From: Flavobacterium sp. 90 | GTDB taxonomy: Bacteria; Bacteroidota; Bacteroidia; Flavobacteriales; Flavobacteriaceae | Length of the DNA stretch: 64,000 nt | Direction: 5' to 3' | Assembly (NCBI RefSeq): GCF_004339525.1 | Contig: NZ_SMGE01000001.1 | Coordinates: 1,240,001-1,304,000 of the forward strand | In this document: piece by piece, positions 1-64,000 of the stretch | Layout: the number at the start of each line of letters is the position of its first letter | Position numbering within the stretch: the stretch's first letter is position 1 | The notes under the pieces: model-generated | Seen by the model: the letters and a program-made list of their open reading frames with translations, nothing else | What the model was told of the DNA's origin: nothing | The model's database searches: none | Translations under genes and position numbers: made by a program

Positions 1-39
1 ACGTTCGTCATCAATTATTACAACTTTTATCTTTTTCAT
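1..39 (-). CDS. Response regulator, LytTR type (5' fragment, cut by window edge)
   Basis: Only the first 13 codons are present. The start codon is at 39 and the reading frame runs off the left edge. The peptide MKKIKVVIIDDER is the typical first beta strand of a receiver domain with the acidic pair used for Mg2+ binding. Its ATG overlaps the stop codon of the upstream histidine kinase by 4 nt (ATGA), which implies translational coupling. Because the kinase is of the LytS/YehU class, the partner is expected to carry a LytTR DNA-binding domain, but that part lies outside the window and is inference. Confidence 0.8.
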   Translation of the reverse strand, partial: MKKIKVVIIDDER

Positions 40-1091
40 TTTGATGGTAATAAAATTGTTGCCAAAACTGTTTCGTCATTCAAATCTTTAATTTCAAAAG
101 CTGCATTTCCGTTATATTGTAACAACAATCTTTCCTTCAGATTATTTAAACCAATACCGGACGTATTATCTTGAATTTCTAATTTACCCGAATTTTGAAC
201 ATTAATTTTTATAAAATGATCTTCTTCCTGAATTGTTACGTTTATAAATCCGCCATTTTTTCTTTTTTCGATTCCGTGTTTTATGGCATTTTCAACCAAT
301 GATTGAATACTTAAAGGCAGAATTAAATATTTTGACAAATCAATATCAGCTTCAATTTTGATTTGTAAACGTTCTTCAAATCGAATTTTTTCTAATTCCA
401 GATAATCCTTAACCAAATTAATTTCGTCATCTAAGGATATTAATCTTGCAACATTACTATTTAGGGAATTTCTCAACAACTCAGATAAAAGGTCAATCGC
501 ACGTCTTGCTGAATTTGGATTTTCCAGCACCAGATATTTTATGTTGTTTAAGGAATTAAAAAAGAAATGCGGATTCAGTTGTGCACTCAGATTATTTAAT
601 TGCGCCTCTTTTACTATAAGCGACAAACGCGCATTTTCTTTTACCGTTTCTATTTCAAGTCTTGAATAATGATAAAGATGATATGCCAAAACCCAAATCG
701 ACATTAATCTTATTCCAGTCATAAAAATCTGCAATTGTACAGATTTAAAAAATGCTACAAATGAAATTGAATTATTTCCTAAAAAGAACAAACGGATTAG
801 ATAAAGTTTAGCAGCAATGAGAAACATATACAATAAAGAAAGAACCAAAATACTAATCGCAATTTTGGGCACTAATCTTTTTAGGTTTAATTTATTCCAT
901 CCTTTTCTCAGAGCAAAATTTCTATAAATATGCGTTAATGTAATACCAATTGCAACATCCAGAATTAAATCGGTGATACCAATTTTCCAACTAAAATAAC
1001 CTTCAAAAAAAGCCGAAAATCCCCAATACAAAGAAGTCATAAACCACCCGATAAGTTGAATTTTCCAATAAGTCGATATATTCCTGATCAT
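36..1091 (-). CDS. Membrane sensor histidine kinase, LytS/YehU family
   Basis: 351 aa. The N-terminal ~140 residues contain about four hydrophobic segments. They are followed by a short coiled linker (residues ~143-170) and a His_kinase domain whose phospho-acceptor motif is QLNPHFFFNSLNN (His175). A GHKL-type ATP-binding domain follows with the N-box VENAIKHGIEKR and a GIGLNNLKERL G-box. There is no periplasmic sensor domain, so the signal is probably sensed in the membrane. It overlaps the response-regulator start by 4 nt, so the two form an operon. The family phosphorylates LytTR regulators that often control envelope or exported functions; the target here is unknown. Confidence 0.9.
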   Translation of the reverse strand: MIRNISTYWKIQLIGWFMTSLYWGFSAFFEGYFSWKIGITDLILDVAIGITLTHIYRNFALRKGWNKLNLKRLVPKIAISILVLSLLYMFLIAAKLYLIRLFFLGNNSISFVAFFKSVQLQIFMTGIRLMSIWVLAYHLYHYSRLEIETVKENARLSLIVKEAQLNNLSAQLNPHFFFNSLNNIKYLVLENPNSARRAIDLLSELLRNSLNSNVARLISLDDEINLVKDYLELEKIRFEERLQIKIEADIDLSKYLILPLSIQSLVENAIKHGIEKRKNGGFINVTIQEEDHFIKINVQNSGKLEIQDNTSGIGLNNLKERLLLQYNGNAAFEIKDLNDETVLATILLPSK

Positions 1092-1556
1092 TTTCTAAAT
1101 AAAGTGGTTAGATTCTTTAGTAAAGATATTTCTCTATTACAGATTGAACAAATAAAAGTACATAAGCGTAAAATAATAGGGGTCGAATAAAACTTCTTTT
1201 CAAAATTATCTTGATTTAGTGCACTTTTAAAATCATTTGTGACTGGAAAAAATTCTCGTTTTATATTTAAAGACTATAAGAATCGAATAAAACCCAGGAT
1301 ATTCGCTTATTTATGTTTCTTTGAAGCAACCAAAAACCAACTTAAAACACTGTAAAACAACACACTGCTATAATTCAAAAATTACAATTTTATATTTTGT
1401 AATACTTTTCTTATTTAATTGATCGTCAATGCATTAAGTTTTCAAAAAATCTTATTATGTTATTTTAAAAACTTTTTGTTCCTCAATATAAAGTGGCATG
1501 ACGATAAATTTGCCAAACATAAAATTAATTACCCTTTAATAATAAAAATACAGATC
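1092..1556. other. 465-bp AT-rich gap with no recognised gene
   Basis: This gap lies between two divergently transcribed genes, so it must hold both promoters. The word TCGAATAAAAC occurs at 1183-1193 and again exactly 100 bp later at 1283-1293. I see no RNA gene or longer repeat. Confidence 0.4.
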
Positions 1557-2288
1557 ATGAGAAATTTAAACAATGTCCCAAAAGTAATTTTAGAATCAAA
1601 AAGTATTGGTCATTCAATTGATTTTGCATGGACAAAAAAGAAAATAGATAAGTTTTTAGATCCTCTTAATCAAAATGATGAATTAGAAAATGCCTTAACA
1701 CATATTAACCATAAAGGTTCTGTAGGATTAACGACCGCATTATTGGAATGGATCTATTGGCGTTTTACAGGTTATACACAATCAACACACGATATCCAAA
1801 AACGCATTGAAGCACTTTGGTGTTCAATCAATGACAAAGAACAAACAAATCCTTTATTATTTGATACGGAACTTGATGTTCCGGCAGTAGGTTCTGTTGA
1901 TGGTGTATTGTGGATCGCTCTAATGAATGTACGAATGGTTGATGTAAGATATAGAAAAGGTTCTTATTTTTTACAAAATGAACTTTTAGGATTAGTATTA
2001 CTGGCGCGTCATATAACTCCAAAGAAAAGCGTTTTTGACAAATGGCTTAATGATACTATTTCTAATTTAATTCATTTATATCCTTGTCCTTATAATTTCA
2101 CCAGTTTAGACGAATCTGACGAAGCGATATATAATTCAATAGATGAACCTGCAATCTGTCGCGAGTTTTTCTTTGATTCTCAGTTTAATTATTCTCAAGC
2201 CGCCACAACAGAAGCGCTTCATAATTTCATCGAAAACTTAGACCATAAAGCAAATCCATTTTTGCACTTAACAAGAAAAGCATCTTAA
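1557..2288 (+). CDS. Conserved-looking hypothetical protein
   Basis: 243 aa, soluble, without signal peptide or membrane segment. I do not recognise a family. The start is placed at the ATG at 1557; an upstream in-frame extension reads through low-complexity AT-rich sequence and looks non-coding. The protein is rich in aromatic residues (EWIYWRFTGYTQ near residue 60-75) and acidic in its C-terminal half. A strong bidirectional terminator follows. It stands alone between divergent and convergent neighbours, so context gives no functional clue. Confidence 0.7.
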   Translation: MRNLNNVPKVILESKSIGHSIDFAWTKKKIDKFLDPLNQNDELENALTHINHKGSVGLTTALLEWIYWRFTGYTQSTHDIQKRIEALWCSINDKEQTNPLLFDTELDVPAVGSVDGVLWIALMNVRMVDVRYRKGSYFLQNELLGLVLLARHITPKKSVFDKWLNDTISNLIHLYPCPYNFTSLDESDEAIYNSIDEPAICREFFFDSQFNYSQAATTEALHNFIENLDHKANPFLHLTRKAS

Positions 2289-2314
2289 TTATAATTCATT
2301 TTTTTGATATGCAA

Positions 2315-2353
2315 AACCCGATAATAGTACTTGAATGTAATTATTATCGGGTT
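2315..2353. terminator. Bidirectional intrinsic terminator
   Basis: Stem AACCCGATAATA pairs with TATTATCGGGTT. It sits between the convergent 3' ends of the orphan gene at 1557-2288 and rsmG. Confidence 0.75.
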
Positions 2354-2377
2354 ATTTTATTTAATATTCGAGAAAAA

Positions 2378-3007
2378 TTAAGCCTGAAACTTCAAAGGTA
2401 AATGCACCACTTTTTTAGTTTCAAAAAATTCATCTTCAAAAATGGTAGACAAATCATATAATGTAGCTTTTGGAAAGTCTTTTAATTCTTCAGCCAAATC
2501 ACCACCTTTTAGATATAAGATTCCGTTTTTCAAAGTATGTTTATGCTGTTTCTTGATTTTATCTTTTATCCACGAAACAAAATCCGGCATGTTGGTTACA
2601 GCGCGACTTACAATAAAATCAAAATCCCCTTTTACCAATTCGGCACGTTTTTGTTCGGCTTTTACATTTTTTAATTCTAATGCATCAACAACGCCTTGAA
2701 CTACTTTTATTTTTTTTGCAATAACATCAATTAAGTAAAAACGGGTTTCCGGAAAAAGAATCGCCAACGGAATACCAGGAAATCCGCCACCGGTTCCAAC
2801 ATCAAGAACAGTTGCTCCCGGTTCAAATTTCATGATTTTTGCGATTCCAAGTGAATGCAAAATATGTTTTGTGTATAATGCATCAATATCTTTCCTTGAA
2901 ATGACATTGATTTTTTCATTCCAATCGTGATATAAAAAGTCTAATTTTTGAAATTGTTCGATTTGAAGATCGGTCAAATCAGGAAAATATTTCAATATCT
3001 CATCCAT
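2378..3007 (-). CDS. rsmG: 16S rRNA (guanine-527-N7) methyltransferase RsmG (GidB)
   Basis: 209 aa, the normal length of the family. The SAM-binding motif VLDVGTGGGFPGIPLAI spans residues 67-83, followed by an acidic end of strand 2 (LIDVIAKK) and FIVSRAVTNM near residue 131-140, both typical of RsmG. The enzyme methylates N7 of G527 in the 530 loop of 16S rRNA using SAM; loss gives low-level streptomycin resistance in other bacteria. It is monocistronic here, convergent with the upstream gene and divergent from the desaturase gene. Confidence 0.93.
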   Translation of the reverse strand: MDEILKYFPDLTDLQIEQFQKLDFLYHDWNEKINVISRKDIDALYTKHILHSLGIAKIMKFEPGATVLDVGTGGGFPGIPLAILFPETRFYLIDVIAKKIKVVQGVVDALELKNVKAEQKRAELVKGDFDFIVSRAVTNMPDFVSWIKDKIKKQHKHTLKNGILYLKGGDLAEELKDFPKATLYDLSTIFEDEFFETKKVVHLPLKFQA

Positions 3008-3087
3008 TGCTCTAAATTTTTAACAAAAGTACTACTTTACAGTTGAAATATTTAACTCAATTTTGCAAATTGAAAATTTATAATAAT

Positions 3088-3095
3088 TACCTTTG
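3088..3095 (+). promoter_or_regulatory. Putative -7 promoter element of the desaturase gene
   Basis: TACCTTTG matches the Bacteroidota -7 consensus TAnnTTTG. A TTG at 3063-3065 lies 22 bp upstream and fits the -33 element. The start codon is 20 nt downstream. Confidence 0.6.
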
Positions 3096-3114
3096 AAACC
3101 TATTTAAAATAATT

Positions 3115-4209
3115 ATGAATAACACTGCGCCTACATTTGCTAAGCAAGACAATCTGAAGTTCTTCAGAACACTTAACTCACGAGTAAACAATTACTTCAA
3201 GGAGAACAACATTCAGAAAACCGGAAACTGGAAGCTGCACCTAAAAGCTGTTATTCTTTTTGCTGTTTTTCTAACACCGTACTTTTTGATCCTAACTCTT
3301 GACATGCCTTTTTGGGCACAATTGTTATTAAACATTCTAATGGGAGTTGGAATGGCAGGAATTGGAATGAATGTGATGCATGACGGAAATCATGGATCTT
3401 ACTCTTCTAAATCATGGATCAACAAAATTATGGGCGGAAGCATTTATGTATTAGCTGGAAATGTACACAACTGGCAAGTACAACACAATGTACTTCATCA
3501 TACTTATACAAACATTCACGGTCATGACGAAGATCTTGATGCGGGAAGAATTATCCGTTTTACACAAAACGCAGAATGGCACCGTTTTCATAAATTTCAA
3601 CATTATTATTCTTTTTTCTTATACGGATTATTGACTTTCAATTGGGCTTTAACAACCGATTTTAAGCAAATGAAAAATTACTTAAAAAGAAAATTATCAT
3701 ACGGAGCGCCACAAAGTCCAACTAAATTATGGACAGTTCTTGTAATTACTAAAATTATCTACGTTTTAATATGGATGGCTTTGCCAATGATTTTAGGCGT
3801 AACATGGTGGAAAGTCGTTATTGGATTTTTCGTAATGCACTATACTGCAGGATTAATTTTAAGTATCGTTTTTCAATTGGCACACGTAGTTGAAGAAACT
3901 TCAAATCCGGTTCCGAATGAAGATGGAGAAATGGAAAACACCTGGGCAATTCACCAATTGTACACAACTGCTAACTTTGCTCCAAAAAACAAAATAATCA
4001 ACTGGTTTACAGGAGGATTAAACCATCAGATCGAACATCATATTTTCCCGAATATCAGTCATATTCATTACGGAAAAATTGCCGAAATTGTAAAACAAAC
4101 TGCAATCGAATGCAATTTGCCTTATCATGAATTCAAAACCATGAGAGGAGCCGTTATTGCACATTACAAGCACTTGAAAGATCTTGGAATGAAGCCGGAA
4201 CTAGCATAA
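3115..4209 (+). CDS. Membrane fatty acid desaturase (acyl-CoA/acyl-lipid desaturase)
   Basis: 364 aa. Three histidine boxes that ligate the di-iron centre are visible: HDGNH (His89, His93), HNVLHH (His124, His128, His129) and HQIEHH (His304, His308, His309). The third box has the QxxHH form typical of front-end/linoleoyl-type desaturases. Hydrophobic stretches at ~43-85 and ~205-255 form the membrane hairpins. The enzyme introduces a double bond into a membrane acyl chain using O2 and an electron donor, so it probably adjusts membrane fluidity; the exact regiospecificity cannot be read from sequence. No fused cytochrome b5 domain is present. It is followed at 71 bp by an aminotransferase gene on the same strand. 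Confidence 0.88.
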   Translation: MNNTAPTFAKQDNLKFFRTLNSRVNNYFKENNIQKTGNWKLHLKAVILFAVFLTPYFLILTLDMPFWAQLLLNILMGVGMAGIGMNVMHDGNHGSYSSKSWINKIMGGSIYVLAGNVHNWQVQHNVLHHTYTNIHGHDEDLDAGRIIRFTQNAEWHRFHKFQHYYSFFLYGLLTFNWALTTDFKQMKNYLKRKLSYGAPQSPTKLWTVLVITKIIYVLIWMALPMILGVTWWKVVIGFFVMHYTAGLILSIVFQLAHVVEETSNPVPNEDGEMENTWAIHQLYTTANFAPKNKIINWFTGGLNHQIEHHIFPNISHIHYGKIAEIVKQTAIECNLPYHEFKTMRGAVIAHYKHLKDLGMKPELA

Positions 4210-4280
4210 AAACAAAAAATCTATTAATAATTAACCATCCTTAATTAAAGTTGAAATTAAGGACATTCAAAATTTTTATA

Positions 4281-5471
4281 ATGAATCATATTCTTTCAGA
4301 CAGAATCAACAACTTAGCGACATCACAGACTTTAGCAATGGCAGCTTTAGCTCGCGAATTAAAAGCACAAGGAAAAGATATTATCAGTTTAAGCTTAGGT
4401 GAACCTGACTTTAATACACCAGATTTTATCAAAGAAGCTGTTAAAAAAGCAGTCGATGAAAATTACAGCACATATTCTCCAGTAGAAGGTTATTTAGAAT
4501 TGAGAGAAGCAATTTGCAGAAAATTCAAAAGAGACAATAATTTAGATTACAAACCAACTCAAATTGTAGTTTCTACAGGAGCAAAACAATCTTTATACAA
4601 CATTGCACAAGTAATGTTAAACGATGGTGACGAAGTTATTTTACCTGCACCTTACTGGGTTTCTTACTTCGAAATTGTAAAACTTTCAGGTGGAGTTCCT
4701 GTTGAAGTTCCAACTTCTGTAGATACTGATTTCAAAATTACACCAGAACAATTAGAAGCAGCAATCACACCAAAAACAAAAATGATGTGGTTCAGTTCTC
4801 CTTGTAATCCATCAGGATCTGTTTACAGCAGAGAAGAACTAACTGCTCTTGCAAAAGTTTTAGAAAAACACCCAAATATATATGTAGTTGCTGACGAAAT
4901 TTATGAGCACATCAATTTCTCAGGAACATTCTGCAGCATCGGTTCAATCCCGGGAATGTTAGAAAGAACAATTACTGTAAACGGAGTTGCAAAAGCATTC
5001 GCAATGACAGGATACAGAATTGGTTATATTGGAGCTCCGGAATTTATCGCAAAAGCGTGTACAAAAATTCAGGGACAAGTAACTTCAGGAGCAAACTCTG
5101 TGGCGCAACGTGCTACAATTACTGCTGTAGATGCTGATCCAAGCGTATTAAACCACATGGTTGAAGCTTTCCACGGTCGTAGAGATTTAGTTGTTGGATT
5201 ATTAAAAGAAATTCCAGGAGTAAAAATCAACGTTCCGGAAGGAGCATTTTACGTATTCCCAGACGTTTCTTCTTTCTTCGGAAAAACATTAAGAGGAACT
5301 GAAATCAAAGATGCAAACGACGTTTCAATGTACCTTTTGGCCGAAGCTAACGTAGCAACTGTAACAGGAGATGCTTTCGGAAATCCAAATTGCATTCGTT
5401 TCTCTTACGCAACAAGCAATGACATTTTAAAAGAAGCGTTACGCAGAATCAAAGAAGCTTTGACTGCATAA
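4281..5471 (+). CDS. aspC: Pyridoxal-phosphate aspartate aminotransferase (class I)
   Basis: 396 aa from the ATG at 4281; the in-frame TTG at 4251 would add ten residues that do not resemble the family. Class I fold signatures are present: SLGEPDFNTP near the N-terminus, CNPSG (Asn176), ADEIY (Asp205), the Schiff-base lysine in NGVAKAFAMTG (Lys238) and IRFSYATS near the C-terminus, which supplies the substrate-binding arginine. It interconverts aspartate/2-oxoglutarate and oxaloacetate/glutamate with PLP. The 406-residue alternative and the symbol should be treated as family-level calls, since prephenate aminotransferases are close relatives. Confidence 0.85.
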   Translation: MNHILSDRINNLATSQTLAMAALARELKAQGKDIISLSLGEPDFNTPDFIKEAVKKAVDENYSTYSPVEGYLELREAICRKFKRDNNLDYKPTQIVVSTGAKQSLYNIAQVMLNDGDEVILPAPYWVSYFEIVKLSGGVPVEVPTSVDTDFKITPEQLEAAITPKTKMMWFSSPCNPSGSVYSREELTALAKVLEKHPNIYVVADEIYEHINFSGTFCSIGSIPGMLERTITVNGVAKAFAMTGYRIGYIGAPEFIAKACTKIQGQVTSGANSVAQRATITAVDADPSVLNHMVEAFHGRRDLVVGLLKEIPGVKINVPEGAFYVFPDVSSFFGKTLRGTEIKDANDVSMYLLAEANVATVTGDAFGNPNCIRFSYATSNDILKEALRRIKEALTA

Positions 5472-5490
5472 CAACATCAATAATTTTATT

Positions 5491-5544
5491 AAAACGGCTT
5501 AAGGTTCAAAGTTTCATCACTTTATACTTTGAGCTGTTTTTTTT
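5491..5544 (+). terminator. Possible intrinsic terminator after the aminotransferase gene
   Basis: An imperfect stem (AAAACGGCT with AGCTGTTTT, extended by CAAAG/CTTTG) is followed by a run of eight T. It has a long apical region, so it is only moderately convincing. Confidence 0.5.
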
Positions 5545-5564
5545 ATACGTTTATTTTTGGGGTT

Positions 5565-5578
5565 TTCGCCGCGGCGAA
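5565..5578. repeat. 14-bp perfect palindrome next to hairpin element A
   Basis: TTCGCCGCGGCGAA is GC-rich in an AT-rich gap and abuts the hairpin element at 5581-5650. It may be part of the same repeat unit. Confidence 0.55.
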
Positions 5579-5580
5579 TC

Positions 5581-5650
5581 GGGCTATCCGTTTCAATCTT
5601 TTGCTTTTTAAAGAAAAAAGCAAAAGGATTTCCACTTCTATCCCTAACCC
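5581..5650 (-). repeat. Covarying hairpin element, copy A
   Basis: Read on the minus strand it has the family 5' box GGGATAGAAGTGGAAATCC, an inner stem TTTTGCTTTTT/AAAAAGCAAAA and the 3' box GATTGAAACGGATAGCCC. Four other copies lie at 18098-18167, 48621-48683, 54331-54390 and 57452-57590. The ends are conserved while the inner stem differs in each of the four compact copies yet stays self-complementary. Confidence 0.8.
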
Positions 5651-5878
5651 AAACGGAAAACAAGAACTTTTTCTTAAATCAATTGAGATACAAAGTAATT
5701 AGTGAAAATTCGTGGCTCGAGCGATAGCGAACAGGCTAAGCAAATTCGTGGCAAAAACAATCTAATACTTTCAAAATTCCCATTCTACAATCTTATAAAT
5801 CAAGAGTCTAATTCTGTAAAAGAAAAGCTTCTGTTAATTCTCAACTTTGTAATACACATTAATTTAAAAATAAAAGTT

Positions 5879-6337
5879 ATGATACATACAGAAGAAACCA
5901 CAACAGAAACAGTTAACACATTAGAAGGATTAATTTCTATTTTAGAAGACGGAAAACTTGGATATACAAATGCCGCTGAGCACGTAAATGACTTGTCAAT
6001 TAAAGCTGATTTTTTAGACTATGCCCGAGAACGTGCTTTATTTATAGTTGAATTACAAGACCAAATAAATAAACTAGGAAAATCAACCGATACTTCCGGC
6101 GGAGGTGCATTAGGCGCTCTACATCGCACCTGGATCGATATCAAATCATCATTCACTGGCGGAGATACTGAAGCGATTGTAAATGCGTGTATTACCGGAG
6201 AAGAAGCAGCCGTTGAAAAATACAAAATGGCTCTGGATAAAAACGAACTTGAAGGCACTCAAATTGCTATTATTTCGAAACAATTGAATACTATCCAAAG
6301 TACATTAGATAAAATTAAAACGAAAAGATTGTCATAA
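5879..6337 (+). CDS. PA2169-type four-helix-bundle protein (DUF2383)
   Basis: 152 aa from the ATG at 5879. A longer frame from 5702 reads through repeat sequence (ATTCGTGG words) and is rejected. The sequence is helical with the family pattern LEGLISILEDGKLGYTNAAE at the start and GEEAAVEKYKMALDKNEL later, matching DUF2383/PA2169 proteins with a ferritin-like bundle. The clear iron-binding EXXH pairs of true ferritins are absent. Function is unknown; relatives are often stress induced. It stands alone between a repeat-rich gap and a strong terminator. Confidence 0.78.
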   Translation: MIHTEETTTETVNTLEGLISILEDGKLGYTNAAEHVNDLSIKADFLDYARERALFIVELQDQINKLGKSTDTSGGGALGALHRTWIDIKSSFTGGDTEAIVNACITGEEAAVEKYKMALDKNELEGTQIAIISKQLNTIQSTLDKIKTKRLS

Positions 6338-6364
6338 TAATTGACACTATTTTTTTTGGAGCGG

Positions 6365-6398
6365 AAACTACTTGGTTTAATAGCCAAGTAGTTTTTTT
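6365..6398 (+). terminator. Intrinsic terminator
   Basis: AAACTACTTGG pairs with CCAAGTAGTTT, followed by a T run. It terminates the DUF2383 gene. A near-identical stem follows the next gene at 7083-7116. Confidence 0.85.
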
Positions 6399-6472
6399 GT
6401 TTTGTAGGAATTTAAAAATAAATCTTTACTTTCGCCGCAACCAAAAAATAATTCTCAACCAAAAAACGTTCT

Positions 6473-7051
6473 ATGAATTTATCATTACGCAATTCGTTCT
6501 TTATTTTAATCTTTACTTTATTTTTTAGCAATCAGGCAAAATCCCAAACAGAAGGTAATGCTATAAAAGCCTCAATAGGGTTTGTATCAAGCACTTCAAA
6601 TTACATAGAAGAAGATCCGGAAATCATAGATGGTTCTGGTTTTTATGCAGAAGGAGAATATGTAATTGGATTGACAACATGGTTTAGTGTAAGACCATAT
6701 GCCGGAGTAATTTTAACATCAACGGACGGAGATGCTGTTAAGAACCCAAAAGGTTACCGAGTGGAAACTAAAGCTTTTTTAGTAGGTGGAAAAGTTCGTC
6801 TTTGTGCCCCAATACCTTGGGTAGCTCCTTTTATAGAAGCTGGTATTGGTACCTCAATAGGTTCGTTTGTAACCTACACTAAGGACGTTAATAAAAAAGC
6901 GAGTGGCGCTCAGGTTCATATTCCTATAAGCGTAGGTCTGGCAGTGGGACGTAAAAATAATATAGAAATTGGAATCTCTTTCTATGGGCATCCGTCTATT
7001 GAACAATCTTCCGGAGTATTTGCTGCAGGACTTTCTTTTCCATTAGATTAA
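6473..7051 (+). CDS. Exported small beta-barrel-like outer membrane protein, unknown function
   Basis: 192 aa with a clear signal peptide (hydrophobic residues 10-20, likely cleavage after QAKSQ near residue 25). The rest alternates short polar/aromatic strands (FYAEGEYVIGLTTWFSVRPYAGV, read as strands), has several GxxxG-like glycine turns and ends in a hydrophobic strand with phenylalanine (AAGLSFPLD). This is the look of an eight-stranded outer-membrane barrel. No family name is certain. It is flanked by two terminators with nearly the same stem, so it is monocistronic. Confidence 0.7.
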   Translation: MNLSLRNSFFILIFTLFFSNQAKSQTEGNAIKASIGFVSSTSNYIEEDPEIIDGSGFYAEGEYVIGLTTWFSVRPYAGVILTSTDGDAVKNPKGYRVETKAFLVGGKVRLCAPIPWVAPFIEAGIGTSIGSFVTYTKDVNKKASGAQVHIPISVGLAVGRKNNIEIGISFYGHPSIEQSSGVFAAGLSFPLD

Positions 7052-7082
7052 TAGATCGTTTGTCGTAAAATTTGAAGAAAAG

Positions 7083-7116
7083 AAAACTACTTGGTTAATA
7101 AACTAAGTAGTTTTTT
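7083..7116 (+). terminator. Intrinsic terminator
   Basis: AAAACTACTTGGTT pairs imperfectly with AACTAAGTAGTTTT, followed by T residues. It is almost the same stem as the terminator at 6365-6398, so the two flank the outer-membrane gene as a direct repeat. Confidence 0.8.
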
Positions 7117-7177
7117 GTTTTATTAAAAACTGAAATAATATATTTTTATATCAAATTCTATAAAAAAAAAGTATCAA

Positions 7178-7723
7178 ATGAAAAAAGTAATTCTAGATTT
7201 AGCCGTGACCTTAGATGGTTTTATTGAAGGTCCAAATGGAGAAATTGATTGGTGTATTATGGATGATGAAATGGATTTTGATGGCTTTTTATCAAACATC
7301 GACACCATCTTTTATGGCCGCGTAAGTTATGATGCATGGGGTAATTATCAACCGGATGCGAATGCAGATAATTCAGAGAAAATGCTTTGGCAAGGCGTAC
7401 ATTCAAAAAAGAAGTATGTTTTTTCTACTCAGAACAAACAAGATAGCAATGCCACTTTCATAAACTCTGATATAGCAAATACAGTAAAGGAGATTAAGGA
7501 ACAATCCGGAAAAGATATCTGGTTATATGGCGGTGCAAGTCTAATTAAGACTTTTATTCAATTGAATCTTATAGATACTTATAGAATTTCTGTTCATCCA
7601 ACAGTTTTAGGAAATGGCAAACCGTTATTTGAAGATTTAAAAGAACGAATCGAATTAAAATTAATTAAAACTAATATTTTCAAATCAGGTGTTGTTCAAC
7701 TTATCTACGAACCAATTCAATAA
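7178..7723 (+). CDS. Dihydrofolate reductase-fold protein (RibD C-terminal family)
   Basis: 181 aa. The N-terminus MKKVILDLAVTLDGFIEGP is the first strand and loop of the DHFR-like RibD_C fold; FYGRVSYDAW near residue 46-55 and DIWLYGGASLIKTF near residue 111-124 are the usual NADPH-site strands. These single-domain proteins are annotated as dihydrofolate reductase family but the deaminase half of RibD is absent, so riboflavin synthesis is unlikely. Substrate is unknown. No operon partner is close. Confidence 0.85.
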   Translation: MKKVILDLAVTLDGFIEGPNGEIDWCIMDDEMDFDGFLSNIDTIFYGRVSYDAWGNYQPDANADNSEKMLWQGVHSKKKYVFSTQNKQDSNATFINSDIANTVKEIKEQSGKDIWLYGGASLIKTFIQLNLIDTYRISVHPTVLGNGKPLFEDLKERIELKLIKTNIFKSGVVQLIYEPIQ

Positions 7724-7864
7724 ATACAAAAAATTCATTTATCATCATTCCATATAAGTTAACTATTTCAAAAAAAGTCACTTCAGCATTAGCAAACTCG
7801 AAATATTTATAAGAACTTTGCAAACTTTTTTCCGTGAATACCACAGAAGGTTAAAGTCTTAAAA

Positions 7865-9736
7865 ATGAAGAAGATCGAAATATTAGCTCCGGCTAAAGAT
7901 TTAATTGGAGGAATGGCAGCCATAAATAGTGGCGCCGATGCAGTTTATATTGGTGCACCACAATTTGGAGCACGTTCAAACGCTAACAACTCTATTGAAG
8001 ATGTTGCTGCTTTGGTACAATATGCACACTTATTTAATGCTCAGGTTTTTGTCGTTATGAATACCATTTTGTATGACAACGAATTAGAAATTTGCCGTTC
8101 AATGATCTGGGAATTATACGACATTGGTGTCGATGCCCTGATTATTCAGGATATGGCGATTATGGAAATGGACTTACCTCCTATCGTACTTCACGCTAGT
8201 ACACAATCCAATAACCGTGATGCTGATAAAATTAAATTCCTTAAAGATGCCGGAATCAAACGTGTGGTTTTAGCCCGCGAATTGAACTTACATCAAATTA
8301 AAACGATTTACGACGAAGCCGATGTTGAATTAGAATTTTTCGTGACCGGCGCATTATGTGTATCCTTTAGCGGAAACTGTTACATGAGTGTAGCAAACGG
8401 AGAACGTAGTGCAAATCGTGGTTCTTGTGCTCAAAACTGCCGTTTACCTTATAACTTAATCGATGGAAACGGAGAAACCTTAATCAAAAACAGTCACTTA
8501 CTTTCGATAAAAGATTTAGACATTTCAGAACAAATCCCAAATTTGATCGAAGCAGGAATCGTTTCTTTTAAAATCGAAGGACGTTTAAAAGATGTTGTTT
8601 ACGTTAAAAATAACGTTTCTTATTTACGTCAAAAATTAGACAGCTATTTAGAGGGAGATGGACGCGGAAAATACATCAAAGCTTCTTCAGGAACTTGTAC
8701 TTATACTTTTGACTCCTCTTTAAACAGAACTTTCAACCGTGGTTATACAGATTATTTTGTAAACGAAAGACACAGTTCTATTGGTTCTTGGGAAACTCCA
8801 AAATCAAAAGGACAATATATTGGTAAATTAATCAGAACTATTGGAAATGCTTACGAAATCGAAAATGGCGAATTACTAAACAACGGTGACGGACTTTGTT
8901 TCATCAACGAAAACAATGAAGCCGACGGAATCTACGTAAACAAAGCTGAAAACGGTAAAATCTATCCAAACGTTTTAAAAGAAGTAAAAGACGGAACTTT
9001 CATTTACAGAAATAACGACGCCGCTTTCATCAAAATTGTTGAAAGAGAAGATAGCGCCGTTCGTAAATTAAGCACGACATTATTACTTACTGAAACTGAA
9101 ACTGGTTTCGAACTTATTGCAACCGATGAAGACGGAAACGTGAGCACCGTTACTTTAGAACACGCAAAAGAGCAAACTAAAACCGGCGAGTCTATCGAAG
9201 AAAACATCAAAACGCAATTGGCTAAAACAGGTTTCACACCTTACAAAGCTGATGAAATCAACGTTATGTTTTCTCAAAACTGGTTCCTTCCTATTTCAAA
9301 AATCAACGAAATGCGAAGAACCGTTTACGATCAATTGACTGAAATTCGTTTGAAAAATTACAAACGTGAAGAACACCAAATGATAAAAACATCGCATCCG
9401 TATCCTGAAACCAAACTGGATTTCATGTACAATGTTTCGAACAAAACGGCTCGTAAATTCTACGAACGCCACGGTGTTACCGAAATCGAAAAAGCATTCG
9501 AATTACAATGGGATCCAGGAAAATCTCGCGTAATGACAACCAAATATTGCATCAAATACGAATTAAAAAAATGTCCGATACACCAAAAAGATATTGTAGG
9601 CGTTAAAGTAAAAGAACCTTTGGTTTTAAAACAAGGCGAACTTGAATACAAACTAAAATTCAACTGCAAACCCTGCGAAATGGAAATCTGGGAAAAAGAT
9701 GCCGAATTCGAAATTGAAGAAGATCATTTTCATTAA
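7865..9736 (+). CDS. U32-family protein, probable RNA hydroxylation (TrhP/RlhA-like)
   Basis: 623 aa. The N-terminal TIM-barrel-like domain begins KIEILAPAKDLIGGMAAINSG, and the family signature around FFVTGALCVSFSGNCYMS contains Cys165 and Cys172, with Cys188 and Cys192 close behind (RGSCAQNCR); these four cysteines are the expected iron-sulfur ligands. U32 proteins were called collagenases, but characterised members of this type hydroxylate RNA: TrhP (tRNA U34) and RlhA (23S rRNA C2501). The length is nearer to RlhA (about 650 aa) than to TrhP (about 450 aa). A second cysteine group (KKCPIH, NCKPCE) occurs in the last 60 residues. Exact RNA target is inference. Confidence 0.8.
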   Translation: MKKIEILAPAKDLIGGMAAINSGADAVYIGAPQFGARSNANNSIEDVAALVQYAHLFNAQVFVVMNTILYDNELEICRSMIWELYDIGVDALIIQDMAIMEMDLPPIVLHASTQSNNRDADKIKFLKDAGIKRVVLARELNLHQIKTIYDEADVELEFFVTGALCVSFSGNCYMSVANGERSANRGSCAQNCRLPYNLIDGNGETLIKNSHLLSIKDLDISEQIPNLIEAGIVSFKIEGRLKDVVYVKNNVSYLRQKLDSYLEGDGRGKYIKASSGTCTYTFDSSLNRTFNRGYTDYFVNERHSSIGSWETPKSKGQYIGKLIRTIGNAYEIENGELLNNGDGLCFINENNEADGIYVNKAENGKIYPNVLKEVKDGTFIYRNNDAAFIKIVEREDSAVRKLSTTLLLTETETGFELIATDEDGNVSTVTLEHAKEQTKTGESIEENIKTQLAKTGFTPYKADEINVMFSQNWFLPISKINEMRRTVYDQLTEIRLKNYKREEHQMIKTSHPYPETKLDFMYNVSNKTARKFYERHGVTEIEKAFELQWDPGKSRVMTTKYCIKYELKKCPIHQKDIVGVKVKEPLVLKQGELEYKLKFNCKPCEMEIWEKDAEFEIEEDHFH

Positions 9737-9757
9737 TATTATTTAACTGCAAAGTTT

Positions 9758-9882
9758 TTTACCGCAAAGAGCGCAAAGGAATACGCAAGGTTCGCAAGAT
9801 TAATTTTAAAATCTTTGCGAACCTTTTTCTTTTACTTAAAAACAAAAACTTTGCGTATTCTTTTGCGAACTTTGCGGTTAAA
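9758..9882. repeat. Long inverted array of GCAAAG words
   Basis: The left arm carries CGCAAAG-type words at about 8-11 bp spacing and the right arm (CTTTGCG words, to 9882) is its near reverse complement. Inside lies a second perfect-looking hairpin (GGTTCGCAAGAT with ATCTTTGCGAACC, one mismatch). It follows the U32 gene. Similar arrays are at 27616-27764, with single-arm remnants near 10148-10240 and 51800-51822. Confidence 0.75.
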
Positions 9883-9907
9883 TTGATTCTGTTATTTCCA
9901 CAGTCTT

Positions 9908-10005
9908 GTCATTTCGACGAAGGAGAAATCTTCGCAAGAAGCTCCGCTCCAATATACCAATCTTTGTAGAGTTTCTCGTGGAGATTTCTCCTTCGTCGAA
10001 ATGAC
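9908..10005. repeat. ~100-nt inverted element (GTCATTTCGACGAAGG family), copy 1
   Basis: The outer arms GTCATTTCGACGAAGGAGAA and its complement are perfect over 24 bp. Pairing continues with several compensating changes (TCTTCGCAAGAAGCTC against TCTCCACGAGAAACTC). A second copy with the same ends and nearly the same total length is at 48775-48876. Confidence 0.8.
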
Positions 10006-10253
10006 AAACTATATGATTACTTTATCTAAAAATGACATTTCCAATTAATTTAAAATCTTCTCAATCTGCAAAATCTGCGAGAAACCTTATTTTAACTTAA
10101 AAACAAAAACTTTGCGAACATTTTGGTTAAACAATTTACAAAACCAATTCAACACAAAGCTTTGTGAACTTTGTGTTTTTTATAAACCCCTTTAAATATA
10201 ACCTTTGTGTTCTTTGCGGTAAATAAAACTTTGCGGTTAAATATAGATTACAA

Positions 10254-10277
10254 AGACGCACTGCAGTGCGCCTCTAC
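10254..10277 (+). repeat. Palindrome element (GCACTGCAGTGC core), copy 1
   Basis: AGACGCACTGCAGTGCG followed by CCTCTAC. The 12-bp core is a perfect palindrome. Other copies are at 22711-22735 (inverted) and 23138-23161. Confidence 0.8.
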
Positions 10278-10356
10278 ACTAATACATATAAATAGAACTT
10301 TGCGGTTAAAAACATTTTTCTGTACTTTTACTACTCAAACAATACACCCCTCCCAA

Positions 10357-11517
10357 ATGAAAATACTACTCCTCGGTTCAGGCGAATTAGGCAAAGAATT
10401 TGTCATTGCCGCACAGCGAATCGGACAAACCATAATTGCTGTTGATAGTTACGAAAATGCCCCTGCAATGCAAGTTGCTCATGGTTTTGAAGTAATCAAT
10501 ATGCTTGACGGTGAAGCTTTAGATAAAATCGTAGCCAAACACAAACCAGATTTTATAGTTCCTGAAATAGAAGCCATTCGTACCGAACGTTTTTACGATT
10601 ACGAGAAACAAGGAATCACCGTTGTTCCTTCGGCGAAAGCGGCAAACTTTACTATGAATCGTAAAGCAATCCGAGATTTAGCTTCAAAAGAATTAGGATT
10701 AAAAACAGCCAAATATCAATACGCCACTTCTGCCGAAGAATTGCAAAAAGCCGTTCAGGAAGTTGGAATTCCGTGTGTCGTAAAACCATTAATGTCTTCA
10801 TCCGGAAAAGGACAATCTACTATAAAAATCGAAAGCGAGATCGAGAAAGCATGGCAATATGCGGTTGCAGGTTCACGTGGCGATGTAATCGAAGTTATTG
10901 TAGAAGCATTTGTTGATTTCAATTCAGAAATTACACTTTTAACGATTACCCAAAATAATAATCCAACCTTGTTTTGTGCTCCAATTGGTCACAGACAAGA
11001 ACGTGGCGATTATCAGGAAAGCTGGCAACCTGCTTTAGTTTCAGAAAAAGATTTATACGAAGCGCAAGATATGGCTGAAAAAATTACTGAAGCGCTTGGA
11101 GGTGCAGGACTTTTTGGTGTTGAATTTTTCTTAACTAATGACGGTGTTTATTTCTCTGAACTTTCTCCTCGTCCACATGATACCGGAATGGTAACTTTGG
11201 CAGGAACTCAGAATTTCAACGAATTTGAATTGCATTTACGCGCCATTTTAAGTCTTCCTATTTTCGAAATCACTCTTGAAAAAGCCGGAGCAAGTGCCGT
11301 AATTTTAGCTTCAGAAGATTCTAATAATCCAACTTTTACCGGAATCGAAAAAGTAGCTGCTTTACCAAAAACTGATTTCAGAATATTTGGCAAACCAACT
11401 TCAAGACCGTATCGCCGAATGGGAGTTGTATTAAGTCACGATTCACTGGCAACTCCAATTGAGGAAATTGTTGAACGTGCCAAAGCAACTTCAAAATTAA
11501 TAACTGTAAATTCTTAA
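10357..11517 (+). CDS. purT: Formate-dependent phosphoribosylglycinamide formyltransferase PurT
   Basis: 386 aa from the ATG at 10357. The in-frame extension upstream runs through GCAAAG repeat words and is rejected. The start [20 protein letters not shown] is diagnostic for PurT; the ATP-grasp domain shows [14 protein letters not shown] (phosphate loop) and [30 protein letters not shown] (metal ligands; read in two parts). It uses formate and ATP to convert GAR to FGAR in purine synthesis, an alternative to PurN. The stop codon is 2 nt before the next gene, so they are cotranscribed. Confidence 0.95.
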
Positions 11518-11519
11518 AA

Positions 11520-11837
11520 ATGAAAAAAGTACTATTTATAGCATTCCTACTTATTGGAATCGCAACTCAGGCCCAAAATAAAAAAACAAACGAAAAACCT
11601 CAAATCGTAGAAACCGCTTGTGGCGAATGTCAGTTTGGAATGAAAGGTAAAAGTTGTGATTTAGCCGTTCGCATTGACGGAAAACCTTATTTCGTTGACG
11701 GAACAACTATTGACGAACATGGTGACGCTCATGCCGAAGATGGTTTTTGCAATAAAATACGCAAAGCGTCTGTTACCGGAAAAGTAGAAAACGGACGTTT
11801 TAAAGCCACTTCATTCACTTTACTTAAAGAAAAATAA
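11520..11837 (+). CDS. Exported cysteine-rich DUF6370 protein
   Basis: 105 aa. Signal peptide at residues 1-18 (MKKVLFIAFLLIGIATQAQ). The mature part has ETACGECQFGMKGKSCDLAV and a fourth cysteine in EDGFCNKI, the DUF6370 pattern, suggesting a periplasmic metal or disulfide site. It begins 2 nt after purT and its stop codon overlaps the next start by 1 nt (TAATG), so purT, this gene and the Crp/Fnr gene form one unit. Function is unknown. Confidence 0.8.
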   Translation: MKKVLFIAFLLIGIATQAQNKKTNEKPQIVETACGECQFGMKGKSCDLAVRIDGKPYFVDGTTIDEHGDAHAEDGFCNKIRKASVTGKVENGRFKATSFTLLKEK

Positions 11838-12412
11838 TGGAGTTAATTCTTGAAAATATTGCCAAACACGTTTCGCTAACTCCCGAAGAACAAGCTCTCT
11901 TTTTATCTAAAACCGAAACACATAACTACAAAGCCAAAACTATTTTATTAAGTGCGGGCGAAATTTGTAAACATTCCTATTTTGTAAACTCAGGAATTTT
12001 AAGAAGCTTCAACATCAACGATAATATCGTAGAACATGTTCTGTCATTTGCTTGCTCAGGTTGGTGGATGAGCGATATGTACAGTTATTTTTCGCAAAAG
12101 CCAGGACAGCTTTTTATAGAAGTTTTAGAAGATGCAGAAGTAATTTCTTTATCTAAAGAAAATCAGGAACAATTGTTTCACGAAATTCCAAAATTAGAAC
12201 GCTTTTTCAGAATTCTTATCGAAAATTCATTAGTTGCTAATCAGCAACGATTAATGGACAATTTGAGCTTACCCGCAGAAGAACGTTTTGAAAAATTCTC
12301 AACCAAATATGGAAACCTGGTTCACAAAGTTCCTCAAAAACAAATCGCTTCTTTCATTGGCGTTACGCCTGAGTTTTTCAGCAAAATGAAAGCCAGACTT
12401 TTAAAGAAATAA
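11837..12412 (+). CDS. Crp/Fnr-family transcriptional regulator
   Basis: 191 aa. A cyclic-nucleotide-binding-type beta-roll occupies residues ~1-115, followed by the dimer helix and a short C-terminal helix-turn-helix (KQIASFIGVTPEFFSKMKAR). No FNR-type cysteine cluster is visible, so an Fe-S sensor is unlikely. This short form is common in Bacteroidota and rarely characterised. It overlaps the DUF6370 gene by 1 nt, implying coupling with that exported protein and purT; what it senses is unknown. Confidence 0.88.
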   Translation: MELILENIAKHVSLTPEEQALFLSKTETHNYKAKTILLSAGEICKHSYFVNSGILRSFNINDNIVEHVLSFACSGWWMSDMYSYFSQKPGQLFIEVLEDAEVISLSKENQEQLFHEIPKLERFFRILIENSLVANQQRLMDNLSLPAEERFEKFSTKYGNLVHKVPQKQIASFIGVTPEFFSKMKARLLKK

Positions 12413-12420
12413 AAAATATT

Positions 12421-12584
12421 TTTGCCACAGATTAAAAGGATTAAATGGATTTAAAAAAAATGTTGCCACGAATTTCACGAATTCACGCGAATTTTAATTC
12501 AATTTTTACGCCAATTAATTTGTGTGAATTCGTGAAATTCGTGGCAAAAAAATCATTTTAATCCTTTTAATCTGTGGCAAAAAA
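12421..12584. repeat. Nested inverted array of CCACAGATTAAA and CACGAATT words
   Basis: The outer pair is GCCACAGATTAAAAGGATT with its complement ending at 12578; the inner pair is GCCACGAATTTCACGAATT with GAATTCGTGAAATTCGTGGC. The whole 164-bp gap is therefore one two-layer imperfect palindrome. Both words recur elsewhere in the window (20239-20347, 50299-50359, 5708-5755). Confidence 0.8.
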
Positions 12585-12588
12585 ACAA

Positions 12589-12617
12589 AAAAAACCAGTT
12601 CAATGAACTGGTTTTTC
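12589..12617. terminator. Bidirectional intrinsic terminator
   Basis: AAAACCAGTTC pairs with GAACTGGTTTT around a short loop, with A/T runs on both sides. It separates the convergent Crp/Fnr and aceA genes. Confidence 0.85.
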
Positions 12618-12624
12618 TTTTGAA

Positions 12625-13905
12625 TTAAAATTGCTCAACCTCCGTAGAATGTTCCATCGCCGTTATAGTTGATTTTCCTATCATAACTGTATTCTGAACA
12701 GCATCAAAATAAGAAGTTCCTACGAACGCCTGATGTTTTACCGCTCTAAAACCATTTTTCTGTAGAGCAAATTCTCTTTCCTGCAATTCAGAATATCCAG
12801 CCATTCCGCGTTCTTTGTAGGCTTTAGACAATTCGAACATACTTGTATTCAAAGCATGGAATCCCGCCAAAGTAATGAATTGGAATTTATAACCCATCGC
12901 AGCTAAATCTTCTCTGAATGTTTCCATTTCTGCAACTGATAATTTTGCAGCCCAGTTAAATGAAGGTGAACAATTGTAAGCCAACATTTTATCCGGGAAT
13001 TCTTTTTTCATAGCATCAGCAAACTTTTTAGCATAAACTAAATCCGGATTACTGGTTTCCATCCAAATTAAATCAGCATAAGGCGCATAACTCAAACCTC
13101 TTGCAATTCCCTGATCGATTCCGCTATTTACATAGAAAAATCCTTCGTTTGTTTTTTCGCCAGTTATAAATTTAGCATCTCTAGGATCTGCATCGCTTGT
13201 CAATAAATTTGCTGCATCAGCATCTGTTCTTGCAACAATCAATGTTGAAACTCCCATAACATCTGACGCCAAACGAGCTGCAATCAATTTATTAATTGCT
13301 TCCTGAGTTGGCACCAAAACTTTTCCGCCCAAATGCCCGCATTTTTTGGCAGAACTCAATTGATCTTCAAAATGAACTCCTGAAGCTCCCGCTTCGATCA
13401 TTGATTTCATAAGTTCAAAAGCATTTAAGTTTCCGCCAAAACCAGCTTCGGCATCAGCCACAATCGGAACTAGATAATCTTTTTTATCTTCCACTCCATT
13501 TACCGTCTGAATTTGATCAGCGCGTAATAAGGCATTATTGATTTTTTTAACCACCATTGGCACACTATTTACCGGATAAAGCGATTGGTCAGGATACATT
13601 TCTCCTGCCAAATTTGCGTCAGCGGCAACTTGCCATCCGCTCAAATAAATCGCTTCTAAACCAGCATCGACTTCCTGAATCGCCTGATTCCCTGTCAATG
13701 CGCCCAAACCAGCAACATAATCCTGACTTTTTAACTTTCTCCACAATTTTTGCGCTCCTATTTTAGCAATAGAATGCTCAATTTGATACGAGCCCTGAAG
13801 CGTAACTACTTCTGTTGCTGTATAAGGGCGTTCAACACCTTTCCATCTTGGGTTCGTAATCCAATCGTTAATCAATTCCTGAATTCTGTCTTCTGTTGTT
13901 TTCAT
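12625..13905 (-). CDS. aceA: Isocitrate lyase
   Basis: 426 aa from the ATG at 13905; an upstream in-frame extension looks non-coding. The catalytic signature KKCGHLGGK is at residues 187-195 (Cys189), and [12 protein letters not shown] and the SPSFNW motif are present. It cleaves isocitrate to glyoxylate and succinate, the first step of the glyoxylate bypass that allows growth on acetate or fatty acids. It lies downstream of malate synthase on the same strand, separated by a 345-bp repeat-filled gap, and a RamB/ScfR-type regulator is divergently placed upstream of the pair. Confidence 0.96.
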
Positions 13906-13982
13906 AAATAATATAGTTAAGTTGGTTAGTAAGTAAAATAGTTTGCAGTCGCAGTTTTTAGCTTTAACTGGACTTGTTTTTT

Positions 13983-14124
13983 TTAACACATAGAGACATA
14001 GTTTGTAGAATCGCATAAAAAAGGCGTTTCACTTTAGATATTACCGCATAGCTATGTATGAAAACTAGTTTTTTTTATAACTCTTTCTATTCACACTTTA
14101 ATTCTATGTTTCTATGTGTTTAAA
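13983..14124. repeat. Inverted array of ACATAG words between aceB and aceA
   Basis: Left arm TTTAACACATAGAGACATAG and right arm CTATGTTTCTATGTGTTTAA are near complements separated by about 100 bp. It occupies the aceB-aceA intergenic region, upstream of aceA. Confidence 0.7.
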
Positions 14125-14153
14125 TAATTTAAGCTTAAGTTTCACTCTCATTT

Positions 14154-14220
14154 ATCTGCTTGATCTGCTAAATCTGCGTGAAAAATAATTAGCTCGCAGA
14201 TTTGGCAGATTGAGCAGATT
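14154..14220. repeat. Inverted array of ATCTGC words between aceB and aceA
   Basis: Three ATCTGC words on the left (14154-14180) face their complements (GCAGAT) on the right, with a short AT-rich loop. It lies just after the aceB stop codon and may end or attenuate the transcript. A single arm of the same word is near 10056-10084. Confidence 0.7.
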
Positions 14221-14250
14221 TTTAATTTTTAATTCTAAATTTTTAATTCT

Positions 14251-15852
14251 TTATAAATATTTGTAGCACGGAATCGTTAAAAAATCAACGAAATCTGGAT
14301 TTACAACCAATCTTTCTAAGACTTTTTCAGCCAAAGGAAATTGTCTTTTCTCATGATTTTCTTCGCCTAATTCGTCTTTGATTTTCTTGAACTCCTCTAA
14401 AGCCAATTCGTGATAATACGCCAAATCTAATTTTTTGCCATTATCCAAAACCACTTTATTCTGAAGCCATTGCCACAATTGAGATCTCGAAATTTCAGCC
14501 GTTGCAGCATCTTCCATTAAATTATGCAAAGCCGCCGCTCCTTGTCCGTTTAGCCATGAGGCCAAATACAAAACTCCTACATTGATATTTTTTCGAACAC
14601 CAGTTTCGGTGATGATTCCAATTGGTGGTTCAATCAAATCTTCTTCTGTGATTTTTCGATATTCTCTTTTTATATGAATTTGATTTGGAGTTGGCATTCC
14701 TTTATCAAAAATTTCTTTTGCAATTGAAACCAAATCCGGATGTGCAACCCAGGTTCCGTCATGTCCGTTTCGAACTTCACGTTCTTTATCAATTTTTACT
14801 TTTGCAAAAGCAACGGCATTCGCTTCTTCATTATTCTTAATCGGAATTTGCGCTGCCATTCCGCCAATAGCGTGAATTCCTCTTTTATGACATCTTTGAA
14901 TCACCAAATTCGAATATGCATCCATAAAAGGCGAAGTCATATTTACCTGATCGCGATCCGGAACAATGAATTTTGGATTTTTTCTAAATTTCTTGATGTA
15001 AGAGAAAATATAATCCCAACGTCCACAATTCAAGCCAACGATATGTTCTTTCAATTCATAAATAATTTCATCTAACTGAAAACTTGCTGTTATGGTTTCG
15101 ATTAAAACCGTCACTTTTATTGTTCCGCGTTCTAATTTTAAATAATCTTCTGTAAAATCAATTACAGTATTCCACCAACGCGCTTCTAGATAATGCTCTA
15201 ATTTTGGAATATAGAAATATGGTCCTGAATTGTTTTCTAAAAGTCTTTTGTGATTGTGAAAAACATACAATCCAAAATCTACCAAAGAACCTGAAACTTC
15301 TTTTCCATCAATCAAAAGATGTTTTTCCGGCAAATGCAAACCACGCGGACGTACAATTAATGTTGCGATTTTTTCATTTAAATGATATGATTTATGTTTA
15401 GCCAAATCGGTAAACGTAATCGTTTTGTTAACCGCATCAATTAAATTCATTTGTCCGTCCATCAAATTTTGCCAGGTTGGTGAAGTACTATCCTCAAAAT
15501 CAGCCATAAAAGTTTTCGCTCCTGAATTCAATGCGTTGATTATCATTTTACGATCAACCGGTCCGGTAATCTCAACTCTTCTGTCTAATAAATCTTTTGG
15601 AGTTTCGGCAGCTATCCAATTACCTTCTCTGACGCTTTTTGTTTCCGGAATAAAAGTCGGCAGGATTCCCTGATCAAAAGTGACTTGTTTTTGTTCTCTC
15701 TGCAAAAGCAATAATTTTCGTTGCGATTCGAATTTTCGATGCAAATCGGTTATAAAAACAATCGCTTCTTCTGTCCAGATCTTTGGATAACGAAGCTTCT
15801 TTTCGGCTAAAAATTCCAGTGCCGTTTCGGTAATTTCTAATTGGTTTTTCAT
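14251..15852 (-). CDS. aceB: Malate synthase (isoform A type)
   Basis: 533 aa, the usual length of malate synthase A. Visible family features include FMADFEDSTSPTW near residue 95, LIVRPRGLHLPEKH, VLIETITASFQLDEI and GLNCGRWDYIFSYIKK with the catalytic-site glutamate and arginine, and the C-terminal lid region. It condenses acetyl-CoA with glyoxylate to malate, completing the bypass begun by isocitrate lyase. It is first of the aceB-aceA pair and its start codon is about 200 bp from the divergent regulator gene, so a shared control region is likely. Confidence 0.96.
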   Translation of the reverse strand: MKNQLEITETALEFLAEKKLRYPKIWTEEAIVFITDLHRKFESQRKLLLLQREQKQVTFDQGILPTFIPETKSVREGNWIAAETPKDLLDRRVEITGPVDRKMIINALNSGAKTFMADFEDSTSPTWQNLMDGQMNLIDAVNKTITFTDLAKHKSYHLNEKIATLIVRPRGLHLPEKHLLIDGKEVSGSLVDFGLYVFHNHKRLLENNSGPYFYIPKLEHYLEARWWNTVIDFTEDYLKLERGTIKVTVLIETITASFQLDEIIYELKEHIVGLNCGRWDYIFSYIKKFRKNPKFIVPDRDQVNMTSPFMDAYSNLVIQRCHKRGIHAIGGMAAQIPIKNNEEANAVAFAKVKIDKEREVRNGHDGTWVAHPDLVSIAKEIFDKGMPTPNQIHIKREYRKITEEDLIEPPIGIITETGVRKNINVGVLYLASWLNGQGAAALHNLMEDAATAEISRSQLWQWLQNKVVLDNGKKLDLAYYHELALEEFKKIKDELGEENHEKRQFPLAEKVLERLVVNPDFVDFLTIPCYKYL

Positions 15853-15981
15853 AGCTGTTGATTTTAATTTTTATTAGTAGCAACTGAATAATTTGCATCT
15901 TTTCTAAAACACATAATCATAACAAACTGATATCTAATATTTTCTACACCACAATATTAGAAAAAAGTTTTTTACAAAACA

Positions 15982-15995
15982 AGCGAACGTTCGCT
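15982..15995. promoter_or_regulatory. Candidate operator between aceB and its regulator
   Basis: AGCGAACGTTCGCT is a perfect 14-bp palindrome and the only GC-rich symmetrical site in the 197-bp divergent gap. It is a candidate binding site for the regulator at 16050. This is inference from position and symmetry. Confidence 0.5.
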
Positions 15996-16037
15996 AAATA
16001 TTAAAAATAATTTTTTGGCGATTATTTTTCAAATGAC

Positions 16038-16045
16038 TATATTTG
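16038..16045 (+). promoter_or_regulatory. Putative -7 promoter element of the aceBA regulator
   Basis: TATATTTG matches TAnnTTTG, with a TTG at 16015-16017 (20-bp spacing). It ends only 4 nt before the ATG, so the transcript would be leaderless or nearly so. Confidence 0.6.
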
Positions 16046-16049
16046 ATAC

Positions 16050-17531
16050 ATGGATATCGAAAAAGACTATATAAAGCTGATCTTCGGGCTAAAATTGAAG
16101 CAAGTCAGAACACAAAAAAATCTTTCTCTTTTTGGCTTAGCCAAATTGACAAATCTTTCAAAATCGTACTTAAACGAAATTGAAAAGGGAAAAAAATATC
16201 CAAAAACAGATAAAATTTTATTGCTGTGCGAGCATTTAGAAACAAGTTATGACCAAATGGTGTCTTTAAAACTTGATAATAATCTCGCTCCGATTGGCGA
16301 AATCCTAAAATCAGGAATTTTAAAAGAGATTCCGTTAGAGCTATTTGGGATTCAGGAAGCTGATTTAATTGATATTATTGCCAATGCTCCTGCAAAAGTC
16401 AATGCTTTTATTAGTACGATTATCGAAATTGCGCAGCATTATAATTTAAGCCGTGAAAGTTTCTTTCTTGCTGCTTTAAGATCCTATCAGGAAGCGCACA
16501 GTAATTATTTTGAAGATCTGGAAGAGAAAGTAATTGCTTTTTCGAAATCATTTCAAATCAATTTAGATTCTAAAATTAGTATTGAAGAATTAGAAGCTAT
16601 TCTTAAGGAAGAATACGAATACATTATCCAAGAAATTGCATTTACGGATCAGGAAGCTTTAGAAGATTTGCGTTCGATTTATGTTCCGAAAAGTAAAACA
16701 TTATTACTTTCGACAGAAATCGACAATCCGCAAAGGGCTTTTATTTTAGCCAAAGAAATTGCTTATAATTACCTAAAAATCTCAGATCGTTTACTAACTT
16801 TTAGTTGGATCAAATTCGAAAACTTCGATCAGGTTTTACATAATTTTTATGCTTCATATTTTGCCGGAGCATTGCTATTGCCAAGACAATTGGTTGTCAA
16901 TAAAATCAATGATTTCCTGAGTAATGAAAAACCAAATCCGGAAGAATTTGTTGCTTTAATAGAAAGTTTTGAGGTTTCGCCTGAATCTTTCTATCAGCGA
17001 TTAACCAATTTATTACCGAAAGATTTTCATCTGAAGAATTTATTCTTTTTGAGAATGTCTCACAAAATTGGCTCTGATTTTTATCAGATTAAGAAAGAAT
17101 TACATATTACGAATCAACAAGAACCACATGCAAACGAAACCAACGAACATTATTGCAGAAGATGGGTTTCGGTAAAAACCATTGATGAAGCGATAAAACA
17201 AAATAAACCTCACTTTTTTGATGCACAAATCTCAAGTTATGTTCATAGTGGAAATGAATATTTGGTTTTTTCATCGGCTACAAAAGATCCATTTATAAAA
17301 GACAATATTCGTAGTATTTCTGTTGGAATTTTAATTAATCCAACCATGAAAAAGAAATTCAAATTTATAGAAGGAAAACCTATAGAAAAAAGAATCGTAG
17401 GCGTTACCTGTGAAACCTGCGACGTTAAAGATTGCCTGGAAAGAGCCGCGCCGCCAATCGCTTTAGAAAAGAAAAAACGCCACGAAAATACTGATGCTGT
17501 TGTGCAGCAGTTTATTACACAATATAGTTAA
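16050..17531 (+). CDS. RamB/ScfR-type XRE regulator with degenerate IrrE and DUF2083 domains
   Basis: 493 aa. An XRE helix-turn-helix spans ~10-65 (NLSLFGLAKLTNLSKSYLNE). The centre resembles an ImmA/IrrE peptidase domain, but the expected HExxH is replaced by AKEIA (IDNPQRAFILAKEIAYNYL), so it cannot be a zinc protease. The C-terminus has the GVTCETCDVKDC cysteine motif of the short-chain fatty acyl-CoA regulator domain (DUF2083). Family members ScfR and RamB control acetate/propionate and glyoxylate-bypass genes. Its divergent position next to aceB-aceA fits this role closely. Ligand binding and repression versus activation remain inference. Confidence 0.87.
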   Translation: MDIEKDYIKLIFGLKLKQVRTQKNLSLFGLAKLTNLSKSYLNEIEKGKKYPKTDKILLLCEHLETSYDQMVSLKLDNNLAPIGEILKSGILKEIPLELFGIQEADLIDIIANAPAKVNAFISTIIEIAQHYNLSRESFFLAALRSYQEAHSNYFEDLEEKVIAFSKSFQINLDSKISIEELEAILKEEYEYIIQEIAFTDQEALEDLRSIYVPKSKTLLLSTEIDNPQRAFILAKEIAYNYLKISDRLLTFSWIKFENFDQVLHNFYASYFAGALLLPRQLVVNKINDFLSNEKPNPEEFVALIESFEVSPESFYQRLTNLLPKDFHLKNLFFLRMSHKIGSDFYQIKKELHITNQQEPHANETNEHYCRRWVSVKTIDEAIKQNKPHFFDAQISSYVHSGNEYLVFSSATKDPFIKDNIRSISVGILINPTMKKKFKFIEGKPIEKRIVGVTCETCDVKDCLERAAPPIALEKKKRHENTDAVVQQFITQYS

Positions 17532-17541
17532 TAGATCGATT

Positions 17542-17898
17542 ATGAAATACTTTGCTTTAATAATTACTTTCTTTTTTATCAATTTCAACAATCAAGAAAA
17601 CGATAAACTTACTGGCCGTTATAATTATTTAATAGAGGATAATAATTCCTATATCCTAAAAGACAAAATTACCTTTAAGGATAGTATTTTTATTTTTGAC
17701 AACAAGTTCATGCCAAAAGGAAAAATCTCATATGGTAATACAATATTATTGGAGAATTTCATTAATACTGATTTGATTATAAGCATTCGTAAAGATCAAA
17801 TCAAAAAAGATACAATTTTATTTTACATGCATGATAAGAGTGGAGGGAACTATCTTGATATTTCATCAGGAAAAGGAAAATTGATTAGAATTAAATAA
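17542..17898 (+). CDS. Small exported hypothetical protein
   Basis: 118 aa from the ATG at 17542, 10 nt after the regulator stop codon. Residues 1-14 are hydrophobic (MKYFALIITFFFINF) and look like a signal peptide or anchor. The rest is beta-rich and lysine/aspartate-rich without recognised motifs. The close spacing suggests read-through transcription from the regulator gene, but codon context gives no function. Confidence 0.6.
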   Translation: MKYFALIITFFFINFNNQENDKLTGRYNYLIEDNNSYILKDKITFKDSIFIFDNKFMPKGKISYGNTILLENFINTDLIISIRKDQIKKDTILFYMHDKSGGNYLDISSGKGKLIRIK

Positions 17899-17995
17899 AA
17901 ACCGTTTTTTAATAATCTCGCAAAGACGCTAAGTCGAAAAGTTTTATTTTTCTTTGAACATAATTCTAATCGAAATCTTTGTGGATTATGATTGC

Positions 17996-18022
17996 GTAGA
18001 ATGGATTGAAATCCATCCCTAC
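17996..18022 (+). repeat. Palindromic element GTAG-ATGGATT-AATCCAT-CTAC
   Basis: GTAGAATGGATTGA followed by AATCCATCCCTAC forms a hairpin with GTAG/CTAC ends. A second small palindrome (AGTTC to GAACT) follows at about 18028-18046, then hairpin copy B. It has the same GTAG/CTAC outline as the GCACTGCAGTGC elements. Confidence 0.6.
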
Positions 18023-18097
18023 AATATAGTTCGTTCCTTCGGAACTTTAATAAAAGGCGGAAGTATACATTTCTTATGAAAATAAAAATCTCTCGTT

Positions 18098-18167
18098 TAG
18101 CCCCGATAGAAGTGGAAATCCTTTTGTGCCGAGGTTCGGCACAAAAGATTGCAATGGATAGCGGGAC
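18098..18167 (+). repeat. Covarying hairpin element, copy B
   Basis: 5' box TAGCCCCGATAGAAGTGG, inner stem TTTTGTGCCGA/TCGGCACAAAA with one offset base, 3' box GATTGCAATGGATAGCGGGA. Homology with copy D extends outwards to about 18074-18208, including a 3' tail ending TTTCTGCTCCTAAAAAA and a 5' flank TTATGAAAAT. Confidence 0.82.
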
Positions 18168-18267
18168 TTCAGGTCTTTTGAAAACCGAAATTTCTGCTCC
18201 TAAAAAACACCACAAAGGCATAAAATCTCAGCACCTCAGAACCTCATAAACTTAGCACCTTAAAGAA

Positions 18268-18283
18268 CTTAATCTAGGTTAAG
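18268..18283 (+). promoter_or_regulatory. Shared operator upstream of the pirin gene
   Basis: CTTAATCTAGGTTAAG is a near-perfect 16-bp palindrome and is identical to the site at 19531-19546 before yceI. In both places the -7 box begins 38 nt after the first base of the site. Confidence 0.75.
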
Positions 18284-18305
18284 TGCGTTTCATTGACCTT
18301 GGTGG

Positions 18306-18313
18306 TATCTTTG
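18306..18313 (+). promoter_or_regulatory. Putative -7 promoter element of the pirin gene
   Basis: TATCTTTG matches TAnnTTTG. No good -33 TTG is present at normal spacing, which fits a promoter dependent on an activator bound at 18268-18283. Confidence 0.6.
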
Positions 18314-18340
18314 TACTATAAAAATAATAAAACATAGATC

Positions 18341-19057
18341 ATGGAAAATATAGTATTACATAAAGCAGAAACAAGAGGAAATGCAAATCACGGATGGCTT
18401 AATGCTTATCACAGTTTTAGTTTTGCAAGTTGGTATAATCCGGATAGAATTCAGTTTGGAGCGCTTCGTGTTTTGAACGATGACACAATTGCAGGCGGAA
18501 TGGGTTTTGGAACGCATCCGCACGATAATATGGAGATTATTACCATTCCGCTAGAAGGTGATTTAGCGCACAAAGACAGTATGGGAAATACTGAAATTAT
18601 CAAAAACGGTGATATTCAGGTGATGAGTGCCGGAACTGGAGTTCAACACAGCGAGTTTAACCCAAATGCCGATCAACAAACAAAATTATTACAGATTTGG
18701 TTGTTTCCAAATAAAAGAAATGTAACGCCTCGTTACCAACAAATTACTTTGGATGTTGCGGACAGACACAATAAATTGTCCCAAATTCTATCGCCAAATG
18801 CAGACGATGAAGGAGTTTGGATTCATCAGGATGCTTGGTTCAACATGGGTAATTTTGACTCAGGTATTGAAACAGAATACAAAATTAAAAAAGAAGGAAA
18901 CGGAGTTTACGCTTTCGTTTTAAAAGGAAATGTAACCATAAATGGTCAGGAATTAAACACTCGTGATGCTGTTGGAATTTCAGGAACTGACATTTTAAAT
19001 ATCAAAGCAAACACTGATGCGGAATTTTTATTGATGGATATTCCGATGAATTATTAA
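18341..19057 (+). CDS. Pirin-family protein (YhhW-like bicupin)
   Basis: 238 aa, normal for short bacterial pirins. The metal-site residues of the N-terminal cupin are visible in GFGTHPHDNMEII (His59, His61) and GTGVQHSEFN (His103, Glu105), matching YhhW. Such proteins are iron-binding and some show quercetin 2,3-dioxygenase activity; the physiological substrate is unknown. The promoter carries a 16-bp operator shared with the YceI gene 1.3 kb downstream, so the two are probably co-induced. Confidence 0.92.
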   Translation: MENIVLHKAETRGNANHGWLNAYHSFSFASWYNPDRIQFGALRVLNDDTIAGGMGFGTHPHDNMEIITIPLEGDLAHKDSMGNTEIIKNGDIQVMSAGTGVQHSEFNPNADQQTKLLQIWLFPNKRNVTPRYQQITLDVADRHNKLSQILSPNADDEGVWIHQDAWFNMGNFDSGIETEYKIKKEGNGVYAFVLKGNVTINGQELNTRDAVGISGTDILNIKANTDAEFLLMDIPMNY

Positions 19058-19086
19058 TTCAAAGATTACAATTAATATTTTTTTTC

Positions 19087-19133
19087 GAAACGATATACAA
19101 GTTGAATTTCAGCTTGTTATCGTTTCTTTTTTT
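19087..19133 (+). terminator. Intrinsic terminator after the pirin gene
   Basis: GAAACGATA-ACAAG pairs with CTTGT-ATCGTTTC, followed by seven T. Confidence 0.8.
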
Positions 19134-19229
19134 GCTCAAATTTTATCGAAACTCAAAAAGAAAACGTATTTTTATATGTGAAAATAGGTTTTTAATTCAC
19201 TCAAAACTAACCATTTAAAATTTTCAATC

Positions 19230-19466
19230 ATGAATCCAAATAATCTAACCAAAGAATACACAAATGGAGAAGTAACCATTGTTTGGCAATCCGGAAAATG
19301 CATACATTCTGCCAATTGTGTAAAAAATAATCCGGATGTTTTTCGTCCAAAAGAAAAACCATGGATTACTCCTGAACAATCCACAACTGAAAAGATAATT
19401 TCTGCCGTTAATAAATGTCCTTCGGGAGCTTTGACTTATTATTTGAATAACAAAGATCAAGACTAA
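19230..19466 (+). CDS. (4Fe-4S) mono-cluster protein, YjdI type
   Basis: 78 aa. The pattern SGKCIHSANCVKNNPDVF (Cys24, Cys30) and NKCPSGALTYY (Cys63) is the divergent mono-cluster ferredoxin family (Fer4_19). It is a small cytoplasmic electron carrier or cluster-binding protein of unknown partner. It sits between the pirin and YceI genes, has its own terminator, and does not carry the operator found before those two genes. Confidence 0.87.
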   Translation: MNPNNLTKEYTNGEVTIVWQSGKCIHSANCVKNNPDVFRPKEKPWITPEQSTTEKIISAVNKCPSGALTYYLNNKDQD

Positions 19467-19489
19467 ATATATTTTATAATCTAAAGAGA

Positions 19490-19526
19490 GACCTAACAGG
19501 TTTTAAAACCCTGTTAGGTCTTTTTT
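19490..19526 (+). terminator. Intrinsic terminator
   Basis: GACCTAACAGGTTTT pairs with AAAACCCTGTTAGGTC (one bulge), followed by six T. It ends the Fe-S protein gene 4 nt before the yceI operator. Confidence 0.88.
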
Positions 19527-19530
19527 ATTT

Positions 19531-19546
19531 CTTAATCTAGGTTAAG
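19531..19546 (+). promoter_or_regulatory. Shared operator upstream of yceI
   Basis: CTTAATCTAGGTTAAG, identical to 18268-18283. The 52-nt region from this site through the -7 box aligns with the pirin promoter without gaps. Confidence 0.75.
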
Positions 19547-19568
19547 TGTGTTACGCTGACTACCACCG

Positions 19569-19576
19569 TAACTTTG
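19569..19576 (+). promoter_or_regulatory. Putative -7 promoter element of yceI
   Basis: TAACTTTG matches TAnnTTTG and lies at the same distance from the operator as in the pirin promoter. Confidence 0.6.
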
Positions 19577-19615
19577 TCCTATCAAAATGAAATTAATTAT
19601 TTAAAAATAAAAATT

Positions 19616-20149
19616 ATGGCAACTACAAAATGGTCAATTGACCCAACACATTCAGAAATTGGTTTTAAAGTTAAACACATGATGTTTACAAATGTTTCAG
19701 GTAAATTTGGAACTTATGACGCAACAATTACTACAGAAGGAGACAACTTCGAAAATGCAGATATACAATTTTCTGGTGATATTGCATCTATCGATACTGC
19801 AAATGCAGACAGAGATGGTCACTTGAGAAGTGCAGATTTCTTTGATGTTGAGAACAATCCTAAATTAACTTTCAAAGCTTCATCTTTCAAAAAAGTTGAT
19901 GCTGGAGATTATGAATTAACTGGAGATTTAAGTATCAAAGGTGTTTCAAAAGAAGTGAAATTTCCTGTAGAATATAGCGGAATCTTAACTGATCCATGGG
20001 GAAATACAAAAATTGGTCTAAGCATAGAAGGAAAAATCAATCGTAAAGATTGGGGTTTAAACTGGAACTCTGCTCTTGAAACTGGTGGTGTTTTAGTTGG
20101 AGAAGAAGTAAAATTAAACATTGAATTACAATTTGTAAAACAAGCTTAA
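19616..20149 (+). CDS. YceI-family lipocalin-like protein
   Basis: 177 aa from the ATG at 19616; an upstream in-frame TTG lies inside the promoter and is rejected. ATTKWSIDPTHSEIGFKVKH at the start and the GDLSIKGVSKEVKFPVEY and FDGxL-type strands are diagnostic of the YceI barrel, which binds isoprenoid or fatty-acyl chains. No signal peptide is present, unlike E. coli YceI, so this copy is predicted cytoplasmic. The operator shared with the pirin gene suggests a common stress regulon. Confidence 0.92.
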   Translation: MATTKWSIDPTHSEIGFKVKHMMFTNVSGKFGTYDATITTEGDNFENADIQFSGDIASIDTANADRDGHLRSADFFDVENNPKLTFKASSFKKVDAGDYELTGDLSIKGVSKEVKFPVEYSGILTDPWGNTKIGLSIEGKINRKDWGLNWNSALETGGVLVGEEVKLNIELQFVKQA

Positions 20150-20181
20150 TTCTCTAAGAATAAATTTAATTTGGTTGGTTG

Positions 20182-20218
20182 AAAAGCCTGCACTTTTTAG
20201 GAAGTGCAGGCTTTTTTT
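20182..20218 (+). terminator. Intrinsic terminator after yceI
   Basis: AAAAGCCTGCACTT pairs with AAGTGCAGGCTTTT, followed by further T. Confidence 0.88.
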
Positions 20219-20238
20219 AGTTTGATATAGAGAAAAGC

Positions 20239-20347
20239 TTGCCACGAATTACACGAATTTTCACTAATTTTTTTTCCTCAAAATGGGGATGTTTTTTTTG
20301 CCACAGATTAAATATTAATTCGTGTAAATTAGTACAATTCGTGGCAA
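20239..20347. repeat. Inverted array of CACGAATT words
   Basis: GCCACGAATTACACGAATT on the left faces AATTCGTGTAAATT and ACAATTCGTGGC on the right. A CCACAGATTAAA word lies in the loop. It sits between the convergent yceI and AraC genes. Confidence 0.75.
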
Positions 20348-20356
20348 ACAAAAAAA

Positions 20357-21220
20357 CTATCGCACAGTATTTCTAAATTCTGTTGGCGACAATCCGGTTT
20401 GTTTTTTGAAGAATCGGGAGAAATACGAATAATCTTCATAACCTACTTTGAACGCTACTTCATTTACGGCTAATTGCTTGTCTATTAGCATTCTTTTTAT
20501 TTCGAGAATTACACGATCTGTAATAACTTCCGTAGCTGTTTTTTGTAGAATTTCATTGCAGATTCTGTTTAAATGTTTCAATGTGATATTCAGTTTTTCG
20601 GCATAAAAAGATGGCAATTTTTCTTGTTTGAAATATTGCTCTAAAAGCATTTCGAACTTATCAATTTTAATATTATACGAATGCGTTTGATGCGAGTAGG
20701 TTTCGTTGTATTTTCGGGCAATTTCAATATGAATGCAATCCAATAAATTCAACATTTTATCGAGTTGATATCGATTCTCCTGATTATTCTCCTGAATCAG
20801 TAAATTAAAATACGGGAGGATTTTCGAAATTTCTTTTTCTTCAAAAACCATTTCCGGTCGGTTATGGATCGAATGATAAAAATTATACTCATTGATATTT
20901 TTTTGTCCGAAATAGAGATTATACAATTCCTGCGAAAAAATAATCACAAAACCCTCGATATCTTCAGACAAACTCCAATGATGCATTTGTCCGGGTTGCA
21001 AAACGAATAAACTTCCTTTTTTTATTTCGAATTGATCAAAATCTACTTCGTGTTGCCCCGAACCTTTCGTAAAAAATACCATTAAATACGAATCATGTCG
21101 GTGCGGTTCTTCAACAAAACTGTGACTTTTCAGATGTTCTTTGAATGTATTTACATAAAAATCACGATGAATATCGTTGCAGCTAAAATTCTGAACACTA
21201 TAAACGGGATATTTTTTCAT
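20357..21220 (-). CDS. AraC-family transcriptional regulator with cupin sensor domain
   Basis: 287 aa. The N-terminal cupin (PHRHDSYLMVFFTKGSGQHEV, read as two strands) spans ~20-120 and the C-terminal double helix-turn-helix ends with FKVGYEDYSYFSRFFKKQ and GLSPTEFRNTVR, a standard AraC signature. Target genes are unknown; candidates are the divergent DUF983 gene or the pirin/yceI genes beyond its 3' end. The leader immediately before the ATG contains the gapped motif shared with three other genes. Confidence 0.9.
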   Translation of the reverse strand: MKKYPVYSVQNFSCNDIHRDFYVNTFKEHLKSHSFVEEPHRHDSYLMVFFTKGSGQHEVDFDQFEIKKGSLFVLQPGQMHHWSLSEDIEGFVIIFSQELYNLYFGQKNINEYNFYHSIHNRPEMVFEEKEISKILPYFNLLIQENNQENRYQLDKMLNLLDCIHIEIARKYNETYSHQTHSYNIKIDKFEMLLEQYFKQEKLPSFYAEKLNITLKHLNRICNEILQKTATEVITDRVILEIKRMLIDKQLAVNEVAFKVGYEDYSYFSRFFKKQTGLSPTEFRNTVR

Positions 21221-21226
21221 ATGTGA

Positions 21227-21245
21227 TTAGATTGTAGATTTTAGA
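21227..21245 (-). promoter_or_regulatory. Leader motif TCTAAAATC-NN-CAATCTAA before the AraC gene
   Basis: On the minus strand TCTAAAATCTACAATCTAA ends 6 nt before the ATG. The same gapped motif precedes the genes starting at 28236, 45361 and 45618. Confidence 0.6.
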
Positions 21246-21367
21246 CTTTAGATTCTTGGATTTCGATTTGGGATTTGAAATTTATTTTTTTGAAAATTCA
21301 GCCCAAAATGTCTTTATTGTGCTATAAGTAGCGAAGATACTAAAAAGACTTTTATCCTACTCCGAAT

Positions 21368-21375
21368 TACCTTTG
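21368..21375 (+). promoter_or_regulatory. Putative -7 promoter element of the DUF983 gene
   Basis: TACCTTTG matches TAnnTTTG, 23 nt before the start codon. Confidence 0.55.
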
Positions 21376-21398
21376 TATAAATAAAAAACAACAAGATC

Positions 21399-21761
21399 AT
21401 GTCAAGTGCATTAACTCATATTTTAAGCAACGAATGTCCGATTTGTCATAAAGGGAAAGTTTTTAAAGACAAGAATATTTTTCTGAATTTTGGTTTGCCA
21501 AAAATGAATGAATACTGTAGTCATTGTAATTACAAGTTCCAGAAAGAACCTGGATATTTCTTTGGCGCTATGTATGTAAACTACGGATTAACAGTTGCTC
21601 AGGGAATTGCAACATATTGTATTGCTCAGTTTTTCTTTGAGAAAAATTTCGATTTACGAATCATTCCAATTATTGCGGTTGTGATTACTTTACTAACTTC
21701 ATTCAATCTTAGATTTTCAAGATTAGCGTGGATTTATATGTTTAAGGATTATACGAAGTAA
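21399..21761 (+). CDS. DUF983 membrane protein with two CxxC motifs
   Basis: 120 aa. The N-terminus has CPICHKGKVF and YCSHCNYKF, which together look like a zinc ribbon. Two hydrophobic segments follow (~52-72 and ~88-105). This is the DUF983 layout. Function is unknown. It is divergent from the AraC regulator and lies 71 bp before fabD. Confidence 0.85.
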   Translation: MSSALTHILSNECPICHKGKVFKDKNIFLNFGLPKMNEYCSHCNYKFQKEPGYFFGAMYVNYGLTVAQGIATYCIAQFFFEKNFDLRIIPIIAVVITLLTSFNLRFSRLAWIYMFKDYTK

Positions 21762-21769
21762 AAAAGTGT

Positions 21770-21777
21770 TATTTTTG
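21770..21777 (+). promoter_or_regulatory. Putative -7 promoter element of fabD
   Basis: TATTTTTG matches TAnnTTTG, 55 nt before the start codon. Confidence 0.5.
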
Positions 21778-21831
21778 CCTTTCAATTGAAACTAATTTTC
21801 AATTCCAAAAAATAAAAAACAAATTAGACAA

Positions 21832-22707
21832 ATGAAAGCATACGTATTTCCAGGTCAGGGCGCACAGTTTACAGGAATGGGCAAAGACTTATATGAATCA
21901 TCGGCTTTAGCCAAAGAATTATTCGAAAAAGCTAATGAAATTTTAGGTTTTAGAATCACAGATATCATGTTCGAAGGTACTGCCGAAGAACTAAAAGAAA
22001 CTAAAGTAACTCAACCTGCTGTATTTTTACACTCGGTTATTTTAGCAAAAACTTTAGGCGAAGATTTTAAACCAGAAATGGTTGCAGGACATTCTTTAGG
22101 CGAATTTTCTGCATTAGTTGCAAACGGAACTTTATCTTTTGAAGATGGTCTTAAATTAGTTTCTCAACGTGCTCTTGCTATGCAAAAAGCTTGCGAAATT
22201 ACTCCATCTACAATGGCTGCCGTTTTAGGTTTAGCGGATAATATCGTAGAAGAAGTTTGCGCTTCTATCGACGGAATCGTAGTTGCTGCAAACTATAACT
22301 GCCCAGGACAATTGGTAATTTCAGGAGAAACTACTGCAGTTGAAAAAGCTTGTGAAGCGATGAAAGTTGCAGGAGCAAAACGTGCTTTAATTTTACCTGT
22401 TGGAGGAGCTTTTCACTCTCCAATGATGGAACCTGCAAGAGAAGAATTGTCTGCTGCAATTGAAGCAACTACATTCTCTACTCCTATTTGCCCGGTTTAT
22501 CAAAACGTAACTGCAAATGCGGTTTCTGATGCAAACGAAATCAAAAAGAACTTAATTATTCAATTGACTGCTCCTGTAAAATGGACTCAATCTGTACAAC
22601 AAATGATCGCTGACGGCGCTACTTTGTTTACTGAAGTTGGCCCAGGAAAAGTATTAGCCGGTTTGATTAATAAAATCGACAAAGAAGCGGTTACTGCGAA
22701 TGCTTAA
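21832..22707 (+). CDS. fabD: Malonyl-CoA:ACP transacylase FabD
   Basis: 291 aa. The start YVFPGQGAQFTGMGKDLYE, the nucleophile elbow GHSLGE (Ser88), and GGAFHSPMM carrying the catalytic histidine are all present. It loads malonyl groups onto acyl carrier protein for fatty acid elongation. It is not in a fab operon here; it has its own predicted promoter and terminator. Confidence 0.95.
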   Translation: MKAYVFPGQGAQFTGMGKDLYESSALAKELFEKANEILGFRITDIMFEGTAEELKETKVTQPAVFLHSVILAKTLGEDFKPEMVAGHSLGEFSALVANGTLSFEDGLKLVSQRALAMQKACEITPSTMAAVLGLADNIVEEVCASIDGIVVAANYNCPGQLVISGETTAVEKACEAMKVAGAKRALILPVGGAFHSPMMEPAREELSAAIEATTFSTPICPVYQNVTANAVSDANEIKKNLIIQLTAPVKWTQSVQQMIADGATLFTEVGPGKVLAGLINKIDKEAVTANA

Positions 22708-22710
22708 TTC

Positions 22711-22735
22711 GTAGAAGCGCACTGCAGTGCGTCTT
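22711..22735 (-). repeat. Palindrome element (GCACTGCAGTGC core), copy 2
   Basis: GTAGAAGCGCACTGCAGTGC followed by GTCTT, the inverse orientation of copies 1 and 3. It directly follows the fabD stop codon. Confidence 0.8.
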
Positions 22736-22756
22736 TTACCAAATATTAAATAAATA

Positions 22757-22793
22757 AAATCTTCATGAACAGATTGTTTATGAGGATTTTTTT
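22757..22793 (+). terminator. Intrinsic terminator after fabD
   Basis: An imperfect stem AAATCTTCATGAAC with GTTTATGAGGATTT is followed by T residues. Confidence 0.7.
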
Positions 22794-22815
22794 ATTTTAA
22801 TTTATTTAAAGAAAA

Positions 22816-23025
22816 TTACTTTTTCCAAGGATAAGCTTTTATTCTTTTAGACATTTCGTCCTTAAATTCTTCAGGAGTTAATCCTTTTGCGAATTCAGCA
22901 TCAAAATCATCTACCCACCATTCCCTAATTCTTCTTTTCGACTCAACTTTCGCTTCTTCCAGCGTTAATCCCTTCGCAAAATCTGCGTCAAAATCAAAAG
23001 CATTCATTTTATCTGCTTTTTCCAT
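22816..23025 (-). CDS. Small acidic protein with an internal duplication
   Basis: 69 aa. Residues 12-36 (FDADFAKGLTLEEAK and on) repeat at 41-65 (FDAEFAKGLTPEEFK and on), each ending in a basic RRIREW/RIKAYPW segment. Each repeat reads as a short helix-turn-helix-like unit, but I do not recognise a family. The clean internal duplication with differing codons supports a real gene. It is bracketed at 22711-22735 and 23138-23161 by inverted copies of the GCACTGCAGTGC palindrome. Confidence 0.7.
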   Translation of the reverse strand: MEKADKMNAFDFDADFAKGLTLEEAKVESKRRIREWWVDDFDAEFAKGLTPEEFKDEMSKRIKAYPWKK

Positions 23026-23085
23026 TTCTATAATTAAATAAGTATAATCTTACAAATTTACAAAATAAATCAAAGTCATAAATTA

Positions 23086-23123
23086 AAAAATCCCAAATAA
23101 TCTTAAATGTTATTTGGGATTTT
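23086..23123 (-). terminator. Intrinsic terminator after galE
   Basis: AAAATCCCAAATAA pairs with TTATTTGGGATTTT. On the minus strand it follows galE. Confidence 0.75.
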
Positions 23124-23137
23124 AATATTCTATCGTT

Positions 23138-23161
23138 AGACGCACTGCAGTGCGCCTCTAC
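23138..23161 (+). repeat. Palindrome element (GCACTGCAGTGC core), copy 3
   Basis: AGACGCACTGCAGTGCG followed by CCTCTAC, identical to copy 1 over 24 bases. Confidence 0.8.
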
Positions 23162-23191
23162 CGAAAACTGTGACTAAGACTGAAAACTAAA

Positions 23192-24205
23192 TTAAGAACG
23201 AACTTTTTGTTCCCACTTCCAGGCACTTGCCATTGCCTCGTCTAAACTTAATTGTGCTTTCCAGCCCAAAACATTGTTTGCTTTATCTGTATTTGCGTAA
23301 GCTTCAGTGATATCACCTTCACGACGTGGTTTGATTACGTATGGCAATTTTTTATCGCTTACTTTTTCGAAACTATGAATTACTTCCAGAACTGAACTTC
23401 CTTTTCCTGTTCCTAAATTAAAGGTTTCTACTTTTTGTAAATTCTTTTTATTGAATAAACGCTGTAATGCAATAACGTGTGCTTTTGCCAAATCTACAAC
23501 GTGAATATAATCACGAACTGCTGTTCCGTCAGGAGTTGGATAATCATCTCCAAAAACTGATAATTCCTGACGTAAACCAACACCTGTTTGAGTTATAAAA
23601 GGAACTAAATTTTGAGGAACTCCTAATGGTAATTCTCCAATTTCAGTACTTGAATGTGCTCCAACCGGATTGAAATAACGCAATAAAATCGCGCTGATAT
23701 TAGTTACTTTAGCTGTATCTGTGATAATTTCTTCTCCAATTTGCTTTGTGTTTCCATAAGGAGACATTGCTGCTTGAACGGGAGCATCTTCAGTAATTGG
23801 CATTTTTTCGGCTTGACCGTAAACCGTACAAGATGAACTAAAAATAAAACTTGCCTCAGGTTTTTGTTGTAATTCCTGTAACAAATAAACCAGAGAAGCA
23901 ATATTGTTTTCATAATACAATAAAGGTTGCTCTACACTTTCTCCAACTGCTTTTGAAGCCGCAAAATGAATTACTCCGGTAACATCATTGTGTTTTTTAA
24001 AGAAATCCTGAACTGACGCTTTTTCTCTTAAATCTAACTTTTCGAATAAAGGTGTTTTTCCTGTAATGGCTGTAATTCCTTTTAAAACATCTTCTGAAGA
24101 GTTTGAAAGATTATCAATTATCACGACTTCAAAGCCTTCATTTTGCAATTCGACTACGGTGTGAGAACCAATAAACCCTAATCCTCCTGTTACTAATACT
24201 TTCAT
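23192..24205 (-). CDS. galE: UDP-glucose 4-epimerase GalE
   Basis: 337 aa. Rossmann motif GGLGFIGSHT at residues 7-16, catalytic serine in FSSSCTVYG, YxxxK in SPYGNTK, and RYFNPVGAH are all standard. It interconverts UDP-glucose and UDP-galactose using bound NAD, feeding lipopolysaccharide or polysaccharide synthesis. It starts 46 bp after the stop codon of the aminotransferase gene on the same strand, so they are likely cotranscribed as a nucleotide-sugar unit. Confidence 0.95.
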   Translation of the reverse strand: MKVLVTGGLGFIGSHTVVELQNEGFEVVIIDNLSNSSEDVLKGITAITGKTPLFEKLDLREKASVQDFFKKHNDVTGVIHFAASKAVGESVEQPLLYYENNIASLVYLLQELQQKPEASFIFSSSCTVYGQAEKMPITEDAPVQAAMSPYGNTKQIGEEIITDTAKVTNISAILLRYFNPVGAHSSTEIGELPLGVPQNLVPFITQTGVGLRQELSVFGDDYPTPDGTAVRDYIHVVDLAKAHVIALQRLFNKKNLQKVETFNLGTGKGSSVLEVIHSFEKVSDKKLPYVIKPRREGDITEAYANTDKANNVLGWKAQLSLDEAMASAWKWEQKVRS

Positions 24206-24251
24206 TTTGTGGTTGTTTTGTGCTGTTGTTATTTGGTTTAACTTTATAAAA

Positions 24252-25385
24252 TTATTTATTCAAAAATTCCAAAACAGAATCTGTAATAAATTTGATTTGC
24301 TCATCATCCAATTCTGTATGCATAGGCAAAGCAATTACTTCTTTTACTAATTGATTCGTTACCGGAAATTGCTCTTCTTTATAACGAGTATCAACATAAG
24401 CTTTTTGTGAGTGCAACGGAATTGGGTAATAAATCGCACATGGAATTTGCTTATCCTGCAAATGCTGCAATAAAGCATTTCTGTCTGCATCGATAATTCT
24501 CAATACATATTGATGAAAAACGTGATCATTTTCGTTTGCATCAAATTCCGGTGTAATAATATGTGCATTTCCTGCAAAAGCTGCATTGTATTTTGTAGCC
24601 GCCAAACGACGTGCTGCATTATATTCATCTAATAAAGGCAATTTTGCATTTAAAACTCCTGCCTGAATACTATCTAAACGTGAATTTACTCCAACAACAT
24701 CATGGTGGTAACGCTCATACATTCCGTGATTTACGATTCCGCGGATAATGTGCGCCAATTTATCATCGTTTGTAAAAATTGCTCCACCATCTCCGTAACA
24801 ACCTAAGTTTTTAGACGGGAAAAATGAAGTTGCTGCAACGTGACCAATTACTCCTACTTTGCTTTTTGTACCAGATTTCGAAATATAATCAGCTCCAATT
24901 GCTTGCGCGTTGTCTTCGATTACATATAAATTATGTTCTGCTGCAATTTCCATAATCGCATCCATATTTGCTGCGCGACCAAATAAATGTACCGGAACAA
25001 TTGCTTTAGTTTTTGGCGTGATTGCTTTTTTAATTGCTTCGATATCGATGTTCATATTTGTCATATCAACATCTACTAAAACCGGCGTTAATTGCAATAA
25101 AGCAATTACCTCAACAGTTGCTGCAAAAGTAAAATCGGCAGTGATTACCTCATCGCCCGGTTTCAAATCCAATCCCATCATTGCAATCTGCAAAGCATCC
25201 GTACCATTTGCACATGGAATCACGTGTTTTGCTCCTAAATAATCTTCAAGTTTTTTTTGAAACTGATGTACTAAAGGTCCGTTTATGTAAGTATTTGTGT
25301 CTAAAACTTCTTGAATTGAAGCATCAACAGTAGTTTTTATTTTTTCGTATTGACTCTTTAAGTCAACCATTTGAATTTTTTTCAT
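24252..25385 (-). CDS. DegT/DnrJ/EryC1/StrS-type sugar aminotransferase
   Basis: 377 aa. The fold is shown by QMVDLKSQYEKIK at the start, CANGTDALQIAM, the Schiff-base lysine in FFPSKNLGCYGDGG, and NSRLDSIQAGVL. Such PLP enzymes add an amino group to a keto-sugar nucleotide for surface polysaccharide synthesis, and this one resembles the WbpE/WlbC group, though the precise sugar cannot be assigned. It is cotranscribed with galE and divergent from waaA, in an envelope gene neighbourhood. Confidence 0.88.
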   Translation of the reverse strand: MKKIQMVDLKSQYEKIKTTVDASIQEVLDTNTYINGPLVHQFQKKLEDYLGAKHVIPCANGTDALQIAMMGLDLKPGDEVITADFTFAATVEVIALLQLTPVLVDVDMTNMNIDIEAIKKAITPKTKAIVPVHLFGRAANMDAIMEIAAEHNLYVIEDNAQAIGADYISKSGTKSKVGVIGHVAATSFFPSKNLGCYGDGGAIFTNDDKLAHIIRGIVNHGMYERYHHDVVGVNSRLDSIQAGVLNAKLPLLDEYNAARRLAATKYNAAFAGNAHIITPEFDANENDHVFHQYVLRIIDADRNALLQHLQDKQIPCAIYYPIPLHSQKAYVDTRYKEEQFPVTNQLVKEVIALPMHTELDDEQIKFITDSVLEFLNK

Positions 25386-25520
25386 TTTCGATATTTTTAA
25401 AGTTAAAGACCTGCTTTTAAAACAAAATCTTTAAAAAGAAGGAACAAAAATAGTTATTTAATAACTTCAAACCAATGAAAATAATCGAAAGAAATGTAAT
25501 TTAGCCACAAAAACAAACAG

Positions 25521-26750
25521 ATGCTTTTTCTATATAATTTAGTTATTTCTATTGCGGCGTTTTTTCTGAAAATTGTTGCGCTTTTTAGTCCGAAAATTAA
25601 ACTTTTTGTAACTGGTAGGAAAAATGTCTTTTCTATTTTAGAAGAAAAAATCAAACCTACAGATAAGACTATTTGGTTTCATTCGGCTTCGCTTGGAGAA
25701 TACGAACAAGGTTTACCGGTGATCGAAAAAATCAAAGAAAAATATCCTTCTCATAAAATTATCGTTACTTTTTTCTCTCCTTCCGGTTATGAAGTCCGTA
25801 AAAACAATACGGTTGCCGATGTTACTATTTATCTTCCTTTAGATACCAAAAGCAATGCAAAAAGATTCTTGAAATTAGTACATCCCGAATTGGCATTTTT
25901 CATTAAATATGAATTTTGGCTGAATTATCTAAAAGAACTAGAAAACAGTAAAACTCCAACTTATTTAATTTCCGGAATCTTCAGAGACAATCAAATGTTT
26001 TTTAAATGGTACGGCGGTTTCTACCGAAAAGCACTAAAAGCATTCACTTATTTCTTTGTTCAAAACGAAGAATCTAAAGAAAAAATCAACGCTATCGGAT
26101 TTCAGAATGTTATCGTTTCCGGAGATACTCGTTTTGATCGTGTAAATGCTATTTTAGAAAGAGACAATACTTTGGATTTTATTGAAAACTTCAAAAACAA
26201 TACCCCAACTATAATAATAGGGAGCTCTTGGCCAAAAGACGAAGCGTTATTAATCGAATATATTAATGATGCGCCTTCGACAGTAAAATTCATTATTGCG
26301 CCACATAATATCAAAGCTGATCAAATAGCTAATCTTAAATCACAAATTACAAAATCAACGGTTTTATTTTCTGAAAAAGAAAATCAGGATTTATCAAACT
26401 ACAATGTATTTATAATTGACACTATTGGCCTTTTGACCAAAATATACAGTTATGGAACCATTGCTTATGTAGGCGGTGGATTTGGTAATCCCGGAATCCA
26501 TAATATCCTGGAACCCGCTACATTTGGAATTCCAATCGTAATAGGACCTAATTATTCTAATTTTGCCGAAGCTGTTCAATTAGTTAATCTTGGAGGTTGT
26601 TTAGTAATTTCTAATGGTGAAGAATTAAAACAAAATCTTGACCTTTTACTCAATAATGAAAGCTTTCTAAAAGAGAAAAGTCAAATTTGTAAATCCTACA
26701 TTCAAGACCATAAAGGAGCAACAAATACCATCATGAAAATCGTTTCGTAA
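25521..26750 (+). CDS. waaA: 3-deoxy-D-manno-octulosonic acid (Kdo) transferase
   Basis: 409 aa. An N-terminal membrane anchor (MLFLYNLVISIAAFFLKIVA) precedes a GT30 glycosyltransferase: IWFHSASLGEYEQGLPVIE, AFFIKYEFWLNYL, VVSGDTRFDRV and YVGGGFGNPGIHNILEPA are typical. It transfers Kdo from CMP-Kdo to lipid A precursor at the inner membrane. It is divergent from the aminotransferase/galE pair. Confidence 0.94.
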   Translation: MLFLYNLVISIAAFFLKIVALFSPKIKLFVTGRKNVFSILEEKIKPTDKTIWFHSASLGEYEQGLPVIEKIKEKYPSHKIIVTFFSPSGYEVRKNNTVADVTIYLPLDTKSNAKRFLKLVHPELAFFIKYEFWLNYLKELENSKTPTYLISGIFRDNQMFFKWYGGFYRKALKAFTYFFVQNEESKEKINAIGFQNVIVSGDTRFDRVNAILERDNTLDFIENFKNNTPTIIIGSSWPKDEALLIEYINDAPSTVKFIIAPHNIKADQIANLKSQITKSTVLFSEKENQDLSNYNVFIIDTIGLLTKIYSYGTIAYVGGGFGNPGIHNILEPATFGIPIVIGPNYSNFAEAVQLVNLGGCLVISNGEELKQNLDLLLNNESFLKEKSQICKSYIQDHKGATNTIMKIVS

Positions 26751-27055
26751 GAGGTTTCAAAAACTTAAATCCGAATTTCACCACCACAATCTAACTAAAA
26801 AACTTTAAAAACAGCTTATTTTAACATTTACCGATTACGCAATAATCACTAAAAAACAAAATAAACTGCAAGCAAGAGAATCAAAAAAGCCAATTCTCTT
26901 ATAGAATAATCAATGAAAAATAATTTATACAAAAAATACGATAATACCAAGCAATTTTGTGGTTTTGGCATATTCTTTGATAAATAAGATAATCGTGAGC
27001 AATGAAAATATTTTAAAAAAAAAATAAAAAAATATTTTACATATTAAAAAATTTA
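26751..27055. other. Gap after waaA with nothing recognised
   Basis: About 300 bp of AT-rich sequence. A stem AAGAGAATC/AATTCTCTT-like pairing lies near 26873-26902 but lacks a T run. I see no gene or family repeat. Confidence 0.4.
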
Positions 27056-27063
27056 TATCTTTG
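27056..27063 (+). promoter_or_regulatory. Putative -7 promoter element of the small lipoprotein gene
   Basis: TATCTTTG matches TAnnTTTG and lies 37 nt before the start codon. It is followed by GCCACGAATTAAT, which resembles one unit of the CACGAATT arrays. Confidence 0.6.
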
Positions 27064-27100
27064 CCACGAATTAATAATTAACCTTTTATAATAAAGTAAG

Positions 27101-27325
27101 ATGAAAAAAGTATTTTTAAGTTTAGCTGTTGTTGCTGTTTTAACTGTTGTATCTTGTAAAAAAGCTGACGCTGCAGCTACTGAAGCTGTAGATTCTACTG
27201 CTGTTGCTGTTGATTCTGCTGCTACTGTAGTTGATTCTGCTGCTGCAACTGTTGACTCTGCTGCTACTAAAGTTGATTCTGCTGCTGCTAAAGTAGAAGA
27301 AGCTGCTAAAGAAGTAAAAAAATAA
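27101..27325 (+). CDS. Small heptad-repeat lipoprotein, Lpp-like in architecture
   Basis: 74 aa. Signal peptide with lipobox VVSC (Cys19) leaves a mature part of 56 residues. This is built of regular seven-residue units (VDSAAT followed by one variable residue, repeated about six times), then KVEEAAKEVKK. Valine and alanine recur at positions 1 and 4/5 of the heptad, as in an alanine-type coiled coil, and the chain ends in two lysines. Length, lipid anchor, heptads and C-terminal lysine recall Braun's lipoprotein, but there is no sequence homology that I can claim. Strong promoter and terminator suggest high expression; function is inference. Confidence 0.8.
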   Translation: MKKVFLSLAVVAVLTVVSCKKADAAATEAVDSTAVAVDSAATVVDSAAATVDSAATKVDSAAAKVEEAAKEVKK

Positions 27326-27350
27326 TTAGAACTTAAATTCTAAAAATTTT

Positions 27351-27379
27351 AAAACCATCCATCGTGATGGTTTTTTTTT
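27351..27379 (+). terminator. Intrinsic terminator after the small lipoprotein gene
   Basis: AAAACCATC pairs with GATGGTTTT and is followed by a long T run. Confidence 0.88.
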
Positions 27380-27615
27380 GCTCAAAAATTTAATTTAAAA
27401 TTCCAATATTTTAAAAACTAAATTCCAACAGCAAAAAACCACTTCATAGTTCTGAATCATCACTAAAACGTGTGGAGAAATTTAAAATATTTTGTATTAA
27501 GTAATTATTTTAACCGCAATCCCAATAGCTATCGGGAGCAAATTTTTTTTATACATATCGGATTTTATAAAAACACAAAGCCAGCAAAGCTTCACCATTA
27601 ATCTTGTCTTGCGCA

Positions 27616-27764
27616 TTTACCGCAAAGCACGCAAAGTTTTTTTTTTACTTACAAGGCTTTATAAAAATGCAAAGTTCGCAAAGCTATACCGATAAAGCTT
27701 TGCGAACTTTGCGTTTAATATGCATAATCCCGCACAAAAAATCTTTGCGCACTTTGCGGTTAAA
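27616..27764. repeat. Inverted array of GCAAAG words
   Basis: Outer arms ACCGCAAAGCACGCAAAG and CTTTGCGCACTTTGCGGT are near complements. Inside, ATGCAAAGTTCGCAAAGCT faces AGCTTTGCGAACTTTGCG. It has the same two-layer layout as 9758-9882. Confidence 0.78.
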
Positions 27765-27861
27765 TTCATCCTTAATTTTTATAACTCCGCAGATTTCTGT
27801 ATTAATCCATAGTTCCAACCCATTGGAATTTGAAATTTTAAATAATTGAAATTTCTTTTTC

Positions 27862-28236
27862 CTAATCTTCTTCTTCCTCAAAAACCACTTCATCCTCAAA
27901 AATAGATTCACTTGACGAGAAGTCTAAAATTTCTGCTTTTGAAGCATAATTGACTATTTCTTTAATTCCTTTCTGCAAAAGCAATTCCGTTGTATATTTT
28001 CGACTTGTTGCAAAATGAACCTCACCCAACATCAACTTAAAGAAATACTTTCCGCCAGAGCCTTTAAATTTCAAAAATTTCGCCTGATCTATATTCGCCT
28101 TAAATTTCTCAATATCTTCTTCCCCTTCAAATTTCAACTCATAACTCAGACTTGTAAATATCACTTTGCCTTTCCTAGAAGTAAACACGAATTTATATTC
28201 ATCATTAAACCTTTTACTTATTACAAAAGCACCCAT
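27862..28236 (-). CDS. DUF1508 (YegP-like) protein with two repeats and acidic tail
   Basis: 124 aa. Two YegP-type units are visible: YKFVFTSRKGKVIFTS at ~13-28 and KYFFKLMLGEVHFATS at ~63-78, each with the usual F-x-L/F strand and glycine turn. A strongly acidic tail (SIFEDEVVFEEEED) follows. YegP proteins are small, of unknown function, often stress associated. Its leader holds the gapped motif TCTAAAATC-NN-CAATCTAA and, just upstream, the 42-copy octamer array, so its expression could depend on array length. Confidence 0.8.
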   Translation of the reverse strand: MGAFVISKRFNDEYKFVFTSRKGKVIFTSLSYELKFEGEEDIEKFKANIDQAKFLKFKGSGGKYFFKLMLGEVHFATSRKYTTELLLQKGIKEIVNYASKAEILDFSSSESIFEDEVVFEEEED

Positions 28237-28251
28237 TTATTATTTTAGATT

Positions 28252-28270
28252 TTAGATTGTTGATTTTAGA
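28252..28270 (-). promoter_or_regulatory. Leader motif TCTAAAATC-NN-CAATCTAA before the DUF1508 gene
   Basis: On the minus strand TCTAAAATCAACAATCTAA ends 15 nt before the ATG at 28236. It lies between the octamer array and the start codon. Confidence 0.6.
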
Positions 28271-28280
28271 TTACCAATTC

Positions 28281-28616
28281 TTAGATTCTTAGATTCTTAG
28301 ATTCTTAGATTCTTAGATTCTTAGATTCTTAGATTCTTAGATTCTTAGATTCTTAGATTCTTAGATTCTTAGATTCTTAGATTCTTAGATTCTTAGATTC
28401 TTAGATTCTTAGATTCTTAGATTCTTAGATTCTTAGATTCTTAGATTCTTAGATTCTTAGATTCTTAGATTCTTAGATTCTTAGATTCTTAGATTCTTAG
28501 ATTCTTAGATTCTTAGATTCTTAGATTCTTAGATTCTTAGATTCTTAGATTCTTAGATTCTTAGATTCTTAGATTCTTAGATTCTTAGATTCTTAGATTC
28601 TTAGATTCTTAGATTC
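28281..28616. repeat. Perfect 42-copy octamer tandem array (TTAGATTC)n
   Basis: The 336 bp are an uninterrupted run of TTAGATTC (GAATCTAA on the minus strand) with no substitution that I can find. It lies 44 bp upstream of the DUF1508 start codon and 86 bp downstream of the tRNA-Leu gene. Perfection over this length indicates recent expansion or active slippage. Confidence 0.97.
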
Positions 28617-28619
28617 TGT

Positions 28620-28646
28620 AAATAAATTCACTTCGTGAATTTATTT
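28620..28646. terminator. Perfect hairpin beside the octamer array, possible terminator
   Basis: AAATAAATTCAC and GTGAATTTATTT form a 12-bp perfect stem with a TTC loop. T residues follow on the plus strand. It may insulate the array from the tRNA transcript. Confidence 0.55.
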
Positions 28647-28670
28647 TTAAGCCGTGCGAGTTTGCACAAT

Positions 28671-28700
28671 AAAAAAAGCCTCTTCAAAAGAAGAGGCTTT
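28671..28700 (-). terminator. Intrinsic terminator of the tRNA operon
   Basis: On the minus strand AAAGCCTCTTC pairs with GAAGAGGCTTT and runs into seven T. It follows the tRNA-Leu gene. Confidence 0.9.
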
Positions 28701-28702
28701 AG

Positions 28703-28788
28703 TACTCAGAGCGGGACTTGAACCCGCACGAACATTGCTGTTCACTGGATTTTAAGTCCAGCGTGTCTACCAATTTCACCATCCGAGC
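28703..28788 (-). tRNA. tRNA-Leu (anticodon TAA)
   Basis: 86 nt with the long variable arm of a class II tRNA. Acceptor GCTCGGA pairs with TCTGAGT; the anticodon stem-loop GGACTTAAAATCC presents TAA; the T arm is GCGGGTTCAAGTCCCGC. The CCA end is not encoded. It is transcribed after the tRNA-Gly gene 14 nt upstream. Confidence 0.96.
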
Positions 28789-28802
28789 ATTATATGGTTT
28801 TG

Positions 28803-28875
28803 AGCGAAAAACGGGGCTCGAACCCGCGACCTCGACCTTGGCAAGGTCGCGCTCTACCAACTGAGCTATTTTCGC
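28803..28875 (-). tRNA. tRNA-Gly (anticodon GCC)
   Basis: 73 nt. Acceptor GCGAAAA pairs with TTTTCGC, D arm AGCTCAGTTGGTAGAGC, anticodon loop TTGCCAA, T arm GCGGGTTCGAGCCCCGT (one mismatch). CCA is not encoded. It forms a two-gene tRNA operon with tRNA-Leu. Confidence 0.96.
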
Positions 28876-29036
28876 ATTTCAAATTCTTGTAAGAACCACA
28901 ATACTTGACTTGTTGTGTATTGCGAGTGCAAATTTAGGACATTTATTCAATTACACAAGCGTTTCTTTAAAAAAAATTACACTTATTTTATAACTTTCTG
29001 ATAACCTAAACTTTAAACTTGAAACTTTTTTTGATT

Positions 29037-31643
29037 TTATTTCTTAACCAGCATTCGCTTGATTTCATTCAGCTTCATCAACGCTTCGACTGGTGTTATT
29101 GCATTTATATCAAGACTCATGATCTCTTCTTTTATTTCTTCCAACAAAGGATCATCTAAATTAAAGAAACTCATTTGCATTTCATCCGCAGCAGATTTTA
29201 CTCCATTTAAAGCTTCGCTTGAATGATTTTTTTCTAATTTCTTCAATAGCTTTTGCGCTTTCAAAATCACTATTTGAGGCATTCCCGCCATTTTTGCTAC
29301 GTGAATTCCAAAACTATGCGCACTTCCTCCTTTTATCAGTTTACGAACAAAAAGAACGGTGTCTTTTAATTCCTTTACCGAAACATTATAATTCTGAATT
29401 CTAGTCAGAGATTCCGTCATTTCATTCAACTCATGATAATGCGTCGCAAACAACGTTTTTGGTCTTCCCGGATGTTCGTGAAGAAACTCGGCAATAGCCC
29501 AAGCAATCGAGATTCCGTCATACGTACTTGTTCCTCTACCAATTTCATCCAACAAAACCAAACTACGATCTGATATATTATTCAAAATAGAAGCTGTTTC
29601 ATTCATTTCGACCATAAAAGTAGATTCTCCCATCGAAATATTGTCCGATGCTCCTACTCTTGTAAAAATCTTATCTACGATTCCCATTCTCACACTATCA
29701 GCAGGAACAAAACTTCCCATTTGAGCCAACAATACAATTAATGCCGTTTGTCTTAAAATAGCCGACTTACCCGACATATTGGGACCGGTAATCATAATAA
29801 TTTGCTGTGTTTCTCTATCCAAGAAAACATCATTTGCAATATATGGAGTTCCAACCGGCAATTGCTTTTCAATTACAGGATGACGTCCGTTTTTGATATC
29901 AAGCTCGAATGTTTCATCGATTTCAGGACATACATATTGATTTTCGATTGCCAATTGTGTAAATGAACACAAACAATCTAATTGCGCCACCAAATTGGCG
30001 TTCATTTGAACTGGTTTAATATATGTCGCAATCCAGGCAATTAATTGCTCAAAAAGTTCGCTTTCAATTTTATGGATTTTTTCTTCGGCACCAAGAATTT
30101 TTGTTTCGTATTCTTTTAATTCTTCGGTAATATAACGTTCCGCACTTACCAAGGTTTGTTTACGAATCCATTCTGCCGGAACTTTATCTTTGTGCGTATT
30201 TCTAACTTCGATATAATATCCAAAGACGTTATTGAATGAAATTTTCAAAGAAGAAATTCCGGTTCTTTCCGATTCTCTTTTTTCAATTCCTTCCAAATAT
30301 TCTTTTCCGGAAGTCGAAATAGCACGTAAATCGTCTAATTCTTCACTAATACCTTTTGCAATTGCATTTCCTTTTGCAATAGCAACCGGCGCATCCTGAT
30401 TTAAGGTAGTTTTGATTTTTTCTCTTAACAAATCACACGCATGCAAACTGTCTCCAATAATTTTTACAGCTTCTTGCGGACTTGCCAATGCCAAAGTTTT
30501 TATTGGAATAATAGCATCCAAAGATTCTTTTAGATAAACAATTTCACGAGGCGAAACTTTTCCTGCCGCGATTTTAGAAATCAAACGTTCTAAATCTGAA
30601 ATTTGCTTAATCTGATATTGAATGTTTTGTAAAACTTCAGGATCTGATTTTAAATAGGTAACAACGTCGTGACGATTTTTGATTTTGGCACTGTCTTTTA
30701 AAGGCAAAGCCAACCAGCGTTTCAACAAACGTCCTCCCATCGGCGAAAGCGTTCTGTCAATTACATCCAAAAGCGTTACGGCATTTGGATTATAACTGTG
30801 GTATAATTCTAAATTTCTAATCGTAAAACGATCCATCCAAACATAAGCATCTTCTGCTATACGCTGAATCGACGTGATATGTTGCACACGATTATGTTGT
30901 GTTTCTGATAAATAATATAAAATTGCCCCAGAAGCAATAATTCCTTCTTTTAACTCTTCAACTCCAAAACCTTTTAAGGAAACGGTTTGAAAATGTTTTG
31001 TCAAAGTTTCTAAAGCATAATCTTCTTTATAAATCCAATCTTCTAAATAAAAAGTATGAAAATCTTCTCCAAAAGAAGCTTTAAAATCCATTTTATTATT
31101 CTTCGGAACCAGAATCTCACTTGGATTAAAATTCTGCAATAATTTATCTATATATTCTGCATTTCCCTGAGCGGTTAAAAACTCTCCGGTAGAAACATCC
31201 AGAAAAGAAACTCCGATGCTTTTACTGGCAAAATAAACGGATGCTAAAAAGTTGTTTGTTTTTGATTGTAAAACCTCATCATTTAAAGAAACTCCCGGTG
31301 TCACCAATTCGGTAACGCCACGTTTCACAATAGTTTTGGTCATTTTTGGATCTTCAAGCTGATCACAGATCGCTACACGAAGTCCGGCTTTGACCAATTT
31401 TGGCAAATACGTATTAATAGAATGATGTGGAAAACCTGCCAACGCTGTTTCGGTTTCAGATCCCGCACCTCTTTTTGTCAATGTTATTCCAAGGATTTTT
31501 GACGCCCTAACAGCATCTTCTCCAAAGGTTTCATAAAAATCACCCACTCTAAATAGCAGACATGCATCAGGATATTTTCTCTTGATTTCGTTGTACTGTT
31601 TCATTAAGGGTGTTTCTTTCACCACTTTGTCTTTCGCTGCCAA
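29037..31643 (-). CDS. mutS: DNA mismatch repair protein MutS
   Basis: 868 aa if it begins at the TTG at 31643 ([17 protein letters not shown]). The ATG at 31715 would add 24 residues ([12 protein letters not shown] and on) that look unlike any MutS N-terminus. Mismatch-binding motif GDFYETF is near residue 33; the ATPase has Walker A GPNMSGKS and Walker [17 protein letters not shown]. It recognises mismatches as a dimer and recruits MutL. Its own gene lies next to a long perfect octamer array, a classic substrate whose stability depends on mismatch repair for shorter units. Confidence 0.95.
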
Positions 31644-31801
31644 ATTATTGTATTTTAAATGAAAAATTAAGACAGCGAATTTATAATATTTTAAAGGAAT
31701 ATCGAAGCCGTTCAAAAATTAAAATATTTTAAGGAATTTTTAAGTTGAGATATAAGAATTTTATATAGATTTGTTCATAATTAAAACAAAGACTCTAAAA
31801 G

Positions 31802-32224
31802 ATGAAAAAAATAATCTTAATCGCTATGTTAGCTGTAGTTGGAATTACAGCTTCTAATGCTCAAAGCACTAAAAAAGCTAAAGCTGCTAAAATTGAAGGT
31901 GCTGGAATGACTTTCGAAACAGAAACTATTGATTACGGAACTATCGCTCACAACGCTGATGGAAAACGTGAATTCGTTTTTGTTAACAACGGAACTAAGC
32001 CATTAATCATTACAAACACACAAGGATCTTGTGGATGTACTGTACCAACAACTCCAAAAGAGCCAATCGCTCCAGGTGCTAAAGGTATTATTGGTGTAAA
32101 ATATGCTACTGACAGAGTTGGTGCATTTACAAAAACAGTTACTGTTACTTCTAACGCTGAAGGACAACCAACAAAAGTACTTACTATTAAAGGTACAGTT
32201 TTACCAGATCCAGTAAAAAGCTAA
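31802..32224 (+). CDS. Exported DUF1573 protein
   Basis: 140 aa. Signal peptide residues 1-20 (MKKIILIAMLAVVGITASNA). The mature domain has ETETIDYGTIAHNADGKREF and TNTQGSCGCTVPTTPKEPI with the conserved CGC pair, and GTVLPD near the end, all typical of DUF1573 (an ASH/MSP-like Ig fold common in Bacteroidota). Likely periplasmic or outer surface, function unknown. It is followed by a terminator, then the rRNA/tRNA methyltransferase gene. Confidence 0.9.
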   Translation: MKKIILIAMLAVVGITASNAQSTKKAKAAKIEGAGMTFETETIDYGTIAHNADGKREFVFVNNGTKPLIITNTQGSCGCTVPTTPKEPIAPGAKGIIGVKYATDRVGAFTKTVTVTSNAEGQPTKVLTIKGTVLPDPVKS

Positions 32225-32250
32225 TCTGACAAACAAAATAAAATAAATCG

Positions 32251-32282
32251 AAAAAGCTTCCTTATCTTTGGAAGCTTTTTTT
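32251..32282 (+). terminator. Intrinsic terminator
   Basis: AAAAAGCTTCC pairs with GGAAGCTTTTTTT. It ends the DUF1573 gene 20 nt before the next start codon. Confidence 0.85.
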
Positions 32283-32302
32283 ATGACCTGAATACAACAC
32301 CA

Positions 32303-32845
32303 ATGAGAAAACTCGAAAATAGCGAACTGGACAGAAAATCAATCGAAGATTTTAAAAAATCAGACAAAACACCTCTAATAATAGTGCTAGACGATATTCG
32401 TAGCTTACACAATATTGGATCTGTGTTTAGAACTTCTGACGCTTTTTTGGTCGAAAAAATAATCTTGTGCGGTATTACAGCAACTCCACCAAACAAAGAA
32501 ATTCATAAAACCGCTCTTGGCGCCACTGAAACCGTAGCATGGGAACATCACGAAAACGTTTTGGAAGTTATTGAAAATCTTAAAAAAGAAAATGTTATAA
32601 CGATGGCTATTGAGCAAGTTGAAAGCTCCGTTTTTCTTCAGGATTTCAAAGTAGAAAAAGATCAGAAATATGCATTGGTTTTTGGAAACGAAGTTTATGG
32701 TGTTGCTCAGGAAGCGGTTGCTATTTGTGATGGTTGTATTGAAATTCCGCAATTAGGAACCAAGCATTCTTTGAATATTGCTGTGAGTGCAGGAATTGTA
32801 GTTTGGGATTTATTCCAAAAACTAAACTGGCCTGCTAAAATCTAG
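32303..32845 (+). CDS. TrmH/SpoU-family RNA 2'-O-methyltransferase
   Basis: 180 aa. SPOUT knot motifs are present: motif 1 LDDIRSLHNIGSVFRTSDAF (N and R conserved), motif 2 LVFGNEVYGV, motif 3 CIEIPQLGTKHSLNIAVSAG. This compact form without an N-terminal domain is closest to TrmH/TrmL-like enzymes acting on tRNA with SAM; the exact nucleotide cannot be assigned. It is monocistronic. Confidence 0.9.
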   Translation: MRKLENSELDRKSIEDFKKSDKTPLIIVLDDIRSLHNIGSVFRTSDAFLVEKIILCGITATPPNKEIHKTALGATETVAWEHHENVLEVIENLKKENVITMAIEQVESSVFLQDFKVEKDQKYALVFGNEVYGVAQEAVAICDGCIEIPQLGTKHSLNIAVSAGIVVWDLFQKLNWPAKI

Positions 32846-32953
32846 AAGACAACTTCGAAGGAATTAGATTGTTATTTTATATTGAATTACACTTTTAAAT
32901 GTTAGAAATGTAAATATATTTTTTTATTATTATAAAATTGATACTTTTATAAA

Positions 32954-35929
32954 ATGAAAAATGTTAATTTCTTAAAAATATCTCTATTATTATTTTTATT
33001 ACTGTCAGGCTTTTTCGGGCACGCACAAGAAACTTTAATTCCTGATCCAAATTTTGAGCAAGCTTTAATAGATTTAAAAATTGATAACGGACCTATTGAC
33101 GGAAAAGTACTTACTTCTAGCGTGGTTGGATTACCTGTATTAAATGTTAGAGAGAAAAACATAACTGATTTAACCGGAATTCAGGATTTCTCCTCTTTAA
33201 AGATATTAGATTGTAGTAGTTCCAATATTTCCATTATAGATCTTTCTAAAAATACCGCTTTAACAGACTTGATTATGATTAACTGCGGATTAACTCATTT
33301 AGACATTTCTAAAAATGTTCTTCTGAAATATCTAAATCTCTTCAATAACCAATTCTCCACTTTAGATATTTCTAATAATACTGCTTTAGAAGTGCTCCAA
33401 CTTCAAAGAAACAAATTAAGCAGTTTAGACATTTCTCAAAACATTTTATTAAAAGAACTTGACTGCTCTGAAAATCAACTAGCCACCTTAGATGTTTTTA
33501 AAAATACCCTTTTAAACTATTTTTATTGTGATGAAAACAGATTGACCAGCCTTAACATTTCAACAAATACAGCTTTAATTAATTTTGGTTGCAATAAAAA
33601 TCAAATCACAACTCTAGATGTTTCAAAAAACACCCTCTTAAGAAGTATAGAATGCGATAGTAATAATTTATCGATTTTAGATGTTTCCAAAAATAATTCT
33701 TTGACCCGTTTTTTTTGCAGTAACAACCAATTACGTAATCTGAATTTAAAAAATGGAAAAAACACTGCGCTTACTGCTGTAGATTTTCTATCAAATTCAA
33801 ACCTCACTTGTATAGAAGTAGATAGTGAAAATTACTCTAACCTTAATTGGTCTACTTTCAAAGATGCTTCGGCTTCTTATTCAAACAATTGTAACAAAGC
33901 TGCAACAACAACAGCTCCTAAAATTACAGCAACAGACGATCAATTATATTGCCCGTTAACTTCTATAAAAATTGCGCCTTCTGTTACAATTACTCATGAT
34001 CCTGCAGAACCCGGAACACAAGCTGCTTATATTCAGATTTCTTCAGGCTATATTAATGGTCAGGACAAAATAGAAATTCTAAATCCTGCCGCACATCCAA
34101 CAATTGTACAAGCTTGGTATCCTCTTGAAGGAAAATTAGTTTTATCAAGTCCAACTGGAGGAAACGTTCCATATTCTGAATTAGAAGCGGCTATTAAAGA
34201 TGTTGTTTTTTCGAATTCTTCGGCTACAGCTTCAGGTACAAGAACTTTCTCCATAACAATTGGTCAGGCAAATTACCTGCCTTCTACCAAACATTTTTAT
34301 TTGTATGTTCCAAGTATTGGTATTTCGTGGTCATCTGCAAAAACCGCTGCCGAAAATAGTACTTATTACGGTCTTAAAGGATATCTTGCAACGCTATTAT
34401 CTGATGATGAAGCTAAGTTATGTGGCGAACAAGCATCAGGAACCGGATGGATTGGCGGAAGTGATTCCGAAACGGAAGGTATTTGGAAATGGGTAACCGG
34501 ACCTGAAGCAGGAACTATTTTCTGGAATGGTACCGCAAATGGCTCTACTCCAAATTTTGCTTTTTGGAATACTGGAGAACCAAATCAACAAGGTGATGAA
34601 GATTATGCTCACATTACGCAACCTGGAGTTGGAATACGAGGTTCGTGGAACGACTTATCAAATACTGGTGATACAAGTGGCGACTATCAACCTAAAGGTT
34701 ATATTGTAGAATATGGCGGTTCACCTGGCGAAGTACCACTAGAAATTGCTGCAAGTACAAAAATAACGATTCCGGTTGCAACACCTGCAGCAAACCCACC
34801 AGCGGCTTGTGATTCAGGAACTTTTACTTTTACTACTACAGCAACAACAGGAGCAACAATTAGTTGGTACGCAACAGCCACAGGCGGAACTGCATTGGCA
34901 ACAGGAAATTCTTTTACAACATCTACAATAACTTCAACTACAACTTACTATGTAGATGCAGGTTGCGAATCAAATCGAAAAGCTGTTACAGCAACAGTTA
35001 ACACAACACCAGCAACGCCTATTGCCGAAAAACCTTTCTATACTAATTGCGGTCCGGGATCTGTAACAATTGAGGCAAGTACAAATATTGGTTTCATCAA
35101 TTGGTACGCAACATTAACTGGCGGTACAAGTTTATTTACCGGAAATAGTTTTACAACTCCTGTAATCTCAACAAATACCACTTATTATGCTGAAGCAGCA
35201 AATAATGGTTGCATCAATAACACTCGTATTCCTATAGAGATCAAAATCTATACGCCACCTGTAGTTACTGATGAAACTAAAATATTATGTCAAAATCAAA
35301 AAGTCAATCTTGATGCAGGAATCGCAGGAATGTCTTACAAATGGAGCAATGGCAAAACTGATCAGATAATTACAATTACAACTCCCGGAACATATACTGT
35401 TGATGTTATAAGTCCGGATCCGGAAAACTGTACAAGTCGAAAAACAATTATCGTAAACGAACATCTCATTCCTAAAATCTCACGAGTTGATGTTAACGGA
35501 ACACGCGTTGTTATTTATCTTACTAAAGACGCAGATTATTATGAATATTCAGTTGATGGATTAACTTTTCAGGACTCGAATGTTTTCTATGATGTTTCTG
35601 CGGGATTAAAAACTGCTTTTGTTCAGGAAAAAAATGGCTGTGGAGGCGATACTTTCAAATTTGTTGTAATTACTTTTCCTGAATTTTTCACTCCAAACAA
35701 TGATTCTTTTAATGATTCATGGGTTGTTGACGGAATCGAAAATTATCCGCAAGCTCAAATAACAATTTTTGATCGATACGGAAAACTTGTCGCACAGCTA
35801 AATGGCTCTAAAATGAGTTGGGACGGAACTTTAGACAAAAATCCTCTACCGGCTTCTGATTATTGGTATGCGATGAAAATCGATAATGATCATCCTGTTT
35901 TAAGAGGTCATTTTTCGCTCAAGAGATAA
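32954..35929 (+). CDS. Type IX-secreted LRR/C-type-lectin mosaic surface protein
   Basis: 991 aa. Signal peptide to ~24. Residues ~80-285 are about ten leucine-rich repeats of ~21 residues (LDISKNTALTDL pattern). Residues ~330-445 look like a cadherin/beta-sandwich unit. Residues ~448-590 form a C-type-lectin-like domain (GYLATLLSDDEAKL, GWIGGSDSETEGIWKWVTG, NTGEPNQQGDEDYAHI, GSWNDLS). Two similar Ig-like CHU repeats follow (~610-685 and 688-767, both with WYATxTGGT). The end (~905-991, FFTPNNDSFNDSW and WDGTLDKNPLPASDYWY) is the type B sorting domain of type IX secretion. It is probably a cell-surface or released adhesin; the ligand is unknown. Confidence 0.9.
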   Translation: MKNVNFLKISLLLFLLLSGFFGHAQETLIPDPNFEQALIDLKIDNGPIDGKVLTSSVVGLPVLNVREKNITDLTGIQDFSSLKILDCSSSNISIIDLSKNTALTDLIMINCGLTHLDISKNVLLKYLNLFNNQFSTLDISNNTALEVLQLQRNKLSSLDISQNILLKELDCSENQLATLDVFKNTLLNYFYCDENRLTSLNISTNTALINFGCNKNQITTLDVSKNTLLRSIECDSNNLSILDVSKNNSLTRFFCSNNQLRNLNLKNGKNTALTAVDFLSNSNLTCIEVDSENYSNLNWSTFKDASASYSNNCNKAATTTAPKITATDDQLYCPLTSIKIAPSVTITHDPAEPGTQAAYIQISSGYINGQDKIEILNPAAHPTIVQAWYPLEGKLVLSSPTGGNVPYSELEAAIKDVVFSNSSATASGTRTFSITIGQANYLPSTKHFYLYVPSIGISWSSAKTAAENSTYYGLKGYLATLLSDDEAKLCGEQASGTGWIGGSDSETEGIWKWVTGPEAGTIFWNGTANGSTPNFAFWNTGEPNQQGDEDYAHITQPGVGIRGSWNDLSNTGDTSGDYQPKGYIVEYGGSPGEVPLEIAASTKITIPVATPAANPPAACDSGTFTFTTTATTGATISWYATATGGTALATGNSFTTSTITSTTTYYVDAGCESNRKAVTATVNTTPATPIAEKPFYTNCGPGSVTIEASTNIGFINWYATLTGGTSLFTGNSFTTPVISTNTTYYAEAANNGCINNTRIPIEIKIYTPPVVTDETKILCQNQKVNLDAGIAGMSYKWSNGKTDQIITITTPGTYTVDVISPDPENCTSRKTIIVNEHLIPKISRVDVNGTRVVIYLTKDADYYEYSVDGLTFQDSNVFYDVSAGLKTAFVQEKNGCGGDTFKFVVITFPEFFTPNNDSFNDSWVVDGIENYPQAQITIFDRYGKLVAQLNGSKMSWDGTLDKNPLPASDYWYAMKIDNDHPVLRGHFSLKR

Positions 35930-35930
35930 C

Positions 35931-36051
35931 TTTAATTAGATAATGTGACAATTAGAAAATGAGATAATTATTGCTGCGATTATTTTTTCATAAAGATAAA
36001 CAATTGTCTAATTATCTAATTGACACATTGCCACATTATCTAATTGACACA
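35931..36051. repeat. Inverted array of AATTAGATAATGTG words
   Basis: TAATTAGATAATGTGACAAT on the left is repeated twice in reverse complement on the right (36006-36049). It fills the gap between convergent genes, from the stop codon of one to the stop codon of the other, and may act as their bidirectional terminator. Confidence 0.72.
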
Positions 36052-37185
36052 TTAACCAATTTTCTTCTTGATTTCATCTAAAATAAAAAGATAATCTTCG
36101 TGTTTTTTTACAAAATCGCGTTCGGAAACATCGATAATCAAAACATTCAGATCCGTTTGAGATTTAATATAATCTAAATAACCGTTGTTGATTTTATCAA
36201 GGTAATCTGCGGAGATATTTTGTTCGTAATTGCGTCCTCTTTTCTTGATGTTTTCAAGCAAACGCCCTGAATTCTGATACAAATAAACGTATAGATCAGG
36301 TTTTGGCATTTCTTTATAAATAATATCGAATAAGTTTCGATACAAACGGTATTCATCTTCTGCAAGTGTAATCTTGGCAAAAATCAAGGATTTAAAAATA
36401 TGATAATCGGCAACGATGAAATCTTTGAATAAATCAAATTGTGCCAAATCATCTGATAATTGCTGATAACGATCTGCCAGAAAAGACATTTCTAATGGAA
36501 AAGCATATCGGTTTTGATCTTTGTAGAATTTTGGCAAAAAAGGATTATCTGCAAAACGTTCTAAAACGGTTTTAGCATTAAAATCTTCTGAAATTTTATG
36601 CGCCAAAGTAGTTTTTCCCGCACCAATATTTCCTTCAAAAGCGATATAATTAAAGTTTTCTAAAGGAATTTCTCTTAGCGGATTTTCTAAATCCTGAACA
36701 ATTGTACAAACGCTATCGTCTGGCGAAATAGCAACTAATTCTGAAATAGATTTTTGAGAAACAGGATGTCTCCAATCCAGTTTTAAATCCTGCATTGGCA
36801 ATAAAACAAAATTTCTGTTTTGCATTTGCGGATGCGGAATCTGAAGTTTTTCGGACTCAATAATTTCATCGTCAAAAGTTATCAAATCAATGTCAATTAT
36901 TCGGGATTGATACCCTTCCTGATTAGATCGGATTCTTCCTAATTGTTTTTCGATTTTTAAAACCTGATTCAGTATTTTTTGTGCAGATGAATTACTGTGC
37001 AAAACCAATGCACAATTATAAAAAGCATCACTTTCAAATCCCCACGCCGGAGTTTCGTATAGTCTTGAAACCCTGATTACAGTGCCAACTTCCTGATGTA
37101 TTAAAGCGATACAACTTGTGATGTTTGCTAATCTGTCTCCCTGATTACTGCCTATAGATAGTGTGATTTGATGCTGTGATTTCAT
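36052..37185 (-). CDS. folK: Fusion of HPPK (FolK) and deoxynucleoside kinase
   Basis: 377 aa. Residues 1-~160 are 6-hydroxymethyl-7,8-dihydropterin pyrophosphokinase: SIGSNQGDRLANI, YETPAWGF, and SRIIDIDLITFDD with the Mg-binding Asp98 and Asp100. Residues ~178-377 are a deoxynucleoside kinase: P-loop EGNIGAGKTT (Lys191), NPFLPKFYKD, and the lid KRGRNYEQNI. The first half makes a folate precursor and the second phosphorylates a deoxynucleoside (deoxyadenosine kinase activity has been reported for such Bacteroidota enzymes, from memory). The fusion is normal in this phylum, not an assembly error. Confidence 0.92.
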   Translation of the reverse strand: MKSQHQITLSIGSNQGDRLANITSCIALIHQEVGTVIRVSRLYETPAWGFESDAFYNCALVLHSNSSAQKILNQVLKIEKQLGRIRSNQEGYQSRIIDIDLITFDDEIIESEKLQIPHPQMQNRNFVLLPMQDLKLDWRHPVSQKSISELVAISPDDSVCTIVQDLENPLREIPLENFNYIAFEGNIGAGKTTLAHKISEDFNAKTVLERFADNPFLPKFYKDQNRYAFPLEMSFLADRYQQLSDDLAQFDLFKDFIVADYHIFKSLIFAKITLAEDEYRLYRNLFDIIYKEMPKPDLYVYLYQNSGRLLENIKKRGRNYEQNISADYLDKINNGYLDYIKSQTDLNVLIIDVSERDFVKKHEDYLFILDEIKKKIG

Positions 37186-37414
37186 AATTAATGCAAATTA
37201 ACTAAAACTATTTTAGAATTAAGTACATTATTTGACTCAAGAATCAGAAGTTTTCAAGAAAAGAAAACTCTTTGTTGATCGTTTCTTTTATCTAAATTAA
37301 TATAAAAAACAATCATTATCTTACAAAATAAAGTATCTTTATTTACAGGATTCAAAAGTTGAAATAATACAAATATTTGATAATTGAGCTATAAGGATTA
37401 AATTCTATTTAGAT

Positions 37415-37422
37415 TATATTTG
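37415..37422 (+). promoter_or_regulatory. Putative -7 promoter element of sppA
   Basis: TATATTTG matches TAnnTTTG, 45 nt before the start codon. Confidence 0.55.
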
Positions 37423-37466
37423 TAACAAACCAACCTTTTTTACTACTTATTAAAAAAAATATACTT

Positions 37467-39224
37467 ATGAAGTTTTTAGGAAATGTAATTGCCACAGTTA
37501 TTGGTATTTTTGTATTTATTATGCTCTTCTTTTTTGGCGTAATTCTAATTGGGACGATTTTTGGCGGAGAGGATTCTGTTTCTGTTAAGGGTGATTCTGT
37601 TATAGAATTAGATTTAAAACAAATTCAAAATGATTACGCCGGAAAATACAAAGATCCTTGGATAACTGTTTTTTCGGATAAAAAAGGAATCGGTTTAACC
37701 GATGTTATCAACGCTATCGAAGCAGCAAAAACGGATGATAACATTAAAGGAATTTCTATTTTAAATGATCAGTCTTCTTTAGGATTGGCGCAATATAAAG
37801 ATTTGAGAAATGCACTCGAAAGTTTCAAAAAATCAGGAAAATTTGTTTGGGCATATGCCAATACGTATTCTCAAAAAGAATATTATTTAAACTCGGTTGC
37901 AAATACTGTTTATTTGAATCCTGCGGGAGATTTAGACTTCAAAGGACTTTCATCTGAAGTAATGTTCTTTAAAGATTTTCAGGATAAATCAGGTATTCAT
38001 ATGGAAGTGATTCGTCACGGAAAATACAAAAGTGCCGTTGAGCCTTTCTTAGAAAACAAAATGAGCGATGCTAACAGAGAACAAGTTACAGCATTATTAA
38101 ACTCAATCTGGACAACGGTTACAAATGATATTTCGAAAAGCAGAAATATTCCTGTTGCTAAATTAAACGAAATCGCAAATGGTTTGCTTGCCAGAACTCC
38201 GGAAATGGCAAAAGCGCAACATTTAGTAGATATTGTTGCTTATGAAGATGTATATCACAATGCGATTAAAAAGGCATTGAAAGTAACCGGAGACGATGAT
38301 TACAACAAAATTTCAATCTCAGATTATACGCAAAACAACATCACAACAGCTTTGACGAATACCGCAACAGATCAAATCGCAATTATTTACGCTCAAGGCG
38401 AAATACAAAGCGGTGAAGGAGATGTGACTGTAATTGGTGAAGGTTCAATGCGTCGTTCGTTGCAGGAAGCCAGAAAAAATGAAGATGTAAAAGCTATCGT
38501 TCTTAGAATTGATAGTCCGGGCGGAAGCGCTCTGACTTCTGATTTGATCTGGAGAGAAATCGAAATCACTAAAAAAGTAAAACCGGTTGTCGTTTCAATG
38601 GGTAATTATGCTGCTTCGGGAGGATATTACATTGCTTGTAACGCTAACAAAATTTTTGCCGAAAACAATACTATTACGGGTTCTATTGGCGTATTTGGTA
38701 TCTTGCCTAACTTTAGCCCTTTGGCAACTAAATTAGGAATCAATACAGAACAAGTAAAAACACACGAAAACTCAGCTAATTATAGTCCGTTTGTGCCAAT
38801 TGACGAGAAATTTAAAGCTTTTACATTAGAAGGAGTTGAAAACATCTACAATACTTTTGTAACGCATGTGGCTCAAGGCCGAAAAATGACTTTTGCGCAA
38901 GTAGACGCTATCGCACAAGGAAGAGTCTGGTCAGGAACTGAGGCTTTAAAAATTGGTTTGGTTGACAAAATTGGAGGCTTAAATGATGCTATTGCTGAGG
39001 CTGCAAAAATTGCTAAAGTAAAAACATACAGCACTCAAAACTATCCTGAATATGATAAAACATTCAATGATTTACTTTCAAATCTGCCTTTTGCACAATC
39101 GAAAGAAGCTTTTATAAAAGAAGAAATCGGAGAAGAAAACTACCAACTTATCGAACAGGTAAAAAGATTTCAAAATCAAAAAGGTGTTCAGGCAATCCTT
39201 CCTTTTGGGTTAAACATCAAATAA
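37467..39224 (+). CDS. sppA: Signal peptide peptidase SppA, 67K type
   Basis: 585 aa, the long two-domain form. A single N-terminal membrane helix (~5-30) is followed by two ClpP-fold halves. The lysine of the dyad lies in the N-terminal half (RHGKYKSAVEPFLENK) and the serine in the C-terminal half (SMGNYAASGGYYIACNANK), as in E. coli SppA. It degrades cleaved signal peptides in the membrane. The next gene begins 9 nt downstream, so the two are cotranscribed. Confidence 0.93.
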   Translation: MKFLGNVIATVIGIFVFIMLFFFGVILIGTIFGGEDSVSVKGDSVIELDLKQIQNDYAGKYKDPWITVFSDKKGIGLTDVINAIEAAKTDDNIKGISILNDQSSLGLAQYKDLRNALESFKKSGKFVWAYANTYSQKEYYLNSVANTVYLNPAGDLDFKGLSSEVMFFKDFQDKSGIHMEVIRHGKYKSAVEPFLENKMSDANREQVTALLNSIWTTVTNDISKSRNIPVAKLNEIANGLLARTPEMAKAQHLVDIVAYEDVYHNAIKKALKVTGDDDYNKISISDYTQNNITTALTNTATDQIAIIYAQGEIQSGEGDVTVIGEGSMRRSLQEARKNEDVKAIVLRIDSPGGSALTSDLIWREIEITKKVKPVVVSMGNYAASGGYYIACNANKIFAENNTITGSIGVFGILPNFSPLATKLGINTEQVKTHENSANYSPFVPIDEKFKAFTLEGVENIYNTFVTHVAQGRKMTFAQVDAIAQGRVWSGTEALKIGLVDKIGGLNDAIAEAAKIAKVKTYSTQNYPEYDKTFNDLLSNLPFAQSKEAFIKEEIGEENYQLIEQVKRFQNQKGVQAILPFGLNIK

Positions 39225-39233
39225 TTTAAATAG

Positions 39234-40181
39234 ATGAAAAATATAGTTCTTCTGCTTACTATTTTCTTTTTGAGCTTTGTAAATGCTCAGGATAAAAAAC
39301 AAGATACCTATAAAGAGTCTAGTGTAATTTTAAAAATTAACAACGATCAGCTTTTTGGTACTTTGACCGTTCCTGATTTAACGAAGAAATATCCTGTTGC
39401 CTTAATAATTGCAGGTTCAGGACCAACAGACAGAGACGGAAATAATCCGATGATGAAAAACAATTCGCTAAAAATGCTGGCGGAAGCTCTCGCAAAAAAC
39501 GGAATTGCATCATTAAGATATGACAAAAGAGGAATTGGTGAAAGTAAAGCTTCTGCAATATCTGAATCTAGTTTAGTTTTTGAAAATTATACCGAAGATG
39601 CCAAAAGCTGGATTAATTTCCTGAAACAAGACAAACGTTTTTCGCAATTAGTAATCATTGGACATAGCGAAGGTTCTTTAATAGGAATGATTGCGGGCGC
39701 AAAAGCAAATAAGTTTATTTCTATTGCCGGAGCCGGAGATTCAGCAGATAAAATCATAAAGACACAAATTGCAAGCAAATCAAACAAGCAAATTGAAGAC
39801 ATGACTTTCCCAATTATCGATAGTTTAAAAACTGGAAATACGGTTAAAAAAGTTGATCCAATGCTAAATTCACTTTTCAGATCAAGCATTCAGCCGTATT
39901 TAATTTCCTGGTTTAAATACAATCCACAAACAGAAATCACAAAACTGAACGTTCCTATTTTGATTCTGCAAGGAAACAACGATTTGCAAGTCACAGTACA
40001 AGATGCTGAAAACTTATCCAAGTCTAACAAAAATGCCGAATTACTGATCGTCGATAAAATGAATCACATCATGAAAATTATCGACGGCGACAAACAGGCA
40101 AATTTAGAAAGTTATAATAACGCCACTTTACCAATTTCAGAAGTTATGATTAATAAGATTGTTTCTTTTATTCTGAAGTAA
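39234..40181 (+). CDS. Exported alpha/beta hydrolase
   Basis: 315 aa. Signal peptide 1-18 (ending FVNAQ). The hydrolase core shows VALIIAGSGPTDRDGN (oxyanion region), the nucleophile elbow GHSEGS, and LILQGNNDLQVT and MNHIMKI for the acid and histidine. It resembles periplasmic serine hydrolases of the dienelactone hydrolase/BAAT type; the substrate is unknown. It is 9 nt after sppA and ends at a strong terminator. Confidence 0.85.
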   Translation: MKNIVLLLTIFFLSFVNAQDKKQDTYKESSVILKINNDQLFGTLTVPDLTKKYPVALIIAGSGPTDRDGNNPMMKNNSLKMLAEALAKNGIASLRYDKRGIGESKASAISESSLVFENYTEDAKSWINFLKQDKRFSQLVIIGHSEGSLIGMIAGAKANKFISIAGAGDSADKIIKTQIASKSNKQIEDMTFPIIDSLKTGNTVKKVDPMLNSLFRSSIQPYLISWFKYNPQTEITKLNVPILILQGNNDLQVTVQDAENLSKSNKNAELLIVDKMNHIMKIIDGDKQANLESYNNATLPISEVMINKIVSFILK

Positions 40182-40199
40182 TTAAAATAATAAAAACCA

Positions 40200-40236
40200 A
40201 AATCCGTTTGAATATATAGTCAAACGGATTTTTTTA
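40200..40236 (+). terminator. Intrinsic terminator of the sppA operon
   Basis: AAATCCGTTTGA pairs with TCAAACGGATTT, followed by T residues. Confidence 0.88.
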
Positions 40237-40305
40237 TTTCAACTAATAAAGTAAAATTCTTACAGTTTTTAAGAAAACTTTATCGCAGAACTAAATCAAA
40301 AAAGC

Positions 40306-40313
40306 TATTTTTG
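40306..40313 (+). promoter_or_regulatory. Putative -7 promoter element of the AsmA gene
   Basis: TATTTTTG matches TAnnTTTG, 42 nt before the start codon. Confidence 0.5.
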
Positions 40314-40354
40314 CAACAGTTAAATATTCATATTAAATCCTCAAATCTATAAAT

Positions 40355-42949
40355 ATGTTAAAGAAAATTCTAAAAATCGCAGCCATTGTACTTGTCGTCA
40401 TTGTTGCTGCATTATTTGCCATTCCTTATTTTTTTAAAGATCAGATAAAAGCCAAAATTGCTGAGGCTATTAATGAAAGTGTTGATGCAAAAGTAAGTTT
40501 TGCTGATGCTGATTTAAGCTTGTTTAAAAACTTCCCAAATGCAACTGTTGGAATCGAGAAATTGGTTATCATCAACAAAGCTCCTTTTGAAGGTGACACT
40601 TTGGTTTCGCTTGGCGAATTGAATCTAAAAATGAGTATTAAAGAACTTTTCAAAGGAAAAGACGAACCTTTAAGTATTCAGGGAATTAGCTCTACGAATG
40701 GTTTAATTAATATCATCTTTAATAAAGATGGCGTTGGGAACTTCGATATCGCTTTAAAAGACAAAGAAGAAACTAAGAAAAATGATGCAAGCAAACCGCT
40801 TTCATTAAAAATTCAGGGTTATAAAATCGAAAATTTCACCTTTAGATATATCGATCAGGGATCAAAAATTAAAATGGTAATTGATAGTTTAAATCACGAA
40901 GGAACGGGAGATTTTACCAATTCTAAACTTGATTTGACTACAAAATCTACTGCCAAAGTATCTTTGGATATGGATAAAATCAATTACATGAAAAACGTAA
41001 AACTGACTTTAGACGCCGTTTTAGGAATTGATTTAGAAAAAAGTAAATATACTTTTAAAGAAAACAAAGCTTTGATTAACCAATTACCGTTAGAATTTGA
41101 CGGTTTTATTCAGATGGTTGATGCAGGTCAGATTTATGATTTAAAATTCAAAACACCAACATCCTCTTTTACCAATTTCTTAGGTTTAATTCCTTCGGCA
41201 TATGCTTCTGGCTTAGATGGTGTAAAAACAACTGGAGATTTTACTGTAGCTGGTTTTGCAAAAGGGGAATTAACAGATACTACTGTTCCTAAATTCAATA
41301 TTGCGATTGCTTCAAACAATGCTTCTTTTCAATATCCTAACTTACCAAAATCGGTTCAGAATATTGTAATTGACACAAAAATCATCAACGAAACAGGAAT
41401 TCTAAATGACACCTACGTTAATTTAGACAAGCTTTCTTTTAGAATTGATCAGGACGTTTTTAGCGCTAAAGCGAATATCAAAAACATTACAGTAAATCCT
41501 ATTGTAGATGCAGCATTAAAAGGAACAATCAATTTAGCAAACCTTTCTAAAGCATATCCAATCAAACTGGACAAACCGTTGGCTGGTATTTTAAAAGCTG
41601 ATGTTACAACCAATTTTGATATGGCATCTGTAGAAAAAAGCCAATATCAAAACATAAAAAATGCCGGAACAATGAGTTTGTCAGGCTTTAAATATACAGA
41701 TGAGAATAACAAATCTATGAATATTAGTACGGCTTTGGTTGAATTTAATCCAAGCACTATTAATCTGAAAAAATTTGATGCTACAACCGGAAAAAGTGAT
41801 TTAAGCATAAATGGTGTTCTGGAAAATTTCTATGGTTTTATGTTTAAAAAACAAGAGCTAAAAGGAAATTTCAACATGAGCTCAAACCAATTGGCTGTTG
41901 ATGATTTTATGACTGCCGGTGAACCTGCAACTGAAAAGAAAGCAGCAAAACCAACAGAAGCGATGAAGATTCCAGCTTTTTTAAATTGTACTATTAATGC
42001 AAAAGCAACAACGGTTTTATACGATAATTTAAAACTAAAAGATGTTTCGGGCAAACTAATCGTAAAAGACGAGAAAGCAACTCTGGAAAACTTCAAAACT
42101 TCGATTTTTGGAGGAACAATTGGTTTAACAGGAACGGTTTCTACAAAAGCAAAAGTGCCAACTTTTGATATGAATTTAGGTTTCAATCAAGTTGATATCG
42201 CACAGACTTTTACACAATTGGACATGATGAAAAAAATTGCTCCAATTGCCGGAATCATTAATGGTAAATTAAATTCGACTATTAAATTAAACGGAAATTT
42301 AGACGCAAAAGAATTAACTCCGGATTTAAGTTCTATTTCAGGAGATTTGTTAGGACAATTACTTTCGACAACCATAAACTCTAAAAACTCAACTGTATTA
42401 AATGCTTTGACATCAAACATTAAATTTATCGATATGAATAAGATAAATTTAAATGACATCAAAGCTGCCTTAACTTTTGAAAACGGAAAGGTAAACGTAA
42501 AACCATTTGACATTAAATATCAGGATATTAAAATCACCGTTGGCGGGACTCATGGTTTTGACCAAACGATGAATTACAACCTAAAATTGGATGTTCCGGC
42601 GAAATATTTAGGAAGTGAAGCAAATGCTTTTATTTCGAAAATGTCTCCTGCTGATGCTGCGAAATTGCAAAACATTCCGATAAATGCGATGATTACAGGG
42701 AATTTTTCGAATCCAAAAATCTCAACGGATATGAAATCTGCTGTAACGAGTTTAGCATCTCAGGTTGCAAATCAACAAAAAGAAAAGTTGACACAAAAAG
42801 GAACTTCTGCACTTAATGATTTAATCAATAAAAACACAAAGGCAAAAGATACTACAAAAGCTGCTGCAACTGAAAAAGAACAGAAAACTCAAGAAGTTAC
42901 TAAAAAAGCAAGTGACTTGATAAATGGTTTGTTCAAGAAGAAAAACTAA
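40355..42949 (+). CDS. AsmA-family envelope protein
   Basis: 864 aa. An N-terminal membrane helix (LKIAAIVLVVIVAALFAIPYF) is followed by the AsmA start region with FPNATVGIEKLVI and LNLKMSIKELF, long stretches of amphipathic beta strand, and the AsmA C-terminal domain (GKLNSTIKLNGNL, FENGKVNVKPFDIKYQDIKI as strands). The C-terminus is lysine and alanine rich (KDTTKAAATEKEQKTQEV). AsmA-like proteins are inner-membrane-anchored, chorein-like bridges implicated in lipid transport to the outer membrane. It is monocistronic with a very strong terminator. Confidence 0.88.
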   Translation: MLKKILKIAAIVLVVIVAALFAIPYFFKDQIKAKIAEAINESVDAKVSFADADLSLFKNFPNATVGIEKLVIINKAPFEGDTLVSLGELNLKMSIKELFKGKDEPLSIQGISSTNGLINIIFNKDGVGNFDIALKDKEETKKNDASKPLSLKIQGYKIENFTFRYIDQGSKIKMVIDSLNHEGTGDFTNSKLDLTTKSTAKVSLDMDKINYMKNVKLTLDAVLGIDLEKSKYTFKENKALINQLPLEFDGFIQMVDAGQIYDLKFKTPTSSFTNFLGLIPSAYASGLDGVKTTGDFTVAGFAKGELTDTTVPKFNIAIASNNASFQYPNLPKSVQNIVIDTKIINETGILNDTYVNLDKLSFRIDQDVFSAKANIKNITVNPIVDAALKGTINLANLSKAYPIKLDKPLAGILKADVTTNFDMASVEKSQYQNIKNAGTMSLSGFKYTDENNKSMNISTALVEFNPSTINLKKFDATTGKSDLSINGVLENFYGFMFKKQELKGNFNMSSNQLAVDDFMTAGEPATEKKAAKPTEAMKIPAFLNCTINAKATTVLYDNLKLKDVSGKLIVKDEKATLENFKTSIFGGTIGLTGTVSTKAKVPTFDMNLGFNQVDIAQTFTQLDMMKKIAPIAGIINGKLNSTIKLNGNLDAKELTPDLSSISGDLLGQLLSTTINSKNSTVLNALTSNIKFIDMNKINLNDIKAALTFENGKVNVKPFDIKYQDIKITVGGTHGFDQTMNYNLKLDVPAKYLGSEANAFISKMSPADAAKLQNIPINAMITGNFSNPKISTDMKSAVTSLASQVANQQKEKLTQKGTSALNDLINKNTKAKDTTKAAATEKEQKTQEVTKKASDLINGLFKKKN

Positions 42950-42959
42950 CTAAAAAGAA

Positions 42960-43007
42960 GCATAAAAAAAGAGGCATTCATTGTGATGAATGCCTCTTTT
43001 TTTATGC
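42960..43007 (+). terminator. Very long perfect-stem terminator
   Basis: A 48-bp palindrome centred on TTGTGA: the stem includes GAGGCATTCA/TGAATGCCTC plus flanking A7/T7 and GCAT/ATGC. It ends the AsmA gene and would also work on the minus strand. Confidence 0.9.
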
Positions 43008-43048
43008 TTTAAAATACTTTTCAATCAAGAGTTGAAAGTCTATAATTT

Positions 43049-43114
43049 GTGCCGTTAGGCACTAAATATTCCTAGAAAACATGAATTGAAAAAATTTAGC
43101 GTGCCGTAGGTACG
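43049..43114. repeat. Pair of GTGCCG palindromes
   Basis: GTGCCGTTAGGCAC at 43049-43062 and CGTGCCGTAGGTACG at 43100-43114 are short palindromes sharing GTGCCG. A third symmetrical stretch (CGTAATTACG) lies near 43137-43146. They occupy the gap between convergent genes. Confidence 0.55.
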
Positions 43115-43227
43115 AAATAGTTTTATCATTTTGTTGCGTAATTACGGCACACCAACGTAATTCTAATCTACAATAACTATCAATAATTAGTACTTAACGG
43201 TAGATTTTACTCTTGATTTATACTTTA

Positions 43228-44307
43228 TTAAATTGCGTCTGATAAGGTATTTAGTTTACCATTATTCAAAAGTGAGTTTATCATTTTTATATAATCTTTT
43301 TTAGCATATAAATTGACATCTACTCCAATACTGCAATTATCATAAGGCTCATATTTTTTCATGTTTGATACTGAAAACAATCCAATTGTTGGCGTTTGAA
43401 CAGCGCTTGCCAAATGCATAATTCCACTGTCTGCACCAATAAATAAATCAGCATTGGCGATTACAGATCCTATTTCGCGAATGTCTTTACTATAAAACGC
43501 AGGTGCTTTAAAGTCAATTTGAGAAACATTTTCTACTGGCAAAATTTCAATGATATTGTACTCTTTATATTCTGTTGTAAGTTGTTTATAGAAATTCTCC
43601 CACCAATCTTCTGCCAGGCATTTTGAACCGGTTGCATAAGTAAATATGCAGATTGTTCTTTTAGAATTATGAACTAAATCATGTAACGTTTTCTTTCCTT
43701 GAGCAATTTCCGAAGACGATAATTTAAGATCTATTGGAGCTATTATTTTATTACTTTTTGCGAGGCCAAGTTTGGTTAAGTAATATCGAAAGTTATAAAC
43801 CGGGTATTTTGCAATATGATCGTAGTCATTTTTTACAAGTTGAGATTCTTCATGTAAATCTCCGTAAAATTTATACTTAGCGTTAGAAAATTGGACTGCT
43901 AAACGTCCTGAAGAAGAGTTTTGATCGACATTGATCGCAACATCATATTTTTGTTTTTTTATCGAAATCCATACATTCATGTATTTCAGTAAATTTTTGA
44001 AGGGCTTTTTGGGCAAATCGATTACTTTATCAATGCTTTCGTAATTCTCAAAAATTATTGGAGCTAAAGTTCCCTTAACAAACAAATCAACTTTACAATT
44101 TGGAAATATTTCCATGACTTCCTGAACGAGAGGCGTAATCAATAAAAGATTCCCTAACCTTGCATTTGGTCTGCAAATTAAAACCCGTTTAATCTCAGAT
44201 TTATCAACCAAAAAAAATCCCTGATCACTTTTGGGTTTTCCAATGTTCTTAGTCAGACTGCGCATTACGCCACGCCTATAATGATTAATTTTGCTTAAAA
44301 CACTCAT
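43228..44307 (-). CDS. Glycosyltransferase family 9 (heptosyltransferase-like)
   Basis: 359 aa. The N-terminal motif RPNARLGNLLLITPLVQEV and the C-terminal GADSGIMHLASAVQTPTIGLF are standard GT9 acceptor- and nucleotide-sugar-site motifs. GT9 enzymes add heptose (or related sugars) to the lipopolysaccharide inner core; the sugar is not certain in Bacteroidota. It stands alone between two repeat-bearing or empty gaps. Confidence 0.88.
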   Translation of the reverse strand: MSVLSKINHYRRGVMRSLTKNIGKPKSDQGFFLVDKSEIKRVLICRPNARLGNLLLITPLVQEVMEIFPNCKVDLFVKGTLAPIIFENYESIDKVIDLPKKPFKNLLKYMNVWISIKKQKYDVAINVDQNSSSGRLAVQFSNAKYKFYGDLHEESQLVKNDYDHIAKYPVYNFRYYLTKLGLAKSNKIIAPIDLKLSSSEIAQGKKTLHDLVHNSKRTICIFTYATGSKCLAEDWWENFYKQLTTEYKEYNIIEILPVENVSQIDFKAPAFYSKDIREIGSVIANADLFIGADSGIMHLASAVQTPTIGLFSVSNMKKYEPYDNCSIGVDVNLYAKKDYIKMINSLLNNGKLNTLSDAI

Positions 44308-44566
44308 CTATGAAATAATTTAGGGGTTATAAAATCTATATTCGATTTTAGAAAAATTGAAAAGATTCAACTAACTCAAAGCTAGCCTCTTTTTTTTTCT
44401 AAATTTAAATTCTTTCAATTAAGCAATTATTACAAAATTGTAACGAAAATGTTTCAACATTCACATCTTCAACTACTTAAAAGAGACTTAAAAATACAAA
44501 AAATATTATATAAACACTAAATTATTAGACAGTTAGGCATTAACAATCGACGTTTAGTAACTCATA
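44308..44566. other. Gap upstream of the GT9 gene with nothing recognised
   Basis: About 260 bp of AT-rich sequence that should hold the promoter of the GT9 gene. No clear TAnnTTTG at normal spacing, repeat or RNA seen. Confidence 0.35.
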
Positions 44567-45361
44567 CTAGACGTTTATTTCGACAACATAACCTTCAGAA
44601 CCACGAATATTAAATACAGTTCCGTTTTCAAAAATTAAATACTGCCCTTTAATTCCTGTTAATTTTCCCTGAAAAGAAGGTGTCTTATCCAAGTTCAAAC
44701 TAGCCACTTTTGCAGGATAATTTAGAACAGGATAATGCAATTCATAAAGATCATTTTTTTGAGAATAAAAGTATTCCTGAACTTCAGACGGAATTAAGCT
44801 TTCTACTTTTACTTTTTCAGCAATCAAATCAAAACTTTCGCCTGTACTTTGAAGCATTTTTCTCCAATTGGTTTTATCCGTATAATGATCTTTTAGCGCA
44901 ACCTCCGTAATTCCGGCCAAATATCGATTAGGAACCTCAACAATTGCGATTGCTTGTGTCGCTCCCTGATCGATCCAACGGGTTGGAACTTGTGTTTTGC
45001 GCGTTACACCAACTTTTACTTCACTTGCAAGTGCCAAATAGACAATATGCGGTTGCAATTGCACTTTTTGCTCGTAGTCTAAATCACGATCGGCGATTCC
45101 TAAGTGAGCCGTACTTAATTCAGGTCGCATAATCCAATCTCCAACTGCGGGACTAGAGTAAAAACAATCATAACAAAAACCTTGTCTGTATATTTTTTTC
45201 TTTTTATGACAATTCAAACATTCATAACCCACAAAATTAATTTCAATCTCTTTATTCAATAATTGATTCATATTTAGAAAACTATCTTCGAAAACCAAAT
45301 AATATTGAATTGGATCTCCCATTTCAGTTTGCATTTTTGTAAGTACTCCTTGATATGTCAT
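44567..45361 (-). CDS. DUF2797 zinc-ribbon protein
   Basis: 264 aa from the ATG at 45361 (MTYQGVLTKMQTEMGDPIQY). An in-frame extension upstream only translates the leader repeat and is rejected. Four cysteines, YECLNCHKKKK (Cys48, Cys51) and GFCYDCF (Cys63, Cys66), form a zinc ribbon; GVTRKTQVPTRWIDQGA is the conserved core of DUF2797. Function is unknown. It is divergent from the GH3 gene and both leaders carry the same gapped motif. Confidence 0.85.
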   Translation of the reverse strand: MTYQGVLTKMQTEMGDPIQYYLVFEDSFLNMNQLLNKEIEINFVGYECLNCHKKKKIYRQGFCYDCFYSSPAVGDWIMRPELSTAHLGIADRDLDYEQKVQLQPHIVYLALASEVKVGVTRKTQVPTRWIDQGATQAIAIVEVPNRYLAGITEVALKDHYTDKTNWRKMLQSTGESFDLIAEKVKVESLIPSEVQEYFYSQKNDLYELHYPVLNYPAKVASLNLDKTPSFQGKLTGIKGQYLIFENGTVFNIRGSEGYVVEINV

Positions 45362-45375
45362 TTTAATTTTAAATT

Positions 45376-45394
45376 TTAGATTGCCGATTTTAGA
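45376..45394 (-). promoter_or_regulatory. Leader motif TCTAAAATC-NN-CAATCTAA before the DUF2797 gene
   Basis: On the minus strand TCTAAAATCGGCAATCTAA ends 14 nt before the ATG at 45361. Confidence 0.6.
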
Positions 45395-45494
45395 TTTTAA
45401 TTCACTTTGAAGAATTTGGAACATTATATCTTATAATTCCATTTTTGAAGTTGAATCTTTAGTTCAAATACAATTGTTTTTTATAAAAAAACAC

Positions 45495-45502
45495 TATTTT
45501 TG
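45495..45502 (+). promoter_or_regulatory. Putative -7 promoter element of the GH3 gene
   Basis: TATTTTTG matches TAnnTTTG with a TTG at 45474-45476 (18-bp spacing). The predicted leader is about 110 nt and includes the gapped motif. Confidence 0.6.
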
Positions 45503-45583
45503 ATACAGCGACAAAGTTAGTATTTGTCTATCGATATTCAAATTTTAAATTTTCTTGATTTTAAACTAATCATGAAATTAAAA

Positions 45584-45602
45584 TCTAAAATCATCAATCT
45601 AA
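45584..45602 (+). promoter_or_regulatory. Leader motif TCTAAAATC-NN-CAATCTAA before the GH3 gene
   Basis: TCTAAAATCATCAATCTAA ends 15 nt before the ATG at 45618. With the copy at 45376-45394 it forms ~30-bp inverted arms around the divergent promoter region. Confidence 0.6.
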
Positions 45603-45617
45603 AATCTATTTTTCTCC

Positions 45618-47141
45618 ATGCCCTTATCAATAATCAACTCGTTTGCCTCTTGGGTCCTGAAACAAAGGATACATCAAATTGAACTTTTTCTAAAATACCC
45701 GAATGAAGTTCAGGAAGAACTGTTGCACAATTTATTGACATCGTCAGAGAATACGATTATCGGAAAAAAATATGATTTTGCGTCTATCAATTCCTATGCT
45801 ACTTTTGTGGAAAGAGTTCCAATCGCAACTTATGAAGAATTGCAACCCTTAATTGAACGCACACGCCAAGGCGAACAAAATGTTTTTTGGGAAACTCCAA
45901 TAAAATGGTTTGCCAAATCTAGCGGAACTACGAATGCCAAAAGCAAGTTTATCCCCGTAAGTAACGAAGCACTGGAAGATTGTCATTATAAAGGAAGTAA
46001 GGATTTACTTTGTTTGTATTTGAATAACAACGAGGATTCTGAATTGTTTCTTGGGAAAAGTCTTCGCTTAGGTGGAAGTTCTCAGATTTACGAAAACAAT
46101 AATACTTTCTTTGGAGATTTGTCGGCTATTTTGATTGAAAACATGCCTATTTGGGCTGAATTTAGCAGCACGCCAAGCAGCAAAACCTCTTTAATGAGCG
46201 AATGGGAATCTAAGATTGCTGCAATTATAAATGAAACCAAAAACGAAAACGTAACCAGTTTTGCCGGAGTTCCGTCCTGGATGTTGGTTTTGATGAATAA
46301 AGTTTTAGAAAATACAGGAAAACAAAGTTTATTAGAGCTTTGGCCAAATTTGGAAGTTTACTTTCATGGAGGCGTGAGTTTTTCTCCATATAAAGATCAA
46401 TACAAGAAAATTTTACCTAGCAAGGATTTCAAATATTACGAAATATACAATGCTTCTGAAGGCTTTTTTGCCATTCAGGATTTGAATAATTCAAGCGATT
46501 TATTACTGATGCTGGATTACGGAATTTTCTACGAATTTATTTCGATGGATACTTTTGGAACTCCAAATCAAAAAGTGGTTCGTTTAGCAGATGTTGAATT
46601 GGATAAAAACTACGCTATTGTTATTACTACAAATTCTGGTTTGTGGCGTTATTTAATTGGTGATACCGTTCGATTTACTTCTTTAAATCCGTATAGAATT
46701 CGTGTTACCGGAAGAACAAAGCATCATATTAATGTTTTTGGTGAAGAATTAATGGTCGAAAATACTGATCAGGCAATTGCCAAAGCTTGCCAGCTTACAC
46801 AAACCGAAGTTATTGATTACACCGTTGCTCCAATTTTTATGCAGGACAAAGAAAAAGGTGCGCACGAATGGATGATCGAATTCAAGAAAAACCCTGCCGA
46901 TGTTGGGCTTTTCCAAAAGGTTCTGGATGAAACTTTACAAACTTTAAACTCTGATTACGAAGCCAAACGCCATAATAATATGACTTTGAATCCTCTTGTA
47001 ATTAATGTCGCTCGTGAAAACTTATTTTATGACTGGTTAAAGGAACGTGATAAACTTGGCGGACAACATAAGATTCCGAGACTTTCGAATCAAAGAGATT
47101 ATTTGGAGCAGTTGAAGGAGATGTGTACAGTTAAGAACTAA
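45618..47141 (+). CDS. GH3-family acyl-adenylate/amide synthetase-like protein
   Basis: 507 aa. The adenylate-forming P-loop WFAKSSGTTNAKSKFIPVS, the YEIYNASEGFFAIQD motif, WRYLIGDTVRF and TGRTKHHINVFGEELM are the conserved ANL/GH3 motifs. Plant GH3 enzymes join jasmonate or auxin to amino acids; bacterial members are widespread in Bacteroidota and their substrates are not known. It is divergent from the DUF2797 gene, which suggests but does not prove a linked role. Confidence 0.9.
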   Translation: MPLSIINSFASWVLKQRIHQIELFLKYPNEVQEELLHNLLTSSENTIIGKKYDFASINSYATFVERVPIATYEELQPLIERTRQGEQNVFWETPIKWFAKSSGTTNAKSKFIPVSNEALEDCHYKGSKDLLCLYLNNNEDSELFLGKSLRLGGSSQIYENNNTFFGDLSAILIENMPIWAEFSSTPSSKTSLMSEWESKIAAIINETKNENVTSFAGVPSWMLVLMNKVLENTGKQSLLELWPNLEVYFHGGVSFSPYKDQYKKILPSKDFKYYEIYNASEGFFAIQDLNNSSDLLLMLDYGIFYEFISMDTFGTPNQKVVRLADVELDKNYAIVITTNSGLWRYLIGDTVRFTSLNPYRIRVTGRTKHHINVFGEELMVENTDQAIAKACQLTQTEVIDYTVAPIFMQDKEKGAHEWMIEFKKNPADVGLFQKVLDETLQTLNSDYEAKRHNNMTLNPLVINVARENLFYDWLKERDKLGGQHKIPRLSNQRDYLEQLKEMCTVKN

Positions 47142-47171
47142 ACACGAATTTCACAAATTTTCACGAATTAA

Positions 47172-47684
47172 ATGAAAAGTAAAATCAGAAGAATATTTAT
47201 TTTACTCTTTGTTACCATAGCAACAACTTCATTTTGTCAAAATAAAACAATAGAAAAAATGGAATGGCTAACAACTAGAACTGAATATGAAGGTCTTCCA
47301 TTATATTTAAGAATTCCAAATTATAAAAACATTTGGGAGTACAAATCAAAATATCCTGAATTAATCAATATAACTCATGAATTTGAGAGCATTAAAGATA
47401 ATGGATTACCAACATCTGACTATAACAAATCTATCATGGATTTTGATCTCGAAATAACAAACATATTTCAAAATCAAGAAAATTGCGGCATTATTTTTCT
47501 AGTTGAAACTTATGGAGGAGAAAGAAACTATTGGTTTTACGGAGAAGATTCTAAAGCGGTTTCTAAACTTTTCAATGAGTTAAAAATTAAACATCCAGAC
47601 AAAAAAATAAAACTAGATTGTCAAAATAATTCTGATTGGGGCTTTATAAAAGACTATCCTATCCAATTGTACAAAAACCAATAA
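47172..47684 (+). CDS. Exported hypothetical protein
   Basis: 170 aa with a signal peptide at residues 1-22 (FVTIATTSFCQN). The mature part is rich in tyrosine, tryptophan and asparagine and has two isolated cysteines (QENCGI, KLDCQN). I do not recognise a family. It begins 30 nt after the GH3 stop codon, within a short CACGAATT-like repeat, and 18 nt before the archaemetzincin gene, so it is probably cotranscribed with it. Confidence 0.65.
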   Translation: MKSKIRRIFILLFVTIATTSFCQNKTIEKMEWLTTRTEYEGLPLYLRIPNYKNIWEYKSKYPELINITHEFESIKDNGLPTSDYNKSIMDFDLEITNIFQNQENCGIIFLVETYGGERNYWFYGEDSKAVSKLFNELKIKHPDKKIKLDCQNNSDWGFIKDYPIQLYKNQ

Positions 47685-47702
47685 CAACGAAGAACAATAA
47701 CA

Positions 47703-48299
47703 ATGAGACATTATTTTTTGATATTAATAATTGCTTTTATTTCTTGTACCAATACAAAAGAGCAAAATCAAAAAATAATCGTTATTCAGCCTTTAGGAAA
47801 TTTCAATATTGAACAGTCAAAAAGCGTCTTTAATAAAATCAAAACAATTAACCCAAATGTTGTTTTAAGAGAAAACATTCCCTTTCCCGAAAATGCTTAT
47901 TATCAACCCCGAAACAGATATCGAGCGGACAGTATTATCAAAATAATCAAAAATAATATTGGCAAAGACTCTGTCATTGTTGGATTATCTAATCGTGATA
48001 TTAGCGTAACCAAAGGAAAAATCAAGGATTGGGGCGTTATGGGACTAGGTTATCATCCCGGAAAATCTTGTGTCGTTTCTGATTTTAGACTAAGTAAACA
48101 AAATAAAAGCCAGCAATTTTATAAAGTCGTTCTACATGAATTAGGTCATACAGAAGGATTACCTCATTGTCCTGTAAAAACTTGCTTAATGAGAGATGCA
48201 GAAGGAAAAAACCATATGGATGAAGAAACTGATTTTTGCTTAAAATGTAAAAACTTTTTAATTGGAAAAGGCTGGAAATTAAACAATCCTGTAACCTGA
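47703..48299 (+). CDS. Archaemetzincin-type zinc metalloprotease, predicted lipoprotein
   Basis: 198 aa. Lipobox AFISC puts the lipidated cysteine at residue 15. The zinc-binding motif HELGHTEGLPHC (His145, Glu146, His149, His155) is followed by Cys156, Cys161, the Met-turn methionine (Met163) and the CLKC pair (Cys179, Cys182). This matches the archaemetzincin pattern HExxHxxGxxHC-x4-C-x-M...CxxC. Characterised archaemetzincins are mostly cytoplasmic or without lipid anchor, so an envelope-anchored form is notable. Neighbours are two unrecognised envelope-type genes. Substrate unknown. Confidence 0.85.
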   Translation: MRHYFLILIIAFISCTNTKEQNQKIIVIQPLGNFNIEQSKSVFNKIKTINPNVVLRENIPFPENAYYQPRNRYRADSIIKIIKNNIGKDSVIVGLSNRDISVTKGKIKDWGVMGLGYHPGKSCVVSDFRLSKQNKSQQFYKVVLHELGHTEGLPHCPVKTCLMRDAEGKNHMDEETDFCLKCKNFLIGKGWKLNNPVT

Positions 48300-48345
48300 T
48301 ATTTCACCATAAAAACATATATAATTAACCCAAAACCAAACCAAA

Positions 48346-48591
48346 ATGAAAACCAAAAGATTTAGCGAAATGACTACTGAAGAATTACTTAAAAGCGAAA
48401 AAACTTCAAAAATTACCACTTATACATTTGCAGGAATCTTATTTCTCTTATTTCTAGTCAATATATTTCTTTTTTCTAAAAAAGGATTTACTGCGTCTCT
48501 GGTTATTCCTTTTGCGTTGCTGCCAATACTTTTTTTAAACTTCAAGACTTTGAATGATATTAAAAAAGAATTGAAATCCAGAGAAAATTAA
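48346..48591 (+). CDS. Small two-helix membrane protein
   Basis: 81 aa. Two hydrophobic segments (~26-45 and ~50-66) separated by KKGF, with charged ends (MKTKRFSEMTTEELLKSEK and NDIKKELKSREN). No family recognised. It follows the archaemetzincin gene by 46 bp and may belong to the same transcript. Confidence 0.6.
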   Translation: MKTKRFSEMTTEELLKSEKTSKITTYTFAGILFLLFLVNIFLFSKKGFTASLVIPFALLPILFLNFKTLNDIKKELKSREN

Positions 48592-48620
48592 GAAACCGAT
48601 AATTCCACTAAAGCGCATGA

Positions 48621-48683
48621 GGGATAGAAGTGGAAATCCTTTTTGTCCGCCACGGCGGACAAAAAGATTGAAACGGATAGCCC
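48621..48683 (+). repeat. Covarying hairpin element, copy C
   Basis: 5' box GGGATAGAAGTGGAAATCC, inner stem TTTTTGTCCGCC/GGCGGACAAAAA, 3' box GATTGAAACGGATAGCCC. Its boxes are the same as in copy A but the stem sequence is different. Confidence 0.82.
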
Positions 48684-48713
48684 GACCCACTTTTTTCGGC
48701 GGGACATGCCCAT

Positions 48714-48758
48714 AAAAAAAACCTTAGCTTTATTGAGAAACTAAGGTTTTTATTTTTT
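48714..48758. terminator. Bidirectional intrinsic terminator
   Basis: AAAAACCTTAG pairs with CTAAGGTTTTT, with A and T runs outside. It lies between convergent genes. Confidence 0.8.
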
Positions 48759-48774
48759 ATTGTTTGTCTTGTTT

Positions 48775-48876
48775 GTCATTTCGACCGAAGGGAGAAATCA
48801 CACGCGAAACTCGATATAGATTGGCGATTATGCGGATGGAATTTCTAGTGTGATTTCTCCCTTCGTTCGAAATGAC
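48775..48876. repeat. ~100-nt inverted element (GTCATTTCGACCGAAGG family), copy 2
   Basis: Arms of about 28 bp: GTCATTTCGACCGAAGGGAG and onward to AAATCACAC are mirrored at the right end with one mismatch. The total length is 102 nt against 98 nt for copy 1 at 9908-10005. The tail word CGAAATGACA is repeated at 48883-48892. Confidence 0.8.
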
Positions 48877-48901
48877 AAATAAACGAAATGACAAAAAAAT
48901 G

Positions 48902-50128
48902 CTACATCATATCAATATATCTATCGTGATATCCTAATAAATATAAAACTCCGTCAAGACCTAAACTTGAAATTGAGGTTGAGGCGTTTTCTTTTACTTT
49001 TGGTTTTGCGTGAAAAGCAATTCCTAATCCGGCTAGATTTAGCATTGGTAAATCATTTGCTCCATCTCCAACTGCAATAGTCTGGTTGATGTGAATTCCT
49101 TCTTTTTCGGCAATTGCTTTTAGATATTCGGCTTTCTTTTGACCGTCTACGATTTCGCCCAAATATTTACCGGTTAATTTACCGTCTTTAATTTCTAATT
49201 GATTGGCATGAACATAATCAATACCCAATTCTTTTTGCAGATAATCTCCAAAATAAGTGAATCCTCCAGATAAAATCGCCGTTTTATATCCGTAATATTT
49301 CAAGGCTTTCATCAAACGATGCGCTCCTTTTGTTATTGGTAAATTTACAGCAACATTTTGCAAAACATCTTCGCTCAAACCTTCCAATAACGCCATACGC
49401 TGTTTGAAACTTTCGTTGAAATCTATTTCGCCATTCATCGCAGATTCTGTAATGGCACGAACTTGTTCTCCTACTCCATTTAGTTCTGCCAATTCATCAA
49501 TTACCTCGGTTTGAATTAAAGTTGAATCCATATCAAAGCAAACTAAACGTCTGTTTCTTCTGTAGATATTGTCTTCCTGAAACGAAATATCGACATTTAA
49601 AGTTCTGGAAATTTCCATGAAACTTGCCGTCATAGCAATTTTATCTACAATATCTCCGGTTAGTGATAATTGTATACAAGAACGTGGATAATCTTCTTTT
49701 TCAACTACAGATGTTCTGCCTGTTAATCTTATGATAGAAACAATATTCAAATTTTGGTCGGATAATAACTTTGCGACTGCGGCTAATTGCGAAGCGGCAA
49801 GTTTCTCTCCTAAAATATTAATAATATAACGTTGCTTAGATTGTGTTTTTACCCAATTTTCGTAATCTTCAATTGAAATTGGAATAAATTTTACCTTTAC
49901 TTCTAATTCATAAGCTTTAAACAACAAATCTTTTAAAACTGGTCCTGAACTAGAGCCTGCTTCTACTTCGAATAAAATACCCAAAGATAATGTATCATGA
50001 ATATCGGCCTGACCAATATCTAAAATATTAGCATCATAAGCAGCCAATACTGCTGTCAAACCAGCTGTTACTCCTGGTTTATCATGTCCTGAAACTTTTA
50101 ATAGAATAATTTCTTTCTCTTCTGCCAT
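48902..50128 (-). CDS. serB: Phosphoserine phosphatase SerB with tandem ACT domains
   Basis: 408 aa. Two N-terminal ACT domains (~8-85 and ~100-182) precede a HAD phosphatase with FDMDSTLIQTE (Asp199 nucleophile, Asp201), the SGGFTYF motif, and VGDGANDLPMLNLAGLGIAF. This is the long regulatory form (as in mycobacterial SerB2) in which ACT domains bind an amino acid, so serine feedback is plausible. It makes L-serine from O-phosphoserine. No serA or serC is nearby. Confidence 0.94.
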   Translation of the reverse strand: MAEEKEIILLKVSGHDKPGVTAGLTAVLAAYDANILDIGQADIHDTLSLGILFEVEAGSSSGPVLKDLLFKAYELEVKVKFIPISIEDYENWVKTQSKQRYIINILGEKLAASQLAAVAKLLSDQNLNIVSIIRLTGRTSVVEKEDYPRSCIQLSLTGDIVDKIAMTASFMEISRTLNVDISFQEDNIYRRNRRLVCFDMDSTLIQTEVIDELAELNGVGEQVRAITESAMNGEIDFNESFKQRMALLEGLSEDVLQNVAVNLPITKGAHRLMKALKYYGYKTAILSGGFTYFGDYLQKELGIDYVHANQLEIKDGKLTGKYLGEIVDGQKKAEYLKAIAEKEGIHINQTIAVGDGANDLPMLNLAGLGIAFHAKPKVKENASTSISSLGLDGVLYLLGYHDRYIDMM

Positions 50129-50213
50129 TTTATCTTTGTTGATTTTTTAAGAAGCGACAAAAATCGGCAATCTATTTTTTATAAAAAAGGATATTGTTTG
50201 TTTTTTTTGTAAA

Positions 50214-50240
50214 GAAAAAGCACATATGAATGTGCTTTTT
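50214..50240 (-). terminator. Intrinsic terminator of the VOC/SRPBCC cluster
   Basis: AAAAAGCACAT pairs with ATGTGCTTTTT. On the minus strand it lies between the gene at 50366-50806 and serB. Confidence 0.75.
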
Positions 50241-50298
50241 GAATTAATTTAACAATAATACTTTACTATTGAAATAACGTAACAAGTGGGATTGTTTT

Positions 50299-50359
50299 AT
50301 CACCACGAATTCACGAATTATATTCGCTTAATGAGAAAAATTCGTGAATTCGTGGCGAT
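50299..50359. repeat. Inverted array of CACGAATT words
   Basis: CCACGAATTCACGAATT faces AATTCGTGAATTCGTGG, with a short loop. It ends just before the stop codon of the VOC gene. Confidence 0.78.
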
Positions 50360-50365
50360 GAAAAA

Positions 50366-50806
50366 TTATTTTTGGTTTTCATCGAAATTCACCATCCAGC
50401 TTATACCAAATTTATCTTTGAACATTCCGAAATAAGCGCCCCAAAATGTTTTCCCAAGAGGCATATAAATAGTTCCTCCTGCCGAAAGTCCGTTGAAGAT
50501 TCTGTCTGCTTCTGCTTCACTTTCTACATTGATTGATACTGAAAAGTTTCCACCAAAAACTACATCACCTGATTGTTCGTTACTATCGCTTCCCATTAAA
50601 ATGGTGTCACCAATTGGCAATGAAACGTGCATAATTCTGTTAGCATCTTTATCTGATACTTCCGGACAGCTTCCGTTTTCGTCTGCAGGCATGTCTTTAA
50701 ATTTTCCGATATACGGAAATTCTCCTCCAAAAACTGATTTGTAAAATAGAAATGCTTCTTCGCAATTTCCGTTAAAAATTAAATAAGGGTTTACTGATGT
50801 TGCCAT
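50366..50806 (-). CDS. VOC-superfamily protein, PhnB/YjdN type
   Basis: 146 aa. The start ATSVNPYLIFNGNCEEAFLFYKSVFGG and the end WGAYFGMFKDKFGISWMVN are the conserved PhnB-like betaalphabeta-beta-beta folds of VOC (glyoxalase/bleomycin-resistance) proteins. The substrate is unknown. It is the last gene of a six-gene minus-strand run of alternating VOC and SRPBCC genes opposite a GlxA-type regulator. Confidence 0.88.
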   Translation of the reverse strand: MATSVNPYLIFNGNCEEAFLFYKSVFGGEFPYIGKFKDMPADENGSCPEVSDKDANRIMHVSLPIGDTILMGSDSNEQSGDVVFGGNFSVSINVESEAEADRIFNGLSAGGTIYMPLGKTFWGAYFGMFKDKFGISWMVNFDENQK

Positions 50807-50874
50807 GATATTTTGTTTTTTTTGTTTGTTATAGTTATTCTATTCTCTTAAGTCTATCCTCTTTCTTCTATTCT

Positions 50875-51318
50875 CTATTCTCCTGCTTCTGATAGCTCTT
50901 TTACAACTTCTAATCCTTTTGGGAAAACTTCTTTATAATAATCGATATACTTTTCGACTGTATCAATTTGAGCGACTAAATCTATAAATTCATCATCCGG
51001 AATTAATCGATAGGTTTCCATTGCGCCACTCCACTTTTTTGTTTCTTCGTTAATTGGTAATTCTTCAAAGTCTTTTATTTCACCCAAATGTTTAAAAGCC
51101 ATATACTCATTTAGAACTTTCGTCTCGATAATACTATACATTCCTTCTCCGCTGGGAGACATGAAATGCACTTTATCACCTTGATTCCAATCGGTTATAG
51201 TGTATGAACCTTCACAAAAAACTCCTGTCCATTTTTTATAGGTTTCGTCATCCCATAAAACTGACCAGATTTTTTCTGCCGACGCCTTGATTCTGATTTT
51301 AAATTCTAATGTTTCCAT
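50875..51318 (-). CDS. SRPBCC (AHSA1-like) domain protein
   Basis: 147 aa from the ATG at 51318, one base after the previous stop codon. FKIRIKASAEKIWSVLWDDETYKKW is the N-terminal strand and helix of the helix-grip (START/Bet v1-like) fold. It binds a hydrophobic ligand or acts as an Hsp90-cochaperone-like domain; neither can be proven here. It is coupled to the VOC gene at 51320. Confidence 0.85.
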   Translation of the reverse strand: METLEFKIRIKASAEKIWSVLWDDETYKKWTGVFCEGSYTITDWNQGDKVHFMSPSGEGMYSIIETKVLNEYMAFKHLGEIKDFEELPINEETKKWSGAMETYRLIPDDEFIDLVAQIDTVEKYIDYYKEVFPKGLEVVKELSEAGE

Positions 51319-51319
51319 A

Positions 51320-51727
51320 TTATGATAATTTACTAAAATCCATAAAAAGTACATTCCAACGATGACCGTCTAAATCTGCAAAACCAAAACCATACATCCA
51401 ACCTTGACTTTCTGCAGGAGGAGCAAAAACGGTTCCGCCAGCTTCTGCAACTTTTTTTGCCAATTCATCAACTTCTGCAACACTTTCTGCATCAATCGAA
51501 ATCAAAACTTCTGAACTCAATTTTGTATCGGTAAGTTTGTTTTGAGAAAAACTGGCGAATAATGATTCTTCAAAAAGCATTACTACAAATTTTCCTTCAC
51601 CCACGATCATGCAAGTCGAACTTGGCGTATCGTGTTCTTCATTAAAAGAGAATCCTATTTTCGAGAAAAAGGCTTTAGATTTTGCCACCTCTTTTACAGG
51701 CAAATTCAGCCAAATTTGTTTTGTCAT
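51320..51727 (-). CDS. VOC-superfamily protein (glyoxalase-like)
   Basis: 135 aa. IWLNLPVKEVAKSKAFFSKIGF at the start and GWMYGFGFADLDGHRWNVLF at the end are typical VOC half-sites. It is about as long as, and clearly similar to, the VOC protein at 52765-53175 (both share LNLPVK, F-F-x-x-x-GFSFN, and W-M-Y near the end), so they are paralogues. The SRPBCC gene starts 1 nt after its stop. Confidence 0.88.
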   Translation of the reverse strand: MTKQIWLNLPVKEVAKSKAFFSKIGFSFNEEHDTPSSTCMIVGEGKFVVMLFEESLFASFSQNKLTDTKLSSEVLISIDAESVAEVDELAKKVAEAGGTVFAPPAESQGWMYGFGFADLDGHRWNVLFMDFSKLS

Positions 51728-51886
51728 AGTTTTATGTTTAGGTTAAACCATATAAGTGATGTAAGATAATTTAAGTGATACTTGCTAAGTTTATGTTCTC
51801 GCAAAGTCGCAGAGTCACAAAGTTTTTTTTCCTCGGTCCCTTTGAACCTTTGTCCCTTTTTTAAGCCTTTGAACCTTAGAAAAAAA

Positions 51887-52291
51887 CTAATTTTGCTCTA
51901 CATAACTTTTAAAATTATCCATGATTGCCTGCCAGCCTCCGCGTTGCATCTCCTCTGGATTTTGGGTTTCTGGATCAAAACTTTCGACTACTTCAATTCC
52001 ACTTGGAGTTTCTTCGAAACTAATTTCTACTTTTCTGCCATCTCCCAAAACATATTCAATTGCTTTGTGTTTTTCTACCAATGTATATTCACCACCAAAA
52101 TCAAAACTCATGCTGCCATCTTTTGCTGCCATTGTAGATTTAAATGTTCCGCCTTCTCTTAAATCATTTTCGGCATAAGGCGTGTGCCAGTCTGGCGAAG
52201 CAAAGCTCCATTTTGTAATGTGTTCCGGCAATGTCCATAAATCCCAAACTTTGTCTATTGATGCGCTAATTGTGTTTTTTACTGTTATCAT
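51887..52291 (-). CDS. SRPBCC (AHSA1-like) domain protein, paralogue 1
   Basis: 134 aa. ITVKNTISASIDKVWDLWTLPEHITKW and DWHTPYAENDLREGGTFKS are shared almost word for word with the next gene upstream (52339-52746), so the two arose by tandem duplication. Helix-grip fold of the AHSA1 type; ligand unknown. It is in the alternating VOC/SRPBCC run. Confidence 0.88.
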   Translation of the reverse strand: MITVKNTISASIDKVWDLWTLPEHITKWSFASPDWHTPYAENDLREGGTFKSTMAAKDGSMSFDFGGEYTLVEKHKAIEYVLGDGRKVEISFEETPSGIEVVESFDPETQNPEEMQRGGWQAIMDNFKSYVEQN

Positions 52292-52338
52292 TATATCTTT
52301 TTGTTTATTGTTTAATATTTGTTTTTTAATTGATTTAA

Positions 52339-52746
52339 TTATTCAAAATTTTCAACGTATTCTTTAAATTTCTGAACAACTGCCTTACAAAATTGCTCTT
52401 GCATATCCTCAGAAAGTGTTGCTTCAGGTTCAAATATTTCTGTAAGTTTTGTTTCTGAACCTAAATTTTCAAAACGAATACTTGCAATTCTATTGTCCGA
52501 AAGTCGATATTCAATTAATGAAAATTTTTCTATTTTAGTGTAAACTCCTTCAAAATCAAAACCCTCGTTTCCATTTTTTGAAGCCATTGTAAATTTGAAT
52601 TTACCGCCTACTTTCAAATCATTTTCTGCAAAAGGTGTATGCCAATCTGCAAAAGGAATATTCCAATTCTTTATGTGTTCCGGTAATGTCCATAATTCCC
52701 ACACTTTCTCAACTGGTGCATTAATTAAATTTTGAACTTTTATCAT
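52339..52746 (-). CDS. SRPBCC (AHSA1-like) domain protein, paralogue 2
   Basis: 135 aa. IKVQNLINAPVEKVWELWTLPEHIKNW and DWHTPFAENDLKVGGKFKF match the paralogue at 51887-52291. It begins 18 nt after the stop codon of the VOC gene upstream, so they are cotranscribed. Confidence 0.88.
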   Translation of the reverse strand: MIKVQNLINAPVEKVWELWTLPEHIKNWNIPFADWHTPFAENDLKVGGKFKFTMASKNGNEGFDFEGVYTKIEKFSLIEYRLSDNRIASIRFENLGSETKLTEIFEPEATLSEDMQEQFCKAVVQKFKEYVENFE

Positions 52747-52764
52747 TTTACAGTTTTATCTTAG

Positions 52765-53175
52765 TTACATTTTATCCGGAATCTGATCTTCATCTATAAC
52801 CGAGAATTCCCAATGATGTCCATCTAAATCAAAAAAGGAACGATAATACATCCAACCATAATCTTGTGCTTCTGCATATTCAGTTGCTCCATTTTTGAGC
52901 GCGTTCTCAATGATTTCATCTACTTTTTCACGACTTTCAGTTTGTACGGAAAGAATTACCTCGTTAGTAGTTTCTGCATTGCAAATTTCTTTGTGTGTAA
53001 ATGTTTTATAGAACTCTTCAACTAACAACATCGCATTGATGTTTTTACCAATGATCAGACAAGTTCCTTTATCATTTGTAAATTGTGGATTGAACGAAAA
53101 ACCTAAGTGGGTAAAAAATGATATTGACCGATTTAAATCTTTTACAGGAAGATTTAAGAAAATTTTTGTTTCCAT
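52765..53175 (-). CDS. VOC-superfamily protein, paralogue of 51320-51727
   Basis: 136 aa. IFLNLPVKDLNRSISFFTHLGFSFN at the start and GWMYYRSFFDLDGHHWEF near the end. First gene of the minus-strand run, divergent from the GlxA-type regulator 140 bp away. The repeated VOC-then-SRPBCC order suggests duplication of a two-gene unit. Confidence 0.88.
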   Translation of the reverse strand: METKIFLNLPVKDLNRSISFFTHLGFSFNPQFTNDKGTCLIIGKNINAMLLVEEFYKTFTHKEICNAETTNEVILSVQTESREKVDEIIENALKNGATEYAEAQDYGWMYYRSFFDLDGHHWEFSVIDEDQIPDKM

Positions 53176-53236
53176 TTTTATATAAAATTACAAATTATTA
53201 AGACAAAATTAGATTATTAACATTAAGCTTAAGATA

Positions 53237-53266
53237 CTTTAAATGTCAACTTTAGGGTCATTTAAG
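53237..53266. promoter_or_regulatory. Candidate operator in the VOC cluster/GlxA divergent region
   Basis: CTTTAAATG at 53237-53245 and CATTTAAG at 53259-53266 are inverted half-sites (one extra base in the first). A second palindrome TTAAGCTTAA is at 53223-53232. They are candidates for the divergent regulator or another factor. Confidence 0.4.
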
Positions 53267-53276
53267 ACAATTTATC

Positions 53277-53284
53277 TACTTTTG
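53277..53284 (+). promoter_or_regulatory. Putative -7 promoter element of the GlxA-type regulator
   Basis: TACTTTTG matches TAnnTTTG, 32 nt before the start codon. Confidence 0.5.
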
Positions 53285-53315
53285 TTAGAATATTTTTTTC
53301 TAAAATAACAAGACG

Positions 53316-54281
53316 ATGACTAAGAAAGTAGGCCTGATCATACCTCATGATTATAAGTTATTAAGCATAGCAGCGATTTTAGAAGTTTTTGAAACGGCTA
53401 ATAAACTTGCTAAAGAAGATCAAAAACCGTTTGACATTATGGTTTTTCAATTGGCTGAACAGATTAGCGATAAACGTTTATTTGGATATGATGTAAATAT
53501 TATTGAAGAATCGAATGAATCTTTGGGTCTGATTTTGATTCCGGCTTTTACCACTGATAATATGAGTGAAATGATTGCGAAGAATAAAAATTTTATTCCG
53601 TGGTTAAAAAAACAACATACATCAGGCGCCGAATTAGCGAGTTTTTGTACAGGCGCTTTTTTATTTGCTGCTTCAGGTTTGCTCAACGAAAAACTGGCAA
53701 CAACTCATGTCGACGCTTGTAGTGCTTTTACTAAAGCTTTTCCAATGGTGAAACTAAAACCCGAAGAAACTTTAACAGCCGACGGAAGTCTATATACCAG
53801 CGGTGGTTCTACCTCAACATTTCATTTATTGATTCTTTTAGTTCAAAAATATTGTGGAAATGAAATTGCAGTACAAATTGCAAAAATATTCTCGATCGAT
53901 TTGAACCGATATAAGCAAAGCTACTTTAGCACTTTTAGACCCAATCATTTGCATAATGATACGCTGGTTGCGATGCTACAGCAAAAAATAGAAAGTCAAT
54001 ATCATTCGATCGAAAAACTGGAAGAAATCACAAAAGATATTCCAACAAGTGCGCGCAACATGACACGAAGATTTAAACAAGTTACGGGAATTCCGCCAAT
54101 TGAATATTTACAAAATATAAGAGTCGAAAGTTCTAAGAAATATTTAGAACAAACACAGCTTTCGATTTCGGAGATTATCGAAAAAACAGGTTACAATGAT
54201 CCCAAAGCTTTTAGAAAAGTATTCTATAAAATGGTTGGAATGAAACCTATTGAATATCGCGAGAAATTTAGGGTTCAGTAA
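53316..54281 (+). CDS. GlxA-family transcriptional regulator (DJ-1/PfpI sensor plus AraC DNA-binding)
   Basis: 321 aa. The N-terminal DJ-1/PfpI-like domain (~1-190) has the nucleophile elbow ASFCTGAFLFAASGLL; the C-terminal AraC domain (~225-321) ends with ISEIIEKTGYNDPKAFRKVF and GMKPIEYREKF. The ligand is unknown. It is divergent from the VOC/SRPBCC run and is the likely regulator of that cluster. Its stop codon abuts hairpin copy D. Confidence 0.92.
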   Translation: MTKKVGLIIPHDYKLLSIAAILEVFETANKLAKEDQKPFDIMVFQLAEQISDKRLFGYDVNIIEESNESLGLILIPAFTTDNMSEMIAKNKNFIPWLKKQHTSGAELASFCTGAFLFAASGLLNEKLATTHVDACSAFTKAFPMVKLKPEETLTADGSLYTSGGSTSTFHLLILLVQKYCGNEIAVQIAKIFSIDLNRYKQSYFSTFRPNHLHNDTLVAMLQQKIESQYHSIEKLEEITKDIPTSARNMTRRFKQVTGIPPIEYLQNIRVESSKKYLEQTQLSISEIIEKTGYNDPKAFRKVFYKMVGMKPIEYREKFRVQ

Positions 54282-54330
54282 TTTTTTTAGGAGCAGAAAT
54301 CTCGTTTTCAAAAGGCCTCCTTTCCTGCTC

Positions 54331-54390
54331 TACACTATATCTTTTGTCGTGAAACCCACGACAAAAGGATATCGTTTCGATCAGGGCTAA
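54331..54390 (-). repeat. Covarying hairpin element, copy D
   Basis: On the minus strand: 5' box TTAGCCCTGATCGAAACGAT, inner stem TTTTGTCGTG/CACGACAAAA, 3' side GATATAGTGTAGAGC. Homology with copy B extends over 54282-54412, with the words GAAAATGAGATTTCTG and GAAAACGAGATTTCTG as flanking direct repeats. It fills the gap between convergent genes. Confidence 0.8.
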
Positions 54391-54436
54391 ATCAGAAATC
54401 TCATTTTCATAATTTAACAAGCACTTTAAAAAGAAA

Positions 54437-55111
54437 CTACGATGATTTTATAATCCACATCAAGACCTTTTTATTTTGTTTCAAAAGCGCGTCAATTTCT
54501 GTCATGCTTTCATTTGAAACTGCGGGACAACCCCAACCTTCAGGCGTTCCTTCAGGATAAGTTTCATTACTTGAAATGGCATCCCAGGAATGCAAAACAA
54601 TAGCACGATTTCTTGCATTTGAGTTTGTATTGTCTTTTCCTTGTAATATGTAATTCACTTTAATTCCCCATTGACTTACACCACGATCCAAAATAACAAA
54701 TTTGCCAATCGACGAGCAATGTGAATCAAACTCGTTACTTATTATTGCTTTTTCTTTTGACATTGTTGCACCCCATTTATTATCGCCACAACCATGACTC
54801 ACTATATAGGATTTTGAGATTTTGTCTTTTTTAAAATCATAAACAAAAAACCTTTTCAAACCGGAATGCACTCCTAAATCAATTAGAAAAAACTGATCTT
54901 GATTTAGATTATTTTTTTGGCAGTATTGCTTTGCTTCTTTGTAATACTTGCTGTAATTAATTTCTTTAATTTCATTACGAGGTTTTATTTCCGAAGTTGT
55001 TGGATTTGTTTTTATAACACTAGATAAATTATTTTCAGAAATATCTTTATTCTTATTACACGATAAAAGCAAAAGGAAAATTAAATTTAAAACAACAAAT
55101 ATTTTTTTCAT
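54437..55111 (-). CDS. Lipoprotein with murein L,D-transpeptidase-like (YkuD-type) domain
   Basis: 224 aa. Signal peptide with lipobox LLSC (Cys18), a short linker, then a catalytic domain: HSGLKRFFVYDF, SHGCGDNKWGAT, VLHSWDAISSNE (His174) and the active-site motif GWGCPAVS (Cys195). This matches the murein L,D-transpeptidase catalytic family (YkuD_2). Such enzymes crosslink peptidoglycan 3-3, attach lipoproteins, or in some cases only cleave. It is convergent with the GlxA gene and 3' to clpX. Confidence 0.86.
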   Translation of the reverse strand: MKKIFVVLNLIFLLLLSCNKNKDISENNLSSVIKTNPTTSEIKPRNEIKEINYSKYYKEAKQYCQKNNLNQDQFFLIDLGVHSGLKRFFVYDFKKDKISKSYIVSHGCGDNKWGATMSKEKAIISNEFDSHCSSIGKFVILDRGVSQWGIKVNYILQGKDNTNSNARNRAIVLHSWDAISSNETYPEGTPEGWGCPAVSNESMTEIDALLKQNKKVLMWIIKSS

Positions 55112-55142
55112 AATTAAAGACAGAAGTGTTCCTCAAAAGTAT

Positions 55143-55176
55143 AAAAAAAACCTGTTCAAATAAATGAACAGGTTTT
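55143..55176 (-). terminator. Intrinsic terminator of clpX
   Basis: AAAACCTGTTCA pairs with TGAACAGGTTTT, and on the minus strand the stem runs into a T run. A second perfect hairpin (TTTGTCAAAGTT/AACTTTGACAAA) lies just before it at 55185-55211. Confidence 0.85.
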
Positions 55177-55224
55177 AAGGAAACTTTGTCAAAGTTTTGA
55201 ACTTTGACAAAATAATATCAATAT

Positions 55225-56457
55225 TTAAGAAGCAATTTCCATTCGCTTCAATAAGTTTTTATTCAAAGTATGTTTTGCATAATCTTTGTCGATTGTCAAA
55301 ACTTTATCGTCTGAACTTGGCAATTCGTACATTGCATCTGTTAAGATAGCTTCACATAACGAACGTAATCCACGAGCTCCTAATTTGTATTCTAATGCTT
55401 TGTCAACAATAAAATCTAATGCTTCGTTTGTAATCGTAAATTCAACATCATCCATCATGAATAATTTTTGATATTGTTTGATTAACGCATTTTTAGGTTG
55501 TGTCAAAATTGCACGTAATGTTTCGCGATCTAAAGGATCCATATGTGTCAAAACTGGCAAACGACCAATTATCTCCGGAATCAATCCAAAATCTTTAATG
55601 TCTTTTGGAATGATATATTGCAGCAAATTGTCTTTATCAATATTATCTACATTTTTAGATGTAGAATATCCAACTGCCTGACGGTTTAAACGTTTAGAAA
55701 TAATACGCTCAACTCCATCAAAAGCTCCACCTGCGATAAACAAGATGTTTTGAGTATTTACCTCAACAAATTTCTGGTCCGGATGTTTACGTCCTCCTTT
55801 TGGTGGCACATTTACAACTGTTCCTTCTAATAGTTTCAATAAAGCTTGTTGAACTCCTTCACCAGAAACGTCACGTGTTATCGATGGATTATCGCTCTTA
55901 CGGGCAATTTTATCAATCTCATCAATAAATACGATTCCTCTTTCTGCTTTTGTAACGTCGTAATCAGCGGCTTGTAATAAACGTGTCAAAATACTTTCGA
56001 CATCTTCACCAACATAACCTGCTTCTGTAAGTACAGTTGCATCTACGATAGCCAAAGGAACATCTAACATTTTTGCGATAGTTTTTGCTACCAATGTTTT
56101 TCCGGTTCCGGTTTGACCAACCATGATAATGTTACTTTTTTCAATCTCTACTTCGTCGTCCAATTGCTGTTGCATTAAACGTTTGTAGTGATTGTAAACC
56201 GCAACTGACATTACTTTTTTAGTCTGATCCTGACCAATTACATATTGATCTAAGAAAGCTCTGATTTCTTTTGGTTTCTTTAAAATTAAATCCCCAACAA
56301 GTTTAGCGCTTCCGCTTGATTTTAATTCTTCTAATACAATTCCGTGTGCTTGTTCAATACACTTATCACAGATATGTGCATTGATACCTGCAATTAATAA
56401 ATTAGTTTCTGGCTTCTTTCTTCCACAAAACGAACATTCTAATACTACTTTTGCCAT
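55225..56457 (-). CDS. clpX: ATP-dependent Clp protease ATPase subunit ClpX
   Basis: 410 aa. N-terminal zinc finger (Cys8, Cys11, Cys30, Cys33), Walker A GQTGTGKT (114-121), pore loop GYVGED, Walker [11 protein letters not shown], sensor and [11 protein letters not shown] motifs are all present. It unfolds tagged proteins and feeds them to ClpP. The order tig-clpP-clpX on the minus strand is the classic one. A predicted -7 box (56481-56488) suggests it also has its own promoter. Confidence 0.96.
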
Positions 56458-56464
56458 TCTTTAT

Positions 56465-56622
56465 TTAAGTTACTAAGCTGCAAAGATACTAAGTTTCTAA
56501 GCTTTTTACTTTAAAACTTAAAAACTTAGCATCTTTCAGCTTAATCTTTTTTTTATTTTTTTGAATTTCAAATTAAATAGAATACTAAGAACCTTAGTGT
56601 CTTAGTAACTTAGAAACTCAAA
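56465..56622. repeat. Inverted array of CTAAG words between clpP and clpX
   Basis: TTACTAAGCTGCAAAGATAC and TAAGTTTCTAAGC near 56470-56501 face the complementary CTTAGTGTCTTAG/TAACTTAGAAACT at 56595-56617. The array overlaps the predicted clpX promoter. Confidence 0.65.
56481..56488 (-). promoter_or_regulatory. Putative -7 promoter element of clpX inside the CTAAG array
   Basis: On the minus strand TATCTTTG matches TAnnTTTG, 23 nt before the clpX ATG. No convincing -33 TTG is seen. Confidence 0.5.
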
Positions 56623-56624
56623 AA

Positions 56625-57299
56625 TTATCCTCTTCTCAATACTTCATCAATCATTCCGTACTCTTTAGCTTCGTCAGCGATCATCCAATAATCACGCTCA
56701 CTGTCTTTGTGTACTTTATCAAAAGTTTGTCCTGAATGTTGAGAGATGATGTTATACAATTCATCTTTCAATTTCAACATTTCACGTAAGTTGATTTCCA
56801 TATCAGTTGCAACTCCTTGTGCTCCTCCAGATGGTTGGTGAATCATTACTCTTGAATGTGGTAATGCTGAACGTTTTCCTGCTGCTCCTGCACATAATAA
56901 AACTGCTCCCATTGAAGCTGCCATTCCTGTACAAATTGTCGCTACATCTGGTTTGATGTATTGCATTGTGTCATAAATTCCTAATCCTGCGTAAACGCTT
57001 CCTCCAGGAGAATTTAGATAAATTTGAATATCTTTTGATGCATCAGCGCTTTCTAAAAATAATAACTGAGCCTGAACGATATTAGCGATTTGATCGTCGA
57101 TACCTGTTCCTAAAAAGATGATTCTGTCCATCATTAATCTTGAAAAAACGTCTAATTGAGAAATATTCAACTGACGTTCTTCTATAATATATGGAGTCAT
57201 ATTAGTTGGGTTCATCGCTGCTATGATTTTGTCATAGTACATTGCGTTTACTCCTTGGTGCTTTGTAGCAAATTTTTTAAATTCTTTACCGTAGTTCAT
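56625..57299 (-). CDS. clpP: ATP-dependent Clp protease proteolytic subunit ClpP
   Basis: 224 aa. Catalytic Ser129 in GMAASMGAVLL, His154 in HSRVMIHQPSGGAQG and an aspartate further on, with YLNSPGGSVYAGLGIYD before them. It assembles into two heptamers and degrades substrates from ClpX. The N-terminal ~25 residues are longer than the mature form and may be processed. It lies between tig and clpX. Confidence 0.96.
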   Translation of the reverse strand: MNYGKEFKKFATKHQGVNAMYYDKIIAAMNPTNMTPYIIEERQLNISQLDVFSRLMMDRIIFLGTGIDDQIANIVQAQLLFLESADASKDIQIYLNSPGGSVYAGLGIYDTMQYIKPDVATICTGMAASMGAVLLCAGAAGKRSALPHSRVMIHQPSGGAQGVATDMEINLREMLKLKDELYNIISQHSGQTFDKVHKDSERDYWMIADEAKEYGMIDEVLRRG

Positions 57300-57451
57300 A
57301 TGTATCTGTTCTAAGTTTTACTTTATTTAATGTATATATTCTTCATCAAAGGTTGTACCTATTTCTAAAGAATGTCAATTTGTCTTATTTTGAAAATTTG
57401 TTTCAGGTTTATTTTGTTTCAGGTTTCTAGTTCTGGAACTTGTTTCTTAAA

Positions 57452-57590
57452 TAGCCCAGATAGTAGTGAAAAGCTTTTTGAATTCCGGTTTTTAGTTTTT
57501 TTATTCTTGGAAAGCGACTGGAAGAAGCTCTTGCAAGAATTTTAAAAACTTAAACGGAAGAAAAAAACTTGAAACGGATAGCTGGATTAG
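57452..57590 (+). repeat. Degenerate covarying hairpin element, copy E (enlarged loop)
   Basis: TAGCCCAGATAGTAGTG at the left and CTTGAAACGGATAGC at the right match the family boxes, but the inner part is expanded to about 90 nt and contains its own small stem (TTCTTG/CAAGAA). It lies between tig and clpP. Confidence 0.55.
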
Positions 57591-57626
57591 CTTCTGAAAA
57601 GTAATCAAAATTAATTTAAAACAAAA

Positions 57627-57655
57627 GAGCGTCAGGAAAAAACTTCCTGACGCTC
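57627..57655 (-). terminator. Intrinsic terminator of tig
   Basis: GAGCGTCAGGAA pairs with TTCCTGACGCTC. On the minus strand it is followed by TTTTG. Confidence 0.85.
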
Positions 57656-57678
57656 AAATATATTTATTGTTTTAGAAA

Positions 57679-59001
57679 TTATTCTCCGTAAGAAGCGGCA
57701 ATAAATTCTTCGTAAGTTACTTCTTTAGTTGTTGGATTTGCTTTTTCTTTAAACACTTCTAACAATTTTTCTGCAACTACTTGCTCAGAAAGTCTTTTTA
57801 CTTCGTCTTGGTTAGATAAAACTCTAGCCACGATTCCTTGTACTTCTTCGTCAGTTGGATTTGTTTGTCCAAATTGAGCCATTTGTTGTTTGATAGCGTT
57901 TGTTGTAAAAGCTTTCAAATCTTCAAAAGTAATTTGGATATTACTTTGAGCCATTGCTTTTCCTTCGATTAATTGAAAACGTAATCCTTTTTCAGATCTT
58001 GCGTATTCAACTTCAGCTTCTTCTGCAGAAAGTTTTTTCTCTCCAACAGTTTGTAACCATTTTTTAAGGAATGCAGATGGTAAATCAAATTTTGTATTTT
58101 CGATCAAGAAATCCTGAACGTCTAATAATAATTTTTGATCTGCTTGTTGCGCGAATTGAGCTTCAGCATCTTCTTTAATTTTAGATTTCAAATCCTCTAA
58201 AGAAGCTACTTTTCCTTCACCAAAAAGTTTATCAAAAAGCTCTTGGTTTAATTCAGCCAATTCTGCTCCGTTGATAGCTTCGATAGTAAAGTTTACTTCG
58301 ATATCTAAACCGTGAACATCATCATGACCAACTTTTAGGTAATCCATTAATTGATGATCATCTTCGAATAAACCTTTTGTACTAATAGTAACTACGTCAC
58401 CAACTTTTTTACCGATGAATTTATCACCTGCTTTTTTGTTGAATGTAGAAACTGAAATTGTAGTTGTATTGTTGATTCCTTTTTCTTCGTTTGAGAAAGT
58501 TCCAGTTAAATCTGAATCAGCAGCAACCACTTCTTGTGGAATTGCTTTTCCAAATTGTTTTTGGATACGCTCTACTTGTCCGTCGATTAATTTATCGTCA
58601 GCAGTTACAACATATTTTACGATATTATTTTTTGCTTCTAAGTCAATTTCGAAAGTAGGAACTAAACCAATTTCGTATTCGAAAGTTAATTCTTCAGCAT
58701 CCCAATCAAAGTTTTCGTTTTCTTTAGCAAGAGGAGTTCCTAAAAGATTTAATCTTTCAGATTGAACAAAACGCTCTAAAGCCAAATCAACTACTTTTTT
58801 AACTTCTTCTTGCTTAATTGCTTTTCCGTATTGTTTTTCAACAAGATCTTTAGGAACTTGTCCTTTTCTAAAACCTTTTACGGTAGCCAATGGCATTTTT
58901 TCGTTTATTCTTTTTGCTACCTGACCTTTATAATCCATGTGAACAACGTTTAATACAATCGTTTCGTTCACAGCATCTGTTGCTACTCTTTTAATATCCA
59001 T
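57679..59001 (-). CDS. tig: Trigger factor
   Basis: 440 aa. The ribosome-binding signature GFRKGQVPK is at residues ~45-53. The central FKBP-type PPIase region is diverged (VTISTKGLFEDDHQLM), as is usual for Bacteroidota trigger factors. It is a ribosome-associated chaperone. It heads the tig-clpP-clpX group but has its own terminator and a clear promoter at 59036-59066. Confidence 0.95.
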   Translation of the reverse strand: MDIKRVATDAVNETIVLNVVHMDYKGQVAKRINEKMPLATVKGFRKGQVPKDLVEKQYGKAIKQEEVKKVVDLALERFVQSERLNLLGTPLAKENENFDWDAEELTFEYEIGLVPTFEIDLEAKNNIVKYVVTADDKLIDGQVERIQKQFGKAIPQEVVAADSDLTGTFSNEEKGINNTTTISVSTFNKKAGDKFIGKKVGDVVTISTKGLFEDDHQLMDYLKVGHDDVHGLDIEVNFTIEAINGAELAELNQELFDKLFGEGKVASLEDLKSKIKEDAEAQFAQQADQKLLLDVQDFLIENTKFDLPSAFLKKWLQTVGEKKLSAEEAEVEYARSEKGLRFQLIEGKAMAQSNIQITFEDLKAFTTNAIKQQMAQFGQTNPTDEEVQGIVARVLSNQDEVKRLSEQVVAEKLLEVFKEKANPTTKEVTYEEFIAASYGE

Positions 59002-59029
59002 CTTCTTCTTTAATTTACATAATAAAATT

Positions 59030-59066
59030 GGGTTGCAAAATTATAAAATTTTTGCAACCCAACCAA
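59030..59066 (-). promoter_or_regulatory. tig promoter overlapped by an inverted repeat
   Basis: On the minus strand TTG (59066-59064) and TAATTTTG (59043-59036) are 20 bp apart, a good Bacteroidota promoter. The perfect arms GGGTTGCAAAA and TTTTGCAACCC (59030-59060, 9-nt loop) cover the -7 box and spacer, as an operator would. The start codon is at 59001. Confidence 0.6.
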
Positions 59067-59119
59067 GTTTTTAATCTATTGTATTTGAAGACGTTTTAAA
59101 CACGCTTTCAATTTTTATT

Positions 59120-59464
59120 TTATTTATCGTCTCCAACTATTTTATAAGTAATAGACTGAAGAATAGACAATATAATACTAAAGATTAACGCGGTCAAGAA
59201 AGAATCGACTGCAAAACCTCCAACTATATTGGTGCACAACAAAATAATGATTGCATTAATTACCAACAAAAACAGCCCTAAAGTAATAACCGTTACCGGC
59301 AAAGTCAGAATTACCAATATTGGTTTTATAAATAGATTTAATAATCCTAAGACAATTGCAACGATTATCGCTGTTGTAAAACTGGCAACATGTACGCCCG
59401 GCAAGAAGTTAGCAATTAACAAAACCAAGCCAGCAGTAACAAGGAGTCTAAGTAATAATTTCAT
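59120..59464 (-). CDS. Phage-holin-family-IV-like small membrane protein
   Basis: 114 aa with four hydrophobic segments (~5-22, 30-47, 52-77, 88-107). The sequence LLNLFIKPILVILTLPVTVITLGLF is characteristic of PF04020 proteins (YvlD type). These are chromosomal in most bacteria and are not evidence of a phage; some family members affect membrane stress. It is preceded by an esterase gene on the same strand with a 106-bp gap. Confidence 0.85.
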   Translation of the reverse strand: MKLLLRLLVTAGLVLLIANFLPGVHVASFTTAIIVAIVLGLLNLFIKPILVILTLPVTVITLGLFLLVINAIIILLCTNIVGGFAVDSFLTALIFSIILSILQSITYKIVGDDK

Positions 59465-59570
59465 ATTTTTTTGATTTTAAAGTTATAATAAAAGTAATGA
59501 TTTTTATATTCATCAACTATTGCAGTACTATTTTTTGCCACTCCCGATAGTTATAAGTATTTAAGCTTAC

Positions 59571-60335
59571 TTACTCTTTTAAGAACTCAGTCGTTAATTC
59601 AAAAAACATTTTAGGGTTTTCGGCATGAAGCCAATGTCCTGCGTTTGGAATGGTTTCGAACTTAGCTTTTGGAAAATGCTGACGTATTGCATCAAAATCT
59701 GAATCTGCAATATATCCCGAAGCTCCTCCTCTAATAAATAAGGTTTCTTTTTCGAAAACTAAACCATCAGGCAAAGCTTTACCTATAGCGTCGAGATTAT
59801 TATTAAAAACTTCTAAGTTGAATCTGAAAGCCAATTGTCCTGGCTCTTTCCAATACAGGTTTTTCAACAAAAACTGACGTGTTCCAAAATCAGATACATA
59901 TTGCGCAACTATCGCTTCGACATCATTTCGGCTTGGTTTTACCGAAAAATCTACTGCGTTTAAACCTGCCAAAATATCCTGATGATGTTGTTTATAAAAT
60001 CTCGGACCAATATCTGCCACAATTAATTTGTCTACAATTTCTGGATGTGTCGTTGCAAAAAGCATCGCAACTTTTCCGCCCATTGAATGTCCTAACATAT
60101 CTATTTTGTTTAATTGATTGGCTTGGCAATATTCGAAAACGTCTTGTACCATTGCTTCATAGCTCCATTCATCTGAATGAAAACTGCGACCGTGATTGCG
60201 CAAATCTAAAATATGAACCTGAAATCCTGCTTCAACATATTGTCCGGCAAGTGTTTTCCAGTTATCAGACATACCAAGAAATCCATGCATGATAATAAAT
60301 GGTTTCCCTTCGCCTTCTATTTTTGAGTATAACAT
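59571..60335 (-). CDS. Alpha/beta hydrolase (YbfF esterase-like)
   Basis: 254 aa. HGFLGMSDNW (oxyanion hole), nucleophile elbow GHSMGGK, LIVADIGPRFY and the final NAGHWLHAENP with the catalytic histidine match YbfF-type acyl-CoA/carboxyl esterases. No signal peptide, so cytoplasmic. Substrate unknown. Confidence 0.9.
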   Translation of the reverse strand: MLYSKIEGEGKPFIIMHGFLGMSDNWKTLAGQYVEAGFQVHILDLRNHGRSFHSDEWSYEAMVQDVFEYCQANQLNKIDMLGHSMGGKVAMLFATTHPEIVDKLIVADIGPRFYKQHHQDILAGLNAVDFSVKPSRNDVEAIVAQYVSDFGTRQFLLKNLYWKEPGQLAFRFNLEVFNNNLDAIGKALPDGLVFEKETLFIRGGASGYIADSDFDAIRQHFPKAKFETIPNAGHWLHAENPKMFFELTTEFLKE

Positions 60336-60556
60336 TTGTATTTGGTTTTTAAAAAACAGATCACAAAGGTAAAAAACTTATCTATCAATCTCTAACAGAA
60401 CCTATTCTATAAGACTGTTTTTTAATCTTGTTTTTTATACAAAAAAGTTCGCCGTTTTACGGTTTCCCGTAAGTATATTAAAATTTTGCAAAGTATCTTG
60501 CGTGCTCAAAAATCAAAACAAAAACTTGATTTAATCCATTAATTAAAGACCTTACC

Positions 60557-61924
60557 ATGATTAAAAAATTCCTTTTATTATCATTAGTTGTTTCTCAACT
60601 AACAATTTCTTGTTCTAGCGATGACAGTCCGGAAAACCAACCAGAGAAACCAACTGCAGAACAAACATTAGCGGAGCAAATTGCAAATATTGTTAAACAG
60701 CCTTATTCTAAATTAACTCCGGCAGACCAAAAAATCAAAGTAGAAGCTGAAGCTAATGAAATGTTGGTTCAATTGGACAAATCAAAAAGTTCTGGTGCCA
60801 TCGAAGCAATTCAAAACTTAGGTCGCTTATTTAGTCTTAAGCACATTGATCTTTTTGATGGAAAAAGTGACAATGGAGTAGAAGAAGTTTTAAACATTTC
60901 TGGTGTTTACGGTATTTATACTTGGAATAACACTAACAAAACATGGACAAAAACAGCTTCAACAACTGAATTAAAATTTGTTTTTCCTGCAAAAGCATCT
61001 CAAACTGCAAACAATGCAATATTAACATCTAAAAGCACTTCTTCTGATATAAAATTCTCTAATACAGACACCTACGGAGAATGGAACTACAATAGCGAAA
61101 CAGGACAATGGGAAAACACTCCTTCTGTAGTAGATTGGTTTTACTTACCAACTTCTGTAGATGCTGTTTTAACAATTGACGGAACTCAGTCTGCTACTTT
61201 AGCTTCAACTGCAAAATATTCATCTAAAAACAAATCTCCTGAAGAGTATACTTATAAAGTAACTTTGAATGATGGTTATACTTGGGAAATGAATGGTAAA
61301 AAAGCAGCTGAATCTACTTCAAAAGCATCTTTTACTTATAATGGTAAAAATTTAATCGAATTTAATGTAGGAAGTACAGCTGATATCGATAATTTAATTA
61401 ATACACCAGAACTTAATCAATACAAAGGAAAAGCCAATGGTTTGGTTAACATCATGGACAACTTTGTTATTGTAAGTGAAGCTGACATGGTTAATTTAGG
61501 AATTGACAGTGAAAATTTAGAAAAAAGTTTAGTTGACGTTGACTATGATAGCAAAGACTTCTATACAAATGAGAACAGTAATAATTTAAAATATTCTCAA
61601 GGTACTGCTACTAGTTTAAATAAAAACATAAAAGCAATTTTAGCATCTAAAAAAGATGGAACTAAAATAGCTGATGTTGTTGTACATTCAGAAGCAGATG
61701 GAAGCTATCGTACTCTTCAAAAATGGGTTGTAGACGCTACTAATTCTAATGGTGGTTACTGGACTTATGATGAGAACTCAACAATCGAAGTTAAATATTA
61801 CACTGAAGTATATTATTTAAAATTCAATGATAATACAGAAGTTGCAATGAGTGTATATTTCTCAAAAGGATTTGAAAATCTAAACACAAAATTTAAAGAC
61901 TTTTATACTTCTTTCAAGAAATAA
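60557..61924 (+). CDS. Large lipoprotein of unknown function
   Basis: 455 aa. Signal peptide with lipobox LTISC (Cys19), followed by a serine/aspartate/proline linker (SSDDSPENQPEKPTAEQ), the usual layout for surface-exposed Bacteroidota lipoproteins. The body is beta-rich with repeated aromatic strands (NNTNKTWTKTAS, GEWNYNSETGQWENTP) and resembles no family I can name. It is convergent with the DUF4249 gene and shares a bidirectional terminator. Confidence 0.75.
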   Translation: MIKKFLLLSLVVSQLTISCSSDDSPENQPEKPTAEQTLAEQIANIVKQPYSKLTPADQKIKVEAEANEMLVQLDKSKSSGAIEAIQNLGRLFSLKHIDLFDGKSDNGVEEVLNISGVYGIYTWNNTNKTWTKTASTTELKFVFPAKASQTANNAILTSKSTSSDIKFSNTDTYGEWNYNSETGQWENTPSVVDWFYLPTSVDAVLTIDGTQSATLASTAKYSSKNKSPEEYTYKVTLNDGYTWEMNGKKAAESTSKASFTYNGKNLIEFNVGSTADIDNLINTPELNQYKGKANGLVNIMDNFVIVSEADMVNLGIDSENLEKSLVDVDYDSKDFYTNENSNNLKYSQGTATSLNKNIKAILASKKDGTKIADVVVHSEADGSYRTLQKWVVDATNSNGGYWTYDENSTIEVKYYTEVYYLKFNDNTEVAMSVYFSKGFENLNTKFKDFYTSFKK

Positions 61925-61944
61925 AAATCTTTTATAAAATAAAT

Positions 61945-61978
61945 TAAAGCCGATTTGAAATCATTCAAATCGGCTTTA
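61945..61978. terminator. Bidirectional intrinsic terminator
   Basis: TAAAGCCGATTTGAA pairs with TTCAAATCGGCTTTA between convergent genes. Confidence 0.9.
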
Positions 61979-62827
61979 TTTTTTTGGAGGTGTTTTTACC
62001 ACCAAAGTGCTTTGACCATATCCCGCCCAAATACCAATTCCGCCATTTATATTAGATTTCAAACTTGCATTTGCAGGATATATTGGATTTTTACTATTTA
62101 CTATTTCGTTTTGCCAACTGTTCCAGAAATCTAAAGCGTCTTTATTCTGCGTTCTTAGTTTTACATGAATCAAATCTCCATCTGTAAAATATGGCGTAAA
62201 TTTTGTTTTAGGAAAAAGTAAAACTCCACGGTTTATCTGTACAGAAACTTCAGATTTATTAAAGTTTTGATCGTCTAAATTACCATAAAATGAAGGAACA
62301 AAAATTGGTTCTTCACCGTCTATTTTTGTGGCGATCTGATAGTAGTTTTTTTCATTTACCGGATCATCAAATTTTACAAAAATATATCCCGTTGTATCTG
62401 CGGAATTCTTCTTTATATATTCGGCATTTTTAAGCGGAACTGATTTTGGAACTTTGGTTATCGCCGTTATAATTCGATTTAAATATTCAATTTTAAGCGA
62501 ATATTCTTTTCCGGCTTCTCCTTTTAATGTTGATCCAAAATATACAAATGGAGGCACTCTGTTTTTATCATTTTTGACTCTTAAAACTTCTGATGTCTCA
62601 CCATCAGAAATTGTGATTTTTGCAGATCTGATCACGTGACTCAAAACATTTGTCGAATCAATAGTACCAGTAACCGGAATACTGCTCGATAACAAAACCT
62701 GAGCATAATCGCCTTCCTCTATCCAGCCTTCTACGATAACTTTAGATTCAAGATTTTGCTCGCTAAAATCATCTTTAGAACAGCTTGTTATTACTAGAGC
62801 AAAAAGAAATAGTATATATTTTTTCAT
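61976..62827 (-). CDS. DUF4249 lipoprotein
   Basis: 283 aa. Lipobox VITSC (Cys16), then VIVEGWIEEGDYAQVLLSSS, DSTNVLSHVIRSAKITISDG and EYSLKIEYLNRIITAIT, the DUF4249 pattern. It begins 3 nt after the TonB-dependent receptor stop codon, so the pair is an operon. DUF4249 proteins regularly accompany TonB receptors in Bacteroidota and are thought to be their surface partners; the substrate is unknown. Confidence 0.88.
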   Translation of the reverse strand: MKKYILFLFALVITSCSKDDFSEQNLESKVIVEGWIEEGDYAQVLLSSSIPVTGTIDSTNVLSHVIRSAKITISDGETSEVLRVKNDKNRVPPFVYFGSTLKGEAGKEYSLKIEYLNRIITAITKVPKSVPLKNAEYIKKNSADTTGYIFVKFDDPVNEKNYYQIATKIDGEEPIFVPSFYGNLDDQNFNKSEVSVQINRGVLLFPKTKFTPYFTDGDLIHVKLRTQNKDALDFWNSWQNEIVNSKNPIYPANASLKSNINGGIGIWAGYGQSTLVVKTPPKK

Positions 62828-62830
62828 GTT

Positions 62831-64000
62831 TTAAAATTTAAATCTCCAACTTATTGAAGGTAATATTCGGTACAAAACTTTCTCTTCTTGTTTCACAACC
62901 ACACTATTTTTATCTTTATTTACCTGAACATTCAACACCACATAAATTGGATTATTAATATTAAAAGTATTGTAGATCGAAAAATTCAAAGCACTTTCTT
63001 TTTGATTCGTTTTCACGAAAAAATAATTTACAGAAACATCTGTTCTGATATAATTTGGCATTTGTGCATTGTTATATCCTGAATATTCTTTGACCGGATT
63101 ATTATTAATAAAATACCATGAAGTCGGCATTGTAAATCGGTTTCCGGAACTAAATATTTGCGTTACGCCAAAATTCCATTTTGAATTCAAATCGTACATT
63201 CCTACTAATGAAAGGTTATGACGACGATCGTATTTCGCAAAATAAGTGTTTCCATTATTAAGTTCATCAAAATTTCGATCAGACCAACTTAAAGTATAAC
63301 TTAGCCAGCCTGTGAATTTTCCGTTACTTTTCTTCAACATCATTTCAAATCCGTATGCTTTTCCTTTTCCAACCAATAAATCATTTTTGAGCGTTGTGGT
63401 CTCGTTAAACTGAGTTATTCCATAAGGATATTCCAGTAAATCTTTCATTGAGCGATAAAATCCTCCAAATGAAGAACTAAAGTTTCTTGAAATATTTTGA
63501 TTTGAACCAATCGAAAATTCGTTCGACGATTGTGGTTTTATTCCGTCTGAACTTGCAATCCAGAAATCTGTCGGAATTCCAACACTCGAAGTTGTAATCA
63601 GGCTTAAATATTGATATTGTTTATTATAAGAAGCGTAAAACGAATATTTGTCATTTGGATAATAATTCAACACGACACGTGGCTGAAAATGTAAATACGA
63701 ATCCTTAGATCCTGAAGTATAATAATTGATTCGAAGCCCTAAATCTGCAATCAAGTTCTCAAATAACTTTGGTTTTGCAGTTGTAAAAACAGCAGCTTCA
63801 TTGGCATTAATTGTACTATTTTGAGCTGTATTGTTATTAGTTGTCAGATTTTCGACATTTACTTTTTGAGGCTGTAAATCATGATACACATATTGTAAAC
63901 CAGATTCAAAAGGAATATTCTTAACGAAATAACGAACTGAATTTGTAAACCCAAAATCTTTTACATAAGAAGAAACACTAAACTGAATTGTAGCTTGTTC
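62831..64000 (-). CDS. TonB-dependent receptor, C-terminal part (5' end outside window)
   Basis: 390 codons are present and the frame is open through the right edge, so the plug domain and start codon are missing. The visible part is an outer-membrane barrel: many alternating aromatic strands (DSYLHFQPRVVLNYYPNDKY, KFTGWLSYTLSWSDRNFDEL), the DRRHNLSLVG strand typical of TonB receptors, and a terminal strand ending SWRFKF with the C-terminal phenylalanine used by the BAM complex. Operon with the DUF4249 lipoprotein suggests uptake of an unknown large or chelated substrate. Confidence 0.9.
   Translation of the reverse strand, partial: EQATIQFSVSSYVKDFGFTNSVRYFVKNIPFESGLQYVYHDLQPQKVNVENLTTNNNTAQNSTINANEAAVFTTAKPKLFENLIADLGLRINYYTSGSKDSYLHFQPRVVLNYYPNDKYSFYASYNKQYQYLSLITTSSVGIPTDFWIASSDGIKPQSSNEFSIGSNQNISRNFSSSFGGFYRSMKDLLEYPYGITQFNETTTLKNDLLVGKGKAYGFEMMLKKSNGKFTGWLSYTLSWSDRNFDELNNGNTYFAKYDRRHNLSLVGMYDLNSKWNFGVTQIFSSGNRFTMPTSWYFINNNPVKEYSGYNNAQMPNYIRTDVSVNYFFVKTNQKESALNFSIYNTFNINNPIYVVLNVQVNKDKNSVVVKQEEKVLYRILPSISWRFKF

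Follow-up and report, generated by a model that had tools for sequence, protein, structure and literature searches.

Dispersed intergenic hairpins of a Flavobacterium genome are copies of the known Flavo-1 family (RF01705)

Identity of the hairpins

We have analysed a window of 64,000 nucleotides (the whole stretch of DNA under study) from Flavobacterium sp. 90, and the hairpins repeated in it are copies of Flavo-1, Rfam family RF01705, a family that is already known. In covariance-model scoring, all five elements of the window (copies A to E, Table 1) reached the RF01705 gathering score of 42 bits, with 51.7-76.6 bits and E-values of 2.7e-8 to 3.8e-15. Chance is therefore excluded for these five elements, which lie where a preliminary description of this DNA had placed them. 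That description had stated that no published account was known and had held that a match to an already named RNA family would speak against its proposal; RF01705 is such a match, and Weinberg et al. 2010 (PMC2864571) include it in their Table 1. The table lists Flavo-1 under Bacteroidetes, with the entries 'y' for RNA and 'n' for cis-regulatory, and the family has been in the catalogue as an RNA since 2010. As to its nature, we hold with moderate confidence that Flavo-1 is an old dispersed element of intergenic DNA that resembles REP sequences, and that selection acts on the fold of its single strand.

On the one hand, the window copies and RF01705 agree in the conserved arms, in the internal loops and in a tip that is variable and paired, and also in their host group. 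On the other hand, the RF01705 model of 76 positions lacks P1 and P3; when copy C is aligned to it, the P1 strand shows up as an insertion that the model does not describe. Forms I and III have conserved words further out that are likewise beyond its limits.

Table 1. Flavo-1 copies of the window and their helices
Feature	Position in the window	Strand	Basis
Copy A, form II (three-way junction)	5560..5650	-	RF01705 67.9 bits at 5573-5653
Copy A, P1	GGGTT 5650-5646 with AACCC 5564-5560	-	exact P1 complement (own1245573)
Copy A, P2 (Flavo-1 core)	~5644-5581	-	sequence
Copy A, P3	TTCGCC/GGCGAA within 5578-5565	-	sequence
Copy B, Flavo-1 core	18095..18172	+	RF01705 76.6 bits
Copy C, form II (three-way junction)	48615..48709	+	RF01705 64.0 bits at 48608-48691
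Copy C, P1	GCATG 48615-48619 with CATGC 48705-48709	+	exact complement
Copy C, P2 (Flavo-1 core)	48621-48683	+	
Copy C, P3	CCC 48686-48688 with GGG 48701-48703	+	
Copy D, core; diagnostic pair of its own (GATC...GAGC)	54317..54392	-	RF01705 76.4 bits
Copy E, long-loop Flavo-1, tig-clpP gap	57449..57592	+	RF01705 51.7 bits

The compact copies had been described as sharing a set of sequence blocks. This holds for GATAGAAGTGGAAATCC in copies A, B and C, but not for all four compact copies: GATTGAAACGGATAGC is exact only in copies A and C, copy B carries GATTGCAATGGATAGC, and the arms of copy D are distinct (GATCGAAACGATATCC and GATATAGTGTAGAGC). As had been noticed, copies B and D have a flank in common on both sides, and the orthologues of copy D carry similar flanks. 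The right flank of copy B, CTTTTGAAAACCGAAATTTCTGCTCC, is similar to that of copy D, and, judging from the sequence, the conserved flank of copy B probably spans about 18064-18209. The conserved flanks of copy D reach about 54283 and 54412, and within them a word of the TTNTGAAAANGAAATTTCT type recurs. Copy E, previously regarded as degenerate, is instead a long-loop form; it folds into a single long hairpin, in which the loop also folds, and this form is common to its orthologues in the tig-clpP gap.

Copy number and genomic context

The genome contains at least 107 copies of Flavo-1, of which at least 102 lie above the gathering score; 107 is a lower bound, 150 of 1872 candidates having been scored. 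Placement was judged by our own codon-score gene calls, not by annotation. By these calls, none of the 107 copies lies inside a gene, in agreement with the intergenic position reported earlier; they also reject as a gene a 123-aa frame at 17850-18221 (-) that covers copy B in a mechanical list of open reading frames. In tandem gaps 31 copies are sense and 30 antisense, while 17 lie in convergent, 9 in divergent and 20 in unresolved gaps, and no preference for a gap class was found (p 0.48). The constant orientation to the downstream gene that a cis-regulatory RNA should keep was thus not found. Relative to the replichores, 42-46 copies are co-directional and 61-65 are not, the range being set by the assumed origin.

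Among 60 genomes of the order (own genome included), 40 have a Flavo-1 match, compared with none of the 14 control genomes. Congeners differ widely in copy number, as counted with per-genome totals that saturate, so that 65 is read as at least 65. Two congeners (G018, G020) have no match and two others (G024, G033) one match each, and the element is thus dispensable in the genus.

A fixed arrangement was observed at the rRNA operons. Flavo-1 lies upstream of 16S and antiparallel to it in all six operons of the own genome and in 11 of 23 cases in other genomes (26 matches of the 16S survey minus 3 fragments in G036), and it has one orientation upstream of the operons in each of the six genomes looked at. 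The 5S survey comprised 31 matches, one of them without a locus and one with a locus cut by a contig end.

Fold and covariation

The stem of Flavo-1 with its two internal loops is conserved, and the tip is variable and nearly always paired. Covariation was evaluated in an alignment (A3) of 88 own-genome matches, which represent 87 loci and not all 107 copies. In this alignment 97.5% of the cells were paired, compared with 77.2% after shuffling, and 15 of the 21 pairs had changes on both sides. The covariation score was 0.570, against 0.191 for shuffled and at most 0.088 for slid alignments, in an alignment fitted to the structure, which favours this score. These values bear out the earlier observation that the inner stems differ in sequence and yet pair. 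The change in them is compensatory only in part, as whole tip hairpins have also been swapped for unrelated ones at one and the same orthologous site. Selection on structure, the earlier conclusion, is borne out by the strong stem covariation and by the conservation of the arms between orthologous intergenic sites.

Read on the strand of the element, the 88 own-genome matches hold 68 G-U against 8 A-C cells, as expected if this strand is the folded one; two columns hold 44 of the 68 G-U cells. The excess is weaker in 118 matches from related loci and the window (17 vs 8, p 0.11) and when counted by column (11 against 4). Single-stranded DNA also tolerates G-T wobble, and the G-U excess is therefore not proof of an RNA.

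An additional outer stem joining the left and right flanks was considered, but the comparison of duplex energies with swapped flanks did not support it. The mean energies of own and swapped flanks were -4.67 vs -4.86 for the orthologues of copy D and -3.95 vs -4.12 for form I, and the value for the provisional form III (-5.08 vs -4.82) lies inside the swap range (minimum -5.80).

Copies A and C belong to a sub-form, form II, whose two additional helices (P1 and P3) are missing from the Rfam model. An exact 5-nt complement of P1 was present downstream in 56 of the 67 form-II copies that could be parsed out of 69 (3 of them from a site other than site C), compared with a mean of 36.0 and a maximum of 43 in 1000 swaps; one of the 56, in own 920939, lies 56 nt downstream and appears to be a chance match. 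The other 11 copies lack the complement, and among these are all six form-II copies located 5' of 16S in genomes other than our own.

Conservation at orthologous sites

Among 80 related loci, orthologous copies of C beside serB were found in 47, counterparts of copy D in 38 and counterparts of copy E in 21. With the window included (48, 39 and 22 loci), the divergence of the arms was 0.061 at site C, 0.049 at site D and 0.080 at site E, compared with 0.391, 0.368 and 0.348 at fourfold sites, and no compared pair was reversed at any of the three; these rates come from loci in which the element was found and are biased toward conservation, because loci with a decayed copy drop out. The set for site C excludes weak or partial matches on the C side (L186, L215, L223) and matches at about 3.6-3.8 kb that belong to another site (L169, L171, L174, L178). 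At site D, an intact copy is missing in 11 of the 37 loci in which both neighbours are in place (window included). Copy E is patchy (22 of 81 loci), with at least 14 changes compared with a shuffled mean of 19.5 on a tree built from one gene set (tig, clpP, clpX, araC), with a midpoint root and without a support test. The near-frozen arms of C, D and E, where present, suggest selection at the site rather than recent jumping, and copies that stay near-unchanged in the same place across dozens of species probably do something. The diagnostic arms of D are retained in all 39 loci, an observation that speaks against gene conversion having homogenised the copies. At site C the arms equal the form-II consensus, and gene conversion may be the source of their identity.

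Covariation could also arise without structural selection, through strand-switching (quasi-palindrome correction) or short gene-conversion tracts, the paired tips being due to mutation bias; we consider this improbable. Such processes would fit site C, where the tip hairpin has been replaced wholesale (five classes and at least 24 class changes in 48 loci, as many as the mean of 23.8 with shuffled labels), and site D, where nearly every inner stem consists of perfect Watson-Crick pairs and wobble intermediates are few. However, conservation of the arms far exceeds that of fourfold sites, which at D a correction process leaves unexplained. Outside the long palindrome, P1 and the inner helix of 2 bp change together, and the asymmetry of G-U to A-C is strand-specific. 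The tip class is also no special case, as only P3 length has a clear tree signal among five other features at sites C and D. The idea that tip class changes unusually fast was dropped because most other features tested at these sites are also without tree signal.

Relation to mobile elements

REP sequences and RAYT transposases are best known from gammaproteobacteria. Flavo-1 resembles REP in that its hairpins are many, dispersed and intergenic, with conserved feet and a RAYT gene in the genome. It differs in that no association with the presence or the position of RAYT was seen, and in that its orthologous copies are strongly constrained.

A REP- or MITE-like DNA hairpin that a Y1 (HUH) transposase, for example a RAYT, moves or once moved is an unlikely explanation of Flavo-1 in our judgement. 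It would fit the intergenic hairpins, the copy numbers, which are high and differ greatly from one congener to another, and the RAYT of the own genome (NF047646, 98.5 bits). An insertion of about 32 nt in the 3' arm, seen by eye, is common to 5 of the 107 copies, and copying from one parent therefore probably happened. However, no PF01797 match at E<=0.001 was found in six genomes with many Flavo-1 matches (G004 and G030 with at least 65 each, G029 with 64, G035 with 47, G011 with 41, G034 with 37); G034 and G035 are incomplete, and in G029 one protein matches RAYT weakly (E 2.2e-4). Between the own RAYT and the closest of the 107 copies lie about 69 kb, and Flavo-1 occurs in the fetched flanks of 4 of 30 RAYT-search loci, one of them weak. 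RAYT mobilisation was thus rejected as supported neither by presence across genomes nor by position. The many constrained orthologues of copies C, D and E also speak against a mobile hairpin, which the preliminary description had offered as one reading. Narrow queries, and hence weak tests, gave no match in plasmids and phages (copy B with its flanks, distant blastn) or in IMG/VR (one exact pattern). By our own arithmetic, 4 of 30 loci is about the expectation from copy density.

In a REP-finding paper (PMC12306157), a table includes two Flavobacterium genomes, and the passage concerned does not name Flavo-1.

Possible function

If Flavo-1 is an old REP-like element under selection for its fold, the functional object would be the folded single strand, more likely as RNA within whatever transcript crosses a copy than as an independent sRNA. 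The conserved internal loops would offer a putative recognition surface for a host protein. The family would have spread long ago, by a mechanism no longer visible, and selection would since have kept the copies at their sites. We propose more tentatively, as a possible but doubtful reading, that Flavo-1 is a genome-wide, strand-specific structural mark and not an sRNA, with a putative host-protein reader and at least two architectures (simple stem and three-way junction), held by selection across many species and preferentially facing outward upstream of rRNA operons.

Our study provides handles on Flavo-1: the constrained copies (C, D, E) are named, a sub-class has two extra helices beyond the Rfam model, and the orientation ignores neighbouring genes and is fixed upstream of rRNA operons in six of six genomes. 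These make the function directly testable, and the open-access full text consulted contained no prior description of them.

That the copies of Flavo-1 are stand-alone small RNAs, as stated by the Rfam type 'Gene; sRNA', appears quite unlikely to us, although the stem covariation, the G-U excess on the own strand and the entries in the table of Weinberg et al. (PMC2864571) agree with it. There are more than 100 loci, and neither the copy number nor the orientation seen here favours this typing. The promoter motif TAnnTTTG is not enriched upstream of the copies (7 vs 7 far upstream), which argues against an own promoter. In the F. psychrophilum transcriptome (PMC9723704), as far as its passages on Flavo-1 go, matches are indiscriminately sense or antisense to transcripts, and many are not in transcribed regions. 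Downstream of the copies in the sense direction, the TAnnTTTG count is higher, at 23.

Identity and distribution of the elements

The preliminary description placed five hairpin elements in the window, and we confirmed all five (copies A to E) in its sequence. The family is a rediscovery of Flavo-1 (Rfam RF01705, gathering score 42 bits), an RNA-like structured repeat family. The novelty proposed for it falls with this match to a known RNA family, the outcome named beforehand as its refutation. Flavo-1 was published as a motif found computationally (PMC2864571, Table 1), and the table of a review includes it without a function (PMC9029176). A transcriptome study of F. psychrophilum reports that matches show no distinction between sense and antisense to transcripts, and that many fall outside transcribed regions (PMC9723704). 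The worth of our result is modest and lies in making the function of this unassigned family testable, with constraint, extra helices and rRNA placement as the handles.

The own genome (6.65 Mb) contains at least 107 matches, 102 of them above the cut-off; the count is a lower bound because 150 of 1872 candidates were scored. The expected intergenic placement held, as none of the 107 copies lies inside a gene by our own gene calls, which also gave their orientations (31 tandem-sense, 30 tandem-antisense, 17 convergent, 9 divergent, 20 unresolved). With the 11 rRNA copies left out, gap class did not differ between gaps with and without a copy (81 versus 21 gaps, p 0.48). Matches occurred in 40 of 60 genomes, own included, among which several congeners had zero or one.

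Positions of the features (copies A to E in the window; all others on contig C1 of the own genome, G000)
Feature	Position	Strand	Remark
Copy A	5573-5653	-	RF01705 match in Rfam scan, above gathering score
Copy B	18095-18172	+	RF01705 match in Rfam scan, above gathering score
Copy C	48608-48691	+	RF01705 match in Rfam scan, above gathering score
Copy D	54317-54392	-	RF01705 match in Rfam scan, above gathering score
Copy E	57449-57592	+	RF01705 match in Rfam scan, above gathering score
REP-associated tyrosine transposase (RAYT; loci L034, L121)	6309698-6310243		NF047646, 98.5 bits
Second, longer Y1-like gene (loci L035, L122)	5705281-5705430		NF047646, 63.6 bits, below cut-off 80
Copies with CTTYGCCAGTTCGNNCTTTCAGGCTCGGGTGC-type insertion	868070, 1984303, 2364421, 3460577, 5089176
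Copies with TCCCGATAGCTATCGGGA loop palindrome (examples)	5710115, 3782320, 3525979, 2913704
5S of operons with Flavo-1	~841203, 1804323, 2896105, 3434423, 4333981, 5420772

Structure of the elements

In form I the core (P2) is closed by CCYG/CRGG, and in form II, represented by copies A and C, by GGG/CCC. On the 3' side of the form II core there follow a further hairpin (P3) and then a strand that can pair with the five nucleotides before the core (P1). P1 had an exact complement in 56 of 67 parsed form II copies, whereas 1000 swaps gave 36.0 on average and 43 at most (GCATG 46/48; GCGTG 4/4, one probably by chance; GCGTT 4/10; GGGTT 1/1; GCATA 1/2; ACATG 0/2). The RF01705 alignment of copy C treats the P1 strand as an insertion. 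The third type is that of copy D, with a word of type TTTTGAAAACGAAATTTCT on each side of the core; the likeness noticed earlier between the flanks of B and D is real. A stem joining the left and right flanks of this type was tested and found unsupported.

The inner stems are paired, as had been claimed: across 88 own-genome matches 97.5% of cells pair, compared with 77.2% in shuffled sequence, and 15 of 21 pairs showed changes on both sides. The covariation score was 0.570, compared with 0.191 for shuffled and at most 0.088 for slid alignments, in an alignment fitted to the model and thus leaning toward structure. On the element strand, G-U exceeded A-C by 68 to 8, unevenly by column (11 versus 4), and more weakly, by 17 to 8, in 118 matches from related loci and the window. 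Such an excess suggests that the strand which folds has a fixed sense, whether as RNA or as single-stranded DNA.

The compensatory change described for the inner stems stands in part. On the one hand, stepwise compensated changes were found within a tip class at site D (GCTGTG/CACAGC, GCTCTG/CAGAGC, GTGGTG/CACCAC). On the other hand, the tip, the variable inner hairpin, falls by our own patterns into five classes in 48 loci at orthologous site C, with at least 24 class changes, as many as with shuffled labels. Accordingly, part of the seeming compensation is replacement of whole hairpins. Most other variable features tested at sites C and D likewise gave no tree signal, so the tip does not stand out as special. 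Several copies carry the palindrome TCCCGATAGCTATCGGGA, or a near copy, in the loop, and their inner stems differ.

Constraint at orthologous sites

Thirty-five own-genome copies supplied the model for a search of 80 named loci around tig, almost all of which belong to Flavobacterium. Copy C had 47 counterparts adjoining serB, copy D 38, all with D's own arms, and copy E 21 in the tig-clpP gap, with two versions of its long loop. Arms differed far less than fourfold sites of neighbouring genes at C (mean 0.061 versus 0.391; 48 loci), D (0.049 versus 0.368; 39 loci) and E (0.080 versus 0.348; 22 loci), window included, and the relation was reversed in no compared pair, in a test that takes in only loci still carrying the element. 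Judged by these comparisons, the orthologous copies C, D and E are constrained. Gene conversion is an unlikely cause of the conservation at D, since D's arms seldom recur in the genome (one other own copy, by eye), and it may contribute at C, whose arms equal the form II consensus.

Recognisable ykuD and araC genes bracket 25 of the 38 D counterparts, as well as the window copy. By our own count, 11 further loci have both genes and lack an intact D; in four of these another repeat disrupts what is left of the copy. Presence of D carried no tree signal: of 48 loci taken as scorable 39 have it, with 9 changes against a mean of 8.4 after shuffling. Presence of E was patchy, at 22 of 81 loci, with at least 14 changes against 19.5 on average after shuffling. 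In loci L204, L220, L225 and L226, a different palindromic repeat, of GTAGAGACGCACTGCAGTGCGTCT type, took over much of the D-site Flavo-1. Loci such as L165, L173 and L197, which lack copy E, have a repeat of yet another family, GTTTCAGGTTTCAAG...CTTGAAACCTGAAAC, in the tig-clpP gap.

Mobility

Flavo-1 might also be a mobile element moved by a RAYT or Y1 transposase. Five own copies share, by eye, one insertion, so copying from a parent probably once happened. Six genomes with 37-65 Flavo-1 matches gave no match to the transposase profile PF01797 (two of them incomplete, one with a weak match to a RAYT-like protein), loci from the RAYT search were not clearly enriched (Flavo-1 in 4 of 30), and copy B with its flanks, or one pattern, had no match in plasmid, phage or viral collections. 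Among the own-genome matches none is near the RAYT, and one lies about 5 kb from the second Y1-like gene. We consider that Flavo-1 is best read as an old dispersed element with a single-stranded fold under selection at its sites. The shared insertion, about 32 nt and of type CTTYGCCAGTTCGNNCTTTCAGGCTCGGGTGC, has one common position within the 3' arm.

Placement at rRNA operons

Of the own-genome copies, eleven lie beside rRNA operons. Each of the six operons has one upstream of 16S, antiparallel and at a distance of 739-802 bp (6/6), and five operons also have a sense copy downstream of 5S (5/6). Among 23 16S loci from five other genomes (L264-L286), 11 have an upstream copy. Every one of these copies is antiparallel; ten are 574-739 bp away, the remaining one is at 1089 bp, and three of the 11 are weak by score (G036 5/8, G022 3/6, G010 1/4, G013 1/1, and G053, from another family, 1/4). 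Because operons of one genome are not independent of each other and intergenic space raises the chance rate, the genome is the meaningful unit, and all six genomes examined had an antiparallel copy upstream of 16S. Outside the own genome, one of 24 loci has a copy downstream of 5S. Long homology between the own rRNA units ends 7-192 bp past the element in core-spanning pairs.
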